Positions 1 through 64,000 are shown, counted from the stretch's first letter. The stretch: 64,000 nt of DNA from Natrinema salaciae (GCF_900110865.1 NZ_FOFD01000002.1:802835-866834), one strand, 5' to 3'. The notes: generated by a model not told the origin, from the sequence alone. Made by a program: numbers and translations.

Positions 1-36
1 CAGACCAGTGCACGTGGGTCCGCTGGCCACCACCCG

Positions 37-342
37 CTAGTGCGAGCCGTCGTTCCCGGGGTCGGTCGCTTCCTCGAGCGTCACCGCGCCATCGCGGTCG
101 ACAGTGACGTCGTAGCCGCAGAACGTGAACGAGACGGTCCCGCGCGGTCTGGTCGCGCCGTTGGCCCGCTCCGCGAAGAGCGCGTCGAGCGCCTCGGGAT
201 CGACGACGGTCTGGAGCGACTCGTACTCCGGTGGCGAGATCGCCGCCGCCGGGACCCCCTCCGCCTCGGCGACCGCATCGATCACCGCTCGACTCGGCGC
301 GTTCCGGACCGCTCTGCCGCCGCTACCACGACCCTCCACCAT
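37..342 (-). CDS. HalOD1-type output domain protein
   Basis: Small acidic protein (about 101 residues) that looks like the haloarchaeal output domain HalOD1. Visible are an N-terminal helix beginning AVIDAVAEAEGV, a central segment with VVDPEALDALF, then a beta-hairpin with FTFCGYDVTV and a final acidic tail. HalOD1 proteins are thought to be small signalling outputs, but their reaction is unknown. I chose the internal Met at 342, because the 16 codons upstream do not look like protein. A T-rich TATA-like stretch lies about 30 nt upstream on this strand (around 370). The next gene in the same direction is leuS, 105 bp away. Confidence 0.75.
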   Translation of the reverse strand: MVEGRGSGGRAVRNAPSRAVIDAVAEAEGVPAAAISPPEYESLQTVVDPEALDALFAERANGATRPRGTVSFTFCGYDVTVDRDGAVTLEEATDPGNDGSH

Positions 343-447
343 CGTTCCTCCCCTTCCAAATCCGGTCGAATAAAACTGTCCGTCTCGCACTCGGAACGCG
401 TCGGGTGGCGGGACGGCACCGTCGACCGGTCGAGCGCCTCGAGACCG

Positions 448-3207
448 TCAACTGATGTGGATCGCGGGTTTGCCGGGCCGAGCCTCGCCCGCCCGCTCGT
501 CGTCGCCGGTCGCTCGACGGACCGTCACGTCCGCATCGAACTCGTCGGTGACGAGCCACGACGCGCTGTCGAGGATCGCCAGTTCGCGATCCCCCGCGAG
601 CACCTGTCCGCCGTCCCCGCCGTCGCGTCCGGCTATCTCACCGACGAACGCCGCGACGGCGTCCCGATCGGCGTCGATTTCGAGCGTCTCGTCCGCGAGC
701 AGTCGGTCGGCGATCGAATCGACGTCGGCCTCACCGGCTGCGTCCTCGTCCGCGGACCGACCCGCCAGTTCGACGGCTCGATACTTCCACTCCCGGGCGA
801 CGACCAGTTCGACCCGCTCGGGCTCGTCGATAGCGGCGACGTCGACGATGTCTCGGACGTCCTCGAGCGTTCGCTCGACGAGCCCGCGCTCGAGCTGGGC
901 CGCCGACGTGTCCCGATTCGGCTCGGGCCAGTCTGCCTCGACGACGAGTCCCTCGCCCCGGAGTTTGTTCCAGAGCTCCTCGCCGAGGTGCGGGGCCATC
1001 GGGGCGATCAGCGCGGCGAGGGTCAGCAGGCCGCGTCGGTGGACCTCGCCGTGTGGCCGGTCGTACTCGCGATACCGCCGGAGCAGGCGCGCGAGCTCCC
1101 GGATCTCCGTGGCGGCACGGTGGAACCGGAACCGGTCGTACTCCTCGGTGACCACGGCGATCGTGCGGTCGATCTCTCGAGCCACGTAGTCGTCGTGATC
1201 CCGTCGCCTGACGCGGCTGTCGCCCGCCTCGACGAACGCGGTCGCCATCCGGTAGAGCGTCTGCTGGAGGTCGTAGGCCCCGCGGACGTTGTTGGCGGTC
1301 CACTCGAAGTCCTGCTCGGGGTGGGCGGCCGAGAGCACGAACAACCGGGTCGTCTCCGCGCCGTACTCCTCCGGCACGACGACGTTCCCCTTCGAACTGG
1401 ACATCTTCTCGCCGTCGTACAGCACCGTTCCCTGGCTCTTGAGCTCTCGAATCGGCTCTCGTCCCTCGATGAGTCCGATGTCGGCCAGCGCCTTCGTGAA
1501 AAAGCGGGTGTACAGCAGGTGGAGGATGGCGTGCTCGTCGCCGCCGACGTAGACGTCGACTGGCATCCAGTCGTCCGCGAGGTCGGTGTCGAACGGCGCG
1601 TCCGCCAGGTCGGGCGAGAGAAAGCGCAGGTAGTACCACGAGGAGTCGACGAACGTGTCCATCGTGTCCGTCTCGCGCCGCGCGGGGCCGCCGCAGTCGG
1701 GGCACGTCGTCTCGTTCCACTCCTCGGCCGCGTCCAGCGGGTTCCCCGTGGTCCGAACGAATTCGGGGAGCTCCACGGGCAGCTCCTCGTCGGGGACGAG
1801 GACGTGGCCGCAGTCGTCGCAGTGGACGACCGGGATCGGCGTCCCCCAGTAGCGCTGCCGGGAGATCAGCCAGTCCCGGAGCCGGTAGGTGACGTCTTCC
1901 ACGAGCGCGTCGTGGTCGGCCACGAGTCGCTCACCGGCCCGCTCGCTCTCGAGGCCGTCGTACTCGCCGCTGTTCTCGAGGACGCCGTCGCCGGTGTAGG
2001 CCCCGGTTTCGATGGCGCTCTCGGTGGCGTCGTCGGGAGCGATTACGCGCTCGATCGGCAGGTCGTGCTCGAGCGCGAACGCGTGGTCGCGCTCGTTGTG
2101 GCCCGGGACGCCCATGACGGCACCGGTGCCGACGTCCTCGAGGACGTAGCTGGCGACGTAGACGGGGAGTTCCGCGCCGGTCAGCGGATGGATCGCGGTC
2201 GCGTCCGTCTCGATACCGGAGAACCCGACCTCGTCGGGGTCACGCTCACGGACGGTCTCGACGTACGCTGCGACGTCGTCGTCGTCCTCGGCCAGTTCGC
2301 GAGCCAGTTCGTGGCCGGGCGAGACGGCGAGGGAGGTCGCCCCGTAGATCGTCTCCGGGCGAGTGCTGAACACGTCGACCGTCCCGCTACCGTTCCCGTC
2401 GTCGGTCTCGCCGTCGCCGACACCGCCGTATTCGGGTACGTCGAAGGTAATTCGCGCCCCTTCCTGCCGGCCGATCCAGTTGCGCTGGATCTCGCGAACG
2501 CCCTCGGGCCAGCCCTCGAGATCGTCGAGCCCCGCGTCCAGTTCCTCGGCGTAGTCGGTGATCGTGAAGAACCACTGGTCGAGTTCGCGCCGTCCGACGG
2601 GCGTCTCGCAGCGCCAGCAGACCCGGTCGCCGTCGCTGCTCGCGGCTTCGCCGCTCCCCCGATCCGAGGGCTCACTGTGTTCGTCCTCGCGTTCGGCGAC
2701 CTGTGCGTCGGCGAGCACCGTCTCGCAGTCGGGACACCAGTTGACCGTCGCCGCCTCGTACTCGACGAGTCCCGCCTCGTAGAGCCGCTTGAACAGCCAC
2801 TGATTCCACCGGTAGTACGCCGGCTCGCAGGTGGTGATCTCCCGGGACCAGTCGTAGCCAAAGCCCATGGTCTCGAGTTCCTCGCGCATGCGACGGATAC
2901 ACGCCTCGGTCCAGGACTGGGGGTCGGTCTTGCGCTCGAAGGCCGCGTTTTCGGCGGGCAAGCCGAACGCGTCCCACCCCATGGGGTGGAGGACGTCGTC
3001 GCCCTGCATGCGGCGATAGCGCGAGTAGGCGTCCGTGATCGCGTAGTTGCGGACGTGCCCCATGTGGAGCGTGCCCGACGTGTAGGGAAACATGCCGAGG
3101 ACGTAGGTCGGATCGTCGGCGTCGGCATCGAGCGCGTAGACGTCGTCGCGCTCCCAGACGTACTGCCAGAACTCCTGTACCTGCGCGTGATCGTAATGAC
3201 TGGTCAT
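448..3207 (-). CDS. leuS: Leucyl-tRNA synthetase
   Basis: Charges tRNA-Leu with leucine in the cytoplasm. The 919-residue product has the class I signatures HMGH (in TSGTLHMGHVRNY, near residue 45) and KMSSSKGN (about residue 610). Between them lie the zinc-finger region (CPDCE and CWRCE pairs), the CP1 editing region and a DVYVGGDEHAILHLLY segment; the anticodon-binding part follows. The layout resembles bacterial LeuRS, which is known for haloarchaea. An acidic, Ser/Gly-rich insert lies between the two Cys pairs. ATG at 3207 is chosen because homologous sequence starts there (MTSHYDHA); the open frame continues upstream without family-like sequence. No glycan-region promoter motif is seen upstream. 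Confidence 0.97.
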   Translation of the reverse strand: MTSHYDHAQVQEFWQYVWERDDVYALDADADDPTYVLGMFPYTSGTLHMGHVRNYAITDAYSRYRRMQGDDVLHPMGWDAFGLPAENAAFERKTDPQSWTEACIRRMREELETMGFGYDWSREITTCEPAYYRWNQWLFKRLYEAGLVEYEAATVNWCPDCETVLADAQVAEREDEHSEPSDRGSGEAASSDGDRVCWRCETPVGRRELDQWFFTITDYAEELDAGLDDLEGWPEGVREIQRNWIGRQEGARITFDVPEYGGVGDGETDDGNGSGTVDVFSTRPETIYGATSLAVSPGHELARELAEDDDDVAAYVETVRERDPDEVGFSGIETDATAIHPLTGAELPVYVASYVLEDVGTGAVMGVPGHNERDHAFALEHDLPIERVIAPDDATESAIETGAYTGDGVLENSGEYDGLESERAGERLVADHDALVEDVTYRLRDWLISRQRYWGTPIPVVHCDDCGHVLVPDEELPVELPEFVRTTGNPLDAAEEWNETTCPDCGGPARRETDTMDTFVDSSWYYLRFLSPDLADAPFDTDLADDWMPVDVYVGGDEHAILHLLYTRFFTKALADIGLIEGREPIRELKSQGTVLYDGEKMSSSKGNVVVPEEYGAETTRLFVLSAAHPEQDFEWTANNVRGAYDLQQTLYRMATAFVEAGDSRVRRRDHDDYVAREIDRTIAVVTEEYDRFRFHRAATEIRELARLLRRYREYDRPHGEVHRRGLLTLAALIAPMAPHLGEELWNKLRGEGLVVEADWPEPNRDTSAAQLERGLVERTLEDVRDIVDVAAIDEPERVELVVAREWKYRAVELAGRSADEDAAGEADVDSIADRLLADETLEIDADRDAVAAFVGEIAGRDGGDGGQVLAGDRELAILDSASWLVTDEFDADVTVRRATGDDERAGEARPGKPAIHIS

Positions 3208-3415
3208 TGTCGGCGAGATCCGTTGGGTGTCACTGGGCGGTCCGGCCATATCATTGTTCGGCCCCGCAGGACCGCCACGCCCCGACCGAACCCGCCGCCG
3301 CCTCGCAGTCACCTCGAGTCGGCGACGATCGGTCCCGCGTCCCTCGGCGACCCGCGGCGGTGCGCTGTGGGCTGACATTAACAAAGCGGATCGGCCCGTT
3401 ACGAGCGATCGTCGA

Positions 3416-3967
3416 ATGTCCCGCCTTCGCGACGATCTGCCATCGGCGTTTACGCTGCTCGTCACAATCGCGACCGTCCTGCTCGCGTTCGGACTGCTCA
3501 CGTCGGTCTTCGCCCCGGACCTGACGGCCGACGAGACGCCCCCGTCCAGCCCCGCGACGGAGAGCGAGGGTGCGTCGGCGACGGGATCGAACGCGACGAC
3601 CAACACGTCCGAGAGTGCCACCGCTGCCGACTCGGAGAGCGAACCCGGCAACTCGACGGCCGACGCGGCCTCGACAGCGGCATCTTCCGAGGACGATCCG
3701 CCGAGCGATTCGGATACCGACTCGACGGACGACGACGGTCCGTTCGACGACGAATCCGCTGCGGAGGGACCGATCGACGACGAACCGGGCGACGACGACC
3801 GCGACGGACTCGAGTGGGCGCTCGAGGAGGCCGGGTTGGTCGACGACGAGGACGACGGGGACGACCGCGACCGCGGGCCACCGGACGACGACCGTGGCCC
3901 GCCGGACGAGGCCGGACCGCCAGCGGACGCCGGCCCACCGGATGACAGGGGACCGTTCGACGAGTAG
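3416..3967 (+). CDS. Membrane-anchored or exported Asp/Ser-rich acidic protein
   Basis: I do not recognise a family. The 183-residue product starts with MSRLRDD, followed by one hydrophobic segment (about residues 10-32, AFTLLVTIATVLLAFGLL) that would act as signal anchor. The rest is a low-complexity Ser/Thr/Asp/Glu tail ending in repeats of the type DRGPPDD/PPDEAGPP. The tail is probably disordered and extracellular, and is rich in Thr/Ser and N-x-S/T sites that could be glycosylated. Divergent from leuS, with 208 bp between the two starts. Start chosen at ATG 3416, just before the hydrophobic segment. Confidence 0.6.
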   Translation: MSRLRDDLPSAFTLLVTIATVLLAFGLLTSVFAPDLTADETPPSSPATESEGASATGSNATTNTSESATAADSESEPGNSTADAASTAASSEDDPPSDSDTDSTDDDGPFDDESAAEGPIDDEPGDDDRDGLEWALEEAGLVDDEDDGDDRDRGPPDDDRGPPDEAGPPADAGPPDDRGPFDE

Positions 3968-4066
3968 CCGTATGCTCGTCGCCCCGCCGAACCCGTCGGC
4001 GACCGTGAACGTCATCGAAACCGAACGACGGGGACTCCCTTCATAGACGGCGTCGTAACTCGTCCT

Positions 4067-5032
4067 ATGCCACCGACCGCACTCGTCACCGGCTGTTCCT
4101 CGGGCATCGGCTACGAAACCGCTCGCGCGCTGCTCGCCGAGGACTGGCGCGTCTACGCGACCGCTCGAGACCGCAATCGAGACGGCCTCGAGAAGCTGGC
4201 CAATCGGGGTGCGGCCCTCGCGGCGCTGGACCTCACCGACCCGGACGACATCGACCGCGTCGTCGGTCGCATCCGCGAGGAATCGGGCGGTGTGGACTGT
4301 CTCGTCAATAACGCCGGCTACGGTCAGTTCGGCCCGGTCGAAGACGTCCCGACGAGACTGCTCGAGCGCCAGTTCGCCGTCCACTGTTTCGGGCCGCATC
4401 GGTTGATGCGAGCGGTGCTGCCGGGAATGCGAACGCGTGGCCGTGGCCGAATTATCACCGTCACTAGCGCCGCCGATCGCCTCGCGCTCGCCGGGATCGG
4501 CGGCTACACCGCGTCGAAGTGGGCGATGGCGAGTCTCAGCGACGCGCTCCGACAGGAACTGGTCGACTCGGCGGTCGACGTCGTCGTCGTCCAGCCCGGG
4601 ATCGTCGCGACACCGTTCTACGACCGCGCCGTAAGCGCGGTCGAAGCGGCGGCCGCGGCGTCGCCGCCTCGAGCCGCCGCTGCGGCGACCGCCGGGGAGA
4701 CGACCCGGGAGGTGAGCGTCGTCAGACCCACCCGCTACACCGATCTCTACCGCGTCCTTCAGCGGCTTCGCGCCGTCGAGGGGGGTGGCCCACTGATCAA
4801 CGACCCCGAACAGGTCGCAGCGACGGTTCGAGACGCCGCGACCGCCGCAAATCCCGAGACGCACTATCGCGTCGGCCCGGTTCCCCTGCTCGGATCGCTC
4901 TACGGGACGGTCGTCCCCGCGACGGTGCGGGATCGTCTCACGAAACTCGGCATCCGACTCGCCGCGAGCGAACCCGTTCTCGACCTGCTCGAGCGACGGA
5001 CGCCCGACGCGGGTTCCGATCGGTATCCGTGA
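4067..5032 (+). CDS. SDR family oxidoreductase
   Basis: Short-chain dehydrogenase/reductase of 321 residues, somewhat longer than the usual 250. The N-terminal cofactor motif is TGCSSGIG, the NNAG motif is present (NNAGYGQFG), and the catalytic Tyr-Lys pair is YTASK with an upstream Ser (TVTSAAD). The C-terminal extension (about residues 190-321) includes an Ala-rich stretch and may form a substrate lid or oligomer contact. The substrate cannot be told from sequence; classical SDRs of this length often act on lipids, steroids or retinoid-like compounds. It converges with the SPW protein, with 24 bp between stops. Confidence 0.9.
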   Translation: MPPTALVTGCSSGIGYETARALLAEDWRVYATARDRNRDGLEKLANRGAALAALDLTDPDDIDRVVGRIREESGGVDCLVNNAGYGQFGPVEDVPTRLLERQFAVHCFGPHRLMRAVLPGMRTRGRGRIITVTSAADRLALAGIGGYTASKWAMASLSDALRQELVDSAVDVVVVQPGIVATPFYDRAVSAVEAAAAASPPRAAAAATAGETTREVSVVRPTRYTDLYRVLQRLRAVEGGGPLINDPEQVAATVRDAATAANPETHYRVGPVPLLGSLYGTVVPATVRDRLTKLGIRLAASEPVLDLLERRTPDAGSDRYP

Positions 5033-5056
5033 TGGGGGCCGCGCGCGGACGCGACG

Positions 5057-5518
5057 CTATCGCGTTTCGGTCGCCGTTCCGCGCGGGACCTCGCGGCCGG
5101 CGGTGGAGGCGACGTACGCCGACAGCGCTGCGGCGACCAGTCCCAACACGGTGTTGCTCCAGGTCAGTCCCCGATCGGCGACCTCGAGGCCGCTCATCGC
5201 GACCTCGCCGCCGATGGCGAAGTGGGAGATGGCTGTCCAGAGCGCCAGCAGCGCGACGAGCGACATCACGCCGGTACTGGTCGGGTGATCGGTGACGATC
5301 CGGTAGTAGTTGTAGCCGGCGAGCAGGAAGATCGCACCGCCGACCAGCAGGTTGTTCCACAGGATGGATTGGGCCGTCTCGTAGACGAACGGCGATGCGG
5401 CCAGCCAGAACCCGATCAGCGAGACGATGCCGCTCAGCCACTTCTGTCCGTCCGGTTCACCCTGATCGTGGGCGGGCGATTCGCCAGTCGACGGGTCGGT
5501 GGTCGTAGACTCGCTCAT
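5057..5518 (-). CDS. SPW repeat-type membrane protein
   Basis: Polytopic membrane protein of 153 residues. After a polar Ser/Thr/Asp N-terminus of about 28 residues there are four hydrophobic segments in two repeats. The first repeat has WLAASPFVYE followed by WNNLLVGGAIFLLAGY; the second has a related pair ending TWSNTVLGLVAAALSAYV. The W-L-x-x-SP-F and W-N-N patterns are those of the SPW family, whose function is unknown. Start chosen at MSEST (5518), since the 19 upstream codons look non-coding. Confidence 0.8.
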   Translation of the reverse strand: MSESTTTDPSTGESPAHDQGEPDGQKWLSGIVSLIGFWLAASPFVYETAQSILWNNLLVGGAIFLLAGYNYYRIVTDHPTSTGVMSLVALLALWTAISHFAIGGEVAMSGLEVADRGLTWSNTVLGLVAAALSAYVASTAGREVPRGTATETR

Positions 5519-6159
5519 AGTGGCCTCGATCGGTAATACCGCGAGCCGATTGAAAAAGCGCGACGACCGTTCCACCCCGATTCCCGAGAACGGCTCGGAT
5601 TCCGTTCGTTCGGCGCTCGATCAACGAGCGGTGGCGCGGCTAAGATCGGCTTTCGAACTCGGCAATGACCGACTGGCTACCCCGTCCCGATCCGGTTAAT
5701 GAGGGATTATTCCGGGGGCGCTCGGACGAGAACCTGCCCAGCAAGCGCCGTACTCTCGATCACACCCTCCCTCGATCACCGGCCTCGTTCTGACCGATCG
5801 GTGCTCGACGAGGCCCCGCCACCGGTTTCGTCGGCTCCATCGGACCGATCCGGCACCGCAGTCGAGCGGCGTCGCGAATCGTTTCAGCCGCGAAAACGGT
5901 TTTATCGTCCGTATAGTGAACCGCCGAACGACGAAACCATCAGGTAATGAGATTACTCGTACCTGTGCACTGCGGACGACGAAGCCGGCAGCGTACCCCT
6001 GATCGAGTCCCGAATCGAGAGCCGGCGGACGGCAACGCGTTCACGACGGCGACCGCCGGGACCGGTCGCTCGACACTCTCCCGACCGAAACCGGCAGTAG
6101 CCGATATCGGCGAGACGGCGAGTGCGTAACAACCGACACCGAATTTCATCCCACCTACA
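5519..6159. other. 641-bp gap with one promoter-like motif and no convincing gene
   Basis: No ORF here shows protein-like composition. A GYTTA-N8-ATARTAA element lies at 5900-5919 on the + strand. Exactly 27 nt after it an ATG (5947) opens a 60-codon frame (to 6129). That spacing equals the leaderless spacing seen at other copies, so the small frame could be a leader peptide or a real short gene, but its sequence (Arg/Pro/Thr-rich) gives no other support. The following surface-protein gene at 6160 may be read from the same promoter. Confidence 0.4.
5900..5919 (+). promoter_or_regulatory. Bipartite glycan-region promoter motif (copy 1)
   Basis: TTTTA, 8 bp, ATAGTGA. It ends 27 nt before ATG 5947 and 240 nt before the surface-protein start at 6160. 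Confidence 0.4.
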
Positions 6160-7158
6160 ATGCGCCGCAATGCCCGACGACACCAGACGAAGACCCGATC
6201 GATTCAGAGCAGCGTCCAGGTTTTGCTCTTGGTTAGCGGTATGGCGTTCCTGCTGGCCGGGTTAGTACTCGCTGCGGGCGGAGCGTCCGTCGACAGCGCG
6301 ATCGGAACGGTCGACGACAGATGGGACGATTCACAGAAGCAGACCAGCGACGACGTCGAGTCGCCGAACGACGGAACGACGCCCACGGACGGCGGCAACG
6401 AAACCGACGGCGACGGCGGTAACAGCAGTGATGGCAGCGACGGCGGTGACGGCGGCGATGGCGGCGATGGCGGCGATGGCGGCGATGGCGGCGATGGCGG
6501 CGATGGCGGCGATGGCGGCGATGGCGGCGATGGCGGCGATGGCGGTGACGGCGACGGAGGCGATGGTAGCGACGGCGGTGACGGCGGCGACGGCGGTGAC
6601 GGCGACGACGGCAGCAACGAACAGCACACGTTGACGGTAATCGTCGAAGACCAGGACGGCAACCCGATCGACGGCGCCGATGTAAGTCACGACCCGTTCA
6701 GCGATAACAAAACCACGGGCGGGAACGGCGAGGCCGAGTGGACGGTCGAGGACGGGAGCTACCACGTGTCCGCGGCCGCGGACGGCTACCAGTCCGTGGA
6801 AGACGACGTCGAGATCGACGGCGGCGACGAGACGATCACGCTGACGCTCGAGGAGAGCGACTCCGGCGACGGCGGCGACGGCGGCGACGGAACGTACACG
6901 CTCTCGACGACCGTGGAAGACCAGAACGGCGACGCGATCGACAACGCGACCGTCGAAGCCGAGAGCGGATTGGGCTTCCTCGGCTGGAGCGACGAGAAAG
7001 ACGTCGACGACGACGGCAAAGCCGAGTTCCAGGACCTCGAGGACGGCGAGTACACGGTGACCGCGTCCGCGGACGGCTACGCGGACACGGAGCAAACCGT
7101 CACGATCGACGGCTCGGACGAGGACGTCACGTTGACGCTCGAGCCGGCTGACGGCTGA
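6160..7158 (+). CDS. Exported surface protein with Gly-Gly-Asp repeat linker and two Ig-like/carboxypeptidase-regulatory-like domains
   Basis: Predicted cell-surface protein of 332 residues. A basic N-terminus is followed by a hydrophobic segment (about residues 20-43) acting as signal or anchor. Next comes an acidic Asn/Asp/Gly spacer and a GGD repeat tract (about residues 88-150). Two tandem beta-domains of about 75 residues follow (about 152-235 and 245-330), each starting with a TVEDQ/IVEDQ-x-G strand and ending in a DGSYHVSAAADGY or DGEYTVTASADGY motif. These resemble CarboxypepD_reg/PEGA-like folds, often used in surface stalks or adhesion. No catalytic residues are seen. Confidence 0.75.
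   Translation: MRRNARRHQTKTRSIQSSVQVLLLVSGMAFLLAGLVLAAGGASVDSAIGTVDDRWDDSQKQTSDDVESPNDGTTPTDGGNETDGDGGNSSDGSDGGDGGDGGDGGDGGDGGDGGDGGDGGDGGDGGDGGDGDGGDGSDGGDGGDGGDGDDGSNEQHTLTVIVEDQDGNPIDGADVSHDPFSDNKTTGGNGEAEWTVEDGSYHVSAAADGYQSVEDDVEIDGGDETITLTLEESDSGDGGDGGDGTYTLSTTVEDQNGDAIDNATVEAESGLGFLGWSDEKDVDDDGKAEFQDLEDGEYTVTASADGYADTEQTVTIDGSDEDVTLTLEPADG
6451..6540 (+). repeat. Perfect 9-bp tandem repeat (GGCGGCGAT x 10)
   Basis: Ten consecutive identical copies of ggcggcgat, each coding Gly-Gly-Asp, flanked on both sides by degenerate copies using gac and ggt codons (about 6430-6610). The identity at synonymous positions shows recent expansion by slippage. The array stays in frame with the surrounding gene. 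Confidence 0.95.
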
Positions 7159-7479
7159 CGAGTCGGGCTGCCAACCCGATCTCGGGCGTCTGGACTGTTT
7201 TTGCGACCGTCACGTTCTCCATCGAACGCGGACGCCGATTCGACGGTCGCGGACTCGAGCATCGGCGTGCGCCGTGTACGCACCTCGCCCTCGTCTCGAC
7301 CGAACGCGTCGCAGGCCGTCGGTTGCCGCAGTCGTCGATCGACGCCGTCGAGAACGGTCCGAGACCGACCGCTCGATCACGGACTCGCCTCCGGGAGCCG
7401 ACTGTGACCGTCTCGCGACGGAGAACGGCCGCGTTATGTATTGGATAGCAATGGGTCGGAGCTCCGTATCGACGATCGA
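7159..7479. other. 321-bp gap without a gene
   Basis: I see no credible coding sequence. The only notable item is the promoter-like element at 7432-7451, just before the next gene. Confidence 0.5.
7432..7451 (+). promoter_or_regulatory. Bipartite promoter motif (copy 2, weaker)
   Basis: CGTTA, 8 bp, ATAGCAA. It deviates from consensus at two places but ends 28 nt before ATG 7480, the same spacing as other copies. Confidence 0.4.
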
Positions 7480-7935
7480 ATGACCCCCTGGCATCGACGC
7501 ACCGTACTGGCGATCGGCATCGCGGTCGCGACCGGAACGGTGCTCGGAACCGTCGGCGCGCGTACCGAACGCGAAGACGAGGATCGACAGGCACGCGACG
7601 GCCCGACCGATCGGGCGGGCGATGACGACATCGAACTCTCCGTTTCCGTGCCCGAATCGGTCCCCTATCGAGAAATCGCGGATCCGATCGAGGACGCTGC
7701 CGACGTCGTCATTACGGTGTGCAATACCGGCACCGACGCGACGTCGATCACCGCGACGCTCGAGATCGGTGACGTCGACGAACCGGTCGTCCTCGAGCCG
7801 GACGCTGGTGACCACGACACCGTCCGTTTCGGCGTCCTTCCGCGGGAACTCGGCGTCGGAGCGCACGACTGGACCGTGACGGCCGACGGGAAGATCGAGT
7901 CCGGCAGCCTGACCGTCGTCGACGACGAGCGGTGA
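7480..7935 (+). CDS. Small exported protein, CARDB-like beta domain
   Basis: 151-residue product of unknown function. The N-terminus MTPWHRRTVLAIG followed by an Ala/Gly/Val-rich hydrophobic stretch (about residues 8-27) looks like a signal peptide with an Arg pair, although the full Tat consensus is missing. After an acidic linker comes a single beta-rich domain with VVITVCNTGTDATSITATL and a C-terminal strand near the end. This resembles the CARDB/NEW3-type adhesion fold common in archaeal surface proteins. ATG 7480 is preferred to the TTG at 7441, because it directly precedes the signal and sits 28 nt from the promoter motif. Confidence 0.55.
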   Translation: MTPWHRRTVLAIGIAVATGTVLGTVGARTEREDEDRQARDGPTDRAGDDDIELSVSVPESVPYREIADPIEDAADVVITVCNTGTDATSITATLEIGDVDEPVVLEPDAGDHDTVRFGVLPRELGVGAHDWTVTADGKIESGSLTVVDDER

Positions 7936-8100
7936 CTGGCTCCGAACGACGAGAGTAACTGGTGCGGCTGCGACCTGCTGTCGAAAGCGCCCTTCTTCTG
8001 GCTCTCTCGGGCACGAATCGAGGCCTCGTCTCACGCCGAGATAGGATGCTACCGGTTCGGACGGCTGCGTCGAAAAGACGTTAGTTGTCGGGCGAGGCGG

Positions 8101-9909
8101 TCATTCGACCGTAACGCTCTTCGCGAGGTTTCGCGGTTTGTCGATCGGACGATCGAGCTGATCCGCGGCGTGGTAGGAGAGCAGCTGCAGCTGGACGTTC
8201 GCGAGCAGTCCCGTCCAGACGGGGTGCGTGTCCGGGACCGACAGGTGCGCGTCGGCGATGTCGACGAGGGGATGGTCGTCCGGGCCGATGGCGACGATCG
8301 GTGCGCCCCGGGACTGGGCCTCGATCGCGTTCGTCTTCGTCTTGTCGTCGGCACCGCCGGTCGCGACCGCGAACACCGGCGTCGCCTCGGTCACGAGGGC
8401 GAGCGGCCCGTGTTTGAGCTCGCCGGCCGCGAACCCCTCCGCGTGCTCGTAGGTGATCTCCTTGAACTTCAGCGCGCCTTCGAGCGCGACCGAGCGACCG
8501 CGGCCGTTTCCGATGAAGAAAAACGACTCGCTGTCGAGCGTCTCCTCGGCGAGCGACTCGGCGGTGCTCGTCTCCAGGACGGTCTCGACGTGCTGTGGGA
8601 GGTCCTCGAGCGCCTCGAGCATCGCCGCCCGGTCCGCGACCGGCGCGGCGTCCGGCACGTCGCCGGCGAGGCGCTGGCTGAGGAGGGCGAGCGTGACCGC
8701 CTGCGAGGAGTAGGTTTTCGTCGCCGCGACGCCGACTTCCGGGCCAGCGCGGATGTAGACGGCGTCGTCGGCTTCGCGTGCGGCGGTCGACCCGACGACG
8801 TTGGTGACGGCCAGCGTCCGCGCGCCGCGATCGGCCGCTTTCCGGACTGCGTCGAGCGTATCGGCCGTCTCGCCGCTCTGCGTGACCGCGACGACGAGCG
8901 TCGTCTCGTCGACCGGTCCGGCCGTGGACTCGTACTCGCTGGCGCGGAGGACTTCGGCACGAACCCCGGCCTCTCGGACCAGCTGGCCGCCGTACATCGC
9001 GGCGTGATAGGAGGTCCCGCAGGCGACGAACTGGACGGAGTCGACATCGGCGAACGTCCCGGGTGGGAGACTCTCGAAGGCGACGTCGCCGTCCTCGATT
9101 CGCCCCTCGATCGTGTTCGAGAGGGCCGTCGGCTGCGTGTTGATCTCCTTGAGCATGTAGTGGTCGTACTCGCCTTTCCCGGCGTCTTCCGGGTCCCAAT
9201 CGACGGTGTCGATCGAGCGCTCGATCGGATTCCCGGCCAGATCGGAGATCTGGTAGGCGTCCGGCTCGAGGACGACGAGATCGCCGTCCTCGAGGTAGAT
9301 CACGTCCTCGGTGTGATCGAGGAACGCCGGGACGTCGCTGGCGAGGAACCACTCCTCGTCGTCGAGGCCGAGCACGAGCGGCGATCCCTTCCGCGCGGCG
9401 TAGACCGCCTCTTCGCCGTCGACGATCGCTGCGATCGCGTAGCTTCCCTCGAGCGTGTCGACGGCCTTCCGGACGGCTAGCTCGGTGTCGCCGGTCGCCT
9501 CCCGAAACTCGTCGATGAGGTGCGGGATGACCTCCGTGTCGGTGTCGCTCTCGAACTCGTGGCCCTTCGCCGTGAGCTCCGTTCTGAGCTCGTCGTAGTT
9601 GTCGATGACACCGTTGTGGACGACCGCCACGTCACCCGCCGTGTCCGTGTGCGGATGGGCGTTCGCGTCGGTCGGTGGCCCGTGCGTGCTCCAGCGAGTG
9701 TGGCCGATCCCCATGTTCCCGTGCGGATCGCTATCGAGCGACGATTTGAGATCGGAGACTTCGCCGGACGTCTTGTGTACCTTGACGCCGGAGCCGTTCT
9801 GGACGGCAATCCCAGCCGAGTCGTAGCCCCTGTACTCGAGGTTCTCCAGCCCCGAGAGGAGCGTCTCCGCCGCATTCCCCTGTCCGATTCGCGCGATAAT
9901 TCCGCACAT
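8101..9909 (-). CDS. glmS: Glutamine--fructose-6-phosphate aminotransferase (isomerizing)
   Basis: Makes glucosamine-6-phosphate from fructose-6-phosphate and glutamine, the first step to UDP-GlcNAc. The 602-residue protein starts MCGIIARIG, so Cys2 is the N-terminal nucleophile of the glutaminase domain, with HTRWSTHG and HNGVIDNYDEL motifs. Two SIS domains follow (about 280-420 and 450-590), with CGTSYHA and TQSGETADT sugar-phosphate motifs, ending KSVTVE as in the family. Start at 9909 is fixed by Cys2. A glycan-region promoter motif lies 220 nt upstream (10130-10149), linking this gene to the downstream sugar cluster and to glmM at 35.5 kb. Confidence 0.97.
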   Translation of the reverse strand: MCGIIARIGQGNAAETLLSGLENLEYRGYDSAGIAVQNGSGVKVHKTSGEVSDLKSSLDSDPHGNMGIGHTRWSTHGPPTDANAHPHTDTAGDVAVVHNGVIDNYDELRTELTAKGHEFESDTDTEVIPHLIDEFREATGDTELAVRKAVDTLEGSYAIAAIVDGEEAVYAARKGSPLVLGLDDEEWFLASDVPAFLDHTEDVIYLEDGDLVVLEPDAYQISDLAGNPIERSIDTVDWDPEDAGKGEYDHYMLKEINTQPTALSNTIEGRIEDGDVAFESLPPGTFADVDSVQFVACGTSYHAAMYGGQLVREAGVRAEVLRASEYESTAGPVDETTLVVAVTQSGETADTLDAVRKAADRGARTLAVTNVVGSTAAREADDAVYIRAGPEVGVAATKTYSSQAVTLALLSQRLAGDVPDAAPVADRAAMLEALEDLPQHVETVLETSTAESLAEETLDSESFFFIGNGRGRSVALEGALKFKEITYEHAEGFAAGELKHGPLALVTEATPVFAVATGGADDKTKTNAIEAQSRGAPIVAIGPDDHPLVDIADAHLSVPDTHPVWTGLLANVQLQLLSYHAADQLDRPIDKPRNLAKSVTVE

Positions 9910-10631
9910 CAGACGGTCACCTCCGCTCGAGCGGCGGCTGTCGGCGACGGTAACACACCGGACTGACGGCATGTGACGCGGTCGTTGTCGGTCGCGTCGG
10001 TCGTATCGAGTTGGTTCGCGATCGCTGCCCGCAGTGCAGTACTGTTCCGTGTCATTGGTATCACCGACCCCGTCTGCCGCCACTACCGACGGTCGGGGGC
10101 GTCACTCCAATCACGTGGGACAGCGGCCATTACTATACCACGAATAAGACGGTACTGTGAGTACGACGGTGGCTATCGGCTGTATAATCTCGAGTGCGTT
10201 TTCACAATCCATCGTTCAACATAGTTTTCGTAGAAAACCATCAGAATATTTTTCTGTTTGTGCGGATCATCGGGACGAGGTGCACAGTCCGGCCGTCGTT
10301 CGATACGCCGATATCGGCCGTTTGACCGCCGAACAAGTCGTGCAATTACCGATGTCGATCACGGGTTCGCCAGTCCGAACCGCTGACGCGTCGGTCCGCG
10401 TCGGACGGGCTTCCAGCGACAGGACGAGTGGAACTGTCCCCACTGTTTCGGCGTACGAAATGGCGTCCCCGCTCGAGCGTTCGCACTCGAGACTGGCGGG
10501 CGGGAACTGATGAACGAGCAACAGGGGATACGGACCGGATGCTGCGACGAGCGAGAACGTCGCCTTCGCGGACTCTCAGCCGCACTGAGACGTCAGCGAC
10601 GGGAACCATCGTACCGTCAGAGCGGGAGAAC
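9910..10631. other. 722-bp gap, glmS upstream region
   Basis: No ORF here looks like protein. It contains the promoter motif for glmS at 10130-10149 and an AT-richer stretch around 10200-10260. The rest is featureless to me. Confidence 0.45.
10130..10149 (-). promoter_or_regulatory. Bipartite promoter motif upstream of glmS (copy 3)
   Basis: Read on the minus strand: TCTTA, 8 bp, ATAGTAA. It lies 220 nt before the glmS start, the longest distance of the set. Confidence 0.55.
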
Positions 10632-11279
10632 TCACGCTACCGGGTTCTCGACCGCGTCCGACTCCGTCTCTCCGTTCGAGGGCCGATCCGTCAGGGTGAT
10701 GACGTTCTCTCTGCCGACCGATCGCTTCTCGATCGTCCCGTCGGCGTGCATCTGCGAGCAGATCCGGCTCACTTTCGACTTCGACCAACCAGTCTCTTCG
10801 GCGATCCGGTGTTGTCGGATCCGACCGTGATTCGCGATCAACAGTCGAACGACCTTCCCTTCGTCGCTCAGGAGCGTCGGCGGCGTTTCAGGCGAGAGAT
10901 ACGACTCGTACGCCCGCTGATCGGTGGCGTGTGCGTGATCCGATTCGGTTCCGCTACCCGCCGCAGCTGTTCCCAGTGGGAGCGACGACAGCTCGACGCT
11001 GCGGTCCGATAACACGTCGGCCATGCGAAGGCCGACGAGCGCACTGATCAGGAGGAACAGAACCGCGATCAGAGCCGATTCCCAGAACGACGTCGCGCGA
11101 AGCAGTTGTACCCAGGACAACGATCCACCGGACCCATCGCCGATCCGCGGTGCAATCGCTTCCGATGCAACAGCAGTGACATCGTACCGATGGGTCGAAG
11201 CCAGAACCGTCTCGATCGAGACGGTGCTGTGAATCGATTCGAATCCGGCTCTGACTTCGATCTGGGGCGTGGACACCAT
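10632..11279 (-). CDS. Membrane-associated winged-helix regulator
   Basis: About 215 residues: an N-terminal region without clear signal peptide, one transmembrane helix (ESALIAVLFLLISALVGL), a short acidic linker, then a C-terminal winged-helix domain (about 60 residues) with EGKVVRLLI, RIAEETGWSKSKVSRI and a wing containing RENVITL. This matches the MarR-like HTH domain found in haloarchaeal membrane-bound regulators, where an outer domain is tethered to a cytoplasmic DNA-binding domain. Usually a signal peptide and large external domain precede the helix; here that part is short. Start is uncertain: candidates are 11393, 11372 and 11279. I chose 11279 because a promoter-like element lies at 11369-11387. 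Confidence 0.65.
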   Translation of the reverse strand: MVSTPQIEVRAGFESIHSTVSIETVLASTHRYDVTAVASEAIAPRIGDGSGGSLSWVQLLRATSFWESALIAVLFLLISALVGLRMADVLSDRSVELSSLPLGTAAAGSGTESDHAHATDQRAYESYLSPETPPTLLSDEGKVVRLLIANHGRIRQHRIAEETGWSKSKVSRICSQMHADGTIEKRSVGRENVITLTDRPSNGETESDAVENPVA

Positions 11280-11368
11280 GATTCGCGGTTCTACTGCAGT
11301 CGGTACGTGACCGAGCCACGATCGTCGTGGACTCGCCGACCGCAGCGGAGATGCGATCCGTGCCCCCT

Positions 11369-11387
11369 TCATTATAGAGTGATACAG
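11369..11387 (-). promoter_or_regulatory. Variant bipartite motif upstream of the membrane HTH gene
   Basis: Minus strand: CTGTA, 7 bp (not 8), ATAATGA. Poorer than other copies, and its validity depends on the start chosen for the gene. Confidence 0.25.
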
Positions 11388-11497
11388 GTGCATTTAACAA
11401 CGGTTTAAGCGTCTCGTCCGACTCGGCATCCGGGTCGGCTAAATCCGCACACAGCGAATCCGACCGACGACTTCCGGCCGTTGCTGCTCTCGCATCC

Positions 11498-11517
11498 GTT
11501 TATTCGAGCTATAGTAA
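11498..11517 (+). promoter_or_regulatory. Bipartite promoter motif upstream of the glycosyltransferase operon (copy 4)
   Basis: GTTTA, 8 bp, ATAGTAA. It ends 113 nt before the dehydrogenase start codon, in the long-leader group. Confidence 0.6.
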
Positions 11518-11630
11518 ACCCCCCACGCCGGCTTGCCGAATCTATGACACGCCCCGCCGATTGCGGGCGCACCAATTCGGCCTCACCGTCGCACTCGGTC
11601 GTGTGACGGGCCAGCGATAACGTCTCACCC

Positions 11631-13031
11631 ATGACCACGATAATCAGCGACACGGAGAACCGAGCGGACGAGCGAGAGAGCGACCAGCACCCACGGGACG
11701 CGAGCGGCAACGGAACTGCCCTCGAACACACGGACGCACGCTCGACGCGTTCGGCGACGATCTGTGTCGTCGGATTGGGCTACGTCGGGCTCCCGCTCGC
11801 GGTCGGGTTCGCACAGTCGAACTACCGCGTGATCGGGTACGACGTCGACGACGTGACGGTCGGTCGGCTCCAGGAGGGTATCGACACGACCGGTGATCTC
11901 TCCGACGAAGCAGTCCGAGACGATGACATCTCGTACACGACGGACGCGACGGAGATCGGCGGGGCCGACTACGTCGTCATCGCCGTCCCGACGCCGATCG
12001 ACGACGACGATCGGCCGGACCTCGGGTACATCGAGAGTGCGGCGACCACCGTCGGTTCGAAGATGGACCCCGGAACGACGGTCGTCCTCGAGTCGACGGT
12101 CTATCCGGGGGCGACGCGCGAGGTCCTCGTGCCGGCGCTGGAAGACGCATCCGGGCTGACTGCGGGCGAGGACTTTTTCGTCGGCTACTCCCCGGAACGC
12201 GCGACGCCGGGCGACGAGAATCACGGCCTCGAGGACGTCGTCAAGGTCGTCAGCGCGCAAAACGAGAAGGTACTCGAGGACGTGGCGACGCTCTACGAGT
12301 CGATCGTCGACGCGGGCGTCCACCGTGCCCCGTCGATCGAGGTCGCCGAGGCGTGCAAGGTCATCGAGAACATCCAGCGCGACGTCAACATCGCGCTCGT
12401 CAACGAGCTGTCGATGGCCTTCGAACGGCTGGGGATCGATACCCGCGAAGTGCTCGACGCGGCGGGGACGAAGTGGAACTTCCACGATTACCGACCGGGC
12501 CTCGTCGGCGGACACTGTATTCCGATCGACCCGTACTTCTTCGCCCACCGCGCGACGCGAGCGGGAGCGGACCCGGAACTGATCCGCACGAGTCGTGCGG
12601 TCAACGAGTCGATGCCGAACCACGTCGCCGAGTTGACGATCAAGGCGCTCAACCAGTGTCACAAGACGCTCCGAGAGAGTCGCGTGCTGGTTCTCGGGCT
12701 CGCGTACAAGGCTGACGTGGGCGATATCCGCAGTTCAAAGGTCGCCGACGTCGTCGATCACCTCCGCGAGTTCGGGATCGACGTCGCAGGATACGATCCG
12801 CACGCGGAGGCCGACGCGGTCCGGAACGCGTTCGACATCGACGTACAGGACTCGCTCACGTTCGACGGCTTCGACGCCGTCCTCCTCACGACCGGCCACT
12901 CGGCGTTCGAGGAGTTCGACCTCGACGACGTCGCGGCAGCCCTCGACGATGACGCCGCGCTCGTCGACGTCGTGGGAGCGTTCGAATCGGACGACGCAGA
13001 CGACGCCGACCTCGTCTACCGCAGTTTATAA
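11631..13031 (+). CDS. Nucleotide sugar dehydrogenase (UDP-HexNAc 6-dehydrogenase type)
   Basis: Oxidises the C6 hydroxyl of a UDP- or GDP-sugar to a carboxylate with two NAD+. The 466-residue protein has a disordered N-terminus of about 40 residues, the NAD motif VVGLGYVGLPLAVGF (about 45-60), the central domain, and the catalytic cysteine in GGHCIPIDPYF (about 293-303), a pattern typical of the WbpA/TviB branch acting on UDP-GlcNAc or UDP-GalNAc. The C-terminal UDP-binding domain carries LGLAYKADVGDIRSS. First gene of a coupled run: its stop overlaps the next start by one base (TAATG). It would supply a HexNAc-uronate for the following transferases. Confidence 0.93.
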   Translation: MTTIISDTENRADERESDQHPRDASGNGTALEHTDARSTRSATICVVGLGYVGLPLAVGFAQSNYRVIGYDVDDVTVGRLQEGIDTTGDLSDEAVRDDDISYTTDATEIGGADYVVIAVPTPIDDDDRPDLGYIESAATTVGSKMDPGTTVVLESTVYPGATREVLVPALEDASGLTAGEDFFVGYSPERATPGDENHGLEDVVKVVSAQNEKVLEDVATLYESIVDAGVHRAPSIEVAEACKVIENIQRDVNIALVNELSMAFERLGIDTREVLDAAGTKWNFHDYRPGLVGGHCIPIDPYFFAHRATRAGADPELIRTSRAVNESMPNHVAELTIKALNQCHKTLRESRVLVLGLAYKADVGDIRSSKVADVVDHLREFGIDVAGYDPHAEADAVRNAFDIDVQDSLTFDGFDAVLLTTGHSAFEEFDLDDVAAALDDDAALVDVVGAFESDDADDADLVYRSL

Positions 13032-14077
13032 TGTATCGGAGACACACGATCGGCGTCATCGTCCCGGCGTACAACGAGGAACGCCACATCGGTGACGTCC
13101 TCGAGACGATGCCGGAGTACGTCGACCGCATCTACGCCGTCGACGACCGCTCGACGGACGACACCTGGCGAATCATCCAAGAGTACGCGGCCGCGTCGGA
13201 GCAGGCGGACGACGAACCCGCCAAAACGGAGGCACTCGAGGCCGACGGCGAGCGGGTTCGGGCATCCGTCCCGGACGGCGGAGCCGTCGTGGGGCCGGAG
13301 ATCGTCCCCATCCGTCACGCGGAGAATCAAGGGGCCGGCGGCGCGCTCCGGACGGGGTACGTTCGCGCGCGCGACGACGGTATCGATATCGCCGTCACGA
13401 TGGACGCCGACGGCCAGATGGACCCCGACCAGCTCCCGACGCTCCTGGACCCGATCGTGGATGGCGACGCCGACTACGCGAAGGGGAACCGGCTCGCAGA
13501 TCGGGCCTCGAGCCGAGAGATGCCGCCGTTTCGACTGTTCGGGAACTGGCTTCTGACCCAGCTCACGAAGATCGCGAGCGGCTACTGGCGGCTGCAGGAC
13601 CCACAGAACGGCTACACTGCGATCTCTCACGACGCGCTCTCGGCGATCGACGTGGAGTCGCTGCCGGACGATCACGATTACCCCAACGACCTGCTCGTGC
13701 GGCTGAACGTCGCGGGAATGCGCGTCGCCGACGTGTCGATGCCGGCCGTCTACGACGACGAGGAGAGTACGATCGAGTACCGGCGCTTCGTTCCGGCGAC
13801 GTCGGTTACGCTGCTGCGGGGATTCTGCCGCCGAATGACGGCGCAGTTTTCCGCCGATCGGCTCCACCCCACCGTCCTCTGTTACACCGCGGGGATCGCG
13901 TTGCTGGCGGCCGCCACCGCGATGGCGACCGTCAGCGCCGCTACTGCCACCGGCGGCGAGTCCGTCGTTCGGGAACCGATCGCGGCCGCGTTCGCGCTCG
14001 CGGCCAGCGTCGGCCTGCTCGCGGTCGCGATGCAAGTCGACGCGCAGGACAACGCCAAACTGGGGGTGCGTCGCTGA
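13031..14077 (+). CDS. GT2 family glycosyltransferase, dolichyl-phosphate sugar synthase-like, membrane-anchored
   Basis: Transfers a sugar from a nucleotide donor, likely to dolichyl phosphate. The GT-A fold is visible at VIVPAYNEERHIGDV, VDDRSTDDT and the metal-binding TMDADGQMDP. Between the first two blocks is an acidic insertion of about 40 residues not usual in the family. The FGNWLLTQL and QDPQNGYTAIS segments match polyprenyl-phosphate sugar transferases such as DPM1/AglD-like proteins. Two C-terminal hydrophobic helices (about 283-335) would anchor it on the cytoplasmic face. Starts within the previous stop and ends in a TGATG overlap with the next gene, so translation is probably coupled. 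Confidence 0.9.
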   Translation: MYRRHTIGVIVPAYNEERHIGDVLETMPEYVDRIYAVDDRSTDDTWRIIQEYAAASEQADDEPAKTEALEADGERVRASVPDGGAVVGPEIVPIRHAENQGAGGALRTGYVRARDDGIDIAVTMDADGQMDPDQLPTLLDPIVDGDADYAKGNRLADRASSREMPPFRLFGNWLLTQLTKIASGYWRLQDPQNGYTAISHDALSAIDVESLPDDHDYPNDLLVRLNVAGMRVADVSMPAVYDDEESTIEYRRFVPATSVTLLRGFCRRMTAQFSADRLHPTVLCYTAGIALLAAATAMATVSAATATGGESVVREPIAAAFALAASVGLLAVAMQVDAQDNAKLGVRR

Positions 14078-15147
14078 TGCGCGTGATCGTCACGATCCAG
14101 CACCCGGGTCACGTTCACTTTTTCAAACACGCGATCCGGGAACTCCAGGCGCAGGGCCACGAGCTCCACGTCTTCGCCCGCGAGAACGAAGTGACGGTCG
14201 AACTGCTCGAGCGCGCGGGAATCGACCACGAGGTGCTGGCCGGAGAGTCGAACTCGCTGTTCTCGCTGGCGGCGGTGCAGGCGACCTACGAGGCGCGGCT
14301 CCTCCGTCGGGCGCGACGGATCGATCCGGACGTGATCACGGCGATCGGCGGCGTCGCCGCGGCTCACGTCTCGTCGGTGGTCGGCGCGAAGAGCGTCGTC
14401 TTCTACGACACGGAACACGCGACGCTCATCAAGAAGCTCGCGTACCCCTTCGCGGACGTCGTCTGTACGCCCGAGTGCTATCGGGGCGACATCGGCTCGA
14501 AGCAGCTCACGTACCCCGGATACCACGAGCTCGCGTACCTGCATCCGGACCGGTTCGAGCCCGACCCGTCGGTCCTCGACGACGCCGGGCTGGACCCCGA
14601 CGACACTATCGCAGTGATGCGGCTGAGCAGCTGGGACTCCTCACACGACGTCGGACAGGGCGGGTTCGACGATCCGGTCGACGTCGTCGACCGCCTCGAG
14701 GCGGCCGGCGCGACCGTGCTGCTCACGTCGGAAGTCGACCTGCCGGCCGAACTCGAGCCGTATCGGTACACGTTGGCCCCGGATCGAATGCACGACCTGC
14801 TCGCCTTCGCGGACTGTTTCGTCGGCGAGGGGGCGACGATGGCCGCCGAGGCGGCGGTCCTCGGGACGCCGGCGGTGTACGTGAACTCGCTCGCGCTCGG
14901 CTACGTGACCGAACTCGACGACGAGTACGGACTCGTCTTCAGTTACAACGACGAGGACCGTCACGCTCGCTCGCTCGAACAGGCGCTCTCGATCGTCGAG
15001 CGAGATGACCCCTCGACGTGGCAGCGCCGCCGCGACCGGCTGCTCGCCGACCGGATCGACGTGACGGACGTCATCGTCCGGGAAGTCGAGACCGCCGGCT
15101 CCGAAACCGAGCCGGACCAGTCGACGCTCGCACCGAACCCAGGCTAA
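14077..15147 (+). CDS. DUF354 family predicted glycosyltransferase
   Basis: 356-residue cytoplasmic protein with a two-domain GT-B-like layout. The start MRVIVTIQHPGHVHFFKH is the DUF354 signature. AIGGVAAAHVSS closes the first half; the second half has SVVFYDTEHAT, TYPGYHELAYLHP, VGEGATMAAEAAVLGTPAVY and a C-terminal helix. The GEGATMAAEAA segment corresponds to the donor-binding loop of UDP-GlcNAc 2-epimerase/MurG-like folds. DUF354 has no firmly assigned reaction; here its place among glycosyltransferases suggests sugar transfer or epimerisation. Third gene of the run, overlapping the previous stop. Confidence 0.85.
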   Translation: MRVIVTIQHPGHVHFFKHAIRELQAQGHELHVFARENEVTVELLERAGIDHEVLAGESNSLFSLAAVQATYEARLLRRARRIDPDVITAIGGVAAAHVSSVVGAKSVVFYDTEHATLIKKLAYPFADVVCTPECYRGDIGSKQLTYPGYHELAYLHPDRFEPDPSVLDDAGLDPDDTIAVMRLSSWDSSHDVGQGGFDDPVDVVDRLEAAGATVLLTSEVDLPAELEPYRYTLAPDRMHDLLAFADCFVGEGATMAAEAAVLGTPAVYVNSLALGYVTELDDEYGLVFSYNDEDRHARSLEQALSIVERDDPSTWQRRRDRLLADRIDVTDVIVREVETAGSETEPDQSTLAPNPG

Positions 15148-15149
15148 CT

Positions 15150-16112
15150 ATGCACGTTCTTCATCTTATCACCTCCACACGATCGTTCTTCGAACAGCAG
15201 ATCGCGGTCCTTGAGGACCGCGGTATCGAGTGTACTATCGTCGGCGTTCCCGGGGAGTACAGCGCCGACTCCCCGCGGACGCCGCTCGACTACCTTCGCT
15301 TTCACCCGCGGGTGCTCTCACACGCGCTGTCGGGCGAGTACGACCTCGTCCACGGCCATTACGGGCTCGTCGCACCGTTCGCGATCGCCCAGCCCACCCG
15401 GCCCGTCGTCTTGAGCCTGTGGGGAACGGACGTGATGAGCGACATGGCGTGGCTCCGTCGGATCAGCCGGTACGGCGCTCGGTTCGCCGACGCGACGATC
15501 GTCCCGAGCCCGGTGATGTCCCGCGAACTCGACGTCGATCACGTCGAAATCCCGTTCGGCGTCGACACGGACCGCTTCAGACCGATTCCGCGCGACGAGG
15601 CCCGCGACCGGATCGGCTGGGACGCCGACGCCCGGATCGCGCTGTTCCCGTACGATCCGAGCCGGGCGGTCAAGGACTTCCCGCGGGCCGAACGCGTCGC
15701 CGACCGCGCCGACGCCGACCTCGAGGTGCGGACGATCGACGACGTTCCCTACGACGAGATGCCCTACTACATGAACGCCAGCGACGTCCTCCTCGTGACC
15801 TCGCGACGGGAGAGCGGACCGATGGTCGTCAAGGAGGCGGCCGCCTGTAACGTCCCGGTCGTCTCGACCGACGTCGGCTTCGTCCGCGAGACGATCGCCG
15901 GCGTCGACGGCTGCGTCGTGGGAACGACCGACGACGAGCTCGCTGCCGGCCTCGAGCGCGTCCTCGACGGGAGCCGTCGATCGAACGGACGAGACGCGGT
16001 CGACGGGCTCGGGCTCGAGGCGATGGGTGATCGCCTCCTGGACGTGTATCGCCGCGTCCTCGACCGGCCGAGCGAGACGGTCCACCGAACGGGGGTCGGT
16101 CATGAAGTATAG
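15150..16112 (+). CDS. GT4 family glycosyltransferase (GT-B fold)
   Basis: Retaining glycosyltransferase of 320 residues. It begins MHVLHLITSTRSFFEQQ, has the acceptor-domain segment VHGHYGLVAPF and SLWGTDVMSD, the hinge region IPFGVDTDRF, and the donor-site E-x7-E pattern in ESGPMVVKEAA followed by VPVVSTDVGF. Phosphate-contacting basic residues usually found before the E-x7-E are represented by SRAVKDFPRAER. ATG 15150 lies 2 bp after the previous stop; the longer open frame upstream is overlap with the previous gene. The next gene starts 11 bp before this stop. Confidence 0.92.
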   Translation: MHVLHLITSTRSFFEQQIAVLEDRGIECTIVGVPGEYSADSPRTPLDYLRFHPRVLSHALSGEYDLVHGHYGLVAPFAIAQPTRPVVLSLWGTDVMSDMAWLRRISRYGARFADATIVPSPVMSRELDVDHVEIPFGVDTDRFRPIPRDEARDRIGWDADARIALFPYDPSRAVKDFPRAERVADRADADLEVRTIDDVPYDEMPYYMNASDVLLVTSRRESGPMVVKEAAACNVPVVSTDVGFVRETIAGVDGCVVGTTDDELAAGLERVLDGSRRSNGRDAVDGLGLEAMGDRLLDVYRRVLDRPSETVHRTGVGHEV

Positions 16113-18087
16113 CTCGCTGTCGGAACTGCGGCCACTGCGACTCGACACGGTCGCGGCGATCGGCGGCCTCCTGATCGCACTGGCGCTGTTTCCGCTGCGG
16201 TTTTTCGCGTCACAGATCTACATCAATACCGTCCCGATCGTCCTCGGGACTGCGTGCGTCCTGTACATCGTCTCGCTGTATCAGCAGGACGATACCCGGG
16301 CGATCCCGGAGTTCTCCTCGAAGGTGTCGATGGCGTTGCCGAGCGTCGTTCTGGTCGGCCTCGCAGCGCTCGTGCTGCTGACGGTGTTTCAGGGGGGGCG
16401 AACGCCGGTGTTCTTCGGCGTGGCGAGCGTCGTCGGGACGCTCGTGCTCGCGCAGATCCTCTTCGTGGCCGATCGGGATCTCCATCCCAAACTGTTGATC
16501 CTCCAGATCGTCTGCTTCGCGACCGTCTTCCGGTTCACCGCGCTGTACGCGACGCCGGGATACGTCGGGATCGACATCTGGACGCACAGCGCGCTCGTCG
16601 AGTCGGTCCTCTCGGAGCAATCCCTCAGCGCGATCTCCCACGACAAACACTACGGATCGCCGTTCTACCACCTGCTGGTCGCCGGGTCGGCGCTGCTGTA
16701 CGACGTGCCGATTCGGGGCGCGCTGTACCTCTCGGTGGGCCTCCTGATGCCGCTCTCGGTACTGCTCGTCTACGCCACCACGAACCTGCTCGTTTCGGCC
16801 CGGTGGGCCGTGCTCGCGACCGCGCTGTACGCGCTGGGTAGTCACGTCTCGCGGTGGGGAATGCATCTCATTCCCACGAGCCTGGGGCTGGTCTTCTTCC
16901 TCGGCATGCTGTACGCGCTGATCCGGGTAATGCGGATCGAGTACTCCGTTCGCGACTTCTCGCTCCTCGTCCTGTTGAGTATCGCCGTGATCCTCACGCA
17001 TCAGGTGTCGACGTTCATCATGCTCGTCCTGTTGCTCGCGGCGTTCGTCGCGCAGGTCGTATTCGTGATCGGTCCCTTCGGCCTCACACGACTCGACACC
17101 AGCGTCTTCCGGACGAAGAAACCAGTCAACCTCGTCGGACTCGTCATCTTCAACCTCGGGCTGACGATCTTCGTCTGGTCGCTGACCCCGTATCGGCAGG
17201 ACTCGTTCCTGGGGACGGCGCTGAGCTACTTCGCGCAGACGCTCGAGGAGAGCGCAGGCATTCTCAACATCGCGAGCAGTACCTCCTCCGAGGAATCGCA
17301 AGCGAGCGCCGATGCCGCGACGACGCTGCTCGACCAGATCGTCCCCTACGTGAACACCCTCGGGTTCCTGTTCCTGCTCGCGATCACGTTCGCCGGCTGT
17401 CTCTACGTCGTCCACAGGCGACGCGCCGAACAGTCGGTCTTCACGCTCTTGCTCGCGTCGGCATTCATGCTCGTGTTCGTCCTCGGCTTGCCGATGTTCG
17501 GGATCCGTAACTTCATCCCGACGCGGTGGTTCGCCTTCCTCTTCGCACCGATGGCGATCCTGGGCACGATCGGCATTCGAACCCTCAGGCGGAATCTCAA
17601 CCCGTCGATCGTCATCTCGGTGTTGTTCGTGTTCGTCCTGATCTATCCGGGTGCGATGGTGCTTGCGGCGGAGAGCAACGCCGACAATCCGGTGTTCCCG
17701 GAGCATCACGAACGACTCGCGTACGAGCAGTCGGAGCTTGCGGCGGCCGAGTCGATCGGGGCGGTGACCGGAGCGCCGAGAGGCGACGAGATTCGCCGCG
17801 ACCAGCAGCTGTACACCGATCATCCGTATCAAACGCTGATCGGTCGCACCGGCGCGTACGCGCGGACGGGGACCGAGCCCGCGGCGATCCCGCCCGACGA
17901 CGGCGAGGCGTACGGCTACTCGGTGTATCGAACGAAGCAATCGACCGACGGCGCCTACTTCAGGGACGGCAACGGGCGCGCCGAGATGCGGAAGATCTCT
18001 CGGACGGATCTCTGTCGTCCCGAGCAGGCAACGGTCTACACGAGCGGAGACGTGACCTTGTGTACGCCTTCCCCGGCGACCGGGTGA
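16102..18087 (+). CDS. Polytopic membrane protein, GT-C-like (PMT/ArnT-type) candidate
   Basis: 661-residue integral membrane protein with about a dozen hydrophobic helices and a soluble C-terminal part of about 110 residues. The first long external loop contains GYVGIDIWTHSAL, where GT-C transferases carry an acidic motif next to helix 1, and it precedes DKHYGSPFYHLL, also typical of PMT-like enzymes. GT-C enzymes use dolichyl-phosphate sugars made by enzymes such as the GT2 two genes upstream. The assignment is inferred from topology and context. Last gene of the run, starting inside the preceding gene (11-bp overlap). Confidence 0.75.
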   Translation: MKYSSLSELRPLRLDTVAAIGGLLIALALFPLRFFASQIYINTVPIVLGTACVLYIVSLYQQDDTRAIPEFSSKVSMALPSVVLVGLAALVLLTVFQGGRTPVFFGVASVVGTLVLAQILFVADRDLHPKLLILQIVCFATVFRFTALYATPGYVGIDIWTHSALVESVLSEQSLSAISHDKHYGSPFYHLLVAGSALLYDVPIRGALYLSVGLLMPLSVLLVYATTNLLVSARWAVLATALYALGSHVSRWGMHLIPTSLGLVFFLGMLYALIRVMRIEYSVRDFSLLVLLSIAVILTHQVSTFIMLVLLLAAFVAQVVFVIGPFGLTRLDTSVFRTKKPVNLVGLVIFNLGLTIFVWSLTPYRQDSFLGTALSYFAQTLEESAGILNIASSTSSEESQASADAATTLLDQIVPYVNTLGFLFLLAITFAGCLYVVHRRRAEQSVFTLLLASAFMLVFVLGLPMFGIRNFIPTRWFAFLFAPMAILGTIGIRTLRRNLNPSIVISVLFVFVLIYPGAMVLAAESNADNPVFPEHHERLAYEQSELAAAESIGAVTGAPRGDEIRRDQQLYTDHPYQTLIGRTGAYARTGTEPAAIPPDDGEAYGYSVYRTKQSTDGAYFRDGNGRAEMRKISRTDLCRPEQATVYTSGDVTLCTPSPATG

Positions 18088-18763
18088 TCGCTCCCCGTCG
18101 GACCCCGCGGTATCGCGTTCCGCGTTCCCACCGTCCCCCGACCTTCGGCCCTCCGACGGCCGTGTACAGACGGTCGTCGTCCTCCGTACAATTCTTCGTG
18201 CCTCCACACTCGATACCACGCGCTCCGGGTCCACGCATCTGACGAAAACTCGGGCGGCTCGAGCGGCTACCGATCAGTGACGGCAGCGTGACGAGCGTGT
18301 CGACCAGACGAGCGGTTCGCACGCACGGTCGACGGTTTTCGCGCAGTCACACGTGACGGACCGCTCCGCACGCCGAGCGCTCGAGCGAGGGGGCCGATAC
18401 CTCTGGAGTCGAATACCGCGCAACGTCCCGCTCGGAGCGTGTAATTCGACGTCGTCGACGACCACGATGATTGCTGGCTGGCTTCGCGATCGGGGGTCGG
18501 GCGATCAGCCCGAGGTCGGGACGGGAACACGCTGTAAAACAGGCTCGCCACCGCCGGCTCCGTATCGGCACAGCGAGCGGGTTCGCGTCTCGGTAGCCCG
18601 CCGACGATACCGCGTCGAGGAACCGGTTCGAGCGCCCGCTGACGGCTGCGATTGGACGGTGACGATCGGATCAGTTCACGACTCCTCGACCTGCGTGCGA
18701 CGGCTTTTCCGGCCAGGCTGGAGTGGGTGACGCGACGAGACGCCGACGGAGATCCGCCGTTCG
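18088..18763. other. 676-bp gap without a gene
   Basis: Between the end of the glycosyltransferase operon and the convergent DUF1616 gene. Frames here are GC-rich shadows without family features. No promoter motif or strong hairpin was noticed. Confidence 0.45.
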
Positions 18764-19753
18764 CTATTCCACCTCGATCGGCAGGTGGAGCGATCGGTAG
18801 GCGTTCTCGGCCGTCGGCTCTGACGGCGGTTCGCCGTTGTAGAGCAACACCGCCAACCGAAGGTCGTCCCCTGCCATCGGCGGTACGATCTCGAGCGTCT
18901 GCTGGGACGTTTCGCCGTCGGCCACCGTCGCCGTGTTCCTGTCCAGTTCGGTCGACTGGTTGACCGTCGCCTCGTCGCCGTCGTACCGCACCTGCTGGAG
19001 CATCACCACGGTCGTGTAGGTCCGTTCTTCGTGTTCCCGGTTCTCGATGGTCACCTGCAGCTCCTGGGGCTCGCCCGCCGTGAAGGTCGAGTCGTATATC
19101 GTGTCTATCTCGCCGGAGACGTTCTCCGTCTCGACCGACAACTCCGTGAACCCGTCGTGCTCCGGCGGATTCGCGATCGCGAAGCCACCACTGGCGAGCA
19201 ACAGGAGCAGCCCGAGAGCGATGGCCACGTTGTACGGCTGACGATTCGTTCGCCCGAAGTCGCTCGGCTGTGACCGAGCGAAGAACGGCGACAGCGACGA
19301 AAGGGAAGGGGCGAACCGACGCTCGGGGAGACAGCGGTAGCGAGTACCAATTGCAATAAGTGAAAGTAAGACAGTAAGTACTGCAAGGCCGGAAAGTACC
19401 GGAATGACCGTCACACCCCTAGGGGTTGCGGACGCGAAAAGGGTGACCGTAGAAACGAGGGCAACACTAAAGATAATTGAGAGGACTACTCGTTCTACCG
19501 CCTCGAGTCCGCCGGTGACCAGCCGGGGATTACCGAGTCCGGTTTTTTCGTGATCGAACGAGCGGTAGTCGTCGTTCGGTTCGTCCGGAAACACGGCAGA
19601 GACGAGCGCATACCCGGGAAGAAAGAGAACGAGTGGAATTGTCAGCAGTATCCTTCCGTACCCATCAACACCTGAAATAATGCCGAACGTGAGCGCGCCA
19701 GTGACTGCAATGACGAGCGCCTGATCGAAAAACCACCAGTTGTTGTCGCTCAT
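18764..19753 (-). CDS. DUF1616 membrane protein
   Basis: 329-residue membrane protein of unknown function, common next to archaeal glycosylation genes. Three or four hydrophobic segments fill the first 130 residues, including GRILLTIPLVLFLPGYALVSAVFP, which is the DUF1616 hallmark; another helix is near residue 180. The C-terminal half is a beta-rich extracytoplasmic domain with TFTAGEPQELQVTIENREHEERTY and ends in a conserved-looking IEVE. Two ATGs are possible, 19765 and 19753. I prefer 19753 (MSDNNWWFF): it places the promoter motif exactly 27 nt upstream, the spacing seen at other leaderless copies. Confidence 0.85.
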   Translation of the reverse strand: MSDNNWWFFDQALVIAVTGALTFGIISGVDGYGRILLTIPLVLFLPGYALVSAVFPDEPNDDYRSFDHEKTGLGNPRLVTGGLEAVERVVLSIIFSVALVSTVTLFASATPRGVTVIPVLSGLAVLTVLLSLIAIGTRYRCLPERRFAPSLSSLSPFFARSQPSDFGRTNRQPYNVAIALGLLLLLASGGFAIANPPEHDGFTELSVETENVSGEIDTIYDSTFTAGEPQELQVTIENREHEERTYTTVVMLQQVRYDGDEATVNQSTELDRNTATVADGETSQQTLEIVPPMAGDDLRLAVLLYNGEPPSEPTAENAYRSLHLPIEVE

Positions 19754-19780
19754 TGTGTCGTCCATGCGGCCAGCGGTGGT

Positions 19781-19800
19781 TTATTATCGCCAAGATAAGC
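19781..19800 (-). promoter_or_regulatory. Bipartite promoter motif upstream of DUF1616 (copy 5)
   Basis: Minus strand: GCTTA, 8 bp, ATAATAA. Inside it TTATC and GATAA form a perfect 5-bp inverted repeat with a 5-bp spacer. Confidence 0.65.
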
Positions 19801-20142
19801 CACGGGCTCCGGGGGCGACTCGGCCGTCATCTTCCGACGAGTTGTAATGTGAAGGACAACAGATCTGGCCGTCTCACCATCGCCCCTTCTCTACTGTTCC
19901 ACGACACGGAATAAACGAAAATTCGGGATGAACGTGAGATATTAGTAGTGGATACTAGCGTGAAATGAACTTTCTACCCAATTCCGGAAATACCATCAAG
20001 AGACCCATACAAACCGATATTCAGCAGTTTTAAAATAACATAAAAAGAGACTGGCGGATATGAAATAACGTAAACTGTGTATGATCCAGCTATAGCGTTT
20101 CAATACTTTATTACCCACCTCTAATTAGGGAAGATTGGTGCA
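19801..20142. other. AT-rich intergenic region, 342 bp
   Basis: Clearly lower GC than the surroundings, especially 19915-20125, with several A/T runs. No ORF. It contains the promoter of the DUF7344-type regulator (a TATA-like ctttatta at about 20107-20114); the bipartite motif of the other glycan genes is not present in recognisable form. Confidence 0.5.
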
Positions 20143-20754
20143 ATGGAAGCGAAACATATCAGCTCTAAAGAACAGGACGAGCAGGGCGGCAACGACGACG
20201 TTCAGGGAGCGGATGCGGAAGCCGATTGCCCCGCAGACGAGCCTGCGTTTTCGAAAGACGAAATCTTTCATCTGCTGCAGAACGAGCGCCGTCGGATGGT
20301 TCTCCGGTACCTCCGGGATACTGAAGGGTCCGTACGCATGCGCGACGTAGCGGAACAGGTCGCCGCGTGGGAACACGACACGACTGTCGAAGACCTCACG
20401 TCCACACAGCGCCAGCGCGTCTATATCCCGCTCTACCAGTCCCACCTCTCCAAGCTCGACGAGGCCGGCCTGATCGAGTACCAACAGAATCGCGGCATCG
20501 TTGAGCGAAAGTCGCTCGCCGATCGCGTCGACAAGTACCTCGAGTTGGACTCGGAAGAGGAGTCGAACGAGGACGGGCCGTCCGACGATGCGTCCTGGGA
20601 CGATTACTACATCGTTGCGACGGTTCTCTGCTACGCGGTCCTCCTCGGTGCCGTGATCGAACTGCCGTTCATCTCCTTCCTCTCCGGAATCGGCCTGAGC
20701 GCGCTGATCCTGTTCCTCTTTACCGCCCTCACTATCAGTCGAGTCATGGGATGA
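20143..20754 (+). CDS. DUF7344-type winged-helix protein with membrane tail
   Basis: 203-residue predicted regulator. After a 40-residue acidic start, a winged-helix domain covers about residues 42-130: FSKDEIFHLLQNERRRMVLRYL, then VRMRDVAEQVAAWE, then QRQRVYIPLYQSHLSKLDEAGLIEY, the classical layout of this haloarchaeal domain. An acidic linker leads to two transmembrane helices (about 150-200). DNA binding from a membrane-tethered protein is inferred. It converges on a second DUF7344-type gene 72 bp away. ATG 20143 is selected; no clear Shine-Dalgarno is needed for short-leader transcripts. Confidence 0.8.
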   Translation: MEAKHISSKEQDEQGGNDDVQGADAEADCPADEPAFSKDEIFHLLQNERRRMVLRYLRDTEGSVRMRDVAEQVAAWEHDTTVEDLTSTQRQRVYIPLYQSHLSKLDEAGLIEYQQNRGIVERKSLADRVDKYLELDSEEESNEDGPSDDASWDDYYIVATVLCYAVLLGAVIELPFISFLSGIGLSALILFLFTALTISRVMG

Positions 20755-20826
20755 AGTGAGCTGTACAAACGCTACCACACGTTCGAACGGACTGACTGGA
20801 AAACCGAGCCACAGCGAGGACGACCG

Positions 20827-21315
20827 TCACGCGACGACCACGGAAACCGAGACGAGACCGATGAAGATGAGCAAAAACCCGATCGAGATCGCCGCCAGCA
20901 GCGGCGCGGAGAATCGCAACGTAACGCTCGAGCGAGTCGCCGATCGTTCGACGAGGCCCTGCGTTTCGTCGAATTCGACGGCTCCCGACGCGTCGAGTGC
21001 CGGCAGTCGGTCCTGGTGCAACTGCTCGTGAATAGTCGCCCACGTTTCGATCGGCGGCCGCGCCGGTTTGACCAGTTCGTCGGCGACTTCGTCGACAGTC
21101 GCCGGTGTGTTCATCCCATCGAGAACGGACAGGAGCGCGCGATCGGACTCGGGAAGAAACTCTCCCGCGCACCGATCGTCTCCGGAGTCGCTCGCCGAAA
21201 AGTCGTTCTCTGGGCCGCGGATCATCGTCACTCCGGTCATTCCGTCGGGAGTACCGGCACGCTCCTCGTCAGCGGGTTCCGACGAAGGGCCAAACCAGGA
21301 CGGCGTCAGACGCAT
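20827..21315 (-). CDS. Second DUF7344-like winged-helix protein with C-terminal helix
   Basis: 162 residues. The domain at about residues 57-120 reads DRALLSVLDGMNTPATVDEVADEL and then a helix with IHEQLHQDRLPALDASGAVEF, the same architecture as the DUF7344 domain but with fewer basic residues. One hydrophobic helix of about 25 residues ends the protein. Start taken at MRLTPSWFG (21315); the frame is open further upstream. The pair of convergent paralogous regulators suggests they act together on the surrounding genes. Confidence 0.65.
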   Translation of the reverse strand: MRLTPSWFGPSSEPADEERAGTPDGMTGVTMIRGPENDFSASDSGDDRCAGEFLPESDRALLSVLDGMNTPATVDEVADELVKPARPPIETWATIHEQLHQDRLPALDASGAVEFDETQGLVERSATRSSVTLRFSAPLLAAISIGFLLIFIGLVSVSVVVA

Positions 21316-21405
21316 ATTCCGCGGTATAACTTCTTGGGATATAAGGATTCTCACGGTTTACCGGCCGTGAACGATATACGTAGCTGTTAGAGCGGTTTCC
21401 GACCG

Positions 21406-21440
21406 TACTATCGTCTCAATCGGTCTTTCAGACGATAGTA
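21406..21440. terminator. 11-bp inverted repeat downstream of the asparagine-synthase-like gene
   Basis: TACTATCGTCT at 21406-21416 is repeated in inverse at 21430-21440, with a 13-bp spacer. It lies 28 bp after the stop of the asparagine-synthase-like gene and about 90 bp upstream of the second DUF7344-type start. It may be a transcript-end hairpin or a regulator site. Confidence 0.4.
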
Positions 21441-21467
21441 AGCAGAGCCTGAACCGGTCCGACCGCG

Positions 21468-23168
21468 CTACGCGACGACCGGTTCCGGCGGCTCGAGCCA
21501 CGGGAACAGTTCCGGTCGCGATTCCGACCACGACTCGAGCCACTCGCGGAGGTCGATGAGCCTGAGTTTGTGTCTGGCCGGCAGATTATGGAGGTGCTCG
21601 AGACCGGCCAACAGTCGTCGGTCGAAGCCGTGACGATCGAAAAGGGTCTCGCGGTCCGGCCACGGCGGTTCGAACGACGAGACGAACGGCGTCTTCCGAC
21701 GAACGAATCCCTCGATTTCGTTGAACAGCGCCGTATCGTGGGGCCGATCGGGAGGTCTGTGTCGCAGGATGTCGTCGTCGACCCGCTCGCACGCCTGCAG
21801 GAAGGTTTCCGTCGTCCGGAGCTCCGGTGGCGTTCGGAGATGCCAGTCGATCAACTCGCGATCCGTCGCCAGAAACGACGTCATGAAGTGATCGGAAAGG
21901 TGGTTGTGGAACGGTATCGACGGCTGGTTCGCGATACCACAGCAGGTGAGCGCGTTCTGGACGGTGTCGGCTCGGTCCCGTCTCGCGACGAACTCGTCAC
22001 GGATCGCCTCCCTGACGAACGTCTCCGGACCCGCGTCGAACGACGTCCGCTCGGCGAGTTCTCGACTGGCATCGCGACTGTAGCCGAACTTCCCGAGGAG
22101 CGACTCGACGGGGTTGGGGTCGGACTCGAGCCGACCGGTCGGGACCTCCTTCCCAAGGACATCGACGGTCTCCGAGGCGGTGAAGTGGCCCCGGAAGAAC
22201 GTGTCACAGAGGAGGCCGTGATACATCGTGTCGACCCCAATTTCGTCGGTATAGCCGGCGTGGTGGATGTGCAAGGACTCCTTGATCCCCTGCGAGTAGC
22301 GGATTTTCGATTCGTCGGGGCAGAGATATCGCTCGTCCGGCGGGAAAGCCGTGTGGCTCGCACCGTACTGCGCGGCGAGGGCTCTCGCACCGTGGACTTC
22401 CTGTGCGTCCAGCGACCCGACGGTGTAACTGCAGTCGACGTCGATCTTCGAGAGGATAACTCGCGAGTCGTAGCCCGCCGAGAGGAGCACGCCCGCTCGA
22501 CCCGGCAGCGTCGATCGACGTTGGAGCGCTCGTTCGAGCCGATCGGCGAGTTCGCCGACCGCGTCGTACGATCGAGGCGGCTGCGGATCGTAGACGAACC
22601 GCTCGAGCGAGTCGACCGACGCGGGCAGCAGTCGGCTGTCGACCGGCAACCGCTCCAGTTCCGCGACGGAGGTCTTCTCGCCGAGCGTCACGCCCAGGTG
22701 CAAGAACTCGAGGACACCGTCGCGGTTGAGCGTCGGATCCGCGATCGTGCGCCCGACCGCGGCGGCGTCGGTTCCGAAGACGCGATCGCCCGGTTCATCG
22801 GTGTAGAAACACTCCCGTGATCGAACGGGATCCGTGGCGACGAACGCGTCACCGCTCCGTTCGGCGTCGAGTACGACCAGGTACGAACCGTTGAGCTCCC
22901 GCAGTGCGTCGAGCCCGTTCGTCTCGTACTGTTCGAGGAACCAGCGTGCGGCGTTGGGTTCGTCACCGGGAACGTACGCCTCTCCCCAGACGAGACAACA
23001 CCCCTCGTCGCCGGTATACGTGGCGCTCCAGCCCGGTGCGCCGAGATCGGCGTCCCTGATTCCGACCGTGACGGTCGATCCGGCGAGCACCTCGTCGAAT
23101 TCGTCGCCGGATCTGAACCGCTCGAACGCGTCGATACCGCCGAATACACCGAAGAGTTCCCTGTTCAT
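21468..23168 (-). CDS. Asparagine synthase-like ATP-dependent amidotransferase lacking the N-terminal Cys
   Basis: 566 residues. The N-terminal part (about 1-190) follows the class II glutaminase fold (GVFGG, ELNGSYLVV, GTDAAAVGRTI) but starts MNREL, so the catalytic Cys2 is missing. The synthetase half has the PPi-loop variant LLSAGYDSRV (consensus SGGxDS) near residue 245. Asparagine-synthase homologues in polysaccharide clusters can amidate hexuronic acids, as reported for WbpS in Pseudomonas O-antigen. Here a HexNAc dehydrogenase in the same region could provide the uronate, and ammonia might be used directly. This is inference. ATG at 23168; promoter motif 106 nt upstream. Confidence 0.8.
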   Translation of the reverse strand: MNRELFGVFGGIDAFERFRSGDEFDEVLAGSTVTVGIRDADLGAPGWSATYTGDEGCCLVWGEAYVPGDEPNAARWFLEQYETNGLDALRELNGSYLVVLDAERSGDAFVATDPVRSRECFYTDEPGDRVFGTDAAAVGRTIADPTLNRDGVLEFLHLGVTLGEKTSVAELERLPVDSRLLPASVDSLERFVYDPQPPRSYDAVGELADRLERALQRRSTLPGRAGVLLSAGYDSRVILSKIDVDCSYTVGSLDAQEVHGARALAAQYGASHTAFPPDERYLCPDESKIRYSQGIKESLHIHHAGYTDEIGVDTMYHGLLCDTFFRGHFTASETVDVLGKEVPTGRLESDPNPVESLLGKFGYSRDASRELAERTSFDAGPETFVREAIRDEFVARRDRADTVQNALTCCGIANQPSIPFHNHLSDHFMTSFLATDRELIDWHLRTPPELRTTETFLQACERVDDDILRHRPPDRPHDTALFNEIEGFVRRKTPFVSSFEPPWPDRETLFDRHGFDRRLLAGLEHLHNLPARHKLRLIDLREWLESWSESRPELFPWLEPPEPVVA

Positions 23169-23274
23169 CGAAGACCACTTCGCAGACGGCGTACGATCGC
23201 AGTGTGGAAGAGTCGGGTTCCGCACGCGGGTCGCTTGCGCACGCCTCTGTCGAATCTCTCGACGGAGTACTCAA

Positions 23275-23294
23275 TTACTATGGTACCGTTAAGC
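23275..23294 (-). promoter_or_regulatory. Bipartite promoter motif upstream of the asparagine-synthase-like gene (copy 6)
   Basis: Minus strand: GCTTA, 8 bp, ATAGTAA; 106 nt before the start codon. A second copy on the other strand (23339-23358) serves the divergent gene. Confidence 0.6.
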
Positions 23295-23338
23295 CTCGAA
23301 CCGTCGGTCTCGAGTCGAGCCGGACGACTATCGTTCGC

Positions 23339-23358
23339 GACTATCGAATCTATAATAA
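23339..23358 (+). promoter_or_regulatory. Bipartite promoter motif upstream of deacetylase-like lipoprotein 1 (copy 7)
   Basis: GACTA, 8 bp, ATAATAA; ends 30 nt before ATG 23389. Confidence 0.6.
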
Positions 23359-23388
23359 TGGGAGCACTGTCGGTAGTTCGGCTCGCCA

Positions 23389-24720
23389 ATGTCACAGAAA
23401 CGCGCGACGCGACGTCGGTTCCTCGCACTGTCGGGTGCGGTCGGAATCGCCGGAATGGCGGGCTGTACGGATCAGCTACCGTCGATGTCCGGCGGGAACG
23501 GCGACAACTCCTCGGACGAGTCGCCGTCGGACGACTCGAACGGATCGACGCCGGGGATCACGGACGGCGTTCCGTCGCTCGAAACCGAATTCAACAGCCG
23601 AGAACAGTACCGACAGCCCGGAGATTCGTTCGACGATTTCAGCGATCTCGACGCCTGGACCGTCGGTCAGGGATCGGGTGAAGCGGACGGAGAGGTCGCG
23701 TTCGACGGAGAGCAGAGCTTCAAACTCCAGTCGAATGGGAGCGAAAACATCATGGCGCAACGGGATCTCCAGGGCGAAGACCTGACAGGGCTGGACCTCT
23801 CGCTCGCGGTCCGAACGTCGACGCCGATGAACATCACGGTCAACCTGCGTCTCGTCGACCAGTTCGGCGGCGAGAAGGTGTACTCGCTCCGGGATATTAC
23901 GTACCGATCGCCCGACATCGGCTGGTTCCGATCGAGCCCCGGTGTCTTTCAGCAGGACGAAGTCGAGCCGTCCCTGGACTACCTCGACCGACTCGAGGTC
24001 CACGTACTCCACTCCGAATCGGAGGCGGAGGTCTGGATCGACGACCTGCGCACGCACGAGATGGCCGATCAGGGGTACGTCATGCTGAGCTGGGACGACG
24101 GCACGCTCGACTACTACGAGACGGCGTCCCCGCTCCACGACGAGTACGGGTTTTCCACGGTCCAGGCGCCGGTGCCGCGATGGGTCGAACGGGGAGACGA
24201 CGGAACCATGTCGGTCTCCCAGCTCAAAGAGCGCCAGGAGGCGGGCGACCAGATCGTCGTCCACGGCACGCACAGTCCCATAGCTGAGCTCGACGACGCG
24301 GACACGATCGCGGAACGGCTCAGCCGGGACAAACAGTGGTACATCGACAACGGCTTCGAGGGGGCGAACTACATCGTCCACCCGCACAACAGTTTCGACA
24401 AAACGAGCCTCAAGCAGGCGGCCAACTACCACTACTGCGGCGGCTTCAACCAGGCCGGGAACGTCAACACGACGAGCGTCTACGGCTTCGACCCACTGGT
24501 GCTCCCGCGAACGATCGGACACGACCTCGAGATCTCGAAGCGATGTGTCGACGTCGCCGCCAAGCACAATCAGTGTACGATCCTGAACTTCCACACGTTC
24601 GAGGCCAAGAATACGATGCCGGCGGACGACTACGAAGCGTTGCTCGAACACATCGATAGCGCCGACGTCGAGGTCATCACCTTCGACGGCCTCTGGAAAC
24701 TTCGGACTGGCAATAAGTGA
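23389..24720 (+). CDS. Tat lipoprotein with beta module and polysaccharide-deacetylase-like domain
   Basis: 443 residues, exported and lipid-anchored: TRRRFLALSGAVGIAGMAGC is a Tat signal with lipobox Cys near residue 26. An Asp/Ser linker precedes a beta module (about 80-225) starting FDDFSDLDAWTV. The C-terminal domain (about 228-440) is NodB-like: MLSWDDGTLDYY matches the TFDDG metal motif, VVHGTHSP stands at the His motif, and ILNFHTF at the last conserved His. The usual Arg motif is replaced by VHPHNSF. Family members remove N- or O-acetyl groups from glycans. Activity is plausible but not certain. A related gene lies at 27418. Confidence 0.85.
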   Translation: MSQKRATRRRFLALSGAVGIAGMAGCTDQLPSMSGGNGDNSSDESPSDDSNGSTPGITDGVPSLETEFNSREQYRQPGDSFDDFSDLDAWTVGQGSGEADGEVAFDGEQSFKLQSNGSENIMAQRDLQGEDLTGLDLSLAVRTSTPMNITVNLRLVDQFGGEKVYSLRDITYRSPDIGWFRSSPGVFQQDEVEPSLDYLDRLEVHVLHSESEAEVWIDDLRTHEMADQGYVMLSWDDGTLDYYETASPLHDEYGFSTVQAPVPRWVERGDDGTMSVSQLKERQEAGDQIVVHGTHSPIAELDDADTIAERLSRDKQWYIDNGFEGANYIVHPHNSFDKTSLKQAANYHYCGGFNQAGNVNTTSVYGFDPLVLPRTIGHDLEISKRCVDVAAKHNQCTILNFHTFEAKNTMPADDYEALLEHIDSADVEVITFDGLWKLRTGNK

Positions 24721-24874
24721 TTCGCGACGGTCGACATCCGATCTCGTCGCGATGCGACTCGATTCTCGACCGGGCCGGCTCCGTAGACCGACGGCTGGCT
24801 GCCTCAGTGCTGGAGAGACGCCCCTCCGACGAGGCGTTCGTCTCGGGAGGCAGCGGATTCCGTCGGCCGACGAA

Positions 24875-26053
24875 TCAACACCCCGCCGAGAGCGTGATCC
24901 GATCGGTGCCGGTCGATCCGTCGTCGTCGACGACGCGCAGCTCGACCGGATGCTCGCCGTTCGAATCGACCGTCACCTCGATCGTCTCGCCGGTCTCCTC
25001 GAACGAGTCGCTGTCTCCGACACACCACTCGTAGCGGACGATCTCGCCGTCCGGATCGCGGGATCGAGACGCGTCGAGCGTAACCGTTTGTCCCGGATCG
25101 AGCGTCGATTCGGACGACCACGTCGGCAGTAGCTGGATCTGCGCGTTCGGTGACGTCGTGGACGAGTCTCCCGCATCGCTGTCGGTGCTCTCCTCGGCGC
25201 TCTCGTCGGGGTCCGCCTCCTGAGTGCTGGTGCTGGCACCGTTGCGCAGGAGCTCACCCTGGAACAGTCGATCGACGACCGTCGTGTGCCACTGGACGCG
25301 CGTCCCGAGTGCGGGCTTGGAGACGGTCTCCGCGAGGAACGACTCGGCGCCGAGATCCCGTGCGGCCTTGTGCGCGAACAACCCCTTCGGATCGGCCGAC
25401 GGCGACGAGAACGGCCCGATCTGGAACGCGAGATCGGGGTCGTCGATGTGGGCCTGGGTAACGTAGTCGGCAGCGTCAGCGGCCGCATCGGTGGCTGCAG
25501 CGCCGTCCGAGTGGAAGATCGCCTGGCCGACGCCGTCGCTCGTGTCGCCCGCATAGACGCCCGTCGATTCGTGGAGGTCGATGAAGATGTCGGGATCGTA
25601 CTCCGTGACGACGTTCCAGAGCGCTCGTGCGAGTTCCGTCTGGGGCTTCATCCCCTCGGGGAACTGCCGGTTGAGATTGTTTCCGTTCTCGTCGTTTCTG
25701 GTCCCACGTTCGATCGCGACGGCGTTCGTCTCGGGGATCGTGACGAGCGTGCCGGCGTCGATCGTCCAGTCGGCGATGCGATCGGCGGCCGTATAGCCGG
25801 CGACCTCGTTGCCGTGTAGGCCCCCGACGACGACGGCCGTCGGCCCGTCGGCGTCCGCAGTCGTCACGTACACTGTCGTCTCTTCGGCTGTCCCCTTCCG
25901 AATCGCAAACGACTCTCGAGAAACGGTCTCCTCGTCGCTCTGCGCCGCGACACCGGCAGCGCCGGCGAGGCTCGCGCTCGCGAGTGCACAACTGCCTGTC
26001 ATAGCCAATACTGATCGTCGTGGGAGTATCTCTGCGCGAGTATCGTGACTCAT
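24875..26053 (-). CDS. Tat-exported succinylglutamate desuccinylase/aspartoacylase-like (M14) protein with PKD-like domain
   Basis: 392 residues. The signal PRRSVLAMTGSCALAS is Tat-like. The M14 fold (about 45-270) has zinc ligands in GGLHGNEVAG (His and Glu) and in FIDLHES, plus NNLNRQFPEG and a late Glu in SFLAETVSK. After an acidic Ser/Thr linker a PKD-like Ig domain follows (about 305-390) with LDASRSRDPDGEIVRYEW and a terminal Cys. The family hydrolyses amide bonds in small N-acyl amino acids or acts as a carboxypeptidase; an extracellular, PKD-carrying form may act on a surface glycoconjugate or peptide. Promoter motif 28 nt upstream of ATG 26053. Confidence 0.85.
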   Translation of the reverse strand: MSHDTRAEILPRRSVLAMTGSCALASASLAGAAGVAAQSDEETVSRESFAIRKGTAEETTVYVTTADADGPTAVVVGGLHGNEVAGYTAADRIADWTIDAGTLVTIPETNAVAIERGTRNDENGNNLNRQFPEGMKPQTELARALWNVVTEYDPDIFIDLHESTGVYAGDTSDGVGQAIFHSDGAAATDAAADAADYVTQAHIDDPDLAFQIGPFSSPSADPKGLFAHKAARDLGAESFLAETVSKPALGTRVQWHTTVVDRLFQGELLRNGASTSTQEADPDESAEESTDSDAGDSSTTSPNAQIQLLPTWSSESTLDPGQTVTLDASRSRDPDGEIVRYEWCVGDSDSFEETGETIEVTVDSNGEHPVELRVVDDDGSTGTDRITLSAGC

Positions 26054-26081
26054 CCGTCCATCCCATGGAGAGGGGGCGGCT

Positions 26082-26101
26082 TTACTACAGACGCTATAAG
26101 C
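26082..26101 (-). promoter_or_regulatory. Bipartite promoter motif upstream of the M14 gene (copy 8)
   Basis: Minus strand: GCTTA, 8 bp, GTAGTAA; 28 nt before the start codon. Confidence 0.55.
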
Positions 26102-26202
26102 GGCAGCAACGGAACTGTTTCGTGTCTACGACGGTCTGTGTCGGTGAAATTCGGGCCGCCCGATCGTTCCAGATCGGAAACGATCGCGGCGGACGCGTGC
26201 GA

Positions 26203-27177
26203 TCACCGACTGAGCGCGCGCCAGCCGAGGGTCGTTCCCACCACCAGCAGGGCGACCGTTGCGACGACCGGGAGGGGCCGCCGTCGAACGCCGGTACCGG
26301 CGACCCAGCAGACGCCGGGGAGCGTCCGCGGCGACGCCGCGGCCCGTCGGAAGTGCCACGCGCCACGGAGGAACCGTCCCTCCGCGAAGTAGCGCTTTGC
26401 CAGGATAAGCGCGTGACTCGAGCGAATCTCGTACCCTTCGTTCTCGAAGCGCTCGACCTCGTCCTCGTACGCCGAGAGGTACTGCTCGCTCGCGTTCGCG
26501 ACGACGTCCGCCGGCGGGTGGCCGGTGTCCTCGCGACGGACGAGTTCCTCGTCGACGTAGACGAGTTTTCCCTGCTCGAGCACGCGCAGACAGAACTCGG
26601 GGTCCTGGAACCGATCGAGTTCCTCGTCGAACCCGCCGGCCGCCCTGGCGACCGCGGTGCGGACCAGCAGCGTCGAGCCGGCACCCGGTTGGACGTTGTC
26701 CGCGAGAATCTCGCCGACCAGCTCCTCGCCGCCGCTCCGGGTCGGCTCGTCGTCCGCACGGGCGAGCACGGACGCGGCGGTCGAGCGGAGCGCCCCGCTC
26801 GCGCCGGACAGATCGTACGTCGAATCGCAGTAAGCGCCGACCCAGTCGCTCGAGCGATCCGTGAGCGCCGCGAGCTGGCGCTCGAGCTTCTCCGGGTGCC
26901 ACTCGTCGTCGGAGTCGAGGAAGGCGACGTACTCCCCGCGTGCGTGCTCGAGCCCCGTGTTCCGGGCGACGTTCGCACCCTGGTTGGTCGCGTGGAGAAC
27001 CGGTCGAACCCGCGGGTCGTCGTACGCGGCCAACACCGACTCGGTGTCGTCGGTCGACCCGTCGTCGACGACGACCACCTCGAGGTCGTCGATCGTCTGC
27101 TCGAGCGCGCTGTCGATCGCGCGCGGAAGCGTCGCCGCTCTGTTGTACGTCGGGATGATGACGCTGACGCGAGTCAT
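26203..27177 (-). CDS. GT2 family glycosyltransferase
   Basis: Inverting GT-A transferase of 324 residues. Motifs: VSVIIPTYNRAATL at the start, VVVVDDGSTDDT, the metal-binding FLDSDDEW, and an acceptor-side GGFDEELDRFQDPEFCLR with its acidic cluster. One hydrophobic helix near the C-terminus (LPVVATVALLVVGTTLGW) could anchor it in the membrane. Likely adds a sugar to the lipid-linked glycan; donor unknown. It stands alone, divergent from the lipoprotein gene at 27418, with one promoter motif for each direction in the 240-bp gap. Confidence 0.92.
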   Translation of the reverse strand: MTRVSVIIPTYNRAATLPRAIDSALEQTIDDLEVVVVDDGSTDDTESVLAAYDDPRVRPVLHATNQGANVARNTGLEHARGEYVAFLDSDDEWHPEKLERQLAALTDRSSDWVGAYCDSTYDLSGASGALRSTAASVLARADDEPTRSGGEELVGEILADNVQPGAGSTLLVRTAVARAAGGFDEELDRFQDPEFCLRVLEQGKLVYVDEELVRREDTGHPPADVVANASEQYLSAYEDEVERFENEGYEIRSSHALILAKRYFAEGRFLRGAWHFRRAAASPRTLPGVCWVAGTGVRRRPLPVVATVALLVVGTTLGWRALSR

Positions 27178-27204
27178 TTCCCGATCGTACCCGCCCCGGT
27201 TGGA

Positions 27205-27224
27205 TTATTATCGCGTGGATAAAC
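27205..27224 (-). promoter_or_regulatory. Bipartite promoter motif upstream of GT2 (copy 9)
   Basis: Minus strand: GTTTA, 8 bp, ATAATAA, a consensus match 27 nt before the start. Includes the inverted repeat TTATC-N5-GATAA. Confidence 0.7.
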
Positions 27225-27370
27225 GCCGGGGCCCGGCACCGTCACCGACCGGCCCCCGACACCGTCGTCGGTTCGGAACGACTGCCGGCCCGACCGATCC
27301 CCGCTCGGCGGGTCGAACGACCGATTCCTTCAGGAACGGCCGATCGGTCGGATTCGACCGGCAGAACCCC

Positions 27371-27390
27371 GTCTAATAACTGTATAAGAA
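27371..27390 (+). promoter_or_regulatory. Bipartite promoter motif upstream of deacetylase-like lipoprotein 2 (copy 10)
   Basis: GTCTA, 8 bp, ATAAGAA; 27 nt before ATG 27418. Confidence 0.5.
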
Positions 27391-27417
27391 AGAACAAACG
27401 ATTCGTTCACGTGGTCG

Positions 27418-28686
27418 ATGACGAATCGAAACCGCCGATCGTTCGTGACGACTGTTGCAGCGGCCGGAACGCTCGGGTTGTCCGGCTGTCTCTCACAGTT
27501 TCGAGAGTGGCGTGGCGGCGATACCACGTCGACGGAACCGACGCCGAACGGAGACGCTAACTCGTCCGAAACGGACGACCTACCGGAGCTGTCCGGTGAA
27601 TCGGTCGAAGACTTCGAGAATCTCGACGACTGGACGGCGATGATCGACGCCGGCGAACTCGAGGCCGAACCGAACGACCCGTACGCCGGCTCGCAGTCGG
27701 CTCGCCTCACGGCGTCAGCGGGCACCGATTCCGCGGCCATCTACAGGGCGATCCCCGACGGGCTGGATCTGAGCGGCAAGGCCCTCTCGCTGGCCGTCAA
27801 CTTCACCGGTCGCGATCAGCTCCACCTCACGCTCGAACTGTTCGCACCGAACTCGCGCAACGTCCACGCGATGCAGCGAACGCTCACCGGGCCGAGCGAT
27901 CGGTGGGTTCGCGTCGACTTCGGCACGGGTCGGATCGATACCCAGCCCGACCTGACGAACGTCCGCGAGATTCGGCTGACCGCTCGCCGGCGTGGTGACT
28001 CGTCCGGCTCCATCGACTGCCGGATCGACGACCTGCGGGCCATCGATCGCCCGACGACGGGGAAAGTGCTGTTCCTGTTCGATGGAACGCTCGAGAGCCA
28101 CTACACGCGCGCCTTCGAACGGATGGAGCCCTACGGCTTCCCGGGTGTCGAGGCCGTCATGCCCGAAGCTCTCGGGCAGGACGGCAGGCTCACGCTCGAC
28201 AAACTCGACGAACTGGACGACGCGGGCTGGGACATGGCAGCCCGGCCGCGAACGGGTGCCAGCTTCCTCCACGAGTACACCCCCGAAAAGCAAAAAGGCA
28301 TGATCGAACGGACGAAGGTGTTTCTCGAGAACCGCGGCTTCGAGGACGGCGCCAGGCACTTCGTCACGCCTCGCAACATACTCAGCCCGACCGCCCGTGA
28401 CCTCGTCGAGGAGTACCACGAGCAAGCGTTCCGGTTCGGCGGCGCGCCGAACGCGCTCCCGCTTACGGACCCCTACAACGTGGGGTTCTTCGCCGGCAAT
28501 GCCGGCGACGAGGCGAGAACGTACATCGACTACGCCGCCGAATACGGCCAGCTCGCGGTGTTGCAGTTCGACTACATCGGCGACGACGGTATCAGCGAAC
28601 GCGCGTTCGAGGGCATCCTCGAGTACGTCGACGCGCAGAGCGTCGAGGTCGTGTCCGCGAGCGATCTGTTGGGACCGTCCTACTGA
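27418..28686 (+). CDS. Tat lipoprotein, deacetylase-like fold with degenerate active site
   Basis: 422 residues, same architecture as the protein at 23389: signal NRRSFVTTVAAAGTLGLSGC with lipobox Cys, an acidic linker, a beta module starting VEDFENLDDWTA, and a NodB-like C-terminal domain (about 218-420). Every catalytic position looks lost: the DDG motif is reduced to LFLFDGT, the His motif region reads MAARPRTGAS, and the final His block is LQFDYIG. It probably binds rather than cleaves a glycan, or supports the active paralogue. Single gene with its own promoter motif 27 nt upstream. Confidence 0.8.
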   Translation: MTNRNRRSFVTTVAAAGTLGLSGCLSQFREWRGGDTTSTEPTPNGDANSSETDDLPELSGESVEDFENLDDWTAMIDAGELEAEPNDPYAGSQSARLTASAGTDSAAIYRAIPDGLDLSGKALSLAVNFTGRDQLHLTLELFAPNSRNVHAMQRTLTGPSDRWVRVDFGTGRIDTQPDLTNVREIRLTARRRGDSSGSIDCRIDDLRAIDRPTTGKVLFLFDGTLESHYTRAFERMEPYGFPGVEAVMPEALGQDGRLTLDKLDELDDAGWDMAARPRTGASFLHEYTPEKQKGMIERTKVFLENRGFEDGARHFVTPRNILSPTARDLVEEYHEQAFRFGGAPNALPLTDPYNVGFFAGNAGDEARTYIDYAAEYGQLAVLQFDYIGDDGISERAFEGILEYVDAQSVEVVSASDLLGPSY

Positions 28687-28908
28687 TCAACGGTGACAGG
28701 AGTCCGTCACCGTCGCCCACAGGGCCACGACGGCGACGCGCCGTCGCCACTCTTTCTCGGTAGCCGTTGGATCTGACCAGTGTGTCCGTCTCGGAGCACC
28801 ACCCCGGCCGTCGAGCCGTGGGTACTGAACCGCGAACCGGTCGTCGATCGCTGCGGGGCGGGGTGAACTACTCCGTTCACACGGAAACAAGACGTGCGGA
28901 CGCTGTAT

Positions 28909-28948
28909 CCCTTCCCTGCTCGCGCCTTCGGCGCTCGCTGAGGAAGGG
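28909..28948. terminator. Long imperfect hairpin downstream of the flippase gene
   Basis: CCCTTCC (28909-28915) pairs with GGAAGGG (28942-28948), and inside it GCGCC pairs with GGCGC around a TTC loop. It lies 22 bp after the flippase stop and between two convergent genes, so it may end transcripts. The segment 28870-28960 may also be a dispersed repeat or transposon relic; I cannot check this. Confidence 0.4.
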
Positions 28949-28970
28949 GGCTTAGCGCCCTCAATTACAG

Positions 28971-30593
28971 CTAAATGCCGGCGTCGAACAGGCCGAACGC
29001 GAGCCCCGAGAGGAGCAACGACAGCCCGGCGACGAACAACAGGCTCTGCAACCAGTTACGAGACGGCCCGCTGCGTTCGCCGCCGACGAGCCGACCGTAG
29101 ACCGCGTCCGCTTTCGCGCCGATCGGGTCGGGGAACGCGGACAGGATCTCGAACGGCTCCGCCGGCTCGAGTGCACCGACGAGAACGGCGAACGTAACGA
29201 AGATGGCGAAGCCGACGGGCGGAACCACTGCGAGCGCGACCCACGGGTTCGCGATCGCCGTCGAGAGCGCGACGATAGGGACAGCCGTGAGGGCGGTGGT
29301 CAGCGCCGACCGACCGAGTCGCGCGTCCGCGAGCGGGTCGAAACCGACCCGTCGCGCGCTCCAGCAGTGGAAGACGAGCATCGATCCGTATCCGACGCTG
29401 GTCGCGACGGCGGCACCTCGCATTCCGTACTGCGGAATGAGGGTGACGTTGAGTACCAGGTTGATCGCGGCCGCAGCGCCGGTTGCCGCGACCGGATACC
29501 GAAGCGTTCCCTCTCCCTGCGAGATCGCCAGCACCGGGCGCGCGAGCGCAAATCCGAGCGCACCGGGGAGCAGCAACAACAGCGGCGTGATCGCCGGCAG
29601 CGCCTCGTGACCGAAATAGAGCGGCACCGCGACGTCCGCCAGCGCCGCGAGGCCGACCGCCATCAGGGCCGTCAGCAGGAACGTGTAGCGCATCGTCCGG
29701 GAAGCGAGATCGGAGATTTCCCGGACGCGGTTCTGCGACCACAGCTCCGACGTGGAGTGGACGAACACCGTCTGGACCGCCATCGGCACGAACCAGAGGA
29801 ACTCCGCGAGCGTGAGCGCCGCTTTGTAGTTCCCGACCGACGTGCTCCCGCGGAACCGCTGGAGCATCACGATGTCGATGTGATAGAGCGACATCATCAG
29901 GAAGATCAGCGCGATGCTCATCGAATTGAACGTGAGCATCTGTTTCCGCGGGAAATTCGCCGGCGGTCGTCCGAACACACAGGACAGCGACACCCGGCGG
30001 TGAACGAGCACCAGGCCGATCGCTGCGACGAGCGCGCTCGCGAACAGGTGCCCGGCCAGGGCCCCGACGACACCGCCACCGACGTAGACCAGCGGAACCG
30101 CGACTACGGCGAAGGCGACCTTGTCGACGACCTTCAGCGGCTCCGAATACCGCTCGAGGCCGAATCCCATGAGCGTCTTGCGCGTGTAGTCGCGAAACTG
30201 CGCCGTCACCACGAGCGCGGCGAGGATGTAGAAGTACGGCTGTAGCTCGGGGTCGAACGCGAGGCCGACGAGCCCGAACCGGGTCGCGAGCACCAGGAGG
30301 AACGCACCGAGACCGGACAGGAAGAGGGCCAACCGGAGGTAGTAGCCGACGACGTGTTCGCTCCAGTTTGCCGCGTGGCGGTCCTCCGCGAGGTACTTCC
30401 TGACCCCGTCGGTGATCCCGGAACTGACGAAGATCATGTAGATCGCGAAGACCGACAGCAGAAACGAGTACGCGCCGAACTCGGATGCACCCAGAAGGCG
30501 GTACAAAAGCGGCGTCGAGAGCGCGGTGACGACCAGTGCGACGATCTTTGCGCTGACGACCGCGAAGACGCCGCTCGTAATACTCCTGTTCAC
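28971..30593 (-). CDS. Oligosaccharide flippase family protein (Wzx/AglR-like)
   Basis: 540 residues with about 12-14 hydrophobic helices, of the polysaccharide-biosynthesis flippase (MATE-like) superfamily. The N-terminus SGVFAVVSAKIVALVVTALS followed by LLGASEFGAYSFLLS matches Wzx-type flippases, and LLLLLPGALGFALARPVLAIS matches the second repeat. It probably moves a lipid-linked oligosaccharide to the outside for N-glycosylation or exopolysaccharide assembly. It stands alone, facing the lipoprotein gene. ATG 30593 gives a leader of about 106 nt after the promoter motif. Confidence 0.9.
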   Translation of the reverse strand: MNRSITSGVFAVVSAKIVALVVTALSTPLLYRLLGASEFGAYSFLLSVFAIYMIFVSSGITDGVRKYLAEDRHAANWSEHVVGYYLRLALFLSGLGAFLLVLATRFGLVGLAFDPELQPYFYILAALVVTAQFRDYTRKTLMGFGLERYSEPLKVVDKVAFAVVAVPLVYVGGGVVGALAGHLFASALVAAIGLVLVHRRVSLSCVFGRPPANFPRKQMLTFNSMSIALIFLMMSLYHIDIVMLQRFRGSTSVGNYKAALTLAEFLWFVPMAVQTVFVHSTSELWSQNRVREISDLASRTMRYTFLLTALMAVGLAALADVAVPLYFGHEALPAITPLLLLLPGALGFALARPVLAISQGEGTLRYPVAATGAAAAINLVLNVTLIPQYGMRGAAVATSVGYGSMLVFHCWSARRVGFDPLADARLGRSALTTALTAVPIVALSTAIANPWVALAVVPPVGFAIFVTFAVLVGALEPAEPFEILSAFPDPIGAKADAVYGRLVGGERSGPSRNWLQSLLFVAGLSLLLSGLAFGLFDAGI

Positions 30594-30699
30594 GGTTTCA
30601 CCTTGGAACGCTGAAACCGACGATGGACGACCCGCATCGCCGGCGGTCGCTCACGATCCGACGTACTCACTGTGTCCAGAGAGTGGCGACGACGTGGCG

Positions 30700-30719
30700 T
30701 TATTATACGTGGGTTAAAC
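30700..30719 (-). promoter_or_regulatory. Bipartite promoter motif upstream of the flippase (copy 11)
   Basis: Minus strand: GTTTA, 8 bp, ATAATAA; a consensus match, 106 nt before the start. Confidence 0.65.
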
Positions 30720-30794
30720 GGCGTTTGAACGCGAGCCGACGGCAAACGAAGACGCCGGAGAACGAAGACCGGACTCCTGCCGACCGCGCGTCGA

Positions 30795-32438
30795 CTACTC
30801 GTAGCTATTCTTCCAGGTCGTGATGTCGCTCGCACCGAAGTTACGGATCCCGTTGACCAGTCTGCTGTCCTTGAGCGACGGACTATCACACGACGCGTAG
30901 AGACAGGCGGCCTCGAGACCGGACGACGATTCGAGGTCCGAATCGAGAACGAGGGATCCGGAGCCGATGTCGATGTACGGATACTTGCTGGCACGCAGGT
31001 TAGATCGGTAGACCGTCAGTTCCTCGCCCGTGTTGACGATCGCGTTCCGGTCCACACCGCTGCGACCCTGTTGCTTGATATCGACGACGTTGAACCGGCA
31101 GTTGTCCCGTTCACAGCGAATTCCATCGCGGAAACCGCCGTCCTCACCTGCCTGCCCGTCGATCGTGAGGTACTCGGCGAGAACCTGTCCACTGCTGTCG
31201 CTGTCCTGTATCCACAGCGGATAGCCGCCCGAGGTCTCGTGGGTGATCGTCGTATCGACGATCGTCGCCTCTCCAGAGCCGGGTGAGCAGACGATCCCGT
31301 GGTTTACGTCTTCGCCACGGATATCGAGCGTCGTTCCCTCGATACGGGCACTTTCACAGGAGTGCATCACCGAGATCGCGTGACTGGTCGGCATGGGTGA
31401 GGTGATGTTGACGGCCGCACCGTAAACCTGGATATCGCGACCTTGTTCGACCCGGATCGCCCGCTGGATCGTGTCCTCCGGTCGACTCGATTTGATCTCG
31501 ACTGTCGGCCACCGGATTTCGCTGTGGGTGCCGCCGACGCGAACGTTTGCCCCATTGCTATCCCAGAACCAGCCGCCGTCAACGATGATCTTGCCGTTTC
31601 CGCCCGCCGCGTAGAGACCGTTGCTCGGGAACGGCCCGACCCAACAACGCCTGAACGTGAGCGTTCCCTCGTTCAGCGTGGCCTCGATACCGATCGGGCC
31701 ACGCCAGTTGTTACCCGCGTTCGGCGTGTTGTTGATCCACGCGGCGCCGTCCGGCACGCGGAACCGTTCGACGATACCTCGGCCGTCGGGCTCGGTGATG
31801 TTGAACATCCCGGGACCCCAGGTCCCGCTATCGTGTTGGCCGTAGACGGTGATGTCTCGCACTTCGAGGCGCTCGGAGGCGTACGTCTCGATCGTTCGGA
31901 TTCCCGTGTCGGGGGCCCGCTGGTCGACGTCGAACCCCTCGAATCGAACGCGACCACCGGGTCTTGACGACACGCCGAGCCGGAAGAGGCGGTACTGCGG
32001 GCCATCGAACTCGTGAAAGTCCGCCGGAACCAGCGTCGCGTTCTCGCCGACGACGCCGAAATTCTCGAAGCCGGTGAACCGGAACTGTTCGTCCATATAG
32101 TATCGGCCCTCGGGAAACACGAGTAACGTATCATCCTCTCGAAGTTCCTCGAGAACCGGCGTTACCGATTCGTTCCCGGTGTTGTCGGCCCCCACGTCGG
32201 TCACGTCGACGACCGTCGAGTAATCGTCGTAGTACTCCCCGTACGCGTCCGTGGACGCGCTGGCTGCCGACGTCAGTCCGATTCCGGCGGTACCCGCGGC
32301 TACGGTTCCTTGCAGAAACCGTCTCCTCGACCGCGAAATCGGACCGTCGCGAGCGGGCCGACCGTCCTCCCGACCGGTCGACCGAGAACGACAAGAACCG
32401 TCTCGATTCGAGCGCTGCATATCACTTCGGTCCGACAT
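30795..32438 (-). CDS. Tat-exported right-handed beta-helix protein
   Basis: 547 residues. A polar, basic N-terminus leads to the Tat motif RSRRRFLQGTVAAG, so the protein is exported folded. From about residue 75 it is a repetitive beta-strand protein: VTDVGADNTGNESVTPVLEEL is the opening of pectate-lyase/glycosidase-like beta-helices, and LLVFPEGRYYMDEQF follows. Many later strands carry Asn/Gly turns (IIVDGGWFWDSNG, ATIVDTTITHE). Such folds bind or cleave polysaccharides, and no catalytic site can be named. Start is either 32438 or Met7 (32420). I see no bipartite promoter motif before it, unlike its neighbours; the 285-bp upstream gap has AT-rich stretches. Confidence 0.8.
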   Translation of the reverse strand: MSDRSDMQRSNRDGSCRSRSTGREDGRPARDGPISRSRRRFLQGTVAAGTAGIGLTSAASASTDAYGEYYDDYSTVVDVTDVGADNTGNESVTPVLEELREDDTLLVFPEGRYYMDEQFRFTGFENFGVVGENATLVPADFHEFDGPQYRLFRLGVSSRPGGRVRFEGFDVDQRAPDTGIRTIETYASERLEVRDITVYGQHDSGTWGPGMFNITEPDGRGIVERFRVPDGAAWINNTPNAGNNWRGPIGIEATLNEGTLTFRRCWVGPFPSNGLYAAGGNGKIIVDGGWFWDSNGANVRVGGTHSEIRWPTVEIKSSRPEDTIQRAIRVEQGRDIQVYGAAVNITSPMPTSHAISVMHSCESARIEGTTLDIRGEDVNHGIVCSPGSGEATIVDTTITHETSGGYPLWIQDSDSSGQVLAEYLTIDGQAGEDGGFRDGIRCERDNCRFNVVDIKQQGRSGVDRNAIVNTGEELTVYRSNLRASKYPYIDIGSGSLVLDSDLESSSGLEAACLYASCDSPSLKDSRLVNGIRNFGASDITTWKNSYE

Positions 32439-32723
32439 TGAGATTCATTTCTTTGTGAGTCATGACGGGGTCCAATATGTATGGGTTCGGATGGCAAGTC
32501 TTTAAGTAAACAGGCCGGTCTCCGTCTCGAAATCCCAATACTGTTGGAAATATAATAAATTGCGTCAAACGACACGTCGTATAGATCGTTCCCGACGAGT
32601 CGTTCAGTGACGACGCGGTCGCGGGTCCCGTTTCGGACGCTCCGCTGGCGGACCGATCGCGTGACGAGTAGTGGCCGACTCGAGACGAGCGTCTCCGGCG
32701 CTGGGGTATCGCGTCGGCAGCGG

Positions 32724-33386
32724 TTATCGGGAGTCGTTCGGCATTCGATCGTTCTCGAGCGTGGCGGCGATCAGTTCGGAGATCGCGCGCCGCAGCCGCT
32801 GGGAGACCGCCGAGTCCGAAATACCGAGGCGATCGGCGAGGTCGTCCTGCGTGATCTCTCGTGGCACCTCGAAGTAGTCGCCGTAGTAGGCCATCGTGAG
32901 AATCTCGTGCTGGCGCTCGGTCAGGAAGTACGTCCGCTCGTCCGACGCCGATGAGTCGTACAGCTGCGTCACACGAAACGAGATCCCACGGTCGTGGTAG
33001 TGCGCCCGGAACGCCGACAGCGTGTCCCGGTCGGGAAGGTGGACGCGGATGTTCCAGCCTCCGTTCTCGCTCGTTACCGTGAAGACGAACAGTCCGTACT
33101 CGGCACAGTGATCCGGCACGAGCTCGAGATCGGTGTCGAGGAGAATGCGATAGATGTCCCGGTTCTCGAACGCGGCGACGCGAACCGCCCTCGAGACCGT
33201 CGGATCGTCGGCCAGCGCATCCTCGACGGCCGTGGTCTCGCCGCCGAAGGCGGAGACGAACTGTAGACGTCGCCCGTCGACCGTCGTCCCGTACTCGTAT
33301 CTAAACGTGACGCCGGAACAGCGATCGATCGTCGGCACCAGCGGAAGGTCGTCGTGGACGAGGTGGATTGCTGCGATAAATCCCAT
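32724..33386 (-). CDS. HTH_10 (bacterio-opsin activator type) regulator
   Basis: 220-residue cytoplasmic regulator. The N-terminal half (about 1-150) is the sensor-like region of haloarchaeal Bat-type proteins, with LVHDDLPLVP and RILLDTDLELVPDHCAEYGLFVF. The C-terminal HTH_10 domain begins LTERQHEILTMAYYGDYFEVPREI and continues QDDLADRLGISDSAVSQRLRRA, the recognition-helix region. It could control the surrounding glycan genes. Start at MGFIAA (33386), since the preceding 50 codons are not family-like. A promoter motif lies 41 nt upstream. Confidence 0.9.
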   Translation of the reverse strand: MGFIAAIHLVHDDLPLVPTIDRCSGVTFRYEYGTTVDGRRLQFVSAFGGETTAVEDALADDPTVSRAVRVAAFENRDIYRILLDTDLELVPDHCAEYGLFVFTVTSENGGWNIRVHLPDRDTLSAFRAHYHDRGISFRVTQLYDSSASDERTYFLTERQHEILTMAYYGDYFEVPREITQDDLADRLGISDSAVSQRLRRAISELIAATLENDRMPNDSR

Positions 33387-33427
33387 TGCGATCTCGAGTC
33401 GTCTCCCTCCTCGGAGCCGTCCGCCCA

Positions 33428-33447
33428 TACTTATACCGCGGCTAAGA
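33428..33447 (-). promoter_or_regulatory. Bipartite promoter motif upstream of the HTH_10 gene (copy 12)
   Basis: Minus strand: TCTTA, 8 bp, ATAAGTA. Weaker in the right half, 41 nt before the start. Confidence 0.45.
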
Positions 33448-33576
33448 GGGTTGCAACGAAAGGAACTGCCTCGACGGTTCAGCAGGCGACCGTCTCGTCG
33501 CTGCGCAGCGGTACTAATCGATGCATCGAGTGCCACAGCGGCTGCGTTCGAACTACCGCTGGCGAGGACCGAGCCG

Positions 33577-35262
33577 TCAGTTCATGTAGCCGAGATCGGC
33601 CAGTCGATCGGTCACCGCTTCGTCCGTCGCCGGCCGCTGTTCGTCGTCCCCTTCCTCGTACTCGGGATAGGACATCGGTTCGACCGGGTCGACGACCGGA
33701 ACCACGTTGCCGTCCATGCGGTCGCTGTAGGGGACCCCCATCGCGGCCATGACCGTCGGCGCGACGTCGAAGAGATGGGCCCGCTCCAGGGAGGCGTCCT
33801 CGTCGATTCCCTCGCCCGCGGCGAGGAAGATCCCGTCGAGCTTGTGGTTCCAGGGCTCGGCCGGGTGGAAGTAGTCACCGTCGGCTAGCTGTTCGGAGAG
33901 CATGTGTTCGAAGTCCGCGGGGATCGTGACGATATCGACGGTCTCGTCTATCTCGTCGCCGTGGAAGTACTGTTCACGCGGTGCGACCGTCTCGAAGAAC
34001 GGCTCACCGTCGGGCGTCTCGACGGCCTGAAGCGTTCGAATGAGTTCCTCGCGGAGTTCCTCGTACTCGTCCTGTGGAACGACGCCCGTCGGATCGCGCC
34101 CCTCGAGGTTGATCCGGACGCCGAGTTCGGTTCGCGCACGAACGTACGCCGCCGATTCGGCGAAGTCGACCTGCTCGTTGGCCGTCCGGGAGACGCCGCC
34201 CGGCGCGTACTCGATAGCGACATCGGCCAGTCCGACGCGCTCGAGCGCCGTTCTGATGCGGCGGGCGGTGACCCCGAACCGGGCGGCGACCGATGCCGCG
34301 CGCGCGACCGGCCCCGGCTCCCAGGTGTCGTACTCCTCCCCCTCGCGGAGCCGCCTGCGCATCGGCGTCCACGATGGCATCCCCTTGCCCCCGGTCGTCG
34401 TCTCGAGGAAGTCCATGTCGCGGAGGTATTCGTTGATCCGGAACTCGTACCCCTCGTACGCGCCCATCCCGTGGTCGCTGACCAGGAAGACGCGGTCCGG
34501 ATCGCACGCATCGAGGATCGCCCCGATCTGCTCGTCGGCCGCCTCGTACACCGGGCCGATGTGGCGATCGTCGCCGCTGAACTCGTGAAAGACCGTGTCC
34601 GTCTTCTGAAACTGGATGAAGCCGAACGCCGGCTCGAACTCGTCGACGAGGTAGCGAAACGCTTCGCCGCGCATCCGAACGAGGTTCTGGTACTCCGCGA
34701 TCTTCGCCTCGTCGTCGAGCGAGTCGTCGTCACGCGTATAGTTCGGATAGACGCGATACGCTCCGATCTCGTCGCGGATCTCGTCTAAGAGCCCCTCGGG
34801 ATGACATCGCGGGTCCTCGGGGCCGAGGAATCCAGGAACGACCGCCCCGTCGAACTCGTCCGGCGGATGCGTGACCGGCGCGTTGACGATGACGCTCGAG
34901 CGATCGTGGCGATCCAGCAGCGTCCACAGCGGATGCTCCCGGACGTCGTCGTTGCTCGTCACGTGCCAGTCGTACCCGTCGTAGCCGACGAAGCCGACCA
35001 CGCCGTGTTTCCCGGGGTTGACGCCGGTGTAGATCGACGGCCAGGCACTCGGCGTCCACGGCGGAATCTGCGACTCGAGCGGCGCGGTTACGCCCTCCGA
35101 ACAGAGCCGCTCGATGGTCGGAATCCGATCGTCTTCGAACAATCGCTCGAAGACCGGTAGACACCCCGCGTCGATACCGATAAGCAGCGTCTCCAATCCG
35201 TTCGATTCCTGTGCGGTACTCCCAGTCGGTGTTGCGTCGTCACGGCGAAACGTCCGAGTCAT
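33577..35262 (-). CDS. Alkaline phosphatase superfamily phosphodiesterase/phosphotransferase
   Basis: 561-residue enzyme of the type I phosphodiesterase/nucleotide pyrophosphatase group. Metal-binding and nucleophile positions are visible: LLIGIDAG near residue 30, PPWTPSAWPSIYTG (Thr/Ser nucleophile) near residue 70, DTVFHEF, VSDHGMGAYEG, and a late WNHKLDGIFLAAG. It lacks a signal peptide, so it should act in the cytoplasm. Proteins of this group occur in archaeal glycan clusters, where they may transfer or remove phospho-sugar groups; substrate unknown. Promoter motif 109 nt upstream of ATG 35262. Confidence 0.85.
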   Translation of the reverse strand: MTRTFRRDDATPTGSTAQESNGLETLLIGIDAGCLPVFERLFEDDRIPTIERLCSEGVTAPLESQIPPWTPSAWPSIYTGVNPGKHGVVGFVGYDGYDWHVTSNDDVREHPLWTLLDRHDRSSVIVNAPVTHPPDEFDGAVVPGFLGPEDPRCHPEGLLDEIRDEIGAYRVYPNYTRDDDSLDDEAKIAEYQNLVRMRGEAFRYLVDEFEPAFGFIQFQKTDTVFHEFSGDDRHIGPVYEAADEQIGAILDACDPDRVFLVSDHGMGAYEGYEFRINEYLRDMDFLETTTGGKGMPSWTPMRRRLREGEEYDTWEPGPVARAASVAARFGVTARRIRTALERVGLADVAIEYAPGGVSRTANEQVDFAESAAYVRARTELGVRINLEGRDPTGVVPQDEYEELREELIRTLQAVETPDGEPFFETVAPREQYFHGDEIDETVDIVTIPADFEHMLSEQLADGDYFHPAEPWNHKLDGIFLAAGEGIDEDASLERAHLFDVAPTVMAAMGVPYSDRMDGNVVPVVDPVEPMSYPEYEEGDDEQRPATDEAVTDRLADLGYMN

Positions 35263-35371
35263 CGGTTCATCTGTATACCAAGTAGTTCCGTTCGACCGCT
35301 GCCGCCAGTCGGCGGAAGCGGTGTCGTTCGTTGCACCACGTATCTACTCCCAGTCTGAGCGACGAAACACT

Positions 35372-35391
35372 TCATTATCGATAGGTTAAAC
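35372..35391 (-). promoter_or_regulatory. Bipartite promoter motif upstream of the phosphodiesterase (copy 13)
   Basis: Minus strand: GTTTA, 8 bp, ATAATGA; 109 nt before the start. Confidence 0.6.
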
Positions 35392-35457
35392 CGTTCTAGA
35401 AGCCGGAACGCCGGTAATTCCTCGACAGCGCGACTCAGTGCCTGCGAACCCGCGACG

Positions 35458-36795
35458 TCACTGTTTGATTCCCGAGACGGTCGCGATCGCGTTCTCGAGG
35501 ATTCCGATCCCGTCGGCCTCGAGACGTTCGGCGCGAAACTCGTCCCGCGCTTCGACCGTGAGACGGACGACGGGTTCGGTCCCGCTCGCACGCAGGAGCA
35601 TCCAGCCATCGTCGAGGTCGACGTAGACGCCGTCGAGCGTGTCGACGTCGTCGTACTGCTCCTGAACGCGATCCCGAACCCGGTTCATCACGGCGGCTTT
35701 CGCCTCGACCCTGACCGACGCGCGACGGATGGGGTACGTCTCGATCGCCGCGACGAGCGACGACAGCGGGCCCCGTTCGGCAGCGAGCGCGACCAGCTTG
35801 CACGCGGCGAGCGGGCCGTCCGGGCACGGCGTCTCGTCGGGCCAGATCCACGCTCCGCTCGGCTCGCCGCCGAAGACGACGTCCGGCCGTGCAGCGCGGT
35901 CGGCCACGAACGTGTCGCCGACCCGCGTTCGGCTCACTGATGCGCCGACCGACGCCAGCGCGTCGTCGACGGCCATGCTCGTCCCGACCGGCGCAGCGAT
36001 CACGTCGCCGTCGGTCGCCGCCTCGCGCGCGAACAGCGCCAGGAGGACGTCCTTCGGCACGAACGACCCCGTCTCGTCGACGGCGAGCATCCGATCAGCG
36101 TCGCCGTCGTGCGCGACGCCGAGCGCGGCGTCCGTCGATTCGACGAGCGCCGAGAGATCGCCCAGCGTCTCTCGAGTCGGTTCACTCGGCCGACCCGGAA
36201 AGCGGCCGTCTCGCTGCCCGTTCAGCGTCACGACGTCACAACCGAGCGTCGAGAGCGCACGGGCAGTGACTCCACCGGCACCGTTCCCGACGTCGACGGC
36301 GACGCTCGGCGGGTCCTCGATCGACACCGACTCGACCAGCGCCGCCGCGTGTCGGGCCGTCGCGTCCTCGAGTCGCTCGAGCGAGCCGTGCCCGTCCCAG
36401 GGCCGCGGGTCGTACTCGTCGCCCCCGACTCGAGCGGCGATCGCGTCGCGCTCCTCGGGACCGAAGGCCTTGCCCGACGCCGACCAGAGTTTGAGCCCGT
36501 TGTCCGGTGCCGGATTGTGCGAGGCCGTGACGACGATTCCCGCGTCCGCGTTCGCCCGTGGGACGGCCCTGGCGATCGTCGGCGTCGGTGCGATCCCGGC
36601 CTCGAGGACGTCCGCACCGCAGTCGCGCAATCCAGCGGTCAGTGCGTCGACCAGAACCGCACCGCTCTCGCGAACGTCTCGCCCGACGACGACACGATCG
36701 TAGCCGTCCGACGCGACGGCGCGACCGACCGAGAGAGCGAGTTCGGCCGTTACCTCCTCGCCGACGGTTCCGCGAATACCGCTCGTTCCGAACAT
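35458..36795 (-). CDS. glmM: Phosphoglucosamine mutase/phosphohexomutase
   Basis: Interconverts glucosamine-6-P and -1-P (or other hexose phosphates). The 445-residue protein starts MFGTSGIRGTVGEEV, has the phosphoserine loop VVTASHNPAPDNGLKLW near residue 93, the metal loop GVAHDGDADRM, the sugar-binding FGGEPSGAWIW, and the C-terminal phosphate-binding RASGTEPVVRLTVEA. GlmM is the most likely role given glmS in the same regulon-like region, but phosphomannomutase cannot be excluded. Start fixed at 36795 by homology. Promoter motif 25 nt upstream. Confidence 0.92.
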   Translation of the reverse strand: MFGTSGIRGTVGEEVTAELALSVGRAVASDGYDRVVVGRDVRESGAVLVDALTAGLRDCGADVLEAGIAPTPTIARAVPRANADAGIVVTASHNPAPDNGLKLWSASGKAFGPEERDAIAARVGGDEYDPRPWDGHGSLERLEDATARHAAALVESVSIEDPPSVAVDVGNGAGGVTARALSTLGCDVVTLNGQRDGRFPGRPSEPTRETLGDLSALVESTDAALGVAHDGDADRMLAVDETGSFVPKDVLLALFAREAATDGDVIAAPVGTSMAVDDALASVGASVSRTRVGDTFVADRAARPDVVFGGEPSGAWIWPDETPCPDGPLAACKLVALAAERGPLSSLVAAIETYPIRRASVRVEAKAAVMNRVRDRVQEQYDDVDTLDGVYVDLDDGWMLLRASGTEPVVRLTVEARDEFRAERLEADGIGILENAIATVSGIKQ

Positions 36796-36820
36796 AGCGG
36801 AATGCTCGAAGAGAACGGAA

Positions 36821-36840
36821 TTACTATGAAGTCGGTAAAC
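36821..36840 (-). promoter_or_regulatory. Bipartite promoter motif upstream of glmM (copy 14)
   Basis: Minus strand: GTTTA, 8 bp, ATAGTAA; 25 nt before the start. The transposon relic begins directly upstream of it. Confidence 0.65.
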
Positions 36841-36995
36841 GTTCCCGACCACGGTGCTCCGTGGGGGTCACCCCGCCGTGCTCCGCGACTCCGCTGCTCG
36901 AGCGACGGGATGGAGAGAGCGACGTCCACATCCGGGGCGGCGTGCTGTCCCACGAAGGAACCCTCACCCTTCAGGGCGGGGAGGATAGCAACGAT
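36841..36995 (+). mobile_element. Right-end relic of an IS200/IS605-type (TnpB) element
   Basis: The stretch CACGAAGGAACCCTC followed by a short hairpin (CCTCaCCCT tc AGGGcGGGG) and GAGGAT at 36952-36987 looks like the 3' end of haloarchaeal IS1341/TnpB elements, where the right end also forms the scaffold of the guide RNA. No tnpB ORF remains; the preceding 110 bp may be its decayed 3' end. The identification rests on my memory of such ends. Confidence 0.5.
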
Positions 36996-37007
36996 CGAAT
37001 TCGACAC

Positions 37008-38237
37008 TCATTGCTCCGACTCGGTTGCCCCAAGCAACCCGGCGATCTGTCTCGCGAAGCCTGCTTCAACGACGACCGTGACGAGAATGGCGAGAAAGAC
37101 GGTGCCGAGTAGCAAATGCGCCCCCGACGGATCGGTCGGCGGCACCTCCGTCTGCAGCCGGACGGCGAACAGCGTCGCGACCGACGCAGGGATAATCCCC
37201 CGCGGCCCGACGAAACTCATGAATAGCCGTTCGTTCGTCGTGAAGCCGACCCTGCCCGTCGAGACGAAGACGGCCAGCGGACGGATCACGACCATCAGGA
37301 CCGCGACGACCGCGAGCCCCGCGACACCCAGCGCGAGGAGTTCCGCGAACTCGAGCAACGCCGCGAGCGTGATGAAGACGAACGAGAGGACCAGCAACGT
37401 CACGTCCCTCATGAACTGCAGGATCTCCTCCTGATAGGGCAGTTCGAGGCTTCCGAGGGTGAACCCCGCAGTGGCGGCGGCCACGATTCCGGCCTCCGAG
37501 AACACCGAGTCAGCGGCGGCGAACGCGATGACGGCACTGGCCAGCGCGAGCAGTCGAGCCGTCTGCGGCGCGGTCTCGGATGGGTGTTCGACCTGCGTGA
37601 GGAGGTACCAGACGACCCCGGCGACCACGAACCCGACGATCACCCCCATCGCGAGGCGCTGGACGAAGAGCCACACGTACCCGCCCGGCGCGAGGTGTCG
37701 GGCCGTCATGGCCTTGAAGAGGACGACCGCCAGCACCGCGGCCGTGACGTCGTTGACGATCCCTTCGATTTCGAGCGTCGTGGCGACCTCCTCGCGAACG
37801 GGAACCACCGCGAGAATCGGCGCGATGACCGTCGGCCCGGTGGCGACCAGCAGCGCGCCGATGAGGAACGCGATATCCCAGCTCGCTCTCAGCAGCAGGC
37901 GCACGGCCAGGGCCGTCCCGACGAACGCGATGACCGCTCCGATCGTGATCATCCGGCTGACCGCCCTCGACGCATTCCAGATGGCCCCGTACTCGAGGCG
38001 AAACGTGCCCTCGAAGATGATGATGGCGACGCTCACGCCGACGATGGTCGAGAGCGAATCGCCGACGGCGTCGGGCGGTATCAACTCGAGACCCTCGGGA
38101 CCGATGGCGACGCCCATGAGGATGAGAAACAACACGCTCGGCACCCGGTACTTCGCGGCGAGAACCTGCGCCGCGACACCGAGGCCGACGATGGCCGCGA
38201 TGAGGGCGACGACGTCGAGGCTGACGTGAATGGACAC
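37008..38237 (-). CDS. Cation/proton antiporter (CPA1, NhaP-like)
   Basis: About 409 residues and 11-12 hydrophobic helices. The core contains VLFLILMGVAIGPEGL, VATGPTVIAPIL in the discontinuous-helix region, EGIVNDVTAAVLAVVLF with the ion-binding Asn-Asp pair, and FMSFVGPRGIIPASVATLF near the end. It exchanges Na+ or K+ for protons across the membrane. The C-terminus is short, without a TrkA/RCK domain. The start is not certain: no ATG lies near the first helix, so I take GTG 38237 (SIHVSLDVVALIAA follows); the open frame goes to 38354. Confidence 0.88.
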   Translation of the reverse strand: MSIHVSLDVVALIAAIVGLGVAAQVLAAKYRVPSVLFLILMGVAIGPEGLELIPPDAVGDSLSTIVGVSVAIIIFEGTFRLEYGAIWNASRAVSRMITIGAVIAFVGTALAVRLLLRASWDIAFLIGALLVATGPTVIAPILAVVPVREEVATTLEIEGIVNDVTAAVLAVVLFKAMTARHLAPGGYVWLFVQRLAMGVIVGFVVAGVVWYLLTQVEHPSETAPQTARLLALASAVIAFAAADSVFSEAGIVAAATAGFTLGSLELPYQEEILQFMRDVTLLVLSFVFITLAALLEFAELLALGVAGLAVVAVLMVVIRPLAVFVSTGRVGFTTNERLFMSFVGPRGIIPASVATLFAVRLQTEVPPTDPSGAHLLLGTVFLAILVTVVVEAGFARQIAGLLGATESEQ

Positions 38238-38520
38238 CGGTTCATCGACCTCCGGGACGGGGAGGACGACTCTCCGTGCACCACGCACCCAACGAGTGAC
38301 GCCTCCGCGGGTCGTTCCCGACCAATACGACCGACATGCAACGTGCATCCACACCCAGTCACAAGTATCCGCAGACTCGGCGATAACCGACCGCTACCGA
38401 GTATTGCGCGATATCGTTCGAGAGTCGTTCGAAACGACCCCCGCCCTCAACGGGCGTCTCCTGGATCGAACGAACAGGGAGTCCGGATCGGCGCTGCTGA
38501 ACCCATTTGGAACGGAGAGA

Positions 38521-38627
38521 ACCGCGGCAACTCGAATCCGCTCGTCCTCTGGGCTCGAACCGCCGGGGATACTTGCGGCTCACGGATTTGTTCGCCGCAA
38601 AAGTAGTCCCGGGCGGATTCGAACCGC
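38521..38627 (-). repeat. Degenerate copy A of a roughly 100-bp unit ending in the tRNA-Gln 3' sequence
   Basis: Contains an exact 24-bp copy (38604-38627) of the 3' end of the tRNA-Gln gene (tagtcccgggcggattcgaaccgc reads 24 bp; first 20: tagtcccgggcggattcgaa). The part before it resembles copy B. The exact copy lies 99 bp from the functional tRNA end. Confidence 0.8.
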
Positions 38628-38726
38628 GAAGACTCGAATCCTCTCGTCTTCTGGGCCCGAATCCGCTGAACTATCCGCTCCTCACGTCCGTTCGTCGCAG
38701 AATAGTCCCGGGCGGATTCGAACCGC
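38623..38726 (-). repeat. Degenerate copy B joined to the functional tRNA-Gln 3' end
   Basis: About 70% similar by eye to copy A (shared blocks actcgaatcc, ctctcgtc, ctgggc, gttcg and cgcag/cgcaa), ending in the 3' part of the real tRNA at 38703-38726. A tandem arrangement of tRNA 3' ends is what repeated site-specific integration and excision leave behind. Confidence 0.7.
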
Positions 38727-38805
38727 CGTCATGGGCTTGCTTCCGTGACGGCCTGAACCGGACACGTCCAAAGGCCCATATGATTGGCCACTACACCACG
38801 GGACT
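38704..38805 (-). tRNA. tRNA-Gln(TTG) with intron
   Basis: Acceptor strands AGTCCCG (38805-38799) and CGGGACT (38710-38704) pair; the T-arm has GGTTCGAATCC. Anticodon stem TGGGC/GCCCA encloses loop CTTTGGA with anticodon TTG at 38771-38769. About 30 extra bases follow anticodon-loop position 37, as expected for the archaeal intron of tRNA-Gln(UUG) known from Haloferax. No CCA is encoded. Confidence 0.93.
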
Positions 38806-39389
38806 CCTGATCCCAGATAGCAGACGGCAGCACAATAGTGTTACTTTTCGTCTCGAGGAGAGACGGTGATCTGTCCGGCCTCGGCGCGCCGAGGGCAGCT
38901 CCGACAGCGCGTGATCACGTTAGCCATCGTGTGTGCGTCTTCGGGGTGATCGAACGACCGACCGGATGTGAACCGCCTCGGGGTCGAGCGGTTCGAGAGC
39001 GCGTCGCTCTCTCGTCATCACGGAAGATCTTCGATCTTCCGAACGACCCCGAGGCACTCGCCTCGTTCATCGGTGTACTCGAGCCCGCACCCGCGACACG
39101 TGTATTTTCAGCAGCTGCTCGCCGTGCACTTTCGTACGGTGCTGGCGCATCCCCTGCTCCGTCCGGAGCGGCTTACCACACGTTGGGCAGTCCGTGCAGG
39201 GGTTGGCCTCGGCATTCCGTAAACAGTCGAGTCGGACACGCCGCTGACTCGCACACGGCTCGAGACCAGCAATACGCCGGGACGGCGATCAGCGTAACGC
39301 GATCGAGCGTCCCGAAAAGTCCCGAAAACGAGCGGGCAGATCGCGGCGACCGGTCACCTCGTTGCCGGACCCGCTGCCGTGGGGATCGG
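38806..39389. other. Gap of 584 bp holding only element debris
   Basis: Upstream of tRNA-Gln. Apart from the HNH/zinc-finger fragment and its palindrome I see no gene. Open frames across it are not protein-like. Confidence 0.5.
39018..39231 (-). pseudogene. Frameshifted HNH/zinc-finger protein fragment
   Basis: On the minus strand a frame reads NPCTDCPTCGKPLRTEQGMR and then QHRTKVHGE, a typical zinc-finger-like opening of haloarchaeal HNH endonuclease-type proteins. After a one-base frame change near 39110 the next frame reads TCRGCGLEYTDERGE and soon stops at 39018. No further HNH sequence follows. A 9-bp palindrome (cggaagatc, ttc, gatcttccg) sits at its end, 39021-39041. Fragment next to the tRNA scar, probably the residue of an integrated element. 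Confidence 0.5.
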
Positions 39390-40535
39390 CTACAGGTAGC
39401 CTTCCGCGGCCAGTCGCTCGATACCCTCCTCGAGTCGGTCCTCGCTCGCGGCGTACGAGATCCGCGCGTAGCCGGGGGTGCCGAAGGCGCTGCCGGGAAC
39501 GGTCGCGACGTGGGCGTCCTCGATCGCGCCCTCGCACCACGCCTGATCGTCGTCGTCGACGGGCAGCATCATGTAGAACGCGCCCTCGGGGACGGCGACG
39601 TCGACGTCGTGCTCGGCGAGCAGGTCGACGACCAGATCGCGTCGGTCCTCGAAGGCCGCGACCATCTCCGTGACGGCGTCGTCGGTCTCGAGCGCCTCGA
39701 GGCCGGCGTGCTGGACGAAGTTGACGGCCGAGGAGACGGAGTGGCTGTGGAGTTTGCCGGCCTGATCGACCAGCGACTCGGGACCGGCGAAGTAGCCGAG
39801 CCGCCAGCCGGTCATCGAGTAGGCCTTCGAGAAGCCGTTGACCGTCACGGTGCGGTCGGCCATCCCCTCGAGCGTGCCCAGGCTCGTCGGCTCGACGCCG
39901 TAGGTGATCTCCTTGTAGATCTCGTCGGAGATCACGGTCACGTCGTGCTCGACGGCCAGATCGCGGACGCCCTCCAGCGCCGCGTCGGAGTAGACGGCGC
40001 CGGTGGGGTTCGACGGCGAGTTGACGACCAGCAGTTCGGTCTCGTCCGAGACGGCGGCTGCGAGGTCGTCGAGCGCCGGCTCGAGCTGGAAGTCGGTATC
40101 GGAGAGGTCGACGCGGGTGAGCTCGCCGCCGGCCATCTTGACCATGGCTTCGTAGGAGACCCACGCGGGGTCGAGCAGGACGACCTCGTCGCCGTCCTGC
40201 ACGAGCACCTGGACGACCTCGTAGAGGGCCTGTTTCGCACCCGGCGTGACGATGACGTTCTCGGGGCCGTGGTCGAGGCCGTCGTCGGCCAGCTTGTCGG
40301 CGATGGCCTCGCGCAGTTCGAGGATCCCGGCGGACGTGGTGTAGCCGGTGTGGCCGGCGTCCATCGCGTCCTTGCCGGCCTCGACGATGTTCTCGGGCGT
40401 GGGGAAGTCGGGTTCGCCGACGGAGAGGTCGACGATGTCTGCGCCATCGGCCTCGAGTTCGGTGGCGAGCGCGGAGATGGCGAGCGTTGCGGACGGTTCA
40501 ACTCGGCTGACGCGGTCGGTGAATTCCATCGTCAT
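39390..40535 (-). CDS. Pyridoxal-phosphate-dependent aminotransferase (class I, aspartate/aromatic type)
   Basis: 381 residues of the fold-type I aminotransferase AspC/AspB-like group. Visible: VDLSVGEPDFPTPENIV, YTTSAGILELREAIA, VNSPSNPTGAVYS, ISDEIYKEITYG, and the Schiff-base lysine in NGFSKAYSMTGWRLGYF, followed by ARISYAASEDRLEEGIERL with the substrate Arg. The amino donor is probably aspartate or an aromatic amino acid; the exact substrate cannot be read. Its start (Met at 40535, or Met3 at 40529) overlaps the ribH stop by 4 bp, so the two are co-transcribed with ribH first. Confidence 0.93.
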   Translation of the reverse strand: MTMEFTDRVSRVEPSATLAISALATELEADGADIVDLSVGEPDFPTPENIVEAGKDAMDAGHTGYTTSAGILELREAIADKLADDGLDHGPENVIVTPGAKQALYEVVQVLVQDGDEVVLLDPAWVSYEAMVKMAGGELTRVDLSDTDFQLEPALDDLAAAVSDETELLVVNSPSNPTGAVYSDAALEGVRDLAVEHDVTVISDEIYKEITYGVEPTSLGTLEGMADRTVTVNGFSKAYSMTGWRLGYFAGPESLVDQAGKLHSHSVSSAVNFVQHAGLEALETDDAVTEMVAAFEDRRDLVVDLLAEHDVDVAVPEGAFYMMLPVDDDDQAWCEGAIEDAHVATVPGSAFGTPGYARISYAASEDRLEEGIERLAAEGYL

Positions 40536-40966
40536 TGTTGGGAATCGACAGCTGAACTGGGGTCGGGTAGTTCGTCGACGAGATCGAGCGCGCCCTCGAC
40601 GGCTTTGGCGGCGTTCTCAACGCGTTCGCGCGCTTCGGCGGCGGACATGCCGGGGCCGGTCACGCCGAGGGTCACGGGCGTGTCACGTTCGAGACTCACG
40701 TCGGAGAGCCGCTGAGCGGTGGCGTCGGTGATCACCTGATCGTGATCCGTGTCGCCGGTGATGACCGTCCCGACGACGGCCACCGCATCGACGTCGTCGC
40801 GGCGAGCGAGCCGGTCGGCAGCCAGTGGCGCGTCGTACGCCCCCGGTACGTGGACCGTCTCGTACACCTCGGCACCCGCGGCGGTCGCCGCCTCGAGTGC
40901 TTCCTGCTCCATCTGCTCGGTGATCGGGCGGTTGAACTGCGCGACCACCAGTCCGAGCGCGGTCAT
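40532..40966 (-). CDS. ribH: 6,7-dimethyl-8-ribityllumazine synthase
   Basis: Penultimate step of riboflavin synthesis. The 144-residue protein begins MTALGLVVAQFNRPITEQM, with VHVPGAYDAPLAADRL and the VVGTVITGDTDHDQVI phosphate-binding region carrying the catalytic His, and GVTGPGMSAAEARER near the end, all as in archaeal lumazine synthases, which form pentamers or 60-mers. Start at 40966 by homology; an upstream TATA-like gggtaaaag lies about 28 nt away on the minus strand. First of a two-gene unit with the aminotransferase. Confidence 0.93.
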   Translation of the reverse strand: MTALGLVVAQFNRPITEQMEQEALEAATAAGAEVYETVHVPGAYDAPLAADRLARRDDVDAVAVVGTVITGDTDHDQVITDATAQRLSDVSLERDTPVTLGVTGPGMSAAEARERVENAAKAVEGALDLVDELPDPSSAVDSQQ

Positions 40967-41105
40967 AGGCGAGCGGTGGGGAGGACGGGTAAAAGAGGTA
41001 CCGTTCTCGGGTGACGGCTTCCGGTACCCGCGCGTCGATGCGCTGCCGGGAGACCGAGCGCTGGCCCGCTCGTGTGCGACGGAGATTCCCGCCACTCCCG
41101 GGGCG

Positions 41106-41942
41106 TTAGCCGTCGGATTCACTGCGAACGGTGACGTCGCCGTTGGTCGTCTCGACCCGCACGCTCCGTGTCCCATCCCCGAGCGTCACGTCGACCGAGT
41201 CGTCGCTCGAGACGTTCACGCCGTCGATCCCCTCGACGGAAACGTCGCCGTTCGTCGTGGCGGCGCTAACGATCGCGTCGAGGGAGTCGGGCGCGAGAAC
41301 GGTGACGTCGCCGTTGGTGCTCTCCGCGAACAGGTCGCCGTCGCTGTCGCCGTCCGCGAGCGTGACGTCGATACTCCCGTTGGTCGTCTCCGCGTGGACG
41401 TCGCCGCTGACGCCGGTTGCGCGAATCGACCCGTTCGTACTCTCGGCGACCAGTCCGCCGTCGACGCCTCGAACGTCGATGTCACCGTTCGTCGTCTCGG
41501 CCGCCAACTCGCCGGTCACCTCGCGAACGTCGATATCCCCGTTCGTCGTCGCCGCACGAGCGAGGCGGACGCCGGCGGGAATCGTCACCTCGAGGTCTAG
41601 CTTCGGATCGGGACCGAACAGGAACGGCGGCTCGTCGCCCTGCCGTCCCTCGACGACGAGGCGGTCGCCGTCGCGGCTGGTCTCGATCGTCACGGACTCG
41701 AGGGTATCCTCGGTCGGCGCTGCCTTGTGGCCGCGAACCTCGACCGCGTCACCCTGTCCCCCTTCGACGGTGATCGATCCGGACTCGGTCGAAAGCGAGA
41801 CGGCGCCGACCCCGTCGGTCTCGTAGGTTTCCGTCACGGTCTCCGTTTCCCCCCGTCCGGTCGCGAGACAGCCGGCGAGCGACGCGAGCACACCGAGACT
41901 CCCCCCAGTGAGTAGTCGACGTCGCGAGACGTTCGATTGCAT
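41106..41942 (-). CDS. DUF4097 family Tat lipoprotein
   Basis: 278 residues. Signal SRRRLLTGGSLGVLASLAGC is Tat with lipobox Cys, so the protein should be lipid-anchored outside. The mature part is a repetitive beta-fold of the DUF4097 (adhesin-like) family. About eight short strands carry the repeating motif (T/S)TNG(D/S)(I/V), for example ATTNGDIDV, ESTNGSIRA and ETTNGDVTV, probably a stack of beta rungs. Function unknown; bacterial relatives sit near anti-sigma factors. A TATA-like tattatatat lies about 30 nt upstream of ATG 41942, shared with the divergent purK. Confidence 0.85.
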   Translation of the reverse strand: MQSNVSRRRLLTGGSLGVLASLAGCLATGRGETETVTETYETDGVGAVSLSTESGSITVEGGQGDAVEVRGHKAAPTEDTLESVTIETSRDGDRLVVEGRQGDEPPFLFGPDPKLDLEVTIPAGVRLARAATTNGDIDVREVTGELAAETTNGDIDVRGVDGGLVAESTNGSIRATGVSGDVHAETTNGSIDVTLADGDSDGDLFAESTNGDVTVLAPDSLDAIVSAATTNGDVSVEGIDGVNVSSDDSVDVTLGDGTRSVRVETTNGDVTVRSESDG

Positions 41943-42147
41943 ACTCGTGTCTGTGCGTTGGTAGCTACATATATAATACCAGTCAGTTTCCGAGGCAGGT
42001 GCTCTGCACGAAGATTTTTATAGCTGAGCGGGAGCGAACTGTGACCCGAGACGCGGTGCGAGCGCCGCAGTACGAGCGCCGGCTCCGTTCGAAGGCGACG
42101 TCCCGGTTTGAGAATTCTTAAGCGCTGGCGGCGAGAACCGGCGCACA

Positions 42148-43317
42148 ATGACGACGCTACGGACGCCGGGACCGACGATCGGCGTAGTCGGAGGGGGACA
42201 GCTCGGGCGAATGCTCGCCGAGGCGGCCGCGCCGCTGGGCGTCGAGGTGGTCGTGCTCGATCCGACGCCGGACTGTCCGGCCGCACTCGTGGCCCGCGAT
42301 CAGATCGTCGCCGAGTTCGACGACGAAGCGGGGATCCGCGAACTCGCCGCGCGCGCCGACGTCCTCACGTTCGAAATCGAACTCGCGGATCAGGACGTGA
42401 TGGAACGGGTGAGCGAGGACACCGGGACTCCCGTCCACCCGAAGCCGTCGACGCTGGAGACCATCCACGACAAACTCGTCCAGAAGCGGACGCTCGAGGA
42501 CGCCGGAGTCCCAGTACCGCCGTTTCGCGCGGTCGACGACGCCGACGACGTCCGCGCGGCGATCGACGACTACGGCGCGCCGGTGATGCTCAAAGCGCGA
42601 ACCGGCGGCTACGACGGCCGGGGCAACGTCCCCGTCGAATCGAAATCCGAAGCCGAGGACGCCCTCGAGGCGGTCGCCGGCCCCGCGATGGTCGAGTCGT
42701 TCGTCGACTTCGAACGTGAGGTATCGGTCATCGCGGTCGAGGGAGACGACGAGGTCGCGACCTTCCCGATCGGGGAGAACGTCCACGAGGCGGAGATCCT
42801 CCGGGAAACGATCGTTCCCGCTCGCTCGAGCGAGGCCGTCACCGAGCGCGCTCACGCGGTCGCTCGCGACGTGCTCGAAGTGATGGACGGGCGCGGCGTC
42901 TACGGGATCGAACTCTTCGAAACGACCGACGGCGAGATCCTGCTCAACGAGATCGCGCCGCGCCCACACAACTCCGGCCACTGGACCATCGAGGGCGCGG
43001 CGAGTTCCCAGTTCGAACAGCACGTCCGTGCCGTACTCGGCTGGCCGCTGGCCGCGACCGACCTGCGCTCGCCGACGGTCACGACGAACCTCCTCGGCGA
43101 CGTGGACGACGAGCGACCCGCACGGCTGACCGATCTCGACGAAATTCTCGAGACGCCGCGCGCGGCTCTCCACTGGTACGGCAAACGACAGGCCCGCCCC
43201 CTCCGGAAGATGGGCCACGTGACGCTCTCGGCGGACGAATCGGCGTCGGATACGTCGGTCGGGGAACTGCTCGAGCGTGCGCGCGCCCTCGAGGACGCCG
43301 TGACGTTCCGGCCGTAG
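42148..43317 (+). CDS. purK: N5-carboxyaminoimidazole ribonucleotide synthase
   Basis: ATP-grasp enzyme making N5-CAIR from AIR and bicarbonate in purine synthesis. The 389-residue protein has the N-terminal VVGGGQLGRMLAEAAAPLG, KARTGGYDGRGNV in the ATP-grasp core, ESFVDFEREVSVIAV, and EIAPRPHNSGHWTIEGA with the metal ligands. The neighbour purE, 115 bp downstream, converts the product. ATG 42148 comes directly before the first strand, so the mRNA probably has a short leader. Confidence 0.96.
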   Translation: MTTLRTPGPTIGVVGGGQLGRMLAEAAAPLGVEVVVLDPTPDCPAALVARDQIVAEFDDEAGIRELAARADVLTFEIELADQDVMERVSEDTGTPVHPKPSTLETIHDKLVQKRTLEDAGVPVPPFRAVDDADDVRAAIDDYGAPVMLKARTGGYDGRGNVPVESKSEAEDALEAVAGPAMVESFVDFEREVSVIAVEGDDEVATFPIGENVHEAEILRETIVPARSSEAVTERAHAVARDVLEVMDGRGVYGIELFETTDGEILLNEIAPRPHNSGHWTIEGAASSQFEQHVRAVLGWPLAATDLRSPTVTTNLLGDVDDERPARLTDLDEILETPRAALHWYGKRQARPLRKMGHVTLSADESASDTSVGELLERARALEDAVTFRP

Positions 43318-43432
43318 CACTCCCCACCGTTCGACGCCCGTTCTGCGACGCACCGGCGGCCGATCGCGAACCGGTCCGATCGCCGGCCTCGTTTGCTATC
43401 GTTTCAAGTCCGTCGCCCGACCACCACCACCC

Positions 43433-44071
43433 ATGAGCGACAGCGTCAGCGAACTGATCGACCGCCTGCGCGAGGAAGCACGACAGGACCGCCCGGACGA
43501 AGCGACGCCCGACGTCGGAATCGTCATGGGGAGCGACTCCGATCTCGAGACGATGATGACCGGCGGCAAACGGCGAGGAGCCTACGACGCCTTCGTCGAC
43601 GAACTCGGGTTCGCCGAGCAGACGGACTACGAGAGTCCGCCCGACGAGCGCTTCACGTTCGAGACCTACGTTACCTCCGCCCACCGCACACCCGACTTAA
43701 TGACGGCTTACGCCGAAACGGCCGAGGATCGCGGCCTCGAGGTGGTCATCGCCGGGGCCGGTGGCAAGTCCGCGGATCTGCCGAACATGACTGCCTCGAT
43801 CGCGTACCCGCTGCCGGTCATCGGCGTCCCGGTTCAGGAGAAGTCGGTCGACAGCGTCATCGGGATGCCGACCGGTGCGCCGCTGGTCGCGGTCGACGCC
43901 GGCAAGTCGTTCAACGCCGCGCTGTCGGCTGCACAGATCCTCGCCCGCCGGCACGAAACGGTTCGCGACCGACTGGTCGCCTACCACGAGGACCTGCGCG
44001 AGGGCGTCGGCGACGTCTCCCGGGAACTCCACGATAGCGGAACGCCAACGTTCCGGGATCGCGACCGGTAA
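43433..44071 (+). CDS. purE: N5-carboxyaminoimidazole ribonucleotide mutase
   Basis: Class I PurE, moving the carboxylate of N5-CAIR to form CAIR. 212 residues, longer than bacterial PurE (about 160) because of an N-terminal helix and an insertion of about 30 residues after GSDSDLETM (GGKRRGAYDAFVDELGF). Conserved blocks: VGIVMGSDSDLETM, VTSAHRTPDLM with the catalytic His, GAGGKSADLPNM, and SVIGMPTGAPLVAVDAGKSFNAAL. It follows purK in the same direction and completes the two-step carboxylation. Confidence 0.95.
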   Translation: MSDSVSELIDRLREEARQDRPDEATPDVGIVMGSDSDLETMMTGGKRRGAYDAFVDELGFAEQTDYESPPDERFTFETYVTSAHRTPDLMTAYAETAEDRGLEVVIAGAGGKSADLPNMTASIAYPLPVIGVPVQEKSVDSVIGMPTGAPLVAVDAGKSFNAALSAAQILARRHETVRDRLVAYHEDLREGVGDVSRELHDSGTPTFRDRDR

Positions 44072-44129
44072 TCACGGTATCGACTTCCGGTCACAGGAAC
44101 GCGTCTCTGGATCGGGGGCCACGAGTCGC

Positions 44130-44152
44130 CCGAACCGAAGCGGTTGGTTCGG
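44130..44152 (+). terminator. Possible hairpin after purE
   Basis: CCGAACC at 44130-44136 pairs with GGTTCGG at 44146-44152, loop of 9. It lies 59 bp past the purE stop and 213 bp before nuoA. Confidence 0.3.
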
Positions 44153-44364
44153 ATTACCGTCTCGGGTGCCGCGTACAGACCGATTTCGTCCAGGAGTAAT
44201 ATCGGTTTACTGTGATAGTCGCTCCCTGCGGACCCGTCCGTAATATGCGGTGATCGTTCATGAGAATCGCGTTCCCCTGAACTCCCTTCTCGGCCCGTGT
44301 TTCCCCGAAAAACGAAGAATCAACCCTTATGTGCGTGCGGTTTGAAGCCTCGAACGTTACCGAG

Positions 44365-44769
44365 ATGAATGATTGGATCGCCATCGGGGCGCTGGCGCTC
44401 GTCGGGGTACTGATACCGTTCGGGATGATGGCGGTATCGTATCTCCTACGGCCCACCGTGCCCGAAACGAGTAAACGCGCCACCTACGAGAGCGGCGAGA
44501 TTCCGACCGGCGGAACGCGCATCCGGTTCAATATTCAGTACTACATGGTTGCGCTGCTGTTCGTCGTCTTCGATATCGAAACCGTCCTGTTGTTCCCGTG
44601 GGCGGTCGCCTACCAGGATGCGCTCGCGGCGGACATCCCGCTCGTCCGCGCGCTGGGTCCGATGCTGTTGTTCGTCGCCATCCTGCTCGTTGGACTCGCG
44701 TGGGCGTGGCGCACGGGCGCGGTACAGTGGGCACGGACACCTAGCCAACTGGAAACAGAGAGACTATGA
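44365..44769 (+). CDS. nuoA: NADH-quinone oxidoreductase-type subunit A
   Basis: 134-residue membrane subunit of the complex I-like proton pump. Three transmembrane helices; the conserved loop between the first two reads ATYESGEIPTGGTRIRFNIQYY, and helix 2 has FVVFDIETVLLFPWA with its conserved acidic residues. First gene of eleven tightly packed nuo genes. Start at MNDW (44365); 12 codons upstream are open but do not fit the family. Ends in an ATGA overlap with nuoB. Confidence 0.95.
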   Translation: MNDWIAIGALALVGVLIPFGMMAVSYLLRPTVPETSKRATYESGEIPTGGTRIRFNIQYYMVALLFVVFDIETVLLFPWAVAYQDALAADIPLVRALGPMLLFVAILLVGLAWAWRTGAVQWARTPSQLETERL

Positions 44770-45473
44770 GTAGCGACCAACCACGCCAGCAGATCTACGA
44801 CAGCACCGCACCGTCGACCGATACTCGGGACTCGCGGATCGGTGAAGGTGCCGACGACCGATTCAACTCCAAGCTTCGCGAGGCCTTCGGCTCCACCCCG
44901 TTCATCCTCACGAAGTTCGACAAGTTCATGAACTGGGTTCGGGGCAACTCCATGTTCATGCTCCAGTTCGGGATCGCGTGTTGCAGCATCGAGATGATGC
45001 ACACGTACGCGATCAAGCACGACCTCGACCGCTTCGGCGCCGGGGTTCCGCGAGCCTCGCCCCGGCAGGCCGACGTGATGATCGTCCCCGGGACGATCGT
45101 CTCGAAGTTCGGCCCCCGCATGAAGCGGGTCTACGACCAGATGCCCGAACCCAAGTTCGTCGTCGGCATGGGCTCGTGTACGATCTCCGGCGGCCCCTTC
45201 CAGGAGGGGTACAACGTCGTCAAGGGCGCCGAGGAGATCATCCCCATCGACATCCACGTCCCCGGCTGTCCGCCGCGACCGGAAGCGCTCGTCTACGGCA
45301 TCGCCAAACTCCAGGAGCGGATCCGCAACGGTGAATCGACCCCAGTCGTCGTCAAACCGTACGAACTCGAGGAGTTCGGCGACCTGCCGAAGGACGAACT
45401 CGTCCAGAAGCTCGCGGACGACATCGACGAGGATGACCTCGTCATGCGCTACAACTGGGCTGATTCGCCATGA
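44766..45473 (+). CDS. nuoB: NADH-quinone oxidoreductase-type subunit B
   Basis: Carries the terminal 4Fe-4S cluster N2 that passes electrons to quinone. 235 residues with a variable 45-residue N-terminus, then FGIACCSIEMM (two cluster cysteines), MGSCTISGGPF (third) and HVPGCPPRPEALVYG (fourth). The C-terminal extension is acidic. The start overlaps nuoA by 4 bp and the stop overlaps nuoCD by 4 bp. Confidence 0.97.
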   Translation: MSSDQPRQQIYDSTAPSTDTRDSRIGEGADDRFNSKLREAFGSTPFILTKFDKFMNWVRGNSMFMLQFGIACCSIEMMHTYAIKHDLDRFGAGVPRASPRQADVMIVPGTIVSKFGPRMKRVYDQMPEPKFVVGMGSCTISGGPFQEGYNVVKGAEEIIPIDIHVPGCPPRPEALVYGIAKLQERIRNGESTPVVVKPYELEEFGDLPKDELVQKLADDIDEDDLVMRYNWADSP

Positions 45474-47125
45474 GCACGGGACTCGAGCGAGCAGCGTCCG
45501 TCGAGGTTAGCGAGGACGACCTCGAGGCGCTGATCGGTGATCGCGCGCTCGCGCGTGACGACCACCTGAACGCGCCCGGATTCGTCGTTCGGCCGGACGA
45601 CGTCCAGGACGTCCTCGCGGACCTCCGGGACGAGGCGGGGTTCGATCATCTCGCCAATCTCACCGCACAGGAGTACGCGGACCGGTACGAATCCATCTAC
45701 CACCTCCGGAAGTACGCCGACCCGACGCAGGAGGTTTCGGTCGTCGTGCCGACGACGACCGACGACCCGGTTAGCGAGACCGCCGAACCGGTCTTCCGGA
45801 CCGCCGACTGGCACGAGCGCGAGGCGTTCGACCTCGTCGGCATCGACTACGAGGGCCACCCCGATCCGCGCCGGATCCTCCTGCCCGAGACCTGGCAGGG
45901 ACATCCGCTCTCGCGGGGGTACGATCAGGAGAAGCCCCAGCTCGTGACGCTGACGGAACACGCCAACCCGATCCAGCCGGACCACCACGACGACGAGTCG
46001 GACACGATGTTTCTCAACATCGGTCCGCACCATCCGGCGACCCACGGCGTGCTCCATATCGAGACGGTGCTCGACGGCGAGACGGTCGTCGACGTCGACC
46101 CCGACATCGGCTATCTCCACCGCTGCGAGGAGCAGATGTGCCAGCAGGGGACCTACCGCCACCAGATCATGCCCTACCCGGACCGCTGGGACTACGTCTC
46201 GGCCGGGCTGTTGAACGAGTGGGCCTACGCGCGCACGGCGGAGGAGCTGGCGGACATCGAGGTCCCCGAGTACGCGCAGGTCATCCGCACGATGGGGGCC
46301 GAGCTCTGCCGGATCGCCTCCCACATGCTCGCGCTGGCAACGTTCGCGCTGGACGTCTACGGCGACTTCACCGCCATCTTCCAGTACGGCATGCGCGACC
46401 GGGAGGTCATCCAGGACATCCTGGAGGACCTGACCGGCCAGCGGCTCATGTTCAACTACTTCCGACTCGGCGGCGTCGCCTGGGACCTGCCCGAACCCCG
46501 CGAGGAGTTCATCGAGAAGACCCGGGACTTCCTCGACGGGCTCCCCGCGAAGGTCGACGAGTACAACGACCTGCTGACCGGCAACGAGATCTTCCAGATT
46601 CGGTGTCACGACACCGGGATCCTCGAGCCGGACGTGGCGAAACAGTACGGCTGCACCGGGCCCGTCGCCCGCGGCTCCGGCATCGACTACGACCTTCGCC
46701 GCGACGACCCGTACGGCTACTACGAGAACTTAGAGTGGGACGTCGTCACCGAGGAGGGCTGTGACAACTACAGCCGCGTCCTCGTGCGTATGCAGGAGGT
46801 CGAGGAGTCGGCGAAGATCATCGAGCAGTGTCTCGACCTGCTCGCGGACTGGCCCGAAGACGAGCGGACGGTCCAGAGCAACGTCCCCCGGACGCTGAAG
46901 CCGGACGCGGACGCGGAGATCTACCGCAGCGTCGAGGCCGCGAAGGGCGAACTCGGGATCTACATCCGCTCGGACGGGACGGACAAGCCGGGTCGGTTCA
47001 AGATCCGCAGCCCGTGTTTCCACAACCTCTCGGCGCTGCCCGAGATGGCCGAAGGGGAGTACGTGCCGGACCTGATCGCGTCGCTCGGCAGCCTCGATAT
47101 CGTGCTCGGGGAGGTGGACCGGTAG
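45470..47125 (+). CDS. nuoCD: Fused NADH-quinone oxidoreductase-type subunits C and D
   Basis: 551 residues. Residues 1-165 are the NuoC part, with YESIYHLRKYADPTQEV and DWHEREAFDLVGIDYEGHPD followed by RILLPETWQGHPL. From about residue 175 the NuoD part begins: FLNIGPHHPATHGVLH, HRCEEQMCQ, and the C-terminal KIRSPCFHNLSAL. Together they form the peripheral arm next to NuoB and NuoI and shape the quinone site. The fusion is the usual haloarchaeal arrangement. 1 bp separates its stop from nuoH. Confidence 0.96.
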   Translation: MSTGLERAASVEVSEDDLEALIGDRALARDDHLNAPGFVVRPDDVQDVLADLRDEAGFDHLANLTAQEYADRYESIYHLRKYADPTQEVSVVVPTTTDDPVSETAEPVFRTADWHEREAFDLVGIDYEGHPDPRRILLPETWQGHPLSRGYDQEKPQLVTLTEHANPIQPDHHDDESDTMFLNIGPHHPATHGVLHIETVLDGETVVDVDPDIGYLHRCEEQMCQQGTYRHQIMPYPDRWDYVSAGLLNEWAYARTAEELADIEVPEYAQVIRTMGAELCRIASHMLALATFALDVYGDFTAIFQYGMRDREVIQDILEDLTGQRLMFNYFRLGGVAWDLPEPREEFIEKTRDFLDGLPAKVDEYNDLLTGNEIFQIRCHDTGILEPDVAKQYGCTGPVARGSGIDYDLRRDDPYGYYENLEWDVVTEEGCDNYSRVLVRMQEVEESAKIIEQCLDLLADWPEDERTVQSNVPRTLKPDADAEIYRSVEAAKGELGIYIRSDGTDKPGRFKIRSPCFHNLSALPEMAEGEYVPDLIASLGSLDIVLGEVDR

Positions 47126-47126
47126 T

Positions 47127-48233
47127 ATGTCCGGTGGCCAGATCGCGGGCGCGACCGCACCGGCGGTACCGCTACAGGATACCGTCCTGCTCCCCGAGCG
47201 GCTCGGCGAGGTTACCGGGCTCAACGAGTTCGGGTTCGGCGGCGAACTGCTCGCGACCTTCCTCGCGGCGTTTCTCATCGGCAACCTGATGCTCGCGATG
47301 ACCGGGGTCGCGGGGCCGTGGGCGAAACGGAAGATCACCGCCGCCTTCACGGATCGGATCGCCGTCAACCGGCTCGGACCGGCCGGGCTGTTCATCATCG
47401 TCGCGGACGCCGTCCGGCTCCTCTCGAAGGAGCTAATCGTTCCCGAAAACGCGGACCGACCGGCCTACGACCTCGCGCCGATCGTCGTCGCGTCGTCGGC
47501 GCTTTTGGGCTTCGCCGTCATCCCGATGGGCAGCGGAATCCACTTGGCAGACCCCGAAGTCGGGCTGGCGTACGTCTTCGCGGTGTCGGGGATCGCGAGC
47601 CTCGGGCTGGTGATGGCCGGCTACGCCTCGGCGAACAAGTACTCGATGCTCGGCGGGCTCCGCGCGGTGGCACAGAACATCGCCTACGAGATCCCGCTGG
47701 TCATCACCGGGATGTCCGTCGTGATCTTCGCCGGAACGCTGCAGTTGGGGGAGATCGTCTCGGCGCAGGCGGAGCCGCTGGTCACGATCGCGGGCGTGTC
47801 GATTCCTGGGTGGTATGCGCTGGTCAATCCGTTCGCGTTCGTCCTGTTCCTCGTCGCGAACTTCGCCGAGGTCGGCCGTAACCCGTTCGACACGCCGGAG
47901 GCACCGACCGAGATCGTCGCCGGCTACCAGACCGAGTACTCCTCGGTCTACTTCGTGCTGATCTACCTCGGGGAGTTCCTCCACATCTTCCTCGGGGGTG
48001 CGATCATCGCGACGATCTTCCTCGGCGGCCCGGCCGGTCCCGGACCGGCGGCGCTCGGTATCGTCTGGTTCATCGTCAAGATCTGGGCGGTGTTCTTCGC
48101 GACGCAGTGGCTGCGATCGGCGGTTCCCCGCGTTCGGATCGATCAACTGATCGAGATCGGCTGGAAGGGACTGCTCGTCCTCTCCTTTGCGAATCTCATC
48201 TTCACTGCGGTAATCGTGGGGCTGATAGCATGA
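47127..48233 (+). CDS. nuoH: NADH-quinone oxidoreductase-type subunit H
   Basis: 368-residue membrane subunit joining the peripheral and membrane arms. About eight helices; conserved FANFAEVGRNPFDTPEAPTE-like block (here NFAEVGRNPFDTPEAP) and DAVRLLSKELIVPENAD on the quinone-side loop. The last helix ends at FANLIFTAVIVGLIA. The stop overlaps the nuoI start (ATGA). Confidence 0.96.
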   Translation: MSGGQIAGATAPAVPLQDTVLLPERLGEVTGLNEFGFGGELLATFLAAFLIGNLMLAMTGVAGPWAKRKITAAFTDRIAVNRLGPAGLFIIVADAVRLLSKELIVPENADRPAYDLAPIVVASSALLGFAVIPMGSGIHLADPEVGLAYVFAVSGIASLGLVMAGYASANKYSMLGGLRAVAQNIAYEIPLVITGMSVVIFAGTLQLGEIVSAQAEPLVTIAGVSIPGWYALVNPFAFVLFLVANFAEVGRNPFDTPEAPTEIVAGYQTEYSSVYFVLIYLGEFLHIFLGGAIIATIFLGGPAGPGPAALGIVWFIVKIWAVFFATQWLRSAVPRVRIDQLIEIGWKGLLVLSFANLIFTAVIVGLIA

Positions 48234-48691
48234 TCGGGATACTCAAATCCATGGCAACGACGATGAAGCACGCACTGGACGGCTCCACCTTCACGGTGGA
48301 GTATCCGGAGACCGCACCGGACGTCTCGCCGCGCTTTCGCGGCGTCCACAAGTTCAGTCAGGAGCGGTGCATCTGGTGCCGGCAGTGCGAGAACGTCTGT
48401 CCGAACGATACGATCCAGATCGTGATGGACGACAAGCGAAACGGCGAACAGTACAACCTCCACATCGGGCAGTGTATCTACTGTCGGCTGTGCGAGGAGG
48501 TCTGTCCCGTCGACGCCATCCTGCTGACGGAGAACTTCGAGTTCACCGCGGACACGAAACACGACTTCGTCTACAACAAAGAGCAGCTGAAAGCGGTACC
48601 GTGGTACAAGGACATCGACCCGCTCGCCGCCCGTGAACCCGACCGGGGCGCGTGGGTCGGCGAGGGCGAGGGGGAGGTCGACTACCAGTAA
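48230..48691 (+). CDS. nuoI: NADH-quinone oxidoreductase-type subunit I
   Basis: 153-residue ferredoxin-like subunit holding two 4Fe-4S clusters, motifs CIWCRQCENVCP and CIYCRLCEEVCP, which relay electrons towards NuoB. The N-terminus begins MIGILKSMATTMKHAL and is membrane-associated. Since the NuoEFG module is absent from the cluster, the electron donor entering here is not NADH through NuoF; ferredoxin or another carrier is likely. Start 48230 overlaps the nuoH stop. Confidence 0.96.
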   Translation: MIGILKSMATTMKHALDGSTFTVEYPETAPDVSPRFRGVHKFSQERCIWCRQCENVCPNDTIQIVMDDKRNGEQYNLHIGQCIYCRLCEEVCPVDAILLTENFEFTADTKHDFVYNKEQLKAVPWYKDIDPLAAREPDRGAWVGEGEGEVDYQ

Positions 48692-48731
48692 CGGGTCCGC
48701 CCGTCCCGCAAACGGGCACTACTAACAAACC

Positions 48732-49004
48732 ATGAACTACGAGCTGATCGCGTTCGCGCTGTTCGCCATCGTGACGCTGGCCAGCGCGGTGGGTGTCGTG
48801 CTCATGCAGGACCCGTGGCATTCGGCGCTCCTGCTGGGCGTGGCGCTGCTCAGCGTGGCGGTCCACTACGTGATGCTGGCGGCGGAGTTCGTCGCCATGA
48901 TGCAGGTTCTCGTCTACGTGGGCGGGGTCCTCGTCCTCATCACGTTCGCCGTCATGCTGACCGAGCGCGACGATTCCGACGCAGACGAGGTGGTACAGGC
49001 ATGA
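48732..49004 (+). CDS. nuoJ1: NADH-quinone oxidoreductase-type subunit J, N-terminal part
   Basis: 90 residues with three hydrophobic helices, matching the first half of NuoJ: FALFAIVTLASAVGVVLMQDPWHSALLLGVALL and then VLVYVGGVLVLITFAVML. The protein ends with an acidic tail where normal NuoJ continues into its last helices, which are encoded in the next gene. 40 bp after nuoI, with a 4-bp overlap to the next gene. Confidence 0.92.
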   Translation: MNYELIAFALFAIVTLASAVGVVLMQDPWHSALLLGVALLSVAVHYVMLAAEFVAMMQVLVYVGGVLVLITFAVMLTERDDSDADEVVQA

Positions 49005-49417
49005 CGACCGGCCCGAAACTCCGACTCGGCAAGACGCTCGTTCCGGGACTGCTCGCCGTCGCCCTCTTCGCGGTGATGGCACTGGTCACCGTCAATGCCG
49101 GCTTCGGCGACATGACCGGCTTTCCGGACGGGATCTCGATTACGGCCGAACTCGGCTACGCGCTGTTCGGGTTCGACGAACTGCAGGAGGTCGGCGGCAC
49201 CGAACCGTTCCTCGCCGCCGTCCTGCTCGTCGCGGTCGCGCTCGACGCCGCGCTCGACGCCTCGCTCGTCCTCGCGAAACGCGAGGAGGGCGGCGAACCC
49301 GTCGCCGCGCTCGCGACGACCGGCGAGTCCTCGAGCGCCGGCGAGGCGGCGGAGCCGGCCGTCGCGGACGGCGGAAGCGCCGACGAGTCCACGGACGCTG
49401 GAGGTGAGACTCGATGA
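49001..49417 (+). CDS. nuoJ2: NADH-quinone oxidoreductase-type subunit J, C-terminal part
   Basis: 138 residues. Two helices, TLVPGLLAVALFAVMALVTV and EPFLAAVLLVAVALDAALDASLVLA, separated by the loop ELGYALFGFDELQ, correspond to the last helices of NuoJ, followed by a charged low-complexity tail of about 45 residues. Start 49001 overlaps the end of the first part. The split of NuoJ into two genes is normal in haloarchaea. Confidence 0.88.
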   Translation: MTTGPKLRLGKTLVPGLLAVALFAVMALVTVNAGFGDMTGFPDGISITAELGYALFGFDELQEVGGTEPFLAAVLLVAVALDAALDASLVLAKREEGGEPVAALATTGESSSAGEAAEPAVADGGSADESTDAGGETR

Positions 49418-49719
49418 CCGTCGACGTGCAGTACTACGTGCTGCTGTCGATGGCAGTCTTCTGTATCGGCCTGTTCGGGGTGCTGACGCGTCGCAACGCA
49501 CTGTTGTTCCTGATGTCCGTCGAACTGATGCTGAACGCGGCGAATATCAATCTGATCGCGTTCGCGTTCTATCACGGCAACCTTACGGGGCAGTTGTTCG
49601 CGCTGTTTACGATGGCGCTGGCTGCCGCGGAGGTGGCTGTCGGACTCGGGATCATCCTGGTGCTGTACCGCAACTTCCGTGACGTCGACGTCACGGTTCC
49701 AACGACGATGAGGTGGTAA
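49414..49719 (+). CDS. nuoK: NADH-quinone oxidoreductase-type subunit K
   Basis: 101 residues, three transmembrane helices. VLTRRNALLFLMSVELMLNAANIN contains the conserved Glu of the proton path, and TMALAAAEVAVGLGIILVLYR the second. Start overlaps the previous stop by 4 bp; nuoL begins after 1 bp. Confidence 0.96.
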   Translation: MTVDVQYYVLLSMAVFCIGLFGVLTRRNALLFLMSVELMLNAANINLIAFAFYHGNLTGQLFALFTMALAAAEVAVGLGIILVLYRNFRDVDVTVPTTMRW

Positions 49720-49720
49720 G

Positions 49721-51769
49721 ATGGCAGCAACAGCAACAGGACCGTTCGGATTCGCACCGGCCATCGCAGTGTTCCCGCTCGTAGCGTTCGTGATCGCGCT
49801 GCTGTTCGGGAAGTATCTGCCGAAGAAGGGCGCACTCCCGGGCATCCTCGCGACCGCGGGGTCGCTCGTGATCTCGCTGGTCATGTTCGCGGCCGTCGCG
49901 GGCGGCGACACGCACCAGACGACGCTGTACGAGTGGACGTCCGGCGCGGCCACCAGCGAAACCATGGTCGAGGGGATCTCGTTCACGTTCGGCATCCTGA
50001 TCGATCCGCTCTCGGCGCTCATGCTGGTGATCGTCTCGCTCGTCGCCCTGCTCGTCCACGTCTTCAGTCTCGGCTACATGAACGCCGAGGGGGAGACCGG
50101 GCTGCCGCGGTACTACGCCGAACTCGGGCTCTTCACCTTCAGCATGCTCGCGTTCGTCTTCGCGGACAACCTGCTGATGGCGTTCATGTTCTTCGAACTC
50201 GTCGGCCTCTGTTCGTACCTGCTGATCGGGTTCTGGTTCCGCACGGAATCGGCACCCTCGGCCGCGAAGAAGGCGTTCCTGGTCACCCGCTTCGGTGACT
50301 ACTTCTTCCTGGTGGGTGTCGTCGCCATCGCGGCGACGTTCGGCACGGTCGGCTTCGCCGGCGAGGACTCGTTCGTCACCGCCGCCGAGACGGCGATCGA
50401 CGACGGCGCGACGCTGTTCGGCTTCGACGCCGAGACCTGGGTCACGATCACCGGACTGCTCGTGCTCGGCGGCGTCATCGGCAAGTCCGCGCAGTTCCCG
50501 CTACACACCTGGCTGCCCGACGCCATGGAGGGTCCGACCACCGTCTCCGCGCTCATTCACGCGGCGACGATGGTCGCGGCCGGCGTCTACCTGGTCGCCC
50601 GGATGTTCGGCTACTACGCGCTCTCGCCGACCGCGCTTGGGATCATCGCGTTCGTCGGCGGCTTCACCGCCCTGTTCGCCGCGACGATGGGCGTCGTCAA
50701 AGACGACGTCAAGCAGGTGCTGGCGTACTCGACGATCAGCCAGTACGGCTACATGATGCTCGGACTCGGCGTCGGCGGCTACGTCGCCGGGGTCTTCCAC
50801 CTCATGAACCACGCCTTCTTCAAGGCGCTCCTGTTCCTCGGTGCCGGGGCCGTCATCGTCCTCATGCACCACGAACAGGACATGTGGGAGATGGGCGGCC
50901 TGAAGGAGAAAGCGCCCGTCACCTACTACACGTTCCTCGCCGGCGCGCTCGCGCTCGCGGGGATCGTCCCCTTCTCCGGCTTCTGGTCGAAAGACGAGGT
51001 GCTGTTCGACGCCCTGATCGTCGGCCTCGAGCAGCCGATCTTCCTCGTGGCCTACGCGATGGGGCTGCTCGCCGTGTTCTTCACCGGCTTCTACACGTTC
51101 CGGATGGTCTTCCTGACCTTCCACGGCGAGCCCCGCTCGGAGGCGGCCGAGGACCCACACCCGGTCGGCTGGGCGATCAAGGCCCCGCTGGTCGTGCTCG
51201 GCGTCCTCGCGGCCGTCACCGGGCTCGCGAACATGGCACCCGTCGCGGAGGTCCTCGGTGCGGACATCACCCTCCTCGAGTTCTGGCTCGACGGCGAGTA
51301 CGGTGCCGTCGACGGACTCACCTACCACGAGTACCAAGACACCGTGGCCTTCGAGGAGGGGGCGATCGGTTCCGAGACGGTGACCATGCTCCTGGGCGCA
51401 GGATTGTCGCTCGGGCTGGCACTGGCCGGCGCGTTCACGGCGCACACGTTGTACAACGTGCCCGAGCCGACCCGCCACGTGGCGAAGCTCGGCGGCGCGT
51501 ACGACGTCCTGCGCAGCAACTACTATCAGGACGAGTACCAGGTCTGGCTCGCCGAGGGACTCACGCTCCCGCTGGCTCGAGCGGCCGACCGATTCGATCA
51601 GACGGTCATCGACGGCATCGTCAACGGCACCTCGACGATCAGTCTGTTCGGCAGCAACTGGGTGAAGCGCATCCAGACGGGTATCGTGACTAACTACGCG
51701 GCGTTGCTGGTGGGCGGGTTCATCGCCTTACTGCTGGTTCTCGGCTATCTCGGAGGGTGGTTCGCATGA
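49721..51769 (+). CDS. nuoL: NADH-quinone oxidoreductase-type subunit L
   Basis: 682-residue antiporter-like proton-pumping subunit. Around 16 helices; EGPTTVSALIHAATMVAAGVY is the discontinuous-helix signature with its Lys/His partners, FELVGLCSYLLIGFW carries the conserved Glu, and the C-terminal long helix region follows after FWLDGEYGAVDGL. The ATGA overlap leads into nuoM. Confidence 0.96.
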   Translation: MAATATGPFGFAPAIAVFPLVAFVIALLFGKYLPKKGALPGILATAGSLVISLVMFAAVAGGDTHQTTLYEWTSGAATSETMVEGISFTFGILIDPLSALMLVIVSLVALLVHVFSLGYMNAEGETGLPRYYAELGLFTFSMLAFVFADNLLMAFMFFELVGLCSYLLIGFWFRTESAPSAAKKAFLVTRFGDYFFLVGVVAIAATFGTVGFAGEDSFVTAAETAIDDGATLFGFDAETWVTITGLLVLGGVIGKSAQFPLHTWLPDAMEGPTTVSALIHAATMVAAGVYLVARMFGYYALSPTALGIIAFVGGFTALFAATMGVVKDDVKQVLAYSTISQYGYMMLGLGVGGYVAGVFHLMNHAFFKALLFLGAGAVIVLMHHEQDMWEMGGLKEKAPVTYYTFLAGALALAGIVPFSGFWSKDEVLFDALIVGLEQPIFLVAYAMGLLAVFFTGFYTFRMVFLTFHGEPRSEAAEDPHPVGWAIKAPLVVLGVLAAVTGLANMAPVAEVLGADITLLEFWLDGEYGAVDGLTYHEYQDTVAFEEGAIGSETVTMLLGAGLSLGLALAGAFTAHTLYNVPEPTRHVAKLGGAYDVLRSNYYQDEYQVWLAEGLTLPLARAADRFDQTVIDGIVNGTSTISLFGSNWVKRIQTGIVTNYAALLVGGFIALLLVLGYLGGWFA

Positions 51770-53289
51770 TGATCGAAACACTGATCGCGGTCGCACTGCT
51801 CGGCGCGCTGGCGACGTTCGTCGCGCCGAATCGCGTCGCCGGCAAACTCGCGTTCGCCATCAGCCTCGTGCCGGCGGCCCTCTCGCTGTGGCTGTTCGCC
51901 GCCTTCGACGGCAGCGGGAACGCCCTGCTCGACGGCGAACTGGCGTTCGAATCGCAGGCGGCGTGGCTCGAGATCGGCGGGCGATCGATCTCGTGGTTCG
52001 TCGGCCTCGACGGGATCAGTCTCCCGCTGGTCGTCCTGACGACGATCCTCTGTACGCTGGCGATCGTCAGCTCGTGGACGCCGATCGACGAGCGAGAGTC
52101 CCAGTTCTACGGGCTGATCCTGTTCATCGAGGCGATGTTGATCGGCGTCTTCTCGGCGCTGGATTTCTTCCTCTGGTTCGTCTTCTGGGAGGCTGTCCTG
52201 ATCCCGATGTACCTGCTGATCGGCATCTGGGGCGGTCCGCGCCGAAAGTACGCCGCGATCAAGTTCTTCGTCTACACGAACCTGGCGTCGCTGGTCATGT
52301 TCGGGTCGTTCATCGCGCTCGTCTTCGGCCTCGGCGACTCGGTGACCTCCTTCGCGCTGCCCGAAATCGCGACGGCGATGCGTGACGGCGGGCTCGAGGG
52401 CGTCTTCGGTCTCGGCGGGACGACGCTCGCCTCGGTCGTCTTCGTCGGGCTGTTCCTCGGGTTCGCGGTGAAGGTGCCGATCGTCCCCTTCCACACGTGG
52501 CTGCCGGACGCCCACGTCGAGGCCCCGACGCCGGCCTCGGTGCTGCTGGCCGGCGTCCTGCTGAAGATGGGGACCTACGCCCTGCTGCGGTTCAACTTCA
52601 CGATGTTCCCGGAACAGGTCGAGACCTACGCGGTCCCGATCGCCGCGATCGCCGTGATCAGCGTGATCTACGGCGCGATGCTCGCCCTCGCCCAGACCGA
52701 TCTCAAACGGATCGTCGCCTACTCGTCGGTCTCGTCGATGGGCTACGTCATCCTCGGGCTGGTCGCGTACACCCAGTTCGGGGTCGGCGGTGCGACCTTC
52801 CAGATGGTCTCCCACGGCCTGATCTCCGGACTGATGTTCATGGCCGTCGGCGTCATCTACAACGCGACCCACACCCGGATGGTCACCGACATGTCCGGGA
52901 TGGCGGATCGGATGCCGATCGCCGTCGCGATCCTGGTCGCCGGTGCGTTCGGCTACATGGGGCTGCCGCTCATGAGCGGGTTCTACGGCGAGTTCACGAT
53001 CTTCTTCGGGGCCTTCGGCTCCGAGCTGCTCGATTACTCGCCGCTGTTCACCGCGGCGGCGATGTTCGGCATCGTCATCGTCGCGGGCTACCTGCTGTTT
53101 GCGCTCCAGCGGACGGTGTTCGGACCGTATCGCCTCGAAACCGACTACGAAGTCGGCCGCGCACCCGTCCACGACGTCGCGTCGATGGTCGTGCTGCTGG
53201 GACTCATCGTCCTGCTGGGCGTGGCCCCGGACCTGATATTCGACATGATAACCGACGCAGTCGACCCGATCATCGGAGGTGATCTCTGA
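51766..53289 (+). CDS. nuoM: NADH-quinone oxidoreductase-type subunit M
   Basis: 507-residue antiporter-like subunit, 14 helices. FFLWFVFWEAVLIPMYLLIGIWGG has the proton-path Glu, and HTWLPDAHVEAPTPASVLLAGVLLK is the discontinuous-helix motif with a key Lys. Start at ATG 51766 (MMIET), which overlaps the nuoL stop; a GTG lies nine bases upstream. Stop overlaps nuoN. Confidence 0.96.
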   Translation: MMIETLIAVALLGALATFVAPNRVAGKLAFAISLVPAALSLWLFAAFDGSGNALLDGELAFESQAAWLEIGGRSISWFVGLDGISLPLVVLTTILCTLAIVSSWTPIDERESQFYGLILFIEAMLIGVFSALDFFLWFVFWEAVLIPMYLLIGIWGGPRRKYAAIKFFVYTNLASLVMFGSFIALVFGLGDSVTSFALPEIATAMRDGGLEGVFGLGGTTLASVVFVGLFLGFAVKVPIVPFHTWLPDAHVEAPTPASVLLAGVLLKMGTYALLRFNFTMFPEQVETYAVPIAAIAVISVIYGAMLALAQTDLKRIVAYSSVSSMGYVILGLVAYTQFGVGGATFQMVSHGLISGLMFMAVGVIYNATHTRMVTDMSGMADRMPIAVAILVAGAFGYMGLPLMSGFYGEFTIFFGAFGSELLDYSPLFTAAAMFGIVIVAGYLLFALQRTVFGPYRLETDYEVGRAPVHDVASMVVLLGLIVLLGVAPDLIFDMITDAVDPIIGGDL

Positions 53290-54815
53290 TGGCGGTCCTC
53301 GAGCTCCCCCAGTGGACGGCGCTCGCACCGGCCCTGATTCTGGCGGGGACGGCGCTCGTCCTCTTCCTGATAGACAGCATCGATCCCCACTCGACGAACC
53401 GCACGCTGCTGGCCGGCACCGCGATCGTCGGCTCGCTCGCGTCGCTGGCCGTCGCGGTGTGGTACCTCGCCGCCGGCGTCGGCGCGACCGGAATCGAGAA
53501 CTACGGCATCATCCAGATCATGGACGGCCAGTTCGTCGTCGACCAACTGGCGCTGTACTTCATGATCATCATCGCGATCGTCACGGCCCTCGTCTCGGTG
53601 GCGAGCCACGACTACCTGCGCGATCACACCTACCAGGCCGAGTACTACTCGCTGGTCGTCCTCGCGGCGACCGGCATGTCGATGATGGCGGCTTCGAACA
53701 GCCTCGTGACGATCTTCATCGCGCTCGAACTGACGAGCCTGCCGTCGTACGCGCTCGTGGCGATCCTGAAGGACAATCGCGGCAGCGTCGAGGCGGGCCT
53801 GAAGTACTTCCTGATCGGGGCCCTCTCCTCGGCGATCTTCGTCTACGGTGTCAGCCTGGTCTACGGTGCGACCGGCTCGCTGCAACTCACGGATATCGCA
53901 GCGAACCTCGGCGACGCCAGCGAGATGGGCGGCCTGCTTGGACTCGGCATTCTAATGCTGATCGGCGGAATCGCGTTCAAGACCGCGAGCGTGCCCTTCC
54001 ACTTCTGGGCTCCCGAGGCCTACGAGGGCGCGCCCGCGCCGATCTCGGCGTTTCTCTCTTCGGCCTCGAAGGCCGCCGGCTTCGTGCTCGCCTTCCGCGT
54101 GTTCACGACGGCGTTCCCGATCGACGCGACGACCGATGTGATCGGGGTCGACTGGACGCTGGCCTTCGTCATCCTCGCGATCGTCACGATGACGGTCGGA
54201 AACTTCGCGGCGGCGACCCAGGAGAACGTCAAGCGGATGCTCGCGTACTCCTCGATCGGTCACGCCGGCTACGTGCTGATCGGACTCGCGGCGCTCTCGG
54301 CCGAGGGCGGCGAACTCGTGATGGGCGCGGCCATGATGCACCTGCTGGTCTACGGCTTCATGAACACGGGTGCGTTCCTGTTCGTCGGCCTGGCGGAACA
54401 CTGGGGCGTCGGCCGCACCTTCGAGGACTACAACGGCCTCTCGCAGCAGGCACCGTTCGCCTCCGCCGCGATGGCCATCTTCATGTTCAGCCTCGCGGGT
54501 CTCCCGCCCTTTGGCGGCTTCTGGAGCAAGTACTTCCTCTACACCGAGACGCTCAACGCGGCCGCGGACAGCACGATACTGCTCGCCGTCGCCGCCGCGC
54601 TCGTGGTCAACAGCGTGCTCTCGCTGTACTACTACTCGCGGCTGGTCAAGGCGCTGTGGATCGAGGAGCCGATCCTCGACCGCGATCGCCTGACCCAGCC
54701 GACCGGCCTCTACGCGGCGATTATCGCCGCTGCAGTGATGACCGTCCTCATCCTCCCGGCGTTCGGTCCGATCGCCGACGCCGCCACCGAAGCGGCGGCC
54801 GCGGTCGTCGTCTGA
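53289..54815 (+). CDS. nuoN: NADH-quinone oxidoreductase-type subunit N
   Basis: 508-residue third antiporter-like subunit. FIALELTSLPSYALVAIL with its conserved Glu, FHFWAPEAYEGAPAPISAFLS and the late LPPFGGFWSKYF mark the family. Last gene of the cluster. Together the eleven genes encode the membrane arm and connecting module of a complex I-like enzyme without an NADH-binding module. Confidence 0.96.
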   Translation: MAVLELPQWTALAPALILAGTALVLFLIDSIDPHSTNRTLLAGTAIVGSLASLAVAVWYLAAGVGATGIENYGIIQIMDGQFVVDQLALYFMIIIAIVTALVSVASHDYLRDHTYQAEYYSLVVLAATGMSMMAASNSLVTIFIALELTSLPSYALVAILKDNRGSVEAGLKYFLIGALSSAIFVYGVSLVYGATGSLQLTDIAANLGDASEMGGLLGLGILMLIGGIAFKTASVPFHFWAPEAYEGAPAPISAFLSSASKAAGFVLAFRVFTTAFPIDATTDVIGVDWTLAFVILAIVTMTVGNFAAATQENVKRMLAYSSIGHAGYVLIGLAALSAEGGELVMGAAMMHLLVYGFMNTGAFLFVGLAEHWGVGRTFEDYNGLSQQAPFASAAMAIFMFSLAGLPPFGGFWSKYFLYTETLNAAADSTILLAVAAALVVNSVLSLYYYSRLVKALWIEEPILDRDRLTQPTGLYAAIIAAAVMTVLILPAFGPIADAATEAAAAVVV

Positions 54816-54867
54816 GCCGGCGGGAGACCCGGTAGCTTTTACCCGTCGGGGTCGCAAGCCGCGACAA

Positions 54868-56364
54868 ATGGTTTTCCGGCTCGTGCTCGGCTGCGGGACC
54901 GTCTGCCGACAGGTCATAGAGCAACTCGCCGAGCGCGGCGGCCGACTCCTCGTCATCACCGACGACGAGAGCGTCGTCGAAACGCTGCGCGACGAGAGCG
55001 TACCGGCTCGCAGTGCCGACCCGACCGATCCCGACGCCATCGCGAACGTCGACCCCCCCGACGTGATCTTCGTCGCCAGCGACCGCACCGACGTCAACCA
55101 GGCCGCACTCGAGGTCGCGCGCGAGCGATTCCCTGCGGCGTCGATCGCGGCTTATCTGGGTGGCAACGCGACGGCGGCAGACCGCGGCAAGTTCGAAGCA
55201 CTCGCGGATCACGTCGTCGATCCGGCGACCGCCATGGCCGATCGCGTACTCGAGGGGACGGCGAGTCCGTCGGCCGAAACGGCCATCGAGCTCGGGCAGT
55301 ATCTCACGGGTATCGACGGGCGGCTGGCAGTCGTGGCTCACGACAATCCCGATCCGGACGCGATCGCGAGCGCGGTCGCACTCGTCGACATCGCGAACGC
55401 CGTCGGCGTCGACGCGGACGCCTGTTACTTCGGTGACATCTCGCACCAGGAGAACCGGGCGATGGTCAACTTGCTCGATCTGGACCTCCGAAACCTGCAC
55501 CGTGACGATTCGCTCGAGGAGTACGCCGCCTTCGCGCTGGTCGACCACTCTCGACCCGGGGTCAACGATCAGCTCCCGACGAACCTCCACGTCGACGTCG
55601 TCATCGACCACCATCCGCCCCGCGGACCGGTTCCCGGCGAGTTCGTCGACCTGCGCCAGCAGGCGGGCGCGACCAGCACGGTGCTGACCGAGTACCTCGA
55701 GCGGTTCGGTCTCGACATCGACCCGGTGACGGCGACGGCGCTGCTGTACGGGATCCGGGTCGATACGAACGATTTCAGCCGGGAGGTGTCACCCGCCGAT
55801 TTCCGGGCCGCGTCGGTGCTGTGGCCCCGGGTCGACGCGTCGATCCTGGCGCAGATCGAACAGCCCTCGCTCGAGGGCGAGACCCTCGAGACGATCGCTC
55901 GAGCGATCAAAAACCGGGTCCAGCGGGATTCGGTCGCCGTCGCCAGCGTCGGACGGATCGGCAACCGCGACGCGTTGCCCCAGGCGGCCGACCAGTTGCT
56001 CGCGATGGAGGGGATCGAGACGACGCTCGTCTTCGGGTTCGCCAGGGAGATGGTGTTCCTGTCGGCCCGGTCCCGTGCCGGCGCGGTCGATCTCGGCGAG
56101 ACGCTCCGGGACGCGTTCAACCGGATCGGCAGCGCCGGCGGCCACGCCGATATGGCCGGCGCACAGCTCGAGATCGGCATTCTGGGCAGCGCGGACGACG
56201 AGGAGGAGGTCGAGTCGATCGTCAGCGTAGTCGAAGAGGTCATCACGAACCGGTTCTTCGAGGCGCTCGAGACGCGGCCGGGCGTCCCGGTCGGCGCCTA
56301 CACCCAGACCAGCGAGTGGTTGTTCACGCAGCGCGGCGACCGAGAGGACGGCGAATCGGCGTGA
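54868..56364 (+). CDS. DHH family phosphoesterase with N-terminal TrkA-N-like domain
   Basis: 498 residues. The N-terminal third (about 1-115) is a Rossmann-like nucleotide-binding domain (LVLGCGTVCRQVIEQLAERG, LLVITDDE). The middle carries DHH phosphoesterase motifs: VAHDNPDPDAIAS, DHSRPG, and VVIDHHPP (DHH), followed by RVDTNDFSR. The last part is DHHA1-like, ending in GSAGGHADMAGAQ. DHH enzymes of this architecture act on nanoRNA or cyclic dinucleotides, and the nucleotide domain could be a sensor. 53 bp after nuoN, but not in its operon by function. The start is preceded by a TATA-like cttttaccc. Confidence 0.88.
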   Translation: MVFRLVLGCGTVCRQVIEQLAERGGRLLVITDDESVVETLRDESVPARSADPTDPDAIANVDPPDVIFVASDRTDVNQAALEVARERFPAASIAAYLGGNATAADRGKFEALADHVVDPATAMADRVLEGTASPSAETAIELGQYLTGIDGRLAVVAHDNPDPDAIASAVALVDIANAVGVDADACYFGDISHQENRAMVNLLDLDLRNLHRDDSLEEYAAFALVDHSRPGVNDQLPTNLHVDVVIDHHPPRGPVPGEFVDLRQQAGATSTVLTEYLERFGLDIDPVTATALLYGIRVDTNDFSREVSPADFRAASVLWPRVDASILAQIEQPSLEGETLETIARAIKNRVQRDSVAVASVGRIGNRDALPQAADQLLAMEGIETTLVFGFAREMVFLSARSRAGAVDLGETLRDAFNRIGSAGGHADMAGAQLEIGILGSADDEEEVESIVSVVEEVITNRFFEALETRPGVPVGAYTQTSEWLFTQRGDREDGESA

Positions 56365-56435
56365 CCGCTCGCCGGGTCGGTGCCGAGAGCGCGCGGAAGC
56401 CAGTACTTTTGCGCACGGCACCCGTGTGTCCGCCC

Positions 56436-57257
56436 ATGGAGGTCGCGTCGGAACGGACGAAACCCCAGGTCAAAGACTACATGACGCGCGACGTGGCGAC
56501 GGTGTCGCCCGACGAAACTGTCGGCGAGGTCGCGACGCGGATCGCCGAGAGCGAGGAGCACAGCGGGTTCCCCGTCTGTGAGCGACGACGCGTCGAGGGC
56601 TTCATCAGCGCCCGCGATCTGTTGCTCGCGGACGACGGCGATCCGATCTTCAAGGTGATGGCGACGGACCTGCTGGTCGCCCACCCCGACATGAAAGTGA
56701 CCGACGCCGCGCGCGTCATCCTCCGATCGGGCATCCAGAAGCTCCCCGTCGTCGACGACGCGGGCAACCTCGTGGGGATCATCTCCAACGCCGACGTCAT
56801 CCGCAGTCAGAACGAACCCGCGACCACCGAGAAGGTCGGCAAGCTGATGCGAACCCTGGAGCAGATCCACGACATCGAGTTGACGGAGGAGCGCCGGACG
56901 GTCCCGCTCTCGGAGCTCACGCCCACGCAAGGCCGGGTCTACGCCGACGAACTCGAGGGGCGACGGTACGAACTCGAGCGCGGGCTGGCCGAGCCGCTGG
57001 TGGTCATCGACAACGGCGGCACCCTCCTGCTGGCGGACGGCCACCACCGCGTGCTCGCGGCCGACCGGCTGCGGATCGACGAGATGGACGCCTACGTCAT
57101 CGTCATCGACCACGAGATCGACCTCGGAATGGCGCGCACGGCAGAGAAAGAGGGCCTCGAGCGCATCGACGACATCGACGTCGTCGACTACGCGCGACAC
57201 CCACTCGTCCAGACGACGAAGCGACTGCAGTCCGACGGCGGCAGCGAGGCGGAGTAG
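56436..57257 (+). CDS. CBS-domain pair fused to ParB-like domain
   Basis: 273 residues. Two CBS domains (about 15-65 and 78-130) have the usual VKDYMTRDVATVSPDETV and QKLPVVDDAGNLVGIIS patterns and probably bind adenosine nucleotides. Residues about 160-235 form a ParB/sulfiredoxin-like domain, VPLSELTPTQGRVYADELE and TLLLADGHHRVLAADRL, where the GHHR motif may bind a nucleotide. A short acidic tail follows. Function unknown; an energy-state-sensing nuclease or CTPase-like switch is possible. Start 56436; the longer upstream frame runs into the previous gene. Confidence 0.88.
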   Translation: MEVASERTKPQVKDYMTRDVATVSPDETVGEVATRIAESEEHSGFPVCERRRVEGFISARDLLLADDGDPIFKVMATDLLVAHPDMKVTDAARVILRSGIQKLPVVDDAGNLVGIISNADVIRSQNEPATTEKVGKLMRTLEQIHDIELTEERRTVPLSELTPTQGRVYADELEGRRYELERGLAEPLVVIDNGGTLLLADGHHRVLAADRLRIDEMDAYVIVIDHEIDLGMARTAEKEGLERIDDIDVVDYARHPLVQTTKRLQSDGGSEAE

Positions 57258-57370
57258 GGAACGGGACGATCTCGACCAGTGCAAGCGGGTTCTCACAGTC
57301 GCTATCGACGAACAGTCACCGCTATCGATTGCTGGTGACCGTTTTCCGTGTCCGCGCAGTACCTCGTTCG

Positions 57371-58111
57371 ATGACTGAATCACGCACGCCCGACCGCGTC
57401 CTCGTCGCCGGTGCCAGCGGGGCGACCGGCGAGGAGTTGCTCTCCGCCCTTCGGCCGACCGACCTCTCCGTTCGCGCGACCACCCGCTCGTACGCGAGCG
57501 TCGACACGCTCGAGCGACACGGTGCGGAGGAGGTGGCCGTCGTCGATTTCTTCGAGTCGGCCGACGCGGTCGCCGCCGTCGAGGGCTGTGACATCGTCTA
57601 CTGCACGCTCGGAACGCCGCCGTCGGTGCGACACACGACCGGCGGGAAGCTGGTCGACCGGACCGGCGTCATCAATCTGATTACCGCCGCCGTGGCGACG
57701 GACGTCTCCTACTTCGTTTTCGAGAGCGCGATCGGCGTCGGGAACTCGAAAGCGGGGATGTCGCTGCCGGCTCGGCTCGTGCTTCGGGGCTCGTTGCGAG
57801 CGAAACGGGATGCGGAGGCGTCGCTGCGCCGATCGGGGCTCGAATACACGATCGTCCGTCCCGGAAAACTGACGAACGACCCGCCGTGCGGCGAGATCGT
57901 CGTCGGCGAGGGCGGCAACTCCGTCTCGGGGTCGATCCCGCGAGCCGACGTGGCGCGTGTGATGGCGGCCGCGCCGTTCACGCCCGCCGCGCGCAATCGG
58001 ACGCTCGAGGTCGTCAGCCGCGACGGATTGTCGGGACCGCCGAACCACCGCGTCGATATCGACTGGGCCGACGACCGCCTGATGGCGGGGCACGAACGAC
58101 GGGAGGTGTAG
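57371..58111 (+). CDS. NAD(P)-binding SDR-like protein
   Basis: 246-residue atypical short-chain dehydrogenase. The cofactor motif is VLVAGASGATGEELL, then ATTRSYASVDTL and CDIVYCTLGTPP. The YxxxK catalytic pair of classical SDRs is missing; SYFVFESAIGVGNSK stands in its place. This NAD(P)H-binding group includes NmrA-like sensors and flavin or quinone reductases. Start at MTESRTPD (57371), since the preceding 14 codons do not fit. Confidence 0.85.
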   Translation: MTESRTPDRVLVAGASGATGEELLSALRPTDLSVRATTRSYASVDTLERHGAEEVAVVDFFESADAVAAVEGCDIVYCTLGTPPSVRHTTGGKLVDRTGVINLITAAVATDVSYFVFESAIGVGNSKAGMSLPARLVLRGSLRAKRDAEASLRRSGLEYTIVRPGKLTNDPPCGEIVVGEGGNSVSGSIPRADVARVMAAAPFTPAARNRTLEVVSRDGLSGPPNHRVDIDWADDRLMAGHERREV

Positions 58112-58193
58112 CCGCGCCGATCGAATCGAGCGTCTTTTCAGTTCGATCGATCCTCCCCGAACCTTCATTGCGACGTCGGCAAATATTACGACC

Positions 58194-59894
58194 ATGTACG
58201 ACGACGAGGATCTCGAGGAGATCCGCGAGTCCGGCGAGCAGTGGGAGACGGAGACGCTCGAGCCGACCCTCGAGCGACGCGGCGAGCGTCGAGAGCGGTT
58301 CGCGACCGTGTCGAACCACGAGGTCGATCGGCTCTACACCCCCACCGACGTCGGCGATCTCGACTACCTCGAAGATCTGGGATTCCCGGGCGAAGAACCC
58401 TACACCCGCGGCCCCTATCCCACGATGTACCGCGGTCGGACGTGGACGATGCGTCAGTTCGCCGGCTTCGGCACCGCCGAAGAGACCAACGAACGGTTTC
58501 ACTACCTGATCGACGAGGGGCAGACCGGGCTCTCGGTAGCCTTCGACATGCCCTCGTTGATGGGGCTCGACTCGGACGACCCCATGAGCGAGGGCGAGAT
58601 CGGGAAGGAGGGCGTCGCGGTCGACACGCTCCGAGACATGGAGATCCTCTTCGACGGGATCGACCTCGCGGAGATCTCGACGTCCTTTACGATCAACCCG
58701 TCGGCACCGGTGATCTACGCGATGTACGTCGCGCTGGCGGATCAGCGGGGCGTTCCCCGTGCGAAGCTCCGCGGGACCCTCCAGAACGACATGTTCAAGG
58801 AGTTCATCGCCCAGAAGGAGTGGGTGATCCCGCCGGAGCCGTCGCTCGACCTCGTGACCGACGTCCTCGAGTTCAGTACGGACGAAACCCCGAGGTTTCA
58901 CCCGATCTCGGTATCGGGCTATCACATCCGCGAGGCGGGTTCGACCGCGGTTCAGGAGCTGGCGTTTACCCTCGCGGACGGCTTCGGCTACGTCGAGGAC
59001 GCGAGGGAGCGCGGACTCGCGGTCGACGAGTTCGCGCCGCGTCTGTCCTTTTTCTTCAACTGTCACAACTCCTTCTTCGAGGAGATCGCGAAGTTCCGGG
59101 CGGCACGCCGCATCTACGCGCGGGTGATGGACGACTGGTACGGTGCCGAGGCCGACGCGTCGAAACGGCTCAAGTTCCACACGCAGACGGCCGGCCAGTC
59201 GCTGACGGCCCAGCAGCCGCTGAACAACGTCGCTCGGGTGACGATTCAGGCGCTCGCCGGCGTCCTCGGCGGCACCCAGTCGCTGCACACGAACAGCTTC
59301 GACGAGGCGCTGGCGCTGCCGAGCGAGAAGGCAGTTCGGGTCGCGCTCCGTACCCAGCAGATCATCGCCGAGGAGTCCGGCGCGGCGGACATCGTCGACC
59401 CCATGGGCGGCTCCTTCGCCGTCGAGACGCTCACCAACGAGATCGAGGAGCGAACGATGCGCTACCTCGAGGAGATCCGATCGATGGGCGACGGCTCGGT
59501 CCGCGACGGCATTCTCACCGGCATCCGGGAGGGGTACTTCCACCGAGAGATTCAGGACGCTTCCTACGAGTACCAGGAACGCGTCGAACGCGGCGAGGAA
59601 GTCGTCGTCGGCGTCAACGAGTTCACGATCGAGGAAGACACCAGCCCCGACATCCTGCAGATCGACGAGACCACGGCGGACCGCCAGCTCGGACGGCTCG
59701 AGGACGTGAAAGCCGAGCGGGACGACGCGGCGGTCGCGGACGCGCTCGAGGCGCTGCGTGAGGCCAGCGAACGCGGCGAGAACACGATGCCGTACATCGT
59801 CGACGCGGTGAAAGCCTACGCGACGATGGGCGAGATCATGGGCGTCTTCGAGGAGCAACACGGCGCGTACAGCGAGAGCCTCGGACTAGCCTGA
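58194..59894 (+). CDS. Methylmalonyl-CoA mutase large subunit
   Basis: Rearranges methylmalonyl-CoA to succinyl-CoA using adenosylcobalamin, in propionate or glutamate-linked routes. The 566-residue TIM-barrel subunit has EPYTRGPYPTMYRGRTWTMRQ-type sequence (EPYTRGPYPTMYRGR visible), FAGFGTAEETNERF, SVAFDMPSLMGLDSDD, ISVSGYHIREAGSTA and QSLTAQQPLNNVAR. The cobalamin-binding domain is absent; as in other archaea it is expected as a separate small subunit elsewhere. Start at MYDDEDL. Confidence 0.95.
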   Translation: MYDDEDLEEIRESGEQWETETLEPTLERRGERRERFATVSNHEVDRLYTPTDVGDLDYLEDLGFPGEEPYTRGPYPTMYRGRTWTMRQFAGFGTAEETNERFHYLIDEGQTGLSVAFDMPSLMGLDSDDPMSEGEIGKEGVAVDTLRDMEILFDGIDLAEISTSFTINPSAPVIYAMYVALADQRGVPRAKLRGTLQNDMFKEFIAQKEWVIPPEPSLDLVTDVLEFSTDETPRFHPISVSGYHIREAGSTAVQELAFTLADGFGYVEDARERGLAVDEFAPRLSFFFNCHNSFFEEIAKFRAARRIYARVMDDWYGAEADASKRLKFHTQTAGQSLTAQQPLNNVARVTIQALAGVLGGTQSLHTNSFDEALALPSEKAVRVALRTQQIIAEESGAADIVDPMGGSFAVETLTNEIEERTMRYLEEIRSMGDGSVRDGILTGIREGYFHREIQDASYEYQERVERGEEVVVGVNEFTIEEDTSPDILQIDETTADRQLGRLEDVKAERDDAAVADALEALREASERGENTMPYIVDAVKAYATMGEIMGVFEEQHGAYSESLGLA

Positions 59895-59915
59895 CGGCCG
59901 TCAGTCGTGGCCCGG

Positions 59916-60182
59916 TCACATGGCATCGTCGTCGAACCGGGAGAGAATGCCGACGACGAGGCCGAACGGTATCAGCAGCGCTCCCACGGCGACGGCCCCG
60001 TAGACGGCGAGCGTGAGCGGTGAGACCGGGACTGCGACCCCGAGGACCGTAATCTCCTCGAGTCCGGTTCGGGCGGGTAGCGTCGCGCCGAGCAGCGCGC
60101 CGAACGCGGCGGTCGCGGCGACCAGCGCGAGTCCGAGACCGATGACAGCGTTTCGCCCCGTAATGGTACGATCGCCGAACAC
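59916..60182 (-). CDS. Small two-helix membrane protein
   Basis: 88 residues beginning at a GTG (60182). Two hydrophobic helices, AVIGLGLALVAATAAFGALLG and LAVYGAVAVGALLIPFGLVVG, with a short polar loop and an acidic tail ending DDDAM. It resembles small haloarchaeal membrane proteins sometimes labelled cox-cluster proteins, but I cannot assign a family firmly. Stop lies 21 bp from the mutase stop (convergent). Confidence 0.6.
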   Translation of the reverse strand: MFGDRTITGRNAVIGLGLALVAATAAFGALLGATLPARTGLEEITVLGVAVPVSPLTLAVYGAVAVGALLIPFGLVVGILSRFDDDAM

Positions 60183-60391
60183 ACGGTTCGTACACCCTCC
60201 CTGTGGAAGGGCCTTCCGTCCGAGTCTGTGACGGAATCGTTGCGAGGGTCCGAACCTACATCAGCGATGTCGGCGGACAGCATCTGTGACAGCAATTCCA
60301 AGTTATTTCATTGAATAAAACAGTTCCTGAGTCGGTAAAATAGTATATATTCAAACGGTAATAATTACGAGCATGTTGTATATGCGGACGC

Positions 60392-63300
60392 ATGTCACAG
60401 GATTCCGACGCCGACGAAGCGGACGGAAACGAGCGGACTGGCGGGAGTCGTTCAGCACTCGGTCGACGCGAGTACCTGAAGTTCGGCGGGGCGAGCGTCG
60501 GTGCGTCGATGTTCGCGATCGAAACCGGGATAACTCGGGCAGCCGCGAACTCTCACGAGACTGTTCGGGTGGACGAGGAAGACGCGATCGACGAGAACGG
60601 CGATCTAGCCGCTGAACTCGATCAGTACATAAACGACCTTGGTACCCTCAACCACGAATTCGTGATTCCAAGTGGGACATACACGTGGAATACTCGGTTA
60701 GATGTACCTGATGGCGAATTTTTCGGGCTTGTTGGCGAGGATCCGAATCGGGTAACATTCAAAGTACGCCAACAGATCGGCTGGGCTCTGCGTCCCGGTG
60801 TCAATGGTTCGCTCAAGGAATTTCAGCTCCGTAACATTACCGTGGACATTGACGGCACTGCCCCCGACGGCTACGAAGTTGATGTCGGACTGATTAACGC
60901 TCGACCCGACGGAGGATTAATCGAGAACGTCCATCTCGTCGGGCGACGGTATCGTTGGCAGGACGGACCTGGTGGGGGGACTGTCGGGCCACGGCACACC
61001 TTCCTCATCGAACTCGCCGACCCTGACGGTGAGATGACCGTTCGGGACTGTGAGATGCGCGATGGCGGAGTGACAGTCGGTCGCGGTGAACATACGGAGC
61101 ACGCCATTGGCTTCGCAGCGGACCCACCACATCAGGGGAGAACGGTCTGGGAGAACTGCACGGTCGAAGACTTCGTGGATAACGGGTTTTACATAGCGAA
61201 CTCTCCCCACGGTGTCAACGAACTCCACAACTGCACGGCGATCAACAATCAGGGGACGAATATCCGTCTTGGCCGAAACGATTCGGCCTACAACTGTGAT
61301 ATTATCCTTGATGACATGGTTGGTCGGGAAAATCCCGGGCATGCGATCTGGGGACACGAAAGCGCGGAGAGCGATATAAGCGATCCCGCACCGTACTTTG
61401 AGGATATTACAGTTGACGCTTCCGAGTTGTACGGATTCATTATCCAGGGTGGAAGTTACTCGACTACTGGACTTCGCGTTAATGGACTTTCGGTCAATAT
61501 CGGGGCAAACAGTCACAGTGAATCGAACTTCGCTCGATTTCGGGATAACTCAAATACGTATCAGGATATCGTCATAGAGAACTTTGATGTTATGGACGAA
61601 CTCGACGGACCGTGGACAAGAATCTCTATAAAGCGACCACGGGTCTCACTGCGAAACGGGACGTACAACAACATCGGTTCGTCAGATAGACTAATTTACA
61701 CGAACAGTAACAGTGACTATCTGGAGGTCGACAGCGTCAGGTTCGAACTCCACAACGGCGGCGACGCGATAGAATTGAACGGGGCTGATTTCACGATGAT
61801 CGACACCGACATCGTCGGTCACGGTCCCACTGCCGGGCTGCGAGCTGGCAGCTACTTCGAGCGGGAAAGTATGACCGTCGCCGGCAACGTCTTCGAAAAC
61901 GTCGAACTTCGCGACTACACGGACTACGACGATCTCACACTGTCGGACTTCGAGGGCGACCCGAGAACGAACGATGGCATCATCGACGACTTCGAACGGG
62001 AGGAACTGACCGAGTACTCGTTTGACGATGAGGCGAGCCTGTCGGATGCGGCGGCGCGGAACGGAATGCACGGGCTCGACTTGGACGGCAACAGCAATAC
62101 CTCGGGTGCCGTCCGTTCCGATTCCGGGCTGGGAACCTACCCCGGCCCCGACGACATCTGGGAGTTCTGGTGGAATCCCCAGACGACGAACCAGAATTTC
62201 AACGTCAACTTCGCGCTTCAGTCCGGCGATCTGACCGAGGGGTTCCGCGTCAACGTCAGTCTCGACGATTCGAACCAACTGATCTCGTTCCAGGAACGCG
62301 GCTCGAGCGGCGACACCTACCTCGGACAGGCCGACCTCGATATCCAGACCGACACCTGGTACCGGACGATCGTCGACGGCTCCCGATCCGACGGCTGGAG
62401 CGTTCACGTCGACACCGGCGAGGGATCGTCGGTCGTCGGCGAGTTCGAGACGGACGCTACGCAGTATACACAGTACGGCACGTCGGGCATCGCCTACTGG
62501 ATCAGCGGCGCGGACCGGGTGTACCTCGACGATATCGCGACTCGCGACACGAACCCGCTGAACGAGGAGGAAACACCGGGAACCGTCGTCGACGACTTCG
62601 AGGACGGCTCGCTGAGCGAGTACACCGTCTCAGGAGCCGACGGGACGACCGCGTCGGATACCGCGGCGTTCAGAGGAAGCTACGGGCTGGAGCTAGACGG
62701 CCCCAGCGGTGGTTCGGGAACCATCCGCTCCGATTCCGGGCTGAACGCCTATCCCGGACAGAACGACAAGTGGGAGTTCTGGTGGAATCCCCAGACTGAG
62801 AGCGAATTCTTCAGGGTCACCTTCGCCATCCAGTCCGACGACCGGTCGGAATCGCTCCGCCTTGTTACGAGACTCGACAGCTCGACCCAGTACGTCCAGT
62901 TACAGGAGCGCGGAACGAACGGCGACAACTATCTCGGTCACGCCGATCTCGACCTCGCACCGGGGACGTGGTACCGCACGGTCGTCGACGGAACGGGGGC
63001 CGACGACTGGACCATTTCCGTCGACACCGGCGAGGGAACCGCGACAGTTGGCGAGTTCACCTCCGAGCCGACCCAGTACACCTGGTACGATCGATCGGGC
63101 ATCGCCTACTGGATCAGCGGCACGGATCACGTCTACCTCGACGACGTCACGATCCGAACGGAGGGTGAGCCCAGTGACGACAAGCCGACCCTCGTCGTCG
63201 ACGACTTCGAGGACGGCGATCTCGCGGAGTGGACGATCCCGTCGCAGACAGGAACGGTCGATACCGTTACGGACAGCTACGACGGATCGTACGCGTTGCG

Positions 63301-63790
63301 GTGTTACGACGACGGGCTCACCCAGGCGTACGCGAACGAGTCGAACAGTCCGTCAGTCGACTACGTCCCGCAGCCGGGCGATCTGTGGGAGTTCTACGTC
63401 AAACTGAACACCACGAGTTCGAACCAGACCCGGTTCTACTTCGGCCGACAGGGGACCGGGGACGACGCCGGCCAGTACGAAATTCAGCTGATCTCCGACG
63501 GAACGTTCCGTCTCGTGATCGACGACGGCGGTTCGAACGGTGTCGTCGGAACCGGGACCTACGACGTGAACTACGACGCCGGCCGCTGGTACCGCGTCCG
63601 CCACTGGTGGCAACACCCCGACAAGAGCGCGGACCACGTCTGCGAACTCTACGACGTGGCCGCCGGAACCGAGGTCGCAACGGTGTCCGGGGACGACGGA
63701 ACGTGGCTCGACGGCGACGTCGGTGTTTGGGTGACGGATTCGGGAGACACGTCGTTCGACCACGTCCGGATCCTCGACCGAACCGGATAG
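60392..63790 (+). CDS. Large Tat-exported beta-helix protein with three C-terminal repeated modules
   Basis: 1132 residues. Tat signal GRREYLKFGGASVGASMF near residue 25. Residues about 60-520 form a right-handed beta-helix (HEFVIPSGTYTWNTRL opens it; many N/G-turn strands follow) of the type binding or cleaving polysaccharides. Three modules of about 200 residues follow at about 530, 731 and 935, each beginning DDFE, for example VVDDFEDGSLSEY, and containing a DxWEF(W/Y) strand and a (D/G)(T/R)WYR segment; these resemble laminin-G/jelly-roll binding modules. DNA coding for the helix part (about 60.6-61.75 kb) is less GC-rich than that for the modules. A long AT-rich promoter region precedes it. 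Confidence 0.85.
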   Translation: MSQDSDADEADGNERTGGSRSALGRREYLKFGGASVGASMFAIETGITRAAANSHETVRVDEEDAIDENGDLAAELDQYINDLGTLNHEFVIPSGTYTWNTRLDVPDGEFFGLVGEDPNRVTFKVRQQIGWALRPGVNGSLKEFQLRNITVDIDGTAPDGYEVDVGLINARPDGGLIENVHLVGRRYRWQDGPGGGTVGPRHTFLIELADPDGEMTVRDCEMRDGGVTVGRGEHTEHAIGFAADPPHQGRTVWENCTVEDFVDNGFYIANSPHGVNELHNCTAINNQGTNIRLGRNDSAYNCDIILDDMVGRENPGHAIWGHESAESDISDPAPYFEDITVDASELYGFIIQGGSYSTTGLRVNGLSVNIGANSHSESNFARFRDNSNTYQDIVIENFDVMDELDGPWTRISIKRPRVSLRNGTYNNIGSSDRLIYTNSNSDYLEVDSVRFELHNGGDAIELNGADFTMIDTDIVGHGPTAGLRAGSYFERESMTVAGNVFENVELRDYTDYDDLTLSDFEGDPRTNDGIIDDFEREELTEYSFDDEASLSDAAARNGMHGLDLDGNSNTSGAVRSDSGLGTYPGPDDIWEFWWNPQTTNQNFNVNFALQSGDLTEGFRVNVSLDDSNQLISFQERGSSGDTYLGQADLDIQTDTWYRTIVDGSRSDGWSVHVDTGEGSSVVGEFETDATQYTQYGTSGIAYWISGADRVYLDDIATRDTNPLNEEETPGTVVDDFEDGSLSEYTVSGADGTTASDTAAFRGSYGLELDGPSGGSGTIRSDSGLNAYPGQNDKWEFWWNPQTESEFFRVTFAIQSDDRSESLRLVTRLDSSTQYVQLQERGTNGDNYLGHADLDLAPGTWYRTVVDGTGADDWTISVDTGEGTATVGEFTSEPTQYTWYDRSGIAYWISGTDHVYLDDVTIRTEGEPSDDKPTLVVDDFEDGDLAEWTIPSQTGTVDTVTDSYDGSYALRCYDDGLTQAYANESNSPSVDYVPQPGDLWEFYVKLNTTSSNQTRFYFGRQGTGDDAGQYEIQLISDGTFRLVIDDGGSNGVVGTGTYDVNYDAGRWYRVRHWWQHPDKSADHVCELYDVAAGTEVATVSGDDGTWLDGDVGVWVTDSGDTSFDHVRILDRTG

Positions 63791-64000
63791 CGACGACGTC
63801 TCGGGGACTGATCCAGCCATCGGAGGCCCCGACGGCCGTCATCGAGTGGCCCTCCGTGCTGGTAGTTTCGTCGCGTAGCCGAACAGTCGGTATCTCTCGA
63901 CCGTCCGTGGCGACCCCCGGACAGGAAGAGGCGCTGGCGGGGAAACGTTCTTATCCAGTTCTCCTGTACTGCCACCACGTGGATTCCATGAATCGCGATA
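63791..64000. other. Window end; possible start of a further gene
   Basis: No complete gene. An ATG at 63988 (preceded in frame by a GTG at 63979) opens a frame that runs off the window, but too few codons are seen to judge. Confidence 0.25.

Follow-up and report, generated by a model that had tools for sequence, protein, structure and literature searches.

The glycan locus and its shared promoter element

A glycan-polymer locus in Natrinema salaciae (GCF_900110865.1, NZ_FOFD01000002.1:802835-866834; we refer to this whole 64,000-nt stretch as the window) encodes functions for precursor supply (glmS/glmM/glmU), sugar-nucleotide oxidation, glycosyl transfer, flipping and extracytoplasmic modification. 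The presence of glmS, glmM and a GlmU-like gene suggests a supply of UDP-GlcNAc; the nearest named-enzyme model for the dehydrogenase is UDP-GlcNAc 6-dehydrogenase, with a score below the model cut-off. UDP-GlcNAc supply together with the dehydrogenase, glycosyltransferases, a flippase and deacetylase-like lipoproteins suggests that the product would be an acidic amino-sugar polymer.

Nearly all transcription units of the locus are preceded by a bipartite element, GYTTA-N8-ATARTAA, or in its extended form GYTTA-N8-ATARTAAW. Every copy quoted by an earlier note on this DNA is present in the sequence, nine of them on the minus strand (Table 1). Two of the weaker copies fared less well: at 7432 the placement before a gene start stands but the individual strength does not, and this correctly placed copy, which has no orthologue for comparison, is uncertain; the proposed variant at 11369 scores 10.1 bits and has no counterpart at the corresponding gene of relatives (0/11), so it is not retained.

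Table 1. Element copies and candidate regulators in the window. Scores are from a weight matrix trained only on the loci of relatives; predicted +1 positions derive from sequence alone; gene calls come from a simple script based on codon usage, and some of the starts may be in error.
Feature	Position	Strand	Score (bits)	Predicted +1	Gene preceded, or domain match	Orthologues with a site of at least 19 bits
Copy TTTTA-N8-ATAGTGA	5900..5919	+	22.7	5946	PEGA/CarboxypepD_reg secreted protein (6160/6241-7158)	Kept ~235-258 nt upstream in 5/6 relatives
Weak candidate copy CGTTA-N8-ATAGCAA	7432..7451	+	14.6		28 nt before gene 7480	
Copy	10130..10149	-	24.0	10103	glmS (8101-9909)	14/17
Exact copy	11498..11517	+	28.1	11544	UDP-sugar dehydrogenase/glycosyltransferase operon (11631-18087)	14/19 (dehydrogenase)
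Exact copy	19781..19800	-	27.1	19754	DUF1616 gene (18764-19753; start corrected by comparison with relatives)	13/16, 26-29 nt from start
Exact copy	23275..23294	-	22.3	23248	Asparagine-synthase-like gene (21468-23168)	11/16
Copy	23339..23358	+	25.8		First deacetylase-like lipoprotein (23389-24720)	8/8
Copy	26082..26101	-	20.1		AstE/AspA-like PKD protein (24875-26053)	3/6; two further at 16.6-17.8 bits
Exact copy	27205..27224	-	27.8	27178	Glycosyltransferase 2 gene (26203-27177)	14/15
Copy	27371..27390	+	22.6	27417	Second lipoprotein (27418-28686)	5/9; all 9 at least 14.7 bits
Exact copy	30700..30719	-	25.6	30673	Flippase (28971-30593)	14/15
Copy	33428..33447	-	19.8		HTH_10/BAT regulator gene (32724-33386)	Weaker site, 14.6-20.9 bits, similarly placed in most family orthologues
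Copy	35372..35391	-	25.2		Type I phosphodiesterase-like gene (33577-35262)	9/10
Exact copy	36821..36840	-	23.4		glmM (35458-36795)	
DUF7343 winged helix with one transmembrane stretch, alternative candidate	10632..11279	-			Pfam PF24034, E=6e-27	
DUF7344 winged helix with two C-terminal transmembrane helices	20143..20754	+			Pfam PF24035, E=1e-30	
Second, shorter DUF7344-like membrane protein	20827..21240	-			Sub-threshold Pfam match	
HTH_10/BAT regulator	32724..33386	-			Pfam PF04967, E=1e-16, and PF15915	

Enrichment of the element at the locus

The exact pattern occurs 8 times in the 4,857,017-base genome, and 6 of these matches fall within 25 kb of this locus (binomial p ~6e-13 for such clustering in 25 kb); the reversed pattern, used as a control, occurs once in the whole genome. 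With up to two mismatches allowed, the window holds 15 matches, against 0.47 expected from shuffles. With 400 kb from this genome as control, a matrix scan of the window gives 13 strong sites (at least 19 bits) in 31 kb of the locus and three in the control (Poisson p ~8e-19), a density ~56x higher in the locus. The shared element is thus more pronounced than had been claimed, and the equal density elsewhere that would speak against it is not what we find. Before leuS, purK, ribH and nuoA, where no element had been noticed by eye, the matrix scan likewise gives no strong site. Chance AT-richness as the source of the element is ruled out by the shuffles, the reversed pattern and the control DNA.

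One of the three control matches is found 27 nt upstream of a gene for a GlmU-like nucleotidyltransferase, which is therefore probably a true target. As for the exact matches outside the locus, one (L007) is situated in an AT-rich, palindrome-like region, and no gene was called in the 400 nt downstream of it; the other (L008) lies 112 nt before a secreted-protein gene.

Conservation across Halobacteriales

Exact matches are present in 89 of 121 genomes of the family, typically three to seven per genome, most of them grouped in a single stretch; the reversed pattern had a low count in the same scan. In ten relatives the sites stand before the same orthologous genes, and an order-level search recovers clusters in other families, nearly all of which, among those fetched, sit in the same kind of locus. 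The recurring target types are glmS, glmM, the UDP-sugar dehydrogenase, glycosyltransferase, flippase, DUF1616 protein, deacetylase-like lipoproteins and phosphodiesterase; among the relatives in which sites lie close to these genes are species of Natrinema, Natronococcus, Natrialba, Natronorubrum and Halostagnicola, and also of Haladaptatus, Halosimplex, Halostella, Haloarcula and Haloferax.

It could be argued that the sites are conserved merely as part of a locus inherited as a block, and the family genomes that are free of the motif do also lack orthologues of the locus. We consider this explanation very improbable: sites survive in a rearranged locus (G037) and across families at ~55-65% protein identity, the motif letters are preserved while the spacer bases vary freely, and the site is retained at unlinked pathway genes, i.e. 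glmM (in another genus, L065), GlmU, flippase, asparagine-synthase-like and phosphodiesterase genes. The density of sites, their conservation at orthologues and these unlinked targets together support the earlier proposal of one candidate regulon, of which the HTH_10/BAT gene is probably also a member.

No site of at least 19 bits was found before the orthologues of the DUF7343 (0/11), DUF7344 (0/17), second DUF7344-like (0/8) or beta-helix (0/19) genes; the absence of a site from the DUF7344 protein's own gene is as expected of an upstream sensor.

The element occupies the core promoter position

The 8-bp gap, already described as constant, proves so in the strongest form: across 36 loci (1.25 Mb) there are 99 sites with N8 and none with N4-N7 or N9-N14, although these sites are related by descent and their counts are therefore not independent. 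Of the 99, 95 lie between genes although coding sequence makes up 79% of these loci, so the element is not found inside coding regions at the same rate.

With the G of GYTTA as position 0, an alignment of 93 exact sites shows GC-rich flanks that are interrupted by W at 20 and by WW at 35/36 (82% and 60% AT, respectively), followed by a purine at 46. Among sites with long leaders, 85% have W at 35 (p=1e-12), 91% a pyrimidine at 45 and 85% a purine at 46, a pattern independent of the start codon, since no start codon can impose it there. With position 46 as +1, WW lies at -11/-10, ATARTAAW at -33 to -26, and GYTTA at -46 to -42, directly upstream of the BRE position; ATARTAAW is itself the AT-rich segment, as the 93 sites have no second AT-rich stretch between element and WW. 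Many target genes begin 25-30 nt past the element, so that their transcripts are predicted to be leaderless or nearly so.

Haloarchaeal core promoters have a TATA box TTWT, a BRE CGAAA and WW at -10, and the transcripts are mostly leaderless (PMC4983044). Compared with this standard, the AT-rich TATA element ~26-29 nt upstream of +1 and the WW at about -10 are both present here, whereas the usual TATA/BRE letters are absent and ATARTAAW with a GC-rich N8 stands in their place. Control promoters show an AT peak at -29 to -26 from the start codon, and ATARTAA occupies the TATA position in 1 of 199. Because the right half of the element takes the BRE/TATA position, the element would be more than an upstream operator: judged by its placement, GYTTA-N8-ATARTAAW is a regulon-specific core promoter.

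Candidate regulators

Among the regulator classes of the region that the earlier note had put forward, DUF7344 follows the motif most closely. The protein encoded at 20143-20754 scores 106 bits against PF24035 (cut-off 27.8), and its AlphaFold model has a high-confidence winged helix (residues 38-133) followed by helices at 149-171 and 182-202 in a hydrophobic C-terminus; this arrangement, a DNA-binding domain fused to membrane helices, is the design of a one-component regulator, and we predict the protein to be one that is anchored in the membrane. A sequence search that used an alignment of DUF7344 proteins found no match among solved structures, and a fold search gave nothing significant, only weak MarR-like winged-helix matches; a literature search found no paper on the domain. 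The second DUF7344-like protein occurs less regularly in relatives.

Outside the family, co-occurrence with the motif gives an AUC of 0.98 for DUF7344, 0.86 for HTH_10 and 0.83 for DUF7343; match scores for this test were copied by hand as rounded exponents. A best DUF7344 match of E ~1e-37 or better is found in 17 of 17 genomes that carry three or more exact sites and in 7 of 102 that carry no more than one, where the best-match score is only a proxy for orthology in a family of many paralogues. The seven exceptions all come from one family (f14), and the DUF7344 neighbourhoods of six of them contain diverged sites: in five of them 4-10 sites scoring 19 bits or more precede the same genes, and G166, the sixth, has at least three. 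By comparison, 0 and 1 sites were counted in two genomes whose only DUF7344 protein is a paralogue. Because inheritance of the locus is largely en bloc, co-occurrence cannot single out DUF7344 over its neighbours, and within the family it cannot separate the regulators at all, since the locus, DUF7344 and DUF7343 are gained and lost together. By correlation, then, DUF7344 is the most likely activator, an assignment to which we give about even odds.

The DUF7343 protein is also a membrane-anchored winged-helix protein, and its gene adjoins glmS or the dehydrogenase operon in most clusters; that it is the regulator is nonetheless doubtful, given its lower AUC and the lack of a match in the motif-bearing locus stretches fetched from G153, G194 and G211 (the latter two partial). 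A role for the HTH_10/BAT protein, like that of Bat for bop, would be in keeping with its location in the locus and the weaker site that precedes its own gene, and is quite unlikely considering its AUC, the ten to twenty paralogues that genomes often contain, and the failure to find it in several fetched motif-bearing loci (e.g. G141, G223 and G179).

A proposed mechanism of activation

The occurrence of the same two-part signal at a fixed place in each promoter makes it probable that a single dedicated regulator, as yet a candidate, turns the glycan genes on jointly. Our overall explanation, to which we assign a probability of roughly three in four, is that the element would be a regulon-specific core promoter with an activator, most likely DUF7344, bound at GYTTA. 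Since ATARTAAW departs from the usual haloarchaeal BRE/TATA, the promoters would be weak on their own and require an activator; this protein would contact GYTTA about one helical turn upstream, perhaps along with the ATAR bases, and recruit TBP/TFB, offsetting the atypical BRE/TATA box. DUF7344, as a membrane-anchored one-component regulator, could in this way couple the state of the envelope to polymer synthesis, with the DUF7343 and HTH_10 proteins as possible co-sensors or targets.

The typical binding site of an archaeal activator is immediately upstream of the BRE, where the protein makes up for a weak BRE/TATA (PMC5512572), and in promoters of the EarA, Ptr2 and Bat type the upstream box lies directly upstream of BRE/TATA, as GYTTA does here. 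Activation rather than repression is the best inference from the position, invariant spacing and atypical TATA box, which match this upstream-activator pattern. The main rival is a repressor that binds GYTTA-N8-ATARTAA across BRE/TATA and excludes TBP/TFB; the element does overlap the BRE/TATA position, where archaeal repressors are able to bind (PMC5512572). However, an operator needs neither an invariant spacer to the TATA box nor an invariant placement relative to WW and +1 in every target, and the usual TATA consensus is here replaced, which goes beyond mere overlap, so that we consider repression unlikely.

It is less likely still that the element is an alternative core promoter with a dedicated TFB/TBP pair as its reader, which would then act much as a sigma factor does. 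Such a reader would suit a core promoter with an atypical TATA box, and alternative TBP-TFB pairs have been proposed for haloarchaea (PMC1447603), but the genes recognised in the window's locus include none for a TFB, and TFB-domain counts are similar in same-genus genomes with the motif (17-33) and without it (17-30). GYTTA is also outside the region that TFB usually contacts.

Beyond activation at GYTTA, we would tentatively raise the possibility, at well under even odds, of a separate class of archaeal core promoter for surface-glycan synthesis in Halobacteriales, in which two rigidly spaced boxes would be recognised as a unit and read by membrane-anchored DUF7344 together with TBP/TFB; the bacterial -35/-10 pair would be a functional parallel.

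Comparison with known systems

Few archaeal regulons are defined to the base-pair level, and in the literature searched we found no described haloarchaeal surface-polymer regulon. The element amounts to a sequence rule from which promoters, start sites and glycan-regulon members can be predicted in many genomes, and it provides the large, unstudied DUF7344 family with a candidate function; the absolute box-to-TATA spacing of this natural promoter set should also be useful in studies of archaeal activators and TBP/TFB.

The closest parallels are with regulators of other surface structures. EarA of Methanococcus maripaludis is a winged-helix activator of a surface structure, and the fla promoter that depends on it has short boxes directly upstream of the BRE, a change in which bypasses EarA (PMC5512572); that system has four 6-bp boxes at one promoter, whereas here a single GYTTA, of different sequence, stands at an invariant distance from TATA in ~13 promoters and the protein is a candidate. 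ArnR and ArnR1 of Sulfolobus are one-component activators with an HTH domain that are anchored in the membrane and control surface structures, which is how DUF7344 would work, but they belong to another protein family and lineage, and the ArnR boxes, located between -43 and -84, consist of inverted repeats (TCGAC-N5-GTCGA) (PMC6396743).

In the purple-membrane regulon of Halobacterium a UAS likewise precedes several genes and the gene for the regulator, Bat, lies in the cluster; the targets are few, however, the UAS is separate (we compared the bop UAS by its description) and the protein family is different (PMC1447603). The palindrome TATCA-N4-TGATA is absent from the 93-site profile and from the refined matrix. 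This is the CsmR motif of Haloferax volcanii, which resembles our element as a recently reported haloarchaeal regulon motif beside the TATA box but differs in being semi-palindromic and separate from that box, and in governing motility and cell shape (PMC13286277).

Further element copies

In N. salaciae itself, a GlmU-like gene (stretch L074) located away from the main glycan-polymer locus carries a 19.1-bit site 27 nt upstream of its start, and a second, divergent site of 23.2 bits lies about 300 bp from the first; a second glmM-like gene comes next. The element is also found off the main locus in stretches from some other families (L058, L059, L061 and L062), so the regulon may be wider in those families. 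These copies precede genes for secreted proteins as well as other genes. One of the two PadR-type genes (see table) is divergent from glmM.

Short ORFs in leaders

The GTG of the flippase-leader ORF lies near the predicted transcription start and its TGA overlaps the GTG start of the flippase, an arrangement also present in most of the relatives compared. The glmS-leader ORF likewise reaches the start of its gene, with a TGATG overlap between the two, and a similar ORF was found in one relative. The ORF that follows site 5900 closes upstream of the PEGA-domain gene.

Features associated with the element
Feature	Coordinates	Strand or source	Remarks
Short leaderless ORF, flippase leader	30593-30670	minus	~25 codons, GTG start
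Short ORF, glmS leader	9909-10075	minus	begins ATGACACG
60-codon ORF after site 5900	5947-6129		ATG at leaderless position
Small PadR-type regulator gene	L057:4740-5069; L065:4561-5115	two other genomes	element upstream
GlmU-like gene region	L074:9461-10985	own genome	element copies by matrix score
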